Shown here: positions 1 to 23,828 of the stretch, piece by piece
How the letters are laid out: each line of letters begins with the position of its first letter
How positions within the stretch are numbered: position 1 is the stretch's first letter
Virus record (IMG/VR): IMGVR_UViG_3300022542_000941
Span: 1 to 23,828 of that record
Origin: a virus
Length of the DNA: 23,828 nt
Reading direction: 5' to 3' (one strand)
Position numbers and translations under genes: made by a program
The notes under the pieces: model-generated
The model's input: only the letters and a program-made list of their open reading frames with translations
Told to the model about the DNA's origin: nothing
Database searches by the model: none

Positions 1-190
1 CACTATCAATTTTCTTTTTTACGTCTCGAAGTCTTCGTTTGGTCCAGGTATCACCTTTGATCGACAAGATCTTTTGAATGATCTCAACTTGGGCTAATTT
101 TAGAGATTTGATAGTATCACTATAAGACTCTGATTTGAATAATTCAAACAGAGTACTTTCCTGTAACTCTCGATCATATATTGAAGACAT
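1..190 (-). CDS. Probable minor head / head morphogenesis protein, N-terminus (cut by window edge)
   Basis: The reading frame starts at 190 on the minus strand, 2 bases beyond the portal stop, and stays open for 63 codons to the window edge, so only the N-terminus is present. A GAGGA ribosome site lies inside the end of the portal gene. The visible part is mostly helical and contains the run QKILSIKGDTWTKRRLRDV. This resembles the N-terminal helices of phage minor head proteins (Mu gpF / SPP1 gp7 type), which follow the portal gene in most tailed phages. In those families the protein sits at the portal vertex or inside the head. The assignment rests on position plus this weak similarity; no diagnostic motif is visible in the fragment. 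Confidence 0.55.
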   Translation of the reverse strand, partial: MSSIYDRELQESTLFELFKSESYSDTIKSLKLAQVEIIQKILSIKGDTWTKRRLRDVKKKIDS

Positions 191-192
191 GA

Positions 193-1527
193 TTAAAGGT
201 CCTCACCACTCATTGGATTATTCATCAATCTTGTTTTTTCTTCATTCATTTCTTGTTTAGTCATTTCCTTGAAATACTCACCGGCTACAAGATATTCAAT
301 AAGTTTCTCATAAGAAATGATCCCGCTTGTGTAATCAAGTCTGTATGAAACTACCATTTCAGGAGTTAAGATCGAACTGTCGAAATCTTTATTTACTTCG
401 ATGAGATTATCAGTAGAAGCTTGGCCATCAGTCTTATAGATATTTAAAAGGCTAATAGCAAGGTTGATACTATCTTCAAGCTCAGTAGCATAGTCAGTGG
501 CTTTACTTTCACCAACCATACTTTCCTTATTAACTTGTGTTGCAGTCTTGTTACTTTGTTCAGTAGTGAATGAAACAGAGATACGATCCATTTGATCTTC
601 ATGATATAGGATACGGTCTTTCAGCATTTCATAATTCGTACCCTCCATTTCGATCCACTTAACATCAGAAGTAGTTTTATCTCTAAATTTCAAACCTTTA
701 TTAATACCAAGAGTTTTAGGTGCATCACCATCGTCAAGATCACCAAAGACAGCTAAAAAGGCAGCTCCACCAACTCTTGAATAGTTACTGACTTCACTGT
801 CCCGGTTCATGTGAGTAATATTAATTTTGGCTAAATCATATAAAGGTGGTATATTATCATCACCAACTTTCACTATAGGTATTTCTTTAAGGTTTGTCTC
901 GATTACTTCACCAAACTTTTCACCATCTCGCCAGATCTCAACAGTACCATCATTTTTCCATATTTTAATCTGCTCTTTAGTATCAACACTATAATCATCT
1001 TCAACTTCATAAGTTTCTTTAATCACTATCATAATATATTTGCCAAACTTATCTTTTTTCCAACTAAGAATGTTTTCTCTAAGAATGTTTACGAAATAAG
1101 GCCTAATATTCAAAGCATCTTGCTCGGCTTTAGTTTTAACTTTTTCAGGATCATAGCTAACACTATCAACTAATATGAAAGTATGACCATCTCTGATCCG
1201 GTTAGTTAAGATCAGTTTACTAAATTCATTTATATTGTTAGTGAAGTCAATAGTTTTAAGATATGTTTTAATATCATTATTAGTGATACCTGTTTCATCA
1301 AGAGGTTTTCTAAAAATGATGTTTTTCATATCATCAACAGTTCTAAATACAAAGTTATCTAATGTAGCGATATTCATACGATCTCTATAATCAGGATCAT
1401 CTTCTTGATTATACTGCTGAAGATATCTTTTAGCTGTATCAATACCTTCAAAAACATCTTTTACTCTTGCTATTTGGTTTGAATGTTTATCATATAAATA
1501 GTGTTTATCACCTGGAGCACTAGCCAT
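193..1527 (-). CDS. Phage portal protein (DUF4055-like)
   Basis: A 444-residue protein immediately downstream of the large terminase, in the order terminase, portal, minor head that is normal for tailed phages. The portal dodecamer forms the DNA channel at one head vertex, docks the terminase and later joins the tail. The sequence has the features I associate with DUF4055-type portals: an acidic N-terminal region, a beta-rich middle (about residues 130-215), the conserved stretch PPLYDLAKINITHMNRDSE near residue 230, and a long helical C-terminal part with a Ser/Thr/Gln-rich segment near residue 325. The start ATG is preceded by AAGGA at good spacing. The length fits the family. The exact family name is from recognition rather than a search; the portal role is well supported by context. 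Confidence 0.85.
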   Translation of the reverse strand: MASAPGDKHYLYDKHSNQIARVKDVFEGIDTAKRYLQQYNQEDDPDYRDRMNIATLDNFVFRTVDDMKNIIFRKPLDETGITNNDIKTYLKTIDFTNNINEFSKLILTNRIRDGHTFILVDSVSYDPEKVKTKAEQDALNIRPYFVNILRENILSWKKDKFGKYIMIVIKETYEVEDDYSVDTKEQIKIWKNDGTVEIWRDGEKFGEVIETNLKEIPIVKVGDDNIPPLYDLAKINITHMNRDSEVSNYSRVGGAAFLAVFGDLDDGDAPKTLGINKGLKFRDKTTSDVKWIEMEGTNYEMLKDRILYHEDQMDRISVSFTTEQSNKTATQVNKESMVGESKATDYATELEDSINLAISLLNIYKTDGQASTDNLIEVNKDFDSSILTPEMVVSYRLDYTSGIISYEKLIEYLVAGEYFKEMTKQEMNEEKTRLMNNPMSGEDL

Positions 1528-1572
1528 AGTTGATCCTTATATTTTTATTATATCGATGATTATACCACATAA

Positions 1573-2943
1573 TCATGTATGTTTCTTATTGTACTGACTG
1601 ATAGTAGCTTTTAATAGTCCAAACTTACGATTGATAAAATAACCACAAGCATCGTTGCTATCATCGATCGTATTAGCCCCTTTAAACTTCTCGGGCTCAC
1701 CGTTGTCATCATAAATTTGTTGTTCAAGTGCATGAGTGCTATCAGGACAGCTATGAGTATTAACAAGATATTCATTTCTATAGAACATATTGTTAACTGA
1801 ATTTACCCGATCTTGTACAAATGGATTTTTGTTTGGCATATCGACTTTATATTTCGCATCAAGTAATAATTGAATATCACTCTTACGACTATTGGACTTA
1901 TTATGACCACCACTAGCATCTGGATAAATTATTATTTTATGTTTTGGATATGTTTTATCTAAATGATTAATAATTGACTGAGTATCATAAACACTATACT
2001 CTTCAACTAACTTAGGAATACCTAGATCAATAACATGGACTCTACCACAACAACCACCGACATTGAAGTCTTGACCAATATGTAAGATATCCTCTTCCTC
2101 AATTTCACGATTGGTGTGATGTTTCTTTCTATCAAAGTAGGAGTAAATCGTACCACTAGTGAGGTTAACAAAATCACCATTGACATAAGCTTCGAATAGT
2201 TCTGGTGTATATTCTGCTTTAAGAGTATCTATGAAGTCTTCTGGCAAGTTCTCAAGATTTGAATATGTACTTGCTTTGATAAGTAGATCCGTACGCTCAG
2301 AGAACTTCTTTACAAATCTGTGATAGAACCATTTGAAACCTTCTGGTGTACCGGCTACATCAATATTATTGATCCAACACCATTTTTGTTTCTTTTTATG
2401 AAAATAAGTTCCTTCTAATACCTCATCAAGCTCTTCAAGGAACTCGATCTCTTCAATAACTTCTGGATCTTCAATTGGTACCACTAAACGATTACGGCCT
2501 AAGATCTTTTTGAAGGCTTTGTCCATGATATGTTCTTTAAGGATATCAGTCTCATCGATAAGAGTATAACCAACCTGGTAACCAACGATCGACTCAGGTT
2601 CACTCATATTTCTAAAAATAGTACTTCCAAGCTTAATACCATTATCATCAAATAAGTGAAATTCTTTATCAGACTTATTTAATTTATACTTATAGCCAAG
2701 CATCTCAGCAACAGTAGGAAAACCATCAAAAGCAATATCACGTATATCGCCGTATGTAGGCAGATAGTATGCAGTCTTATAAATACCTTGGTTAATGATC
2801 TTATTAAGTGATTTAAGGGTGCCTATGAACGACTTACCGCTACCAAAACCGGCAACAAAGCCTGTATGTTTCTTTGTCGAGACCAAAAATTCAAATTGAG
2901 GATCACTTAGCTCAATGATCTCTTCTTCAATCTCTTCTTCCAA
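1573..2943 (-). CDS. terL: Terminase large subunit (packaging ATPase and nuclease)
   Basis: A 456-residue DNA-packaging motor. The N-terminal ATPase has a Walker A loop GFGSGKS at residues 32-38 and a Walker B LIDE at 128-131. The C-terminal RNase H-like nuclease has a first acidic residue in GQDFNVGG (about 290), a second in YPDASGG (about 340) and a late acidic patch in DDSNDACGY (about 425). Together these match Terminase_3/6C-type large subunits, which translocate DNA into the head and cut concatemers. The start is unusual: the only plausible initiation codon is TTG at 2943, one base after the stop of the upstream gene, because an in-frame stop lies six codons upstream and no in-frame ATG occurs before the Walker A loop. 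The ribosome site there is weak, so translation is probably coupled to the upstream gene. Confidence 0.95.
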   Translation of the reverse strand: MEEEIEEEIIELSDPQFEFLVSTKKHTGFVAGFGSGKSFIGTLKSLNKIINQGIYKTAYYLPTYGDIRDIAFDGFPTVAEMLGYKYKLNKSDKEFHLFDDNGIKLGSTIFRNMSEPESIVGYQVGYTLIDETDILKEHIMDKAFKKILGRNRLVVPIEDPEVIEEIEFLEELDEVLEGTYFHKKKQKWCWINNIDVAGTPEGFKWFYHRFVKKFSERTDLLIKASTYSNLENLPEDFIDTLKAEYTPELFEAYVNGDFVNLTSGTIYSYFDRKKHHTNREIEEEDILHIGQDFNVGGCCGRVHVIDLGIPKLVEEYSVYDTQSIINHLDKTYPKHKIIIYPDASGGHNKSNSRKSDIQLLLDAKYKVDMPNKNPFVQDRVNSVNNMFYRNEYLVNTHSCPDSTHALEQQIYDDNGEPEKFKGANTIDDSNDACGYFINRKFGLLKATISQYNKKHT

Positions 2944-2944
2944 A

Positions 2945-3232
2945 TTATATGATCTTTATAGTTGAATTATTGATTAAATACCTATTATCAACACCCAAAG
3001 AAAAAAGAGTTAATGAAATGTGTTTTAAAGTTTGTCTAAGATTAAAATATGAATCGTCGATTATAAAAACAGTAGTAGATTTATTTAAACCTTTACTTCT
3101 TATAATAAGATTATCTTTTAAAGATAAACCAATGATCTCTTTAGTGTTTCTATAGCTACCAATAAATTTCTTTTGTTTTATAAAAATTACATTTAAACTA
3201 TTAGCTTCAGCATACCGAATAAGTTCTTCCAT
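2945..3232 (-). CDS. Small protein between terS and terL, possibly an inactive ImmA/IrrE-like fold
   Basis: A 95-residue reading frame whose ATG overlaps the small-terminase stop in TAATG and which ends one base before the TTG start of terL, so it is part of the packaging operon. The segment LRQTLKHISLTL near residues 66-77 looks like the LRxTLAHELGH helix of ImmA/IrrE-type zinc peptidases, but HExxH has become HISLT: one histidine remains and the catalytic Glu and second His are missing. The preceding beta strands (FIGSY, IIGLSL, VFIID) would suit the same fold. This similarity is by eye and low in confidence; the protein may be an unrelated small phage protein. A frame open on the opposite strand here has no ribosome site and is not called. 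Confidence 0.6.
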   Translation of the reverse strand: MEELIRYAEANSLNVIFIKQKKFIGSYRNTKEIIGLSLKDNLIIRSKGLNKSTTVFIIDDSYFNLRQTLKHISLTLFSLGVDNRYLINNSTIKII

Positions 3233-3762
3233 TATTTTTTCCTTTCAGACCGTTTAGCTATAATTACTCTTTTCTTTTCAGGTTTAGCACTAAGATCTTT
3301 TACAGAGTCTTTATCTAATAATCCAATTAATTTAGCTAACAATTCTAAAGCTTTGAGTTTATCATACCTTCGATATTCCTGAATAACATCATATTGATCT
3401 TCACCACTTTTTTCAAGTTTAACTTTAAAAGATGAAATCGTAGCAGCTGTCATATCATCCAATTCTGGTATAGATTTTAGATTACCTTTTTTATCATACA
3501 TATCCCGTATATCGTGAAAGGCTAACTTTACAACTTCACTGATAACATTATCAGCAGAAGCTTCAAGCTTTTCAGCTCTTTCTTTTCGTCTTTCAGCAAT
3601 ATAAGCTTGAATGTTTTCATCTGTTAACAGTCTAGAAGCTTGTGATCTAGCAGAATTTTCAGAATAACCTGCTCTAATAGCAGCCTGTGCACCATTTAAA
3701 TCAACCAAAAACTCCTGAGCAAATAATAATTTTTTAGCTGTTAATCCAAAATTTTCAGACAT
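3232..3762 (-). CDS. terS: Terminase small subunit (Terminase_2 family)
   Basis: A 176-residue protein with the hallmark N-terminus of Terminase_2 small subunits: LTAKKLLFAQEFLVDLNGA, then QAAIRAGYS, then a helix with ARSQASRLL (residues about 7-46), which is the DNA-binding helix-turn-helix. The middle (about 60-150) is helical and would form the ring-making oligomerisation region. The C-terminus is strongly basic. The small subunit recognises the packaging site and regulates the large subunit. AAAAAGGAAT precedes the ATG. The gene lies two genes upstream of terL, separated by the 95-residue protein. The pac or cos site is often in or near terS, so the repeat-rich region upstream at 4124-4457 is a candidate. 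Confidence 0.92.
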   Translation of the reverse strand: MSENFGLTAKKLLFAQEFLVDLNGAQAAIRAGYSENSARSQASRLLTDENIQAYIAERRKERAEKLEASADNVISEVVKLAFHDIRDMYDKKGNLKSIPELDDMTAATISSFKVKLEKSGEDQYDVIQEYRRYDKLKALELLAKLIGLLDKDSVKDLSAKPEKKRVIIAKRSERKK

Positions 3763-3799
3763 AAATCTTATTCCTTTTTATTGAATTATAACATATTTA

Positions 3800-4060
3800 C
3801 TATGAATTAACAATCTTTTTAGTTCGTTTAGCTTTATTATTTTTAATAGCTTCAAGCTTTTTTTCAACAAAAGGTATAGCCCAAGGCTCTACCTTATAAC
3901 CCAATGTACCAAGTGTAATCATCATAGTATTATGACTACAACCAAACTTTTCAGCTAATTCCTTAATAGTAAGTTCATCTTTTTCATAAGCTTTTTCAAT
4001 TTCTTTAGATTTATTCTTTATAAGATCTAAAACTCTTATTGCTTTTTTCTTTTTAACCAC
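3800..4060 (-). CDS. Small helix-turn-helix DNA-binding protein
   Basis: An 86-residue, Lys-rich protein with one clear helix-turn-helix: DELTIKELAEKFGCSHNTM at about residues 28-46, of the resolvase/sigma-like type (short turn with Gly-Cys-Ser, then a recognition helix). The start is GTG at 4060, set by a strong AAGGATGAGG site 5 bases upstream; no in-frame ATG competes. It is the first gene of the leftward packaging operon, 37 bp ahead of terS, and is driven by the minus-strand tandem-heptamer promoter at 4090-4123. It could be an accessory terminase DNA-binding subunit or a regulator of the divergent control region next to it. Which of the two cannot be decided from sequence. Confidence 0.8.
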   Translation of the reverse strand: MVKKKKAIRVLDLIKNKSKEIEKAYEKDELTIKELAEKFGCSHNTMMITLGTLGYKVEPWAIPFVEKKLEAIKNNKAKRTKKIVNS

Positions 4061-4089
4061 ACCTCATCCTTATAAAATTTTATTTATAA

Positions 4090-4123
4090 ATAATATCTAT
4101 ATTAACATTAAGAGCTCATTAAC
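4090..4123 (-). promoter_or_regulatory. Leftward tandem-heptamer promoter (HTH-terS-terL-portal operon)
   Basis: Read on the minus strand: GTTAATG (4123-4117), 4 bases, CTTAATG (4112-4106), 10 bases, then TATTAT (4095-4090), 29 bp before the GTG start of the HTH gene. It has the same 11-bp repeat period and 10-bp gap to the -10 box as the six rightward sites. There is no TTGACA-like -35 element. Confidence 0.75.
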
Positions 4124-4457
4124 ATGAAATTTAAGATTTTCTAACTAACATGGGTTTAATATGCTATAAACTTAAAAACATAGGAATTTCCAATCTTAAT
4201 AAATTTTTAAGTTTAAAAGGGGGAGGGTCTATGGTGGGTATATTACGTAATATAAAGAAAGAAGCTAATATAGCTAAAAAAGTATATAATTTTAAATACG
4301 AGTACGCATATAGGTGCATTGCACACGACCGTCGCTCTCTCGTATAATGCGCGTAATGCGTAGGCATGTATACGTATTAGTTACTATACGTAATATACCC
4401 ACCATGGACCCTCCCCCTTAATTTAATATTATTTTAAGTTTAAAAATAATTAATTCA
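4124..4457. other. Gene-free divergent intergenic region
   Basis: This stretch lies between the outward-facing promoters at 4090-4123 and 4458-4491. The two overlapping open frames here (plus 4150-4347, minus 4164-4367) run through an inverted repeat and its loop, have no ribosome site and are judged non-coding. The interior holds the 203-bp inverted-repeat element described separately. It is flanked by AT-rich sequence with two copies of TTTTAAGTTTAAAA (4205-4218 and 4431-4444). The position between divergent packaging and replication operons suits a replication origin, packaging site or regulatory hub. Confidence 0.7.
4217..4419. repeat. 203-bp element with 33-bp inverted-repeat ends and G-run arms
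   Basis: The arms 4217-4249 and 4387-4419 are reverse complements with one mismatch (T4230 against G4406, a wobble pair in RNA). Each arm has G runs on one strand: GGGGG, GGG, GG, GGG within 20 bases, almost a G-quadruplex motif, in a genome that is otherwise AT-rich. The 137-base interior is itself self-complementary: AATACG (4295-4300) with CGTATT (4373-4378), and TACGCAT (4303-4309) with ATGCGTA (4356-4362), plus the near-palindrome GTGCATTGCAC. The whole could extrude as a cruciform or fold as one long RNA hairpin. No coding function is apparent. Confidence 0.85.
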
Positions 4458-4491
4458 TTTAATGTCATCTTAATGTAATTTTACTTATAGT
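4458..4491 (+). promoter_or_regulatory. Rightward tandem-heptamer promoter for the primase leader
   Basis: TTTAATG (4458-4464), 4 bases, CTTAATG (4469-4475), 10 bases, then TATAGT (4486-4491). The predicted transcription start is near 4498, right at the outer edge of the 25-bp inverted repeat. Unlike the other sites of this family, which sit about 30-40 bp from their genes, this one leaves a leader of about 155 bases before the primase start. Confidence 0.7.
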
Positions 4492-4499
4492 GTCATTAT

Positions 4500-4634
4500 T
4501 AAAGTTCTTATCAGGTGATCAGATTAACCTCTTTTTAACTTAGCATTCTTCCTCCGCTAGGTTTTTATCTGATCACCTGAGGTCTTACTGTGCTATCCTT
4601 CACGGTTTTATCTGATCACCTGATAAGAACTTTA
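4500..4634 (+). repeat. Primase leader: 25-bp inverted repeat plus a third copy of its core
   Basis: Bases 4500-4524 and 4610-4634 are perfect 25-bp reverse complements. A third copy of the 14-bp core ATCTGATCACCTGA lies at 4567-4580, in the same orientation as the 3' arm (4610-4623). In RNA the 5' arm could pair with either downstream copy but not both. The hairpin with the middle copy gains extra pairs between AACCT (4526-4530) and AGGTT (4559-4563). In DNA the three copies look like binding sites (operators or origin iterons). The 3' arm ends 7 bases before the GGAAGGA ribosome site of the primase. Confidence 0.85.
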
Positions 4635-4653
4635 TAATATTGGAAGGATGTAA

Positions 4654-7104
4654 ATGAATAAAACTATTTATACAAAATATTATAATTTAGGTTTTCAACT
4701 TATCGAATTGGGTAACGATAAAAAACCTTTAAAGACCAGAACTAGAAAAAAGGGTGGTTGTAGTAAAGCTATGTCACCTTATAATGAAGATAAACATTAT
4801 GCAATCGTGCCACCAGATAATATACTTATAATTGATGTTGATATAAAAAAAGGTAAAAAAGGCTTAGAATCTCTTGCTAAATTAGAAACAGATCTTATGA
4901 TGGATTTAGTACCAAATGTCAAAACTGGATCCGGGGGACTTCATATTTATGTTTATGCTGATCAACCAATAAAGATAGAACAAAAAGAATATCCAGATAT
5001 AGATTTTATTTCTCATAGAGCTAATGATAGATTATGTACACCTTATGCAGTAGCTGGAGGTCAGACAATAATTTTTGAAAAGAAAGATTACGTATACGAG
5101 CTTTTAAGCCTTGATATCGCTGAAGTCAATGATATATGTGATCTATTGGTTATAGACGTTGTAGTAAGTCAGTTAAATGATACTATGATCAATTTAGACG
5201 ACTTATATGAGAGTAAAACCCCATTAGAAGTAGAACTATTATTAAAATGGCTTGATTCATCTGAATATCAAGAATGGATGGCAAATGCTTCTGCTATAAA
5301 ACGAGAACTTGGCAATACTGAAAAAGCTTTTAATATTTTTGATCGCTGGAGTCAAACTTCTGACAATTATGATGATCGAGATAGTTGTCTTAAAAAATGG
5401 AAAGAAGTAGGTAATTATCAAGGTCCACCAAGAACAATGGCAACACTTTATATGCATGCTATGGAAAATAAAATTAATAAGCTTTTAGATCTTATTAATA
5501 AAACAGAATATGAAGAAGATCTTATTGATTTATTTGCTAAACCAATGTGGGTACAATACCCAAAGATTCCTCGATCAAAAATCATTAATGAAATAGTAAA
5601 ATCTTTACAAATGAAATACTATAAACTTACAGAAGAAATACTTTCATATAATAGTGCTCAAAAAATAGCAAAACCCCTCTATGGCTTAGATCATGTAAAT
5701 AAAGAAGTGATCAAAGCTGAAATTATTGAAGAAAATCCTTTTGCTGACTTTGTAAGAGTTTCCTCATTTACTCGATGTCCATATTACCAGATAAGTACCG
5801 GAGGACGATATGATCTCGAGACTATTGGTATGATTTTAAAAGATCCTTTATATAAGTTATCACAAAAAATAGGACTAAAGAAAACCATGACCATACAAAC
5901 AGCTTTTGGAAACGGGGTTATACCTATGGCAATTTCCCATGAATATAATCCTACAATTAATGAAAGAATATTTAAAAGTGATACTGGTCAGCAAGTATTA
6001 AATTTATTTAATCCAAAAACTGTACCTATTGGAACATCGATTACTCAACAAGGCCAAAAACTAATAGATAAATTCATTAAACACTTATCTATACTTAGTA
6101 GTAATAAAGAAGCTCAAATCCTTTTAGATTGGATGGCTTATGCAGCTCAAAACCCTGGTAAAAAGATTTTATGGGTTCCACTTATACAATCAGTTGAGGG
6201 AATTGGTAAATCACTTATAGGTAATTTACTAATTTATCATGTTTTTGGTCAACAAAATGCCGGGGTAGTTGACTCAGTTATTATCGCTGAGAAAAACAAT
6301 TCTTGGGCTTCAAGCAAAATGCTGAGAGTATTAGAAGAGATTAAATTATCTGGTCATAATCGCTATGAGGTTCTTAATCAATTAAAACCGTTGATCACTA
6401 ACCATACGATAACTCGAGTTGAGAAATTTGAAGTTTCATCAGAAGTTAGGAACACATGTAATTTCCTAGCATTTACAAACTATAAGGACGCTTTACCTAT
6501 TGATGAACACGATCGTAGATGGTGGTTAGTATTCTCACCAATAGGTTCACTTAAAGATCTTGAGAAAAAAATAGGTATCAGTTTACAAGATTATTTTTCA
6601 CCATTACATGAATTAGCACAAGAACATTCACCTTATGGTACAGAGTTCAAAACCTTTCTTCTTGAGCGAGATATTAGTGAGTTTAATCCTAACTTTCCAC
6701 CAGAGTCTAAACACAAAGAAGAATTGGCTGAGATCGAAAGAGGTAAGATCATGGGTATTGATGAAGTTCAAGACCTTATCACCTTTGTTTATAAAGATGA
6801 TCTTCCACTAGTTATCAATATAAAGTTGATCCGTGAAGCAGCTGATATGGCTATTGATGAGAATGGCAAAAGAGTTACACCGAGAGGGGTAGGTCCACGA
6901 GAGATACGTGCTGTACTTAAGAAACTAGGTTATAAGACCTTAAGTAAGAAAGACTTTGCTGAAGCCGATTGGAAAGGGATCAGTCCATTTTACTATCAGT
7001 CCAAAACAACTACTATACCAGAAGCAGTAACTATCTGGAAGAAAGGTTATGATATTGATTTTATAGCTTACCAGTTTGATATGATCGATGATGAGGAATT
7101 ATAG
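4654..7104 (+). CDS. Primase-polymerase / SF3-type helicase fusion (VapE/DUF5906-like)
   Basis: An 816-residue replication initiator. The N-terminal primase-polymerase domain (about 1-150) has the catalytic DVD at 61-63 and GSGGLH ending in His97. A PriCT-like linker follows (about 190-255: WLDSSEYQEW, then a FDRWS segment and KKWKEV). The C-terminal ATPase has a Walker A SVEGIGKS near 513-520, an acidic LEEIK, a sensor Asn in LAFTNYKD and the RRWWLV segment typical of DUF5906/VapE-type phage proteins. Such proteins prime DNA synthesis and unwind the origin. GGAAGGA precedes the ATG; an ATG six bases earlier is followed at once by a stop. It is the first gene of the rightward replication block and directly follows the repeat-rich leader, which may be its own binding site. 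Confidence 0.9.
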   Translation: MNKTIYTKYYNLGFQLIELGNDKKPLKTRTRKKGGCSKAMSPYNEDKHYAIVPPDNILIIDVDIKKGKKGLESLAKLETDLMMDLVPNVKTGSGGLHIYVYADQPIKIEQKEYPDIDFISHRANDRLCTPYAVAGGQTIIFEKKDYVYELLSLDIAEVNDICDLLVIDVVVSQLNDTMINLDDLYESKTPLEVELLLKWLDSSEYQEWMANASAIKRELGNTEKAFNIFDRWSQTSDNYDDRDSCLKKWKEVGNYQGPPRTMATLYMHAMENKINKLLDLINKTEYEEDLIDLFAKPMWVQYPKIPRSKIINEIVKSLQMKYYKLTEEILSYNSAQKIAKPLYGLDHVNKEVIKAEIIEENPFADFVRVSSFTRCPYYQISTGGRYDLETIGMILKDPLYKLSQKIGLKKTMTIQTAFGNGVIPMAISHEYNPTINERIFKSDTGQQVLNLFNPKTVPIGTSITQQGQKLIDKFIKHLSILSSNKEAQILLDWMAYAAQNPGKKILWVPLIQSVEGIGKSLIGNLLIYHVFGQQNAGVVDSVIIAEKNNSWASSKMLRVLEEIKLSGHNRYEVLNQLKPLITNHTITRVEKFEVSSEVRNTCNFLAFTNYKDALPIDEHDRRWWLVFSPIGSLKDLEKKIGISLQDYFSPLHELAQEHSPYGTEFKTFLLERDISEFNPNFPPESKHKEELAEIERGKIMGIDEVQDLITFVYKDDLPLVINIKLIREAADMAIDENGKRVTPRGVGPREIRAVLKKLGYKTLSKKDFAEADWKGISPFYYQSKTTTIPEAVTIWKKGYDIDFIAYQFDMIDDEEL

Positions 7105-7110
7105 TCAGAT

Positions 7111-7144
7111 CTTAATGGAGTCTTAATGACTTCTTGGGAATAAT
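7111..7144 (+). promoter_or_regulatory. Tandem-heptamer promoter upstream of the small-membrane-protein operon
   Basis: CTTAATG (7111-7117), 4 bases, CTTAATG (7122-7128), 10 bases, then AATAAT (7139-7144), 38 bp before the ATG at 7182. Both heptamers match the consensus exactly. Confidence 0.7.
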
Positions 7145-7158
7145 GATCAAGTAACAAA

Positions 7159-7187
7159 ATAAAAAGATAAAAGGATAAAAAATGAAA
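7159..7187 (+). repeat. 29-bp leader repeat shared with 18507-18535
   Basis: The first copy of the 29-base exact repeat; it covers the ribosome site and start of the small exported protein gene. Both copies lie just downstream of a tandem-heptamer promoter. Confidence 0.9.
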
Positions 7188-7355
7188 GAAATTATAACAC
7201 TAATAATTATCTTGGGCGTGCTAATTGTACACTCAAGAGCTAATGCGCCTATATGCGAGATCTATAATGAAGGCACTAATCAATGCGAACTTCTCGCTGA
7301 CCAGAATTTTACTATAAATCTTAAGTGGATAAAAATCGTAGGAGATCATAAATGA
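7182..7355 (+). CDS. Small exported protein with signal peptide
   Basis: A 57-residue frame starting at an ATG with a strong AAAAGGATAAAAA site. The N-terminus is a textbook signal peptide: a short charged start, the hydrophobic core LIIILGVLIV, then an ANA cleavage site near residues 20-22. The mature part is about 35 residues with two cysteines (residues 25 and 35) that could form a disulphide outside the cytoplasm. Its stop overlaps the next ATG by four bases (ATGA). I recognise no family. Small exported phage proteins in early operons are often superinfection-exclusion or host-envelope factors, but that is inference. Confidence 0.7.
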   Translation: MKEIITLIIILGVLIVHSRANAPICEIYNEGTNQCELLADQNFTINLKWIKIVGDHK

Positions 7356-7459
7356 TTAAAGTAGAAAAATATCTTTGGGTAGCTTTGGTGGTATTAGCTA
7401 TCTTTACGATTAAAAATGAACTAATCCCCTTCATGATAGAAAGGTGGATAGTGGGATGA
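7352..7459 (+). CDS. Small single-span membrane protein
   Basis: A 35-residue frame overlapping its upstream neighbour by four bases (ATGA) and its downstream neighbour likewise. One transmembrane helix, YLWVALVVLAIFTI, spans about residues 7-20 after a short N-terminal segment; the C-terminus is short. The double ATGA overlap makes translational coupling of all three small genes (7182-7626) likely and argues that this short frame is real. It may partner the exported protein encoded just before it. No family is recognised. Confidence 0.6.
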   Translation: MIKVEKYLWVALVVLAIFTIKNELIPFMIERWIVG

Positions 7460-7626
7460 GAAAGATAATTAAAATGATCTTTTCTGAGATTACTATGACT
7501 TATTTAATTTCTCCTAAAACTACTAATTATAGGACTTATAATAATGTTGATAAAAAGATAATAGTGAGTGATCAAAATCTAAATAAAAAACCAATAAATA
7601 ATCCAATACCAGAAAGGAGTTATTAA
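7456..7626 (+). CDS. Small basic protein, unknown function
   Basis: A 56-residue frame whose ATG at 7456 overlaps the previous stop (ATGA); an in-frame GTG at 7444 is possible, but the AAGGTGG site at 7441-7447 and the overlap favour 7456. The N-terminal 20 residues are amphipathic and basic, and the C-terminal part is rich in Asn, Lys and Pro. It ends where the helicase gene begins (TAATG). No domain is recognised. It could be a peripheral membrane partner of the two upstream proteins. Confidence 0.55.
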   Translation: MRKIIKMIFSEITMTYLISPKTTNYRTYNNVDKKIIVSDQNLNKKPINNPIPERSY

Positions 7627-8882
7627 TGAAATTAAGTAAAAATCAAGAAAGAGCCATGAAGCTCTCGTTAAATGATAAAATAGCGACACTGTTTGTCACT
7701 GGCCCGGGTGGTACAGGTAAAAGTGAGATCATCAAAAGATTGGTAAATAAGCTTGATCCAAATCAGTTTGTTTTATTAGCTCCAACTCAATCAGCAGCTT
7801 TGAATATTGGTGGACAAACTATGCACTCATTTTTCAAAGTCAAACCAACTATAAATATTGAAGCTGACAAAGAAGAAGATGTTATCAGTTTTTTTCTCGA
7901 TGAAGTTGATACAGATAACGCTGACGGTAAGATAATAATTATCGACGAAGCTTCTATGTTAGGTGAGAAAATGCTAAATGGCATTCTCAGTAGAATTAAG
8001 CCTAAAAAACTTATTCTTTTTGGTGATCCTGAGCAATTAAAACCGATCAAAGATAGTGAGGTTGATTGGTCAGACTTTTGTGATGTAACTGTTTACCTGG
8101 ATCATAATTATCGAGTGCATAATGAAGACCTTAGATCGATCATGGATCACTTTAGAAAGACTGAAGAACTTTTACCAATTGTTAATACAGTTGGTGAGAT
8201 TAAAGAGCTTAGATACGATCCTAATACAACGTACATGGCACATACAAATTCTACTCTGAGTAAGATGCAAAAACATCTACTTGGTTATAGTCATGCCAAA
8301 TTAGGTGATACACTTTTGACATTTGGTGGCTGCGATGATAGTATTCAAAAAAAGATCATTGTAAGAGGTAGTGAAAGGACCACAGGATACTTTAATAATA
8401 ATGATCTTATAGTTGTTAAATCTGAACCAAGATTGATCGAAGAGGGACTTTGGTCATGTAATGTAATTATTCTTGAAGATCATGAGAAAAACAAAGACTC
8501 GATCCATATTAATAAGTTTCGTAAAATACCTCAAGTCATTATAGGTAATTATACTCGTTATAAATCAATTTTAAAAAGGAGGTTTAAATCAGCACAAGAC
8601 TATCAGTCAAAAATGAAAAGTAAGTATCGAACCAATGACACAGCTTATATGAAAAGAAGCCTAAGTAATGAAGAAGATCGTCGGCTCAGAAAACTCTGGG
8701 TAAACTACTTTAATTTAAAGAATTCACCTTATGCCAGACATCACCAATTTAGAACTACTTATAAAGCTCAAGGAAAGGCTTTTGATAGTGTAGTAATAGA
8801 TTGGGACGACTTACCATCTAAAGACCATAAAGAAGTGGCTATGGGAAGAGCGATTAATAATTTAACTTTAATTACTGTTTAA
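7626..8882 (+). CDS. SF1B DNA helicase (Dda/RecD/Pif1-like)
   Basis: A 418-residue helicase with the full superfamily 1 motif set in order: Walker A GPGGTGKS (26-33), motif Ia-like APTQSAA, Walker B IIIDEAS (about 104-110), motif III FGDPEQLKP (about 133-141), motif V in TYKAQGKAFDSVVID near residue 380 and a C-terminal AMGRA that corresponds to the usual ALSRA of motif VI. The size is close to T4 Dda (439 residues). Such helicases translocate 5' to 3' on ssDNA and act in origin firing, fork restart or recombination. The gene follows the small membrane-protein genes with a TAATG overlap and an AAAGGAG site upstream. Confidence 0.88.
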   Translation: MKLSKNQERAMKLSLNDKIATLFVTGPGGTGKSEIIKRLVNKLDPNQFVLLAPTQSAALNIGGQTMHSFFKVKPTINIEADKEEDVISFFLDEVDTDNADGKIIIIDEASMLGEKMLNGILSRIKPKKLILFGDPEQLKPIKDSEVDWSDFCDVTVYLDHNYRVHNEDLRSIMDHFRKTEELLPIVNTVGEIKELRYDPNTTYMAHTNSTLSKMQKHLLGYSHAKLGDTLLTFGGCDDSIQKKIIVRGSERTTGYFNNNDLIVVKSEPRLIEEGLWSCNVIILEDHEKNKDSIHINKFRKIPQVIIGNYTRYKSILKRRFKSAQDYQSKMKSKYRTNDTAYMKRSLSNEEDRRLRKLWVNYFNLKNSPYARHHQFRTTYKAQGKAFDSVVIDWDDLPSKDHKEVAMGRAINNLTLITV

Positions 8883-8910
8883 TGATAGCTTAATGTAAAT
8901 ATAGTATAAT
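8878..8910 (+). promoter_or_regulatory. Tandem-heptamer promoter for the recombination/polymerase block
   Basis: TTTAATG (8878-8884), which includes the helicase stop codon, 4 bases, CTTAATG (8889-8895), 9 bases, then a perfect TATAAT (8905-8910), 38 bp before the ATG at 8949. The gap is one base shorter than at the other sites unless the box is read one base later. Confidence 0.75.
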
Positions 8911-8948
8911 AACTATGTTATAAAAATTAAAACAAAAAGGATAAAACG

Positions 8949-9305
8949 ATGAAAGTAATACTTACAATCGAAAACCACGAGGATGCAGTTGCTGCACAGA
9001 AAATGCTTGGAGCTTATTTAGGAAAAGAAGTTTCAAAATCTGCAGCTAAGAAAACTACAACTAAAAGATTAACAACTAAAGAGCCAGAAGCTAAAGAGCC
9101 AGAAGTTGAAAAATCAGAAGCTAAAGAACCTGAAACTAAAACTGAAAGTATTGATCTCGCTGAACTTACAAAAATCGCAAAAGCTGCAGTAGCAAAGACT
9201 GATAGAGCTATTGTAAAAGATGTGATTAGTGCTTATGGTGCAAAGTTATCAGAAGTTGATACTAATGATTATGAAGCACTTTCAGAAGAGTTAAAGGCTC
9301 TATAA
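8949..9305 (+). CDS. Two-domain hypothetical phage protein with KEPE-repeat linker
   Basis: A 118-residue protein with three zones. Residues 1-30 look like a small beta-alpha unit (MKVILTIENHEDAVAAQKML). Residues about 31-65 are a low-complexity charged linker with imperfect KEPEA/KEPEV/KEPET repeats, seen also at DNA level. Residues about 70-118 form a compact helical domain ending in ISAYGAKLSEVDTNDYEAL. That C-terminal pattern (YGAxKLSEV.. then a Tyr-Glu-Ala-Leu helix) is one I recall from small phage proteins next to DUF2800/DUF2815 genes. Its stop overlaps the start of the DUF2800 gene (TAATG). The function is unknown; a replication or recombination accessory role is inferred from position. 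Confidence 0.75.
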   Translation: MKVILTIENHEDAVAAQKMLGAYLGKEVSKSAAKKTTTKRLTTKEPEAKEPEVEKSEAKEPETKTESIDLAELTKIAKAAVAKTDRAIVKDVISAYGAKLSEVDTNDYEALSEELKAL

Positions 9306-10501
9306 TGCCAGGAGCTCATGCAAAGCTGAGTCCTTCTGGATCGAGTCGATGGCTTAATTGCCCCGGCTCAGTAAGGATGACAGCAAATCTTGAAAATAAA
9401 TCTGGTGATGCTGCCTTTAGAGGTACAGTAATCCACCAAGCCGGTGAAAATATTCTTCTTGGCGAAGAGTGCCATGCTGGTATAAGTATCACTATTGAAG
9501 GTGAGTCTAAAGCTGAATGGTTGGCTAAGGATATGTTTGAAGAAGCCGACTTTTATGCTAAGTATGTTATGGACCTTGCTAATCGATGTCCAAATTCAGA
9601 AATGATCGCAGAAATGAAAATAGATCTCACAGATATTGCTGATGAAACCTTTGGCCACTCAGACGCTATTGTAATTGAAAACGGTAATTTACATATTATT
9701 GATCTTAAGACTGGTGCTGGATTAGTTTCAGCCAAAGATAATTCTCAACTGATGTTATACGGTCATGGTGCTTTTAAAGAGTTAGAAATGTTTCACGATA
9801 TTGAGAATATTGTTTTCCATATTGTACAAAACAATTCCAAAACAGGCTCTGATAAGTCTAACTCTCATACTATTATAATTGATGAGTTAATCGACTGGAT
9901 CGATGAAATCGTTAAACCTGCAGCTAAAATGGCTTTGACAGAGGATGCTATATGTGTACCTGGTGACAGTCAGTGTCAATGGTGTCAGGCAGCTTCATTC
10001 TGTCCAGCACTTATGGATCAAGTTGAAGATATGTTTGATGAGCTTACCGAAAATCACCAAAATGAGAATATCAAACATATCGGCGAAGTAGTACCTTTGG
10101 AAAAAGCCCTTAATTTCTATAAGTCAGTTAGTCTCATAACTACTTGGATGAAGGCTATTGAAAACCGTATATTTGATAAGCTTGAACTTGGTGAAGATAT
10201 CCCTGGTTACAAGTTGGTAAAAAAGATTAAGCATAAAAAATGGACTGATGAAAGTGAAGCTTATGAGAAATTGAAATCATGGGAAAAGCTTGATGATATT
10301 GCTCCCCGTAAATTGGTAACACCAAACCAAGCTGAAAAGATCTTAGGTAAAATGACAGCACCCAAAACAAAGAAATTCAATGATCTTTGGATAAGACCTC
10401 AAGGAGAATTAACAATAGCTCTTGAGTCAGATAAGCGACCGGCTGAAAAACCAGTCATAGAAGAATTTGATATCATCGATGATGATAATGATGATCTCTA
10501 A
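9305..10501 (+). CDS. DUF2800 family Cas4/RecB-like nuclease with Fe-S cluster cysteines
   Basis: A 398-residue protein beginning with the signature HAKLSPSGSSRWLNCPGS of DUF2800. Catalytic features of the PD-(D/E)XK fold are visible: His in RGTVIHQAGE (about 45), Asp in FGHSDA (about 119), and DLKTGAG (about 131) as the D..(D/E)xK core, followed by the conserved Gln in SQLMLYG. Four cysteines, one near the N-terminus (NCPG) and three in CQWCQAASFC near 223-232, match the split 4Fe-4S cluster of Cas4/AddB-type nucleases. These enzymes process DNA ends in phage recombination or replication. The gene is followed by DUF2815 and DNA polymerase genes, an arrangement common in tailed phages. Confidence 0.9.
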   Translation: MPGAHAKLSPSGSSRWLNCPGSVRMTANLENKSGDAAFRGTVIHQAGENILLGEECHAGISITIEGESKAEWLAKDMFEEADFYAKYVMDLANRCPNSEMIAEMKIDLTDIADETFGHSDAIVIENGNLHIIDLKTGAGLVSAKDNSQLMLYGHGAFKELEMFHDIENIVFHIVQNNSKTGSDKSNSHTIIIDELIDWIDEIVKPAAKMALTEDAICVPGDSQCQWCQAASFCPALMDQVEDMFDELTENHQNENIKHIGEVVPLEKALNFYKSVSLITTWMKAIENRIFDKLELGEDIPGYKLVKKIKHKKWTDESEAYEKLKSWEKLDDIAPRKLVTPNQAEKILGKMTAPKTKKFNDLWIRPQGELTIALESDKRPAEKPVIEEFDIIDDDNDDL

Positions 10502-10680
10502 ATAATATATTTGGTCCCTGTCTACGGTAGGTGAATATGAAGTATAGATACTGAGTAGGGTGTATAGGATAAAAAGTAATTATTTATCTGAACTACAACT
10601 TGAAAGGTTACCATTGGATGGCTTCCTCCAACGACAAACCAAATATAAAGATAAAACGACAAAATCTAAAAGGATATAAA
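10502..10680 (+). other. Non-coding gap before the DUF2815 gene
   Basis: About 180 bases without a convincing gene. A 26-codon in-frame extension of the next gene is open here, but it lacks a ribosome site and is not conserved in feel. A small stem TTGGA/TCCAA (about 10613-10630) and a CCCT/AGGG pairing across 10516-10560 are visible but weak. No tandem-heptamer promoter occurs. It may be a processed leader; I see no clear function. Confidence 0.5.
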
Positions 10681-11205
10681 ATGTCAAAAGTTACAATTCC
10701 AAAAGCAAGATTAAGTTTTCCAAGTTTATTTCAAAAAAGTGTATTTGAAGGTAAAGAAGGCAAATATGAAGCTACTCTACTTTTTCCAAAGACTGACACC
10801 AAAACGTATGACAAAGTTATAGCAGCGATCAATGAATGTAAAACTACTGCAAAAATCAAAGTCGCAAATTCAAAGCTATGTATTCAAGATGGTGATGAGA
10901 TCTATGATGAAAAAGAGTATGATGGTTATCAAGGTATGTGGGCGGTTAAAGCTGCAAACAGTAAAAGACCTACACTCCTAACTGGACAAAAAGAACCGAT
11001 CGTTGAAGAGGATGAGATACTCTATGCTGGTTGTTTCGTAAATGCCATTATTGATCCCTGGGCTCAAGATAACAATTGGGGTAAACGTATCAACGCAAAC
11101 CTTCTAGGTATTCAGTTTGTTAAAGATGGCGAATCATTTGGTGATGCTACTGTAGCAGAAGCTGATGACTTCGATGAAGTATCTGAAGAAGATGAAGATC
11201 TTTAG
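10681..11205 (+). CDS. DUF2815 family, probable single-stranded DNA-binding protein
   Basis: A 174-residue protein. The start at 10681 is chosen because of the strong AAAAGGATATAAA site and because the family begins directly with the conserved KVTIPKARLSFPSLF segment. The body is beta-rich with aromatic residues (QGMWAVKAAN, NNWGKRINANLLGIQF) that suit an OB-fold-like ssDNA-binding protein. The last 25 residues are strongly acidic and end in EEDEDL, as in bacterial and phage SSBs, where an acidic tail recruits partners. DUF2815 proteins sit next to DUF2800 nucleases and DNA polymerases in many phages. The SSB role is a family-level expectation, not shown by sequence. Confidence 0.82.
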   Translation: MSKVTIPKARLSFPSLFQKSVFEGKEGKYEATLLFPKTDTKTYDKVIAAINECKTTAKIKVANSKLCIQDGDEIYDEKEYDGYQGMWAVKAANSKRPTLLTGQKEPIVEEDEILYAGCFVNAIIDPWAQDNNWGKRINANLLGIQFVKDGESFGDATVAEADDFDEVSEEDEDL

Positions 11206-11212
11206 TTGATTG

Positions 11213-11235
11213 TAGTCTGTCTTTTTGGCAGGCTA
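11213..11235 (+). promoter_or_regulatory. Hairpin after the DUF2815 gene
   Basis: A 9-bp stem (11213-11221 with 11227-11235, two G-T pairs) around a TTTTT loop lies 8 bases after the stop codon. There is no T run after the stem, so it is not a standard terminator. An RNA-processing or stability element is more likely. The next ATG is 28 bases downstream. Confidence 0.45.
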
Positions 11236-11262
11236 TTATGAGTTAAAAATTAAAAGGATAAA

Positions 11263-11466
11263 ATGATGGATAAAAATATAAACTTAAAACCTAATCAGAT
11301 CAGTCTGGTCTTACTTGTAGCTAATGGAGCTTATGCTTCACATTATGGTTTCTCGATCGAAGATTGGCTAAAGGTTAAAGATCTTGTAAGAAAAACCCAA
11401 AACTTCATTGAACTTAATAAAAAATTAGACAAACTTCCAAAAATAGCTACTTGGTCAAAAGTATGA
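11263..11466 (+). CDS. Small hypothetical protein upstream of DNA polymerase
   Basis: A 67-residue, Lys/Leu-rich frame with a clear AAAAGGATAAA site; two ATGs in a row (11263 and 11266) could start it. The sequence is predicted helical (LKPNQISLVLLVANGAY, then EDWLKVKDLVRKTQNFIEL). Its stop overlaps the DNA polymerase ATG by four bases, so it is probably co-translated with the polymerase and may be an accessory factor. No family is recognised and no cysteines are present. Confidence 0.65.
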   Translation: MMDKNINLKPNQISLVLLVANGAYASHYGFSIEDWLKVKDLVRKTQNFIELNKKLDKLPKIATWSKV

Positions 11467-13289
11467 AACATTTTATCGCTAGGAAGACTCTTGTTACTTG
11501 TGATATAGAAGCTTCTCCAAATGCGTTCCTCATTGGCTTTAAAGGTGTTGAGTCAGGCAAAGTACTGCAAATGAGTTTAAGAGGCGAAAATGCCCGCTTT
11601 ACGATCGAACAAAGAAAGAAATTGAGAGGTACACTATTAAAACATGGTCACGTTACTTTCGGGGGTGTAAAATTTGATATGCCAGTGATCTTAAAATCGT
11701 TAATGGGAGCTTCTGTTTCTGAATTGAAAAAGATGAGTTCGACTATGATCGAAAAGAATATGCCAGGCTGGTTAGCTATGAAGCAATTTGATGTTGAACA
11801 TGTACCAGGTATTGTTCATATCGATCTCTTTGAACCTGCACCAGGTGTCATGGTATCTTTGAAAATGTATGGAGCGAGACTTCATTCTGATAGGCTTCAA
11901 GATCTACCTTACGAACACGATAAATATTTAACTGAAGAAGAATTTAAAATCTGGGCAAAATATAATATCAACGATCTTGATACAACTGAAGATCTATATA
12001 ATGAAATAAAAGATGCTATCGATCTACGGTATGCTATGAGTGATAAATACCAAATGGACTTGATGTCAAAAGGGGATGCTCAGATCGCTGAAGCTATTAT
12101 GATACAAGAAATCGCAAAGAGCGGTGTAAGAATTAAAAAAGCTTCACTAAAATCTAATCACACTTTCAAATATAAAGCTCCTGATTGTGTAAGCTTTGTT
12201 AGAGAAGATCTTAAGCAATTATTAATTAATGTTCAAAATGAGGATTTTACCTTGGATAAAAGTGGTAAACCAAAACTTCCAAAATGGCTATCAAAACCTA
12301 TTCAAATTGGTGAAACAAAATATAAATTTGGTCTTGGTGGTATACATTCACAAGAAAAGAAATTAGTATTTGAGTCAGATGATCAATACGTTATACGAAC
12401 TGCAGATGTTGGATCATATTATCCTTCAGAAATCATCGAATATGAATACTATCCTTCAAATATTGGTAAAATTTTCTTAGATATTTATACAGCCTTTTAT
12501 TGGGCCAGGAATCATCCCGTAACCGGATCAAAAGCTCTTGGTAAAAAAACTGAGAGTGATTCAACAAAATTAACCCTTAATGGTTTATTTGGAAAATTTG
12601 GATCAAAATGGTCAAAAGTATATGCTCCAGAATTGATGATCCAGGTAACATTAACTGGTCAACTTCTTTTGGTTATGCTCATTGAACAACTAGAGCTTGC
12701 AGGAGTGACTGTTTTAAGCTCAAATACCGATGGTATAGAGTATGTATGCAAAAGATCCCAAGTAGCTAAAATAGAGGCCATTATATATGATTGGGAGCTG
12801 GAAACAGGTATGACAATGGATCACGCTGAGTATGTAGCTTTGTATGCTCGTGATGTCAACAACTATGTAGCCATATATCCTGGTTATACAAAATCAAAAG
12901 GTGCTTATGGTGATCCTACTCCTAAAAAGAATGCCGAATATTATATTGTATTTGATGCGATTAAGAAATATCTTTTAGATAAAACACCACTTGAAGAAAC
13001 GATCAGAGCTTGTGAAGATGTAAGAGAATTCATTATTTGTCGAAATGTTACAGGTGGCGGAATATGGAAAGAAGAATATCTTGGTAAAGTTGTACGCTGG
13101 TATTATTCTACTCACGGTGAAAAGATCGTATCCAAAAAGAATGGTAACAAAGTAGCAAAAAGTGATAATGCTAGACCGATTATGGATTTACCTTTTGATA
13201 ATGAAATTCCTGGCGATTTAGATATTGATTATTATATTGATTTGGCAATTGGTCACTTAAAAGATTTAGGAGTAGATTATGTTTCATAG
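11463..13289 (+). CDS. Family B DNA polymerase with 3'-5' exonuclease domain
   Basis: A 608-residue replicative polymerase, compact for family B. The exonuclease domain shows Exo I CDIEAS (Asp14, Glu16), Exo II FGGVKFDMP (about 72-80) and Exo III YNINDLDTT (about 167). The polymerase domain shows motif A ADVGSYYPSEI (in place of DxxSLYPS), motif B KLTLNGLFGKFG and motif C SNTDGIEY. Motif C has Asn where YGDTDS enzymes have the first Asp, but the catalytic second Asp is kept. The start is set at 11463 because of the ATGA overlap with the previous gene; an in-frame ATG at 11451 lies inside that gene. The C-terminal region is the likely thumb. It probably replicates the phage genome. Confidence 0.9.
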   Translation: MKHFIARKTLVTCDIEASPNAFLIGFKGVESGKVLQMSLRGENARFTIEQRKKLRGTLLKHGHVTFGGVKFDMPVILKSLMGASVSELKKMSSTMIEKNMPGWLAMKQFDVEHVPGIVHIDLFEPAPGVMVSLKMYGARLHSDRLQDLPYEHDKYLTEEEFKIWAKYNINDLDTTEDLYNEIKDAIDLRYAMSDKYQMDLMSKGDAQIAEAIMIQEIAKSGVRIKKASLKSNHTFKYKAPDCVSFVREDLKQLLINVQNEDFTLDKSGKPKLPKWLSKPIQIGETKYKFGLGGIHSQEKKLVFESDDQYVIRTADVGSYYPSEIIEYEYYPSNIGKIFLDIYTAFYWARNHPVTGSKALGKKTESDSTKLTLNGLFGKFGSKWSKVYAPELMIQVTLTGQLLLVMLIEQLELAGVTVLSSNTDGIEYVCKRSQVAKIEAIIYDWELETGMTMDHAEYVALYARDVNNYVAIYPGYTKSKGAYGDPTPKKNAEYYIVFDAIKKYLLDKTPLEETIRACEDVREFIICRNVTGGGIWKEEYLGKVVRWYYSTHGEKIVSKKNGNKVAKSDNARPIMDLPFDNEIPGDLDIDYYIDLAIGHLKDLGVDYVS

Positions 13290-14604
13290 AGATGATCATA
13301 GACCTTATCAAATCAAAGGTGTTCAGTTCATAAAGGATCACAAAGGTTCAGCTTTATTCCTCGATATGGGTTTAGGTAAAACAACAATTACCCTAACAAC
13401 AATATTAGATCTTCTTAATGACTTTGAAGTTATTAAGCCGATTATAGTTGCACCACTAAGAGTGGCGAATACAGTTTGGCATAATGAGTCTGATGACTGG
13501 TCTCACCTTGAAGAGTTGGGTTTCTCGATCATCACAGGTGATGTTAAAACAAGACTTGCAGCTTTGGATAAAAAAGCTGATATTTATGTTATCAACAGAG
13601 AGAATATTCCTTGGCTTGTAGATTACTATAAGAGCAAGTGGCCTTTTGATCTATTAGCTATTGATGAAAGTACCTCATTTAAAAATCCTACATCGAAAAG
13701 ATTTAGAGCTTTGAAAAAAGTCTTAAAGTATATTAACAAAAGAATGATCCTCACGGGGACACCCTCACCAAACGGCTATATGGATCTATGGTCTCAGATC
13801 TATATACTCGACGAAGGTAAAAGATTGGGTAAAAATATTACTAGATTTAGAAACACTTATTTTGATAAAGACTTTATGGGTTTCAACTATACTCTCAAAG
13901 AAGGATCAGCTGAACGCATACAAGAAAAAATCAAAGATATTGTTTATCATGTACCAACAGAAGGTAATGTTAATCTACCCGAGGTAGTTTCATCTGTTAT
14001 CGATACACCTCTTACACCTAAACTATTGAAACAATACAAAAATTTTGAAGAAGATATGATCATGAGTATGGAAGGTGAGAATATCACTGCTATGTCAGCC
14101 GCAACACTATCAAATAAGCTCTTACAGTTCTCCTCTGGGGCAATATATGATGAAGAGAGTAATGTACACCATATACACGATTTAAAATTTGATACACTTG
14201 ATGAAGTGATAGAAGAAAACCCAAACGATAATATGCTGATAGCTTATAATTTTAAACACGAATTAGATAGACTTAAGAAGCGATACCCTGAAGCAGTTGT
14301 TTTGAGTAAAGAGGGATCAGAAGTCAAGACCTGGAATGAAGGTAAGATCAAGATGATGTTAGTCCATCCAGCTTCTGCTGGTCATGGCCTAAATCTTCAG
14401 CACGGGGGTTGCTTATTGGTCTGGTTAGGTTTTACTTGGAGCTTAGAGAACTATCAGCAGCTTAATAAAAGGTTACATCGATCGGGTCAAAAGAATACTG
14501 TAAGACTTATCCATCTCGCTATTGGTGATGTAGAATATAGACTGATGAGATCTTTAGCCAAAAAAGATGTAACACAATCTGAATTATTGGAGGCACTAAA
14601 ATGA
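13279..14604 (+). CDS. SNF2-like DNA helicase / translocase
   Basis: A 441-residue superfamily 2 ATPase that starts inside the end of the polymerase gene (11-base overlap). RecA-like domain 1 carries the Q-motif region RPYQIKGVQF (8-17), Walker A MGLGKT (30-35), Walker B IDES (about 127-130, DES in place of DEAH) and motif III LTGTPSPNG. Domain 2 carries a WLGFTWSLENYQQ segment and motif VI LNKRLHRSGQ. This is the short SNF2/RapA-like form found in phage replication modules beside VRR-NUC nucleases. Such proteins translocate on dsDNA to remodel protein-DNA complexes or forks. Confidence 0.9.
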   Translation: MFHRDDHRPYQIKGVQFIKDHKGSALFLDMGLGKTTITLTTILDLLNDFEVIKPIIVAPLRVANTVWHNESDDWSHLEELGFSIITGDVKTRLAALDKKADIYVINRENIPWLVDYYKSKWPFDLLAIDESTSFKNPTSKRFRALKKVLKYINKRMILTGTPSPNGYMDLWSQIYILDEGKRLGKNITRFRNTYFDKDFMGFNYTLKEGSAERIQEKIKDIVYHVPTEGNVNLPEVVSSVIDTPLTPKLLKQYKNFEEDMIMSMEGENITAMSAATLSNKLLQFSSGAIYDEESNVHHIHDLKFDTLDEVIEENPNDNMLIAYNFKHELDRLKKRYPEAVVLSKEGSEVKTWNEGKIKMMLVHPASAGHGLNLQHGGCLLVWLGFTWSLENYQQLNKRLHRSGQKNTVRLIHLAIGDVEYRLMRSLAKKDVTQSELLEALK

Positions 14605-15059
14605 GCGATACATTTGATCACGAAGGCGATGCTTGGGATAGTTTACTATACGATAATGATCCAGGTGGATATAACGGCTTTGATTATGATCCAAATTTCA
14701 ACCATCATGGTATGAGATATGTTTCAATAGAAGCTGAAACAGAAAAAGCTTATTTATTTGAATTATCTATTGGTAGATGCTGGATCCCGAAAAAGCTTTG
14801 CCGCGATCTCAAAAGAAATAGGAAGACTTTCAAGCTATGGGATGGCTTTACTTTAAATCCACTTAAAGAAGAAAATATCGTAGATATGTTTGATGAAGTT
14901 GAGGAAATTGAAGACTCACCTAAGATTGTAGAAACTAAAAAGAAGATCAAAAAAGTTAAAGAAAAGATCAAAGACTTTATATATAGAAAAGATGATCTCA
15001 ACTGGTTACTTGATCCCGACTTCAAATTTAAAAAAGTGAAAGTCTATAAAAACTATTAA
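14601..15059 (+). CDS. Hypothetical acidic/basic phage protein with conserved ETEKA-WIPK segment
   Basis: A 152-residue protein whose ATG overlaps the helicase stop (ATGA). The N-terminal 35 residues are rich in Asp, Gly and Asn. Residues about 42-68 contain SIEAETEKAYLFEL followed by CWIPKKL, a pattern I recall as a small beta domain in phage proteins of replication modules (ETEKA then WIPKS). A charged helical coiled region (about 98-125, Lys/Glu-rich) follows, then a short basic tail. It lies between the SNF2 helicase and VRR-NUC genes and is coupled to both. The function is unknown. Confidence 0.75.
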   Translation: MSDTFDHEGDAWDSLLYDNDPGGYNGFDYDPNFNHHGMRYVSIEAETEKAYLFELSIGRCWIPKKLCRDLKRNRKTFKLWDGFTLNPLKEENIVDMFDEVEEIEDSPKIVETKKKIKKVKEKIKDFIYRKDDLNWLLDPDFKFKKVKVYKNY

Positions 15060-15361
15060 TGAAGTCTGAAAAACAAATTCAAACTTATATTCTTAAATTC
15101 CTAAAGTCTATAAATTGTTATAGTATTAAAACAGTAGTTTCAAACCGAAAAGGTATTGTTGATATACACGGCTGCTACCAAGGATTCTACTTTGCTATAG
15201 AAGTTAAGGCTGAGAATAAAGACTTCAGGGATGTTACTAAGCTACAGCGATATGATCTCAATGCTGTGAATGACGCTAAAGGCTTTGGCTTCTTTACTAA
15301 CTCAATATCTCATTTTGATGTTATTTGGAACTTTTATATGGATAATGAGTTCTTAATGTAG
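15059..15361 (+). CDS. VRR-NUC family nuclease
   Basis: A 100-residue single-domain nuclease of the PD-(D/E)XK superfamily. The core is GIVDIHGCYQGFYFAIEVKAE (about residues 32-52): Asp35 and the EVK pair supply the D..ExK active site. TKLQRYDLNAVNDAKGFGFF then gives the conserved Gln and following helix. The length is typical of stand-alone phage VRR-NUC proteins, which cut branched DNA such as Holliday junctions or flaps. The gene starts at a TAATG overlap and ends in the promoter at 15352. The pairing with SNF2 helicase and polymerase is standard in phage replication modules. Confidence 0.88.
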   Translation: MKSEKQIQTYILKFLKSINCYSIKTVVSNRKGIVDIHGCYQGFYFAIEVKAENKDFRDVTKLQRYDLNAVNDAKGFGFFTNSISHFDVIWNFYMDNEFLM

Positions 15362-15385
15362 TCTTAATGAAAGATTAGGAATAAT
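15352..15385 (+). promoter_or_regulatory. Tandem-heptamer promoter overlapping the VRR-NUC stop
   Basis: CTTAATG (15352-15358), 4 bases, CTTAATG (15363-15369), 10 bases, then AATAAT (15380-15385), 37 bp before the ATG at 15423. The first heptamer encodes the last codons of the nuclease gene. Confidence 0.72.
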
Positions 15386-15406
15386 GCTCTTATCAAAAAT
15401 AAAATG

Positions 15407-15432
15407 ATAAAAGGAAAACAAAATGTCAAAAC
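15407..15432 (+). repeat. 26-bp leader repeat, copy 1
   Basis: An exact 26-base match to 15672-15697. It spans the ribosome site, the ATG and the first codons of the 15423 gene. The copy-to-copy distance is 265 bp. Confidence 0.9.
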
Positions 15433-15635
15433 CCGAAATTAAAAATATTGAATTATATTTTATAGGAATAATAGGTAAATATTTACTTCTTGCAAGTAAG
15501 TCAGAAAGTAAAGATGAACAAAAAATAGCTATATCTGAAGCTAAAGATATATTGGGTGGATTTCCTTTAAATACAAAAAGTAAAATAATAGATAATTTAT
15601 ATGATTATCTTAACGAACTCTTAACGAACTCTTAA
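15423..15635 (+). CDS. Small hypothetical protein in its own promoter cassette
   Basis: A 70-residue, Lys/Ile-rich, probably all-helical protein with an AAAAGGAAAAC ribosome site. Residues 8-25 form an amphipathic helix (NIELYFIGIIGKYLLLAS), followed by charged helices. The gene has its own promoter upstream and ends inside the next promoter; the last codons are made of the heptamer repeats. It begins with the same 26-bp leader as the methyltransferase gene that follows, and its first residues (MSKPE, MSKHC) therefore agree. It lies at the start of the low-GATC stretch. No family is recognised. Confidence 0.65.
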   Translation: MSKPEIKNIELYFIGIIGKYLLLASKSESKDEQKIAISEAKDILGGFPLNTKSKIIDNLYDYLNELLTNS

Positions 15636-15653
15636 TGATATATGAATTATAAT
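15609..15653 (+). promoter_or_regulatory. Triple-heptamer promoter for the N4/N6 methyltransferase
   Basis: CTTAACG (15609-15615), CTTAACG (15620-15626) and CTTAATG (15631-15637), each separated by AACT, then 10 bases and a perfect TATAAT (15648-15653), 34 bp before the ATG at 15688. This is the only site with three repeats in phase. Confidence 0.8.
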
Positions 15654-15671
15654 ATACTTATAAATAAAGTA

Positions 15672-15697
15672 ATAAAAGGAAAACAAAATGTCAAAAC
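15672..15697 (+). repeat. 26-bp leader repeat, copy 2
   Basis: An exact match to 15407-15432. It covers the ribosome site, ATG and first codons of the methyltransferase gene. Confidence 0.9.
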
Positions 15698-16572
15698 ATT
15701 GTAACAATGTAACTCCCACAGAGCGTCTTAGTTTTATTGAGAAAGACCCAATTTATCATTGCAAATGTGAATATTGTACAAAAGGTAAATTTTTAGGAGA
15801 GATTTTCAACAGTAAAGAAAATAAATATTATTCACAAATTGCAAGAAAAAAGTATTATCCTAAAATTGATAATAAAAAGTTTCCTCATAACAATCCTGGT
15901 CACTGGCCGGGTTATCGCTTTGCAATACACAATCTAACTAAAGAAGGTGATATAGTTTTTGATCCAACTGTTGGAACAGGTACTGCTATAGTTGAAGCTG
16001 AAAATAATAATCGAATTGGTGTGGGGATTGAATTAGAGTTTCCTGAAACTACAAAATATATGACTGAAAATAGAGGAACAGTCATCAGTGGAAATGCATT
16101 AACTGTTGATCCCAAGACTTTTTTAGAAAAAGACTCTATACAACTTTTAATAAATGGTACACCATATCTAACATTTGGCTCACAATCTTCAGATGCACCT
16201 TTCGGGCCAAAAGATCAGGAGCAATATGGTGACTATAAACATACAGATAATATTGGTAAATGGAAAGAAAAATATTATAAGAAACATATCCATAAACTTT
16301 ATACAAGATATATTCCTTATATTAAAGAAGGAGGGTATTTGTGTATAATTATAAAAGATCCAACAAACAATAAAAAGCCATATAATCTTCATAAATTGAT
16401 TATTGATAATATTCTTGAGAATAATCCTGAAATGGTTCATTATGGGTCATTTGTTCATAGACATATTCCAACTACTTTTTTCATGAATACTTATGAAAAA
16501 ATAAACAATATACCTCTGAAGGTTTGGCATCAAACTGCAATAATTTTAAAGAAAATAGAAAAGGAACTATGA
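15688..16572 (+). CDS. N4-cytosine/N6-adenine-type DNA methyltransferase
   Basis: A 294-residue protein with the SAM-binding motif I VFDPTVGTGTAIVEA (about 90-104) following a HWPGYRFAIHNLT segment that corresponds to motif X, so the order is X-I-IV. Motif IV appears as LLINGTPYLTFG (about 153-164): NGTPY replaces the usual (D/N/S)PP(Y/W), with one Pro-Tyr pair kept. The N-terminus has clustered Cys/His (CNNV, HCKCEYC) that may bind zinc. Such enzymes methylate exocyclic amines in DNA, often to evade restriction. The target site cannot be read from sequence, and the altered motif IV leaves activity open. It has a promoter of its own, a duplicated leader and a lower GATC content than most of the window. 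Confidence 0.75.
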   Translation: MSKHCNNVTPTERLSFIEKDPIYHCKCEYCTKGKFLGEIFNSKENKYYSQIARKKYYPKIDNKKFPHNNPGHWPGYRFAIHNLTKEGDIVFDPTVGTGTAIVEAENNNRIGVGIELEFPETTKYMTENRGTVISGNALTVDPKTFLEKDSIQLLINGTPYLTFGSQSSDAPFGPKDQEQYGDYKHTDNIGKWKEKYYKKHIHKLYTRYIPYIKEGGYLCIIIKDPTNNKKPYNLHKLIIDNILENNPEMVHYGSFVHRHIPTTFFMNTYEKINNIPLKVWHQTAIILKKIEKEL

Positions 16573-17045
16573 TGATTGAAGTAAAAATAACTGGACCCCA
16601 CGGATTAAGTGATCCTAAATTCGCAGCTCAAGACTCTACTGGCAAAATCTGGTATAAAGCTAAAAGAAAATCTGATGTTAAAACCTCAGTTAAAAGATCA
16701 AAACACGATCTCACTTTAGTTGAAGAATTTACATCTTCAACTAAACCAAAAACTAAAAAGAAAATTGAAAAGAAAAAAGTAAATAGTTACGAAAACTATC
16801 GAGATTATATTTTGGGGTTACCTTTAAATACAATATTGACAATAAATTCCCCTGCTGTTCCTGTTTTCTGTTATAAGTTCGGTTTAAAATTATCTAAAAT
16901 TAAACATAATTTGACTTGGGTGAAAACTCTTGAAAATATGGAAAAAGAAGGATATCTTGTTTATAGAAACAAACAAACTGGCAAATATAAAAAATTAGTT
17001 TTTGATTGGCACCCGGATATTAAAAATAATATGGAGGAACTATAA
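16569..17045 (+). CDS. Hypothetical protein with Lys-rich linker
   Basis: A 158-residue protein. The start at 16569 (ATGATG) overlaps the methyltransferase stop in ATGA and follows AAAAGGA; a longer frame from 16524 lies inside the methyltransferase and lacks a ribosome site. Residues 1-55 are beta-rich with GPHGLSDPKF. Residues about 62-80 are a Lys-rich linker (KPKTKKKIEKKK). Residues about 85-158 look like a winged-helix unit (ILGLPLNTILTI, then LTWVKTLENMEKEGYLVYR with a wing-like turn, then KYKKLVFDWH). A DNA-binding role is possible but not shown. The two methionines leave the exact start open. Confidence 0.65.
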   Translation: MMIEVKITGPHGLSDPKFAAQDSTGKIWYKAKRKSDVKTSVKRSKHDLTLVEEFTSSTKPKTKKKIEKKKVNSYENYRDYILGLPLNTILTINSPAVPVFCYKFGLKLSKIKHNLTWVKTLENMEKEGYLVYRNKQTGKYKKLVFDWHPDIKNNMEEL

Positions 17046-17308
17046 TGGCAAAGCATAAAATAGATGATTGGGTTACTAATAGGCGGTTTGGAAGCTCTGA
17101 GCCATTCAAACTAAAGTGTTCTGATTTTAAAGGTATAAGTGCAAAAAGTAAAGAATGGTTTTCTTCTTTGAAAACATGGAAGCCAAAAGAAGGTGATTGG
17201 ATTTTTGTAATAGATTCCGACGATAGTGCGACTTTATGCCGGTATAACCAATTAAAGAAAGGTTATTTAATTGAACCCTTTATTGGTACATTACCAAACT
17301 TTATATAA
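17045..17308 (+). CDS. Hypothetical protein, 87 residues
   Basis: A small, Lys/Trp-rich protein starting at a TAATG-type overlap with the previous stop. It contains five tryptophans and a segment GDWIFVIDSDDSATLCRYNQLKKGYLIEP that looks like a small beta barrel (SH3- or KOW-like in feel). It sits just before the C5 methyltransferase and shares its transcript. I recognise no family. No GATC site occurs in this gene, in contrast to most of the window. Confidence 0.65.
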   Translation: MAKHKIDDWVTNRRFGSSEPFKLKCSDFKGISAKSKEWFSSLKTWKPKEGDWIFVIDSDDSATLCRYNQLKKGYLIEPFIGTLPNFI

Positions 17309-17317
17309 GGAAATAAA

Positions 17318-18463
17318 ATGAAACAACTAACAATTGCCGGAGTAACCTCTGGTGTGGGATCAATGCTGATAGGAGCTCAAGCTCTTGGGTATAAAGTGCT
17401 AGGAAACGTCGAGTGGCGGAACTACTATAATACTGGAACTTTTGAACATAACTTCAAAGCTCCTTATACCATTGACTATAATGATATTGATTATCTTAAA
17501 GGTGCTGACGTAGTTATGGTTCATGATGATTGCGGAGATTTTTCTGGTCTCAATCTTACAAAAAAGAAAGATAATCATTTACAAAATTGTATAGGAATGA
17601 TCCCAGAAACTATCCGAGTTGTACAAGAGATTAATCCAAAATTCTTTGCTATGGATAATTTACCAAAAATGGCTGAGACTTTCCCTGCTTCATATTGGAT
17701 TGAGAAGTTTCCTGATTATGATATCTTTTTTGAATGGGTAAGTAATTATCATTATGGTAATCCCCAGAAAAATCGCAAAAGGTTTTTTATTATAGGAGCT
17801 AAGAAAGAACTTAACTTTATATTTAAACCTAACGAATTTGATTTTAAAATTGATTCAATGGATCAATATGAGGTTGAAGAATTTGATGATGTATTAAACC
17901 ACCATCCAGTTGATCCCCAAGACAAAGCTCAATTTAGTAAATTAGTTGATGAAATGGAAATACCTATGATAAAATGGATAGACATTCATGAATATTGGCA
18001 AAGAAATTCTGATTCAAGAAAAACTCTACCTTATATTAAACCTGATGGAATAGTGAGTCGTAAACCTGGTACAGCTAAAAATCCTGAGACATATTCAATG
18101 GTTATTACAGGAGGTGTTGCAACCTTCCATCATAAAACCGGTTATCCTCTTACAATTAGGGAACGAGCAAGAATACAAGGATTCCCTGATGACTTTGAAT
18201 TTATTCTTAAAGATAAAGATCATTGGGGCGGAAAAGGCTTCAGACAAGTAGGTAAGGCCATGCCGGTCCAATTTACCACTTACTTAGCAAATATCTTTAA
18301 AGATCATTTAGAGGGTGTAGAAACAGTAGCTACGGGTCAAAGAATGATCGCAGCGAATAGGTATATAGATAAGATCAAATTGAACTATTGCGAAAGAGTC
18401 GCTTTACCTGATGGATCTTGTGATCATTGTTGGCTTCAAGATAAATGTCCAAATTGGTTATAA
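17318..18463 (+). CDS. Divergent C5-cytosine DNA methyltransferase
   Basis: A 381-residue protein with the Dcm-family motif order: motif I VTSGVGSMLIGAQALG (9-24) and motif II around VEWR; motif IV as HDDCGDFSG with candidate catalytic Cys72 (the usual PPCQxFS is changed); motif VI as MDNL (112-115) in place of ENV; motif VIII PQKNRKRFFIIG; motif IX ITIRERARIQGFPDDF-like; and motif X QVGKAMPV. The target-recognition region between VIII and IX is short. A C-terminal extension ends in four cysteines (CERVALPDGSCDHCWLQDKC) that could bind a metal. The family transfers methyl groups to cytosine C5 in DNA. Altered motifs IV and VI leave activity and product uncertain. It lies directly upstream of the nucleotide-modification genes. 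Confidence 0.82.
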   Translation: MKQLTIAGVTSGVGSMLIGAQALGYKVLGNVEWRNYYNTGTFEHNFKAPYTIDYNDIDYLKGADVVMVHDDCGDFSGLNLTKKKDNHLQNCIGMIPETIRVVQEINPKFFAMDNLPKMAETFPASYWIEKFPDYDIFFEWVSNYHYGNPQKNRKRFFIIGAKKELNFIFKPNEFDFKIDSMDQYEVEEFDDVLNHHPVDPQDKAQFSKLVDEMEIPMIKWIDIHEYWQRNSDSRKTLPYIKPDGIVSRKPGTAKNPETYSMVITGGVATFHHKTGYPLTIRERARIQGFPDDFEFILKDKDHWGGKGFRQVGKAMPVQFTTYLANIFKDHLEGVETVATGQRMIAANRYIDKIKLNYCERVALPDGSCDHCWLQDKCPNWL

Positions 18464-18464
18464 T

Positions 18465-18498
18465 CTTAATGTCATCTTAATGTATTTAATATTATAAT
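18465..18498 (+). promoter_or_regulatory. Tandem-heptamer promoter for the modification cluster
   Basis: CTTAATG (18465-18471), TCAT, CTTAATG (18476-18482), 10 bases, then a perfect TATAAT (18493-18498), 31 bp before the ATG at 18530. It is the closest match to the shared consensus in the window. Confidence 0.82.
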
Positions 18499-18506
18499 GA
18501 CTATAC

Positions 18507-18535
18507 ATAAAAAGATAAAAGGATAAAAAATGAAA
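18507..18535 (+). repeat. 29-bp leader repeat shared with 7159-7187
   Basis: An exact 29-base repeat of the leader at 7159-7187, 11.3 kb away. It covers the A-rich upstream region, the AAAAGGATAAAAA ribosome site, the ATG and the next codon. Confidence 0.9.
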
Positions 18536-18679
18536 AAGATATTTAAAATTTATACCCCCAATCAAAGACAATATTATATACAAGCTGCAAAATCAGCTAA
18601 ATTAAAATTTAAGGAATCTTCTTTTACCGGTGATATAACTATCCGGGGAACTAAAGAAGAACTTAAAAGGATCATATAA
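18530..18679 (+). CDS. Small basic hypothetical protein, 49 residues
   Basis: The first gene after the promoter at 18465, with a strong AAAAGGATAAAAA site. The 49-residue product is basic and could adopt a small alpha/beta fold: a strand (KIFKIY), a helix with AAKSAKLKF, a strand (DITIRG) and a helix (TKEELKRII). Its stop overlaps the next ATG by one base (TAATG), supporting reality and coupling. No family is recognised. Confidence 0.6.
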   Translation: MKKIFKIYTPNQRQYYIQAAKSAKLKFKESSFTGDITIRGTKEELKRII

Positions 18680-18918
18680 TGAAAATATGTGATGATTGTT
18701 TTGAAGAATATAAAAGTAAGCAATGTTCTATTTGTTTTCCTCAAAAAGAAGATTATACAAGTGAGCGATGTATTTATATCTGGCAAGTATATCACGGGAG
18801 AGGAGGCTTTAATACTAATGAACAATTGCAAGAATACACGAATGTTAAAAAGTGCTATAAAAAGCTAACTGGTAAAGATTTACCAAGATTAAATGAAGTA
18901 ATAATAAAAAGGAAATAA
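18679..18918 (+). CDS. Small zinc-ribbon-like protein
   Basis: A 79-residue protein with five cysteines in its first third: CDDC at residues 4-7, CSIC at 16-19 and one further Cys near 31. The first two pairs have the spacing of a small zinc ribbon. The rest is charged and helical with a Lys/Arg-rich end. It overlaps its upstream neighbour by one base. The function is unknown; such short zinc-binding phage proteins often bind nucleic acid or host proteins. Confidence 0.65.
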   Translation: MKICDDCFEEYKSKQCSICFPQKEDYTSERCIYIWQVYHGRGGFNTNEQLQEYTNVKKCYKKLTGKDLPRLNEVIIKRK

Positions 18919-18919
18919 A

Positions 18920-18994
18920 ATGAAAAAGATTAGTTTAAGTCTTGTAGTATGGTATGCTCTTAGAGATATGGAGTCTAGAAATGCCAAAAGATGA
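18920..18994 (+). CDS. Short leader-type frame overlapping the DUF6378-like gene
   Basis: A 24-codon frame with a strong AAAAGGAAATAAA ribosome site. It ends 14 bases inside the next gene, so ribosomes finishing it could restart at 18981. The product is basic with a short hydrophobic run (LSLVVWYAL). It may be a coupling leader rather than a functional protein. Confidence 0.4.
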   Translation: MKKISLSLVVWYALRDMESRNAKR

Positions 18995-19262
18995 AATTAA
19001 AGAAGTTCAAAATGAACGGGGTCAAATATATGGTGAATTTGATGATCATCTTGATGCGGTTGAAGAGATCATGGTTATTCTTAAAAGAGTGAATGTTAAA
19101 AGGTGGGGTATATCCCATTATCCTAAAGGTTTTCAGACTTTTCTCTTTTATGTAGTATCAAAGCTTGTAAGATTGGTTACCTCACCAATACACGAAGATA
19201 GTGCTTTAGATCTTAGTAGCTATTCAAAACTATGGTTAGATATTATTAGAAAAAGGAAATAA
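18981..19262 (+). CDS. DUF6378-like small phage protein
   Basis: A 93-residue protein whose pattern fits the phage family I know as DUF6378: an N-terminal ERGQIYGEFDDHLDAV (Arg-x-x-Tyr-Gly), a central helix, and a C-terminal SKLVRLVTSPIHEDSALDLSSYSKL, in which the K..R and the HxDS..D residues are the conserved core. These proteins are predicted helical with possible nucleotide-binding acidic and basic residues, distantly like MazG folds; the function is unknown. The start at 18981 is favoured by a GGAG site 7 bases upstream; 18954 gives an extra nine residues without family support. Confidence 0.65.
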   Translation: MPKDEIKEVQNERGQIYGEFDDHLDAVEEIMVILKRVNVKRWGISHYPKGFQTFLFYVVSKLVRLVTSPIHEDSALDLSSYSKLWLDIIRKRK

Positions 19263-19263
19263 T

Positions 19264-19998
19264 ATGAGAAAGGCAATACATCAACTTAGGTCTTTAGTAT
19301 ATATTCACGGAAAGATCATTAGAACTAAGAAGTGGCAAGGTATAGAAAATCCACCAGAATTTAAAGAATATTTACATGCAAATATCTCGATACCTATGAT
19401 CGGAGATCTTAAGCAATTAACTAAAGAGTGCGATCCATTTTTACCTTGGGCAAACTTACATTTTGAAGAACGTGTTGGAGGTGTACCCTTGAATCCACCA
19501 CCGAGTCATAAACTTTGGTTAAGAGGTAATGAGAAATATATGAATGGTACCAAATTCAGTCACACTTATCCTGAAAGATTTTGGCCAAGAATTGGGGGGA
19601 TATTAGATAATCATGTAAAAGGTATTCGATTTCCTATTGGTGATCTAAATAACCTTATATCACTTCTTAAAAAAGAACCTGATACTCGCCAGGCTTATCT
19701 TCCAATTTGGTTTCCAGAAGATATCGCTGCAGCAGATCAAGGTGAGAGAGTTCCCTGTACACTAGGTTATCATTTTATCGTCCGTAATGGGCAGTTAGAT
19801 CTATTTTATCCAATGAGGTCTTGCGACATATTGAGACACATGCATAATGACCTTTATTTGGCAAATAGATTAGCTTTATATATTATTGAAAAAGCTAATT
19901 TAGATTGTAAAGTTGGTGATCTTCATTTCGCAGTAACATCATTACATTGTTTCAAAGATGATGATTATATACTTAAAAAATCAATAGGACTTTTATAA
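19264..19998 (+). CDS. Thymidylate-synthase homologue, predicted dCMP (hydroxy)methylase
   Basis: A 244-residue ThyA-fold protein. The catalytic Cys165 lies in RVPCTLGYHF (E. coli Cys146), the phosphate/nucleotide loop is RSCD at 185-188 (E. coli Arg166-Asp169), and a late His228 in LHCF matches His207, with Phe in place of Tyr209. The residue aligned with Asn177, which holds the dUMP base, is Asp196. In T4 dCMP hydroxymethylase and in engineered thymidylate synthases, Asp at this place selects dCMP over dUMP. Spacing from Cys to this Asp is identical to the E. coli enzyme, so the alignment is gap-free. The protein would thus methylate or hydroxymethylate dCMP with a folate cofactor. The dCMP deaminase and MazG genes downstream fit a cytosine-modification role. 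A dUMP activity cannot be excluded from sequence. Confidence 0.82.
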   Translation: MRKAIHQLRSLVYIHGKIIRTKKWQGIENPPEFKEYLHANISIPMIGDLKQLTKECDPFLPWANLHFEERVGGVPLNPPPSHKLWLRGNEKYMNGTKFSHTYPERFWPRIGGILDNHVKGIRFPIGDLNNLISLLKKEPDTRQAYLPIWFPEDIAAADQGERVPCTLGYHFIVRNGQLDLFYPMRSCDILRHMHNDLYLANRLALYIIEKANLDCKVGDLHFAVTSLHCFKDDDYILKKSIGLL

Positions 19999-21326
19999 TG
20001 TGTGGAATTATGATAAGTAAAACGGCATATAGACAGCAAATGTCACATAGAGGTATAAAAACCCATGTGACAAGTTATAGTGGACTTATTCTTGTACACG
20101 AACATTTACCCATACAAACAAGGCTTTGGAATAATCCTATTATTGAAACAAGAAATCATATTATTCTTTTTAATGGAGAATTATTTGATATACCTAAAGA
20201 GTTTGATAATGATCTAGATTATATAAAATCAATTTGGAAAGATGACTCCTGGGATAGTACAGATCAAATTAATAGGATCTTTAATACTGATGGTTTTTAT
20301 TCCTTTATACTTTATAATAAAATATCTAAAGAGATTATAGTCTTTACTGATCCGCTTGGCAAGAAACAACTATACTACTCAGATCAAGGTATTGCTTCAG
20401 AGATACGCGGTCTATATGATTCGAGTATGACTGAAGATAAATTGTTCATTGCTCATACAATAAAATTCGGCTATGTTACAAACGATCGTACACCTTATAA
20501 TGAAATAAAAAGACTTTTGCCAAATAAGATTTATAAGTTTGATAAGTCTTTAAATTTAATATCTGCTTCAAAGTCAATTTATCCTATTGAACCAAATAAG
20601 GATATTAATCTCTTTAATCCTGGTTATAGATCTGAAATATTGAGAGAAATTATCGAACAAGCTGTAAAAAATAGATTAGTTGGTCATGAAAAAATAGGTT
20701 TACTTTTATCTGGTGGTTTAGACTCTTCGATTATTTATTATCATATTAAAAAATTAGGTTATGAGGTTACGACATATTGTGTTGATAATGAAGAGGATCT
20801 AAAGTATGCGAAAATGCTAGATCCGAACGTGATAACTATAGATAAGTGGCTTATAAACGTTAGTCATAAAAAAGCTTTAATAGCTATGGAAATGCCGGTT
20901 GATCTAGGTAGCATGAATGCTCAGTTCGCTTTGTTTAGTAAAGTAAAGGAAACAGTGATCCTTACAGGTGATGGTGCTGATGAAATTTTTGGTGGATATA
21001 AACGTATGAACCAATATGACTCTCAATATTCTGATATCTTTGATGAACTACCTTTTTACCATAATATTAGATTGGATCGTATGTCAATGTGGTATACAAA
21101 AGAAGTTAGAAGTCCTTTTATGGCTTTAGATATAGTTAGATATGCTATGGGATTATCGTACAATGATCGTATTGATAAGGTTGCATTACGTCGGGCTTAT
21201 ATAGGGATTTTACCAAGTTCTATAGTTGGTAGGCCGAAAGAACCATTGAAGAGTGATAATATAAGAAAAACAGATCCTATAAAATACCGTAGTAACTTAA
21301 TAAAACAATTCGAGGAGTTAAAATGA
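19998..21326 (+). CDS. Asparagine-synthetase-like class II glutamine amidotransferase
   Basis: A 442-residue AsnB-type protein. The N-terminal class II amidotransferase has the nucleophile Cys2 (MCGIM), the HRG segment (16-18), the FNGELFD loop (about 54-60) and DPLGKKQLYY. The C-terminal ATP-pyrophosphatase domain has the PP-loop SGGLDSS (about 237-243) and TGDGADEIFGGY. All core motifs are intact, so it should hydrolyse glutamine and use ATP to form an amide. It is about 110 residues shorter than E. coli AsnB (554). It starts at a TAATG overlap with the ThyA-like gene and overlaps the dCMP deaminase start (ATGA). This position suggests an amidation step on a modified nucleotide or DNA base, but plain asparagine or cell-wall amidation remains possible. 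Confidence 0.85.
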   Translation: MCGIMISKTAYRQQMSHRGIKTHVTSYSGLILVHEHLPIQTRLWNNPIIETRNHIILFNGELFDIPKEFDNDLDYIKSIWKDDSWDSTDQINRIFNTDGFYSFILYNKISKEIIVFTDPLGKKQLYYSDQGIASEIRGLYDSSMTEDKLFIAHTIKFGYVTNDRTPYNEIKRLLPNKIYKFDKSLNLISASKSIYPIEPNKDINLFNPGYRSEILREIIEQAVKNRLVGHEKIGLLLSGGLDSSIIYYHIKKLGYEVTTYCVDNEEDLKYAKMLDPNVITIDKWLINVSHKKALIAMEMPVDLGSMNAQFALFSKVKETVILTGDGADEIFGGYKRMNQYDSQYSDIFDELPFYHNIRLDRMSMWYTKEVRSPFMALDIVRYAMGLSYNDRIDKVALRRAYIGILPSSIVGRPKEPLKSDNIRKTDPIKYRSNLIKQFEELK

Positions 21327-21793
21327 TGGAACCAAATATAGATAGTATAATGATGGCAACAGCAATGAATTTCGCCTCATTATCGTATGCTAAACGAAAG
21401 AAGGTTGGTGCAGTACTTAGTAAAGATGGTCGGATCGTAGCTTGCGGGTATAATGGTACTATACCCGGTGCTGATAATCGCTGCGAAGAAACTTGTCCGC
21501 AATGTGATGGTCTATTTGCCCGTAGACCGGGTGGTTGTGATCATTGTGGCAATATCGGATTGGTTACAAATGAGTTTGTTATTCACGCTGAACAAAACAT
21601 TTTGACCTTCTGTAATCGTGAAGGGATCAAGACCAACGGTTGTACACTTTATGTAACAATGGCACCTTGTAAAACTTGTGCTAAGCTTTTGGCTTCAGCT
21701 GGTATTATCAAAGTAATTTATAATAAAGTTTATCGCGACATGAGTGGGATTGATTTCCTCAATAAATTAAATATTAAAACGGAGAAAATATAA
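21323..21793 (+). CDS. Deoxycytidylate (dCMP) deaminase
   Basis: A 156-residue zinc deaminase. The catalytic HAEQN (about 87-91) and PCKTC (about 114-118) supply the zinc ligands and proton shuttle. An insert with clustered cysteines (CEETCPQC and CDHCG, residues about 53-75) forms a second zinc site, as in phage T4-type dCMP deaminases. The enzyme turns dCMP into dUMP, feeding dTMP and drawing down dCMP. In phages with modified cytosine it helps balance pyrimidine pools. The gene overlaps the AsnB-like gene by four bases and the MazG-like gene by one. Confidence 0.92.
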   Translation: MMEPNIDSIMMATAMNFASLSYAKRKKVGAVLSKDGRIVACGYNGTIPGADNRCEETCPQCDGLFARRPGGCDHCGNIGLVTNEFVIHAEQNILTFCNREGIKTNGCTLYVTMAPCKTCAKLLASAGIIKVIYNKVYRDMSGIDFLNKLNIKTEKI

Positions 21794-22302
21794 TGAAACA
21801 ATATACAAATTTAGAGTTACAGGGATTAACTGAAAAATGGGGTCATGATAGAAAGATAACTATTAACGGAAAGATACCAACACAAACTTTGAAATTTGGT
21901 GAAGAAATGGGTGAACTTTTTGAAGCAGCAAATATGGATCAAATGAAAGATGCGATCGGCGATATGGTAGTAGTATTATCTATGATAGCTAACTTGAATA
22001 AAACCTCGATCACTACTTGTTGTATTACAATGGATGGACAAGCGATAACTGAAGAATTTAAAGGAACACCTATCACACCAGGTGAACTTTTAGGTATAAA
22101 TTATGGTCGACTATGTTCAACGGTTGTTAGAGAAAATCATGACAAATTAACTTTGATTATTAAAGATTTTATGATCATTTTAAATTTACTTTGTGATAAC
22201 GAAGACTTTGATCTTAACGAATGCTGGAACCTCGCTTATGATGAGATCAAAAACCGTACTGGCACCTTACTTGAAAATGGTAACTTTGTAAAAGACAAAT
22301 AA
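21793..22302 (+). CDS. MazG-like nucleotide pyrophosphohydrolase
   Basis: A 169-residue all-alpha NTP pyrophosphatase. The metal-binding pattern is EEMGELFEA (about 37-45) followed by DAIGDMVVV (about 55-63), the E-E-x-x-E ... D-x-x-x-D core of MazG-like proteins. It lacks the second repeat of bacterial MazG; its C-terminal half (about 80-169) is a helical region of unclear role. T4 gp56 dCTPase, which keeps plain dCTP out of modified DNA, belongs to the same broad superfamily, so a similar pool-cleaning role is attractive here next to the ThyA-like gene. Substrate cannot be inferred from sequence alone. Confidence 0.8.
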   Translation: MKQYTNLELQGLTEKWGHDRKITINGKIPTQTLKFGEEMGELFEAANMDQMKDAIGDMVVVLSMIANLNKTSITTCCITMDGQAITEEFKGTPITPGELLGINYGRLCSTVVRENHDKLTLIIKDFMIILNLLCDNEDFDLNECWNLAYDEIKNRTGTLLENGNFVKDK

Positions 22303-22500
22303 ATGTTAAAGTTTGTAAAAGATCTTGGTATGAAATATCAAACTCCAAGATCTAAAACTAAAATAAGACTTTATTTAGTTGAATGTTCTGGTTTTAATAA
22401 AACTCATAAAATACAAGCTGCTCAGTTTAAAGCTGGTTACACAAACTGGTGTATAGATTGTGGTAAAGCTTCTAAAAAGAAAGAATTAAAATGCAAATAA
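22303..22500 (+). CDS. Small zinc-ribbon-like protein, 65 residues
   Basis: A 65-residue, Lys-rich protein that starts right after the MazG stop. Cysteines at about 29, 50, 53 and 64 (ECSGF, CIDC, KCK) could bind one zinc. The middle KIQAAQFKAGYTNWCIDC resembles a zinc-finger pattern (hydrophobic strand, basic turn, then CxxC) seen in short phage proteins. The DNA at the junction repeats TTTGTAAAAGA on both sides of the stop. The function is unknown; nucleic-acid binding is inferred only from the basic, Cys-containing layout. Confidence 0.6.
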   Translation: MLKFVKDLGMKYQTPRSKTKIRLYLVECSGFNKTHKIQAAQFKAGYTNWCIDCGKASKKKELKCK

Positions 22501-22892
22501 TTATCAATTCATATTATCTTAAATTTATAGATAGTATGATCCAACAACTAGGCGTAAGTATTCCTGGGCAAAGACGATGGGTTTTTGATCAATCAACCGG
22601 TGCTTATGATTATAGTGCTACAATTAGAAGTACTTTTCCAATGTGGTCAAAATTTTTTTATATCAAAACTCCTAAGAAATTAAAAGGTTTAATCTATGAG
22701 CCTTATAACGAGGGATATTTCAATGGGAATACTTCTGAATTAATTAAGCTTTTAATTAATTCAACAAAAGGATCACTATCAAAAAGTCCTCGCCTTAGAT
22801 TAGCTTTTGATCTTGCTATAAGTGGTTTTTATGATGAGATTTATGAATTTGAGTATCAGTATGGTGAGCCTTATTTTTTAATTTATACTTAA
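22491..22892 (+). CDS. Hypothetical protein at the right end of the rightward block
   Basis: A 133-residue, aromatic-rich protein (many Tyr, Phe and Trp) with no recognised motif. It overlaps the preceding gene by 10 bases. The N-terminal part is helical, the middle carries TFPMWSKFFYIKTP, and the C-terminal part is acidic (DEIYEFEYQYGEPYF). Its stop lies two bases from the stop of the convergent amidase gene, so there is no room for a terminator between them. Confidence 0.65.
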   Translation: MQIIINSYYLKFIDSMIQQLGVSIPGQRRWVFDQSTGAYDYSATIRSTFPMWSKFFYIKTPKKLKGLIYEPYNEGYFNGNTSELIKLLINSTKGSLSKSPRLRLAFDLAISGFYDEIYEFEYQYGEPYFLIYT

Positions 22893-22894
22893 TT

Positions 22895-23395
22895 TCAAAG
22901 TCCACGTCTAATCTCATCTATATCAGTCATAGGACAACCTCGAGTAAAGTGTCCGGAAAGCTCATTATGACCTTTTATCACTTCTGGTAATAGTTTGTAC
23001 ATACTATCAGAGATTAATAGTCTGGTGAGCGTTTTAACAGCCTCTAATTGTTGAGGGGTTATATCATTATATTCCATTCCTCCGATAAAACAAATACCGA
23101 TAGTATGTTTATTAAAACCTTTCGCATGAGCACCCGGATAATCGACCCATCTACCTTTTTGAATAGTGCCATCTGGTAGTATTACATAATGATAACCTAT
23201 ACCAGATCCAAAACTATCAATATGCCAGTTATCGATCGTATAAACATCGTCGCTACGGTCTTGTGGTGAAGCAGAACAATGAACAATAATATCAGTAATC
23301 TTACGATTAGTCTTATAAAGTTTACCAGCTTCCACTTGTCGTGTTAACTGATGTCCAATAGAGCTGAACTTCTTATGTCTTATGAAATGACTCAT
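22895..23395 (-). CDS. Endolysin: N-acetylmuramoyl-L-alanine amidase (T7-lysozyme type)
   Basis: A 166-residue Amidase_2 domain protein preceded by a 30-residue basic N-terminal segment. Zinc ligands are visible: His in VHCSAS (about 40), His in GHNELSGHF (near 144-150) and Cys in RGCP (about 155). GYHYVI carries the conserved Tyr. The substrate loop GAHAKGFNKHTIGICFIGG is intact. The family cleaves the amide bond between muramic acid and the stem peptide to lyse the host. In T7 lysozyme a Lys two residues before the zinc Cys assists catalysis; here it is Arg. There is no signal peptide, so a holin or other release protein is needed. It overlaps the upstream small gene in TAATG. Confidence 0.92.
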   Translation of the reverse strand: MSHFIRHKKFSSIGHQLTRQVEAGKLYKTNRKITDIIVHCSASPQDRSDDVYTIDNWHIDSFGSGIGYHYVILPDGTIQKGRWVDYPGAHAKGFNKHTIGICFIGGMEYNDITPQQLEAVKTLTRLLISDSMYKLLPEVIKGHNELSGHFTRGCPMTDIDEIRRGL

Positions 23396-23532
23396 TATTT
23401 TTTACTTCTTGATTTACTTACCCGGCCTTGTTTTTCTGCTTTTTCTCTAGCACCTGGTCCTGTATAACATTTACCTGAATTTCCCCATTTCCAGCCACTT
23501 TTTCTATCAACTTTACATTTTTTAACTGGCAT
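23395..23532 (-). CDS. Small conserved basic phage protein (GKCYTGPGAR type)
   Basis: A 45-residue frame between the lipoprotein and the endolysin, overlapping both (10-12 bases upstream, one base downstream). The core GWKWGNSGKCYTGPGAREKA followed by KQGR is a pattern I recognise from short proteins of unknown function in many tailed phages. Two cysteines lie at residues 6 and 22. The rest is strongly basic. Its position within the lysis cassette and the tight overlaps support it as a real gene. The function is unknown. Confidence 0.78.
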   Translation of the reverse strand: MPVKKCKVDRKSGWKWGNSGKCYTGPGAREKAEKQGRVSKSRSKK

Positions 23533-23818
23533 TATTTTTCCTTTGTTTTTGATAAATGAGATTTTTATCTTTTCGTCTCATTGATACATTTGAACATTCT
23601 GCAAATTTTTCTTTATTTACCCAGAACGAAGTATTGTTTAAATCGCCAAAGTTAATACCCTTATTAAAAGTACAGTTTTCTTCAGTTTCAAGACTGATGA
23701 ATTCTTTTTGTTTAGTTTTAATGTATTTTGTTTTAATAACGATTTGTGGTTCACATTTAGTACATCCATTAAAAATTAAAAGTATTAGAATGAATAGTAG
23801 CAATATCATTTTTTTCAT
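23522..23818 (-). CDS. Phage lipoprotein in the lysis cassette, possible outer spanin
   Basis: A 98-residue protein with a type II signal peptide: KK start, hydrophobic core LLLFILILLIF (5-15), then the lipobox FNGC with Cys19 as the lipidated residue. After the lipobox come EPQIVIKTKYIKTK and further cysteines (residues 22, 49 and 75). Rz1-type outer spanins are short lipoproteins near the endolysin that bridge to an inner spanin, and the IKTKYIKTK stretch is similar in style. No inner spanin was seen in the window, so this remains a suggestion. The gene starts 10 bases from the window edge, so its upstream signals are not visible. Confidence 0.7.
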   Translation of the reverse strand: MKKMILLLFILILLIFNGCTKCEPQIVIKTKYIKTKQKEFISLETEENCTFNKGINFGDLNNTSFWVNKEKFAECSNVSMRRKDKNLIYQKQRKNNAS

Positions 23819-23828
23819 AACTATAACC

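Follow-up and report, generated by a model that had tools for sequence, protein, structure and literature searches.

Tandem TTAATG promoters without a -35 box in a phage lineage, probable targets of a host OmpR/PhoB-family activator

Background

The pho box bound by PhoB consists of 7-bp direct repeats with a 4-bp spacer, placed about 10 bp before the -10 box. HsrA/CosR is an essential regulator and is already under study as a drug target; HsrA is reported to be independent of phosphorylation and to serve housekeeping genes. HP1043 sites have the form TTTAAG-N5-TTTAAG directly upstream of the -10 box, in place of the -35 box; the H. pylori targets of HP1043 include ATP synthase subunit C (PMC5253667). 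The register, the 11-bp period, the absent -35 box and the TTAA core have all been published for HP1043/HsrA (PMC5253667, PMC8345958). CosR binds AATTAAGATATTATTAACCAA with a KD of 2.5 nM (PMC10936212). The Klebsiella box of a further regulator, PmrA (BasR), is TCTTAATATTATCCTAAGC (PMC3973317). RNA-Seq of the Campylobacter phage NCTC12673 assigned most transcription to two novel A/T-rich promoter motifs; this 2018 study does not mention CosR and leaves the promoters unexplained (PMC6024767). We found no report in the literature linking HsrA/CosR to phage promoters.

Here we analyze tandem promoter-like sites in 23,828 nt of the virus record IMGVR_UViG_3300022542_000941 (hereafter, the window), which a sequence-only reading had compared to pho boxes and had suggested would couple the phage cycle to a host signal.

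Methods

Relatives of the window's phage were found via its primase and large terminase; a query with its DNA polymerase found no viral relatives. A position matrix was built from the seven window sites, with 200 dinucleotide shuffles serving as the control. Host promoters were surveyed in 761 upstream regions from 1.59 Mb of the Campylobacterota genome G387, together with coding controls. The promoter pattern was also searched in 397 Campylobacterota genomes, and the exact motif in all viral contigs. The first 50 kb of the Campylobacter phages CP220 (annotated repeats masked) and NCTC12673 were analyzed.

Results and discussion

Seven tandem sites at gene boundaries

Direct reading of the window located all seven sites at the coordinates originally reported (Table 1), and their scores with their own matrix (25.7-31.2 bits) exceed the overall maximum of the shuffles (21.1 bits; mean maximum 13.6). 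In the triple site at 15609, the upstream repeat scores 16.6 bits, and everything else in the window scores at most 14.2. The exact pattern YTTAAYG-N4-CTTAAYG occurs seven times on the plus strand, including the overlapping pair at 15609/15620, and not once when read backwards; the minus-strand site has G as its first base and hence lies outside this pattern. The described layout of tandem repeats with a 4-base spacer, 9-10 nt from a -10 box, holds, the gap being 9 nt at one site and 10 nt at the other six. Two repeats per site is likewise correct in general, but the site at 15609 has three.

Table 1. Promoter sites of the window and the helix-turn-helix (HTH) gene
Feature	Coordinates	Strand	Repeats, gap and -10 box	Genes and remarks	Orthologous sites
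HTH protein, 86 aa	3800..4060	-		First gene behind promoter 1; rival regulator	
Promoter 1	4084..4123	-	GTTAATG-agct-CTTAATG, 10 nt, TATTAT	Leftward operon: HTH, small and large terminase, portal	G001, G002, L010, L065
Promoter 2	4458..4497	+	TTTAATG-tcat-CTTAATG, 10 nt, TATAGT	Upstream of primase gene; 156-nt structured leader	G001, G002, L010, L065
Promoter 3	7111..7150	+	CTTAATG-gagt-CTTAATG, 10 nt, AATAAT		
Promoter 4	8878..8916	+	TTTAATG-atag-CTTAATG, 9 nt, TATAAT	118-aa gene, DUF2800, Gp2.5-like SSB, polymerase, helicase	G002:24089, L065:10297
Promoter 5	15352..15391	+	CTTAATG-tagt-CTTAATG, 10 nt, AATAAT		L065:16446
Promoter 6	15609..15659	+	CTTAACG-aact-CTTAACG-aact-CTTAATG, 10 nt, TATAAT	Three repeats; upstream of N6/N4 DNA methylase gene	
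Promoter 7	18465..18504	+	CTTAATG-tcat-CTTAATG, 10 nt, TATAAT	Upstream of nucleotide-metabolism genes	L082:994

At six of the seven sites a gene starts 23-32 nt past the expected transcription start, and each of these six expected leaders ends in a GGA-type ribosome site; the primase gene, with its expected leader of 156 nt, is the exception. For comparison, 4.2% of random positions have a gene start on their strand within 60 nt (P for at least six of seven = 4e-8). A ATAAAAGGA-like leader is common to several promoters. Three sites (8878, 15352 and 15609/15620) reach 5 to 27 nt into the end of the gene upstream; these three, which had been called intergenic, thus lie at gene ends and are not strictly intergenic. 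All seven sites are at gene boundaries, and the motif is not as frequent inside genes as between them. TTGACA is absent, as had been noted; a weak ATGTCA-like hexamer is, however, present 18 nt from the -10 box at 18465 and 4458.

Direct half-sites about 11 bp apart, an adjoining -10 box and no -35 box form the geometry of an OmpR/PhoB-family tandem activator site, which supports the earlier comparison with sites of this family. The seven sites very likely function as promoters, and the data support a single promoter class serving gene groups on both strands. The boxes could instead be operators, bound by a repressor of the phage or the host that blocks polymerase, since they overlap the -35 region and CosR is known to repress some genes (PMC3139631). 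We consider this most improbable: the absence of a usable -35 element leads one to expect an activator, the listed ORFs include no integrase or lysogeny module, and replication and structural genes alike are preceded by these sites.

Several other features adjoin the promoters. A 33-nt inverted repeat (97% complementary, arms 137 nt apart) lies at 4217-4419, between the divergent promoters, and an inverted repeat with a different arm sequence occurs at the matching place in the relatives G001 and G002; it is possibly a replication origin or a structured RNA/DNA element. The primase mRNA leader contains, at 4500-4634, a 28-nt inverted repeat (96%) with an internal arm copy, a shorter version of which is found in G001. 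An Rfam search of the window gave no match. Behind promoter 7, positions 18679-22302 encode a thymidylate-synthase-like protein, an asparagine-synthase/amidotransferase-like protein without a phage match and, by sequence, dCMP-deaminase-like and MazG-like proteins, a cluster that could serve DNA base modification.

Conservation in related phages

Four related phages (G001, G002, L010 and L065) carry orthologous sites. The best matches of the window matrix in G001, G002 and L010 precede gene starts, several of them at orthologous places, namely before the HTH gene on one strand and before the primase gene on the other. L065, found independently through the promoter-pattern search of the 397 Campylobacterota genomes, is contig 20 of G387; it contains twelve window homologues in conserved order, and its four top-scoring sites are exactly those that were expected. 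Contig 17 of the same genome (L082) continues the L065 phage, to which it would be joined, and adds two sites. Judging by the gene order in G387, the leftward operon, which runs from the HTH gene through the terminase and tail genes, seems to have one such promoter only. Together, the two contigs represent most of a relative of the window's phage within one Campylobacterota genome.

The 23 sites of the five phages follow the consensus N[TC]TAATG-N4-[CT][TC]TAATG-N10-[TG]A[TC]AAT with free spacers, the core being TAATG-N6-TAATG located 10 nt upstream of the -10 box, and ten core positions carry about 1.4-2 bits. The architecture and conservation of the sites are established. The distant relatives G004-G007 have scattered TTTAAG-like sites only. 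When all viral contigs were scanned, the exact motif turned up in 17, none with window homologues; several of these matches lie inside genes and most are apparently due to chance, with the exception of L156, an AT-rich, possibly T4-like contig that encodes a GroEL homologue and has several tandem TTTAAT-N5-TTTAAAG promoters (1299-9796).

Each of the five phages of the lineage retains the 86-aa HTH protein, whose gene invariably comes first after promoter 1, and this protein could itself be the cognate regulator of the TAATG boxes, acting as an autoregulating activator or as a repressor. Co-occurrence in G411 is a genuine argument for this protein, for the HTH protein is the only one that this otherwise unrelated phage has in common with the window, and tandem promoters are found there too, one of them directly before the HTH gene; G005, a relative by its terminase, has neither the protein nor the tandem promoters. 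On the G411 contig L243 the HTH protein is encoded at 2157-2411 and TTTAATN-N4-TTTAATN promoters lie at 2094, 5524 and 13728 (and 5256). We nevertheless think it unlikely that the HTH protein is the cognate regulator. Its own first expression would go unexplained if all promoters needed it, promoters of the same geometry occur in phages without a detected copy (L156, 10.5 kb searched; CP220 and NCTC12673, by annotation only), and host promoters share the register (see below). AlphaFold predicts a compact helical HTH (pLDDT 82), but the protein has weak generic HTH matches only and its fold match is not significant, a structural search with the model giving no match at E 0.001 or better.

Host group and host promoters

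G387 is a genome from the phylum of a Sulfurovaceae MAG, and the syntenic relative that it contains suggests Campylobacterota as the host group of the window's phage, although the window has no host label of its own and the G387 contigs may be mis-binned. The terminase was considered as a host marker and rejected: its similarity is 37-39% to prophage-like loci in Campylobacterota genomes but also about 40% to Klebsiella phages, and it is therefore not diagnostic of the host.

In the upstream regions of G387, -10-like hexamers are preceded by an excess of TTAA at distances of 15-16 and 26-27 nt, whereas the coding controls are flat. When all 4-mers from 12 to 45 nt upstream were ranked, TTAA at 27 came first (79 vs 32 expected) and TTAA at 16 second (76 vs 34 expected), and TTTAAG, the HP1043 (HsrA) box, was within the top four 6-mers at 28 and 17 nt. 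This is the register of the phage sites, in which the two TTAA begin 27 and 16 nt upstream of the -10 box. Expectation-maximisation seeded by the -10 box alone also arrived at TTAA repeats 11 bp apart in the phage register, in 59% of 755 upstream regions. TTAA at both positions showed no joint excess beyond independence in G387, and the full phage matrix was not enriched on the host chromosome (99 matches vs 110 reversed).

The bases that follow TTAA differ. At host promoters any of the four bases occurs in this position, and G is avoided at the last position of the second half-site (0.02). Among host sequences, the phage matrix scores highest at the atpE promoter (gene identified from sequence reading). 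Orthologues of atpE and rpmE have TTAATG where their relatives have TTAAAG or TTAAAC: three genomes have TTTAATG-taga-TTTAATG at rpmE and a close relative TTTAAAG-taat-TTTAAAA, while atpE shows ATTAATG among other TTAA variants. Host promoters thus tolerate TTAATG. The few exact matches in the 397 Campylobacterota genomes precede ccoG, ferritin, rpmE and nrdB (names from sequence reading).

Phages with named hosts

The same promoter type occurs in CP220 (Firehammervirus) and NCTC12673 (Fletchervirus), with tandem TTAA that keep both the period and the distance to TATAAT; these T4-like phages are unrelated to the window's phage and, unlike it, have the TTTAAG form. CP220 contains nine strict TTAA-N7-TTAA-N12-TATAAT sites, vs 0.05 in shuffles and one reversed; the second half-site is TTAAG in eight of the nine, and every other combination of period and spacing that was tested gives 0-1. 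NCTC12673 has four strict sites, vs 0.02 expected, and about a dozen looser intergenic ones, and one site coincides with a promoter annotated in its record. We infer that its published A/T-rich motifs are the tandem boxes. Expression of cmeABC is about two-fold higher during NCTC12673 infection (PMC6024767); as CosR represses cmeABC (PMC4943160), it is conceivable that phage boxes titrate CosR. In CP220, each annotated tandem repeat region (L245, 42450-43956) contains a minus-strand TTTAATATTACTTTAAG site before TACTAT, and these regions are possibly arrays of promoters or regulator-binding decoys. The Helicobacter phage KHP30 has no intergenic tandem sites.

The breadth of the host signal would fit an element without any activator, in which the tandem TTAA are periodic AT tracts read by sigma-70 or polymerase throughout the Campylobacterota. 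The TTAA enrichment at 16 and 27 nt is indeed spread across many host promoters, and a weak periodic model fits more than half of the upstream regions. This explanation appears very unlikely to us, given that the phage cores approach 2 bits per base and include a fixed G in every repeat, features that neither curvature nor an AT-tract signal needs, and that the exact 11-bp period and 12-nt spacing of CP220 (nine sites vs 0-1 for other combinations) point to a protein dimer.

Candidate regulators

The tandem sites of HP1043/HsrA and CosR in Helicobacter and Campylobacter resemble the phage sites in having two direct half-sites a helical turn apart that adjoin the -10 box, no -35 hexamer, a TTAA core and an activator position (PMC5253667, PMC8345958, PMC10936212). 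They differ in sequence, the published TTTAAG-N5-TTTAAG standing against YTTAATG-N4-YTTAATG with an invariant TG; the window lineage keeps the TTAA core, which TG follows instead of G. The CosR-bound AATTAAGATATTATTAACCAA is likewise TTAA-N7-TTAA with bases after TTAA unlike those of the phage. G387 encodes 17 PF00486 matches, among them an HsrA/CosR orthologue (L164) with a nearly identical DNA-binding domain, which matches the regulator 8uvx at 7e-109 and HP1043 (2hqr) at 2e-88. The phage sites share their register with promoters of a Campylobacterota host, and the putative host encodes the regulator. No PF00486 match was found in the seven phage records, the window and several others of which are fragments, which speaks against the suggested phage-encoded OmpR-type regulator. 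PhoB itself is also disfavored: the sites have the repeat geometry of the pho box, but the CTGTCAT repeats of the latter differ from the phage boxes, and no link to PhoB was found. Among the candidates named earlier, the HsrA/CosR type fits best, by register, period and the lack of a phage PF00486 protein; the assignment is putative, with TAATG in the phage core as against the host consensus TTAAG/TTAAC.

A different host OmpR-family response regulator with TAATG specificity might bind the boxes, in which case the phage would read the signal of that regulator. The 17 PF00486 matches provide candidates, the invariant TG is unlike the HsrA consensus, and the PmrA box of enterobacteria, like the phage sites an 11-bp head-to-tail repeat with a CTTAAT half-site, shows that family members recognise CTTAAT (PMC3973317), although PmrA belongs to an enterobacterial host and its second half-site is CCTAAG or TTAAT. 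We rate this as rather unlikely, as G387 yielded no regulon that carries the exact TAATG box, the exact matches in the 397 genomes precede housekeeping-type genes and not those of one signal pathway, and the Campylobacter phages of named hosts have the HsrA-like TTTAAG form.

We favor the HsrA/CosR account, in which the sites would be sigma-70 promoters with a -10 box but no -35 box, the place of the latter being taken by two half-sites arranged head to tail at a distance of one helical turn (11 bp). An OmpR/PhoB-family winged-helix activator dimer, bound at about -40 to -23, would recruit the host RNA polymerase, and the activator would be supplied by the host as the essential HsrA/CosR-type regulator of Campylobacterota. 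The window genes with visible promoters, the leftward late operon included, lie behind such sites, so that the host machinery would need no modification to transcribe the phage as soon as infection begins. What has been observed is the sites themselves, their geometry, conservation and position, and their agreement in register with host promoters and with promoter-like sites of known Campylobacter phages; activation by an OmpR/PhoB-family dimer is likely; in the account as a whole, with host HsrA/CosR as the most likely dimer, we place moderate confidence. Against it stand the near-invariant TG of the phage boxes, where the host varies and HP1043 prefers TAAG; the missing enrichment of the full matrix in the host chromosome and of paired TTAA beyond independence; an AT-rich 11-bp periodicity that could reflect polymerase and not HsrA; the lack of such sites in KHP30; and the possible mis-binning of the phage contigs in G387.

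A more speculative variant, to which we give a low probability, is that unrelated Campylobacterota phages run their transcription via HsrA/CosR as a single essential and constitutive host response regulator, and that in the window lineage the half-site has changed to TAATG and is recognised together with a phage-specific partner such as the 86-aa HTH protein; phage promoters would then be distinguishable from host ones.

Conclusions

The sites described here suggest that a host protein probably turns on the viral genes. The proposed coupling of the phage cycle to a host signal is unsupported: since HsrA reportedly serves housekeeping genes without needing phosphorylation, it is simpler to assume that the phage has constitutive access to the basic transcription of its host. 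If the HsrA/CosR account is true, phages across an entire phylum would require this regulator as a host factor, the A/T-rich promoters that are still unassigned in Campylobacter phages would be explained, and phage DNA would be predicted to compete with host genes for the regulator. It would also provide a ready promoter model for annotating Campylobacterota phages, which are mostly known from metagenomes.
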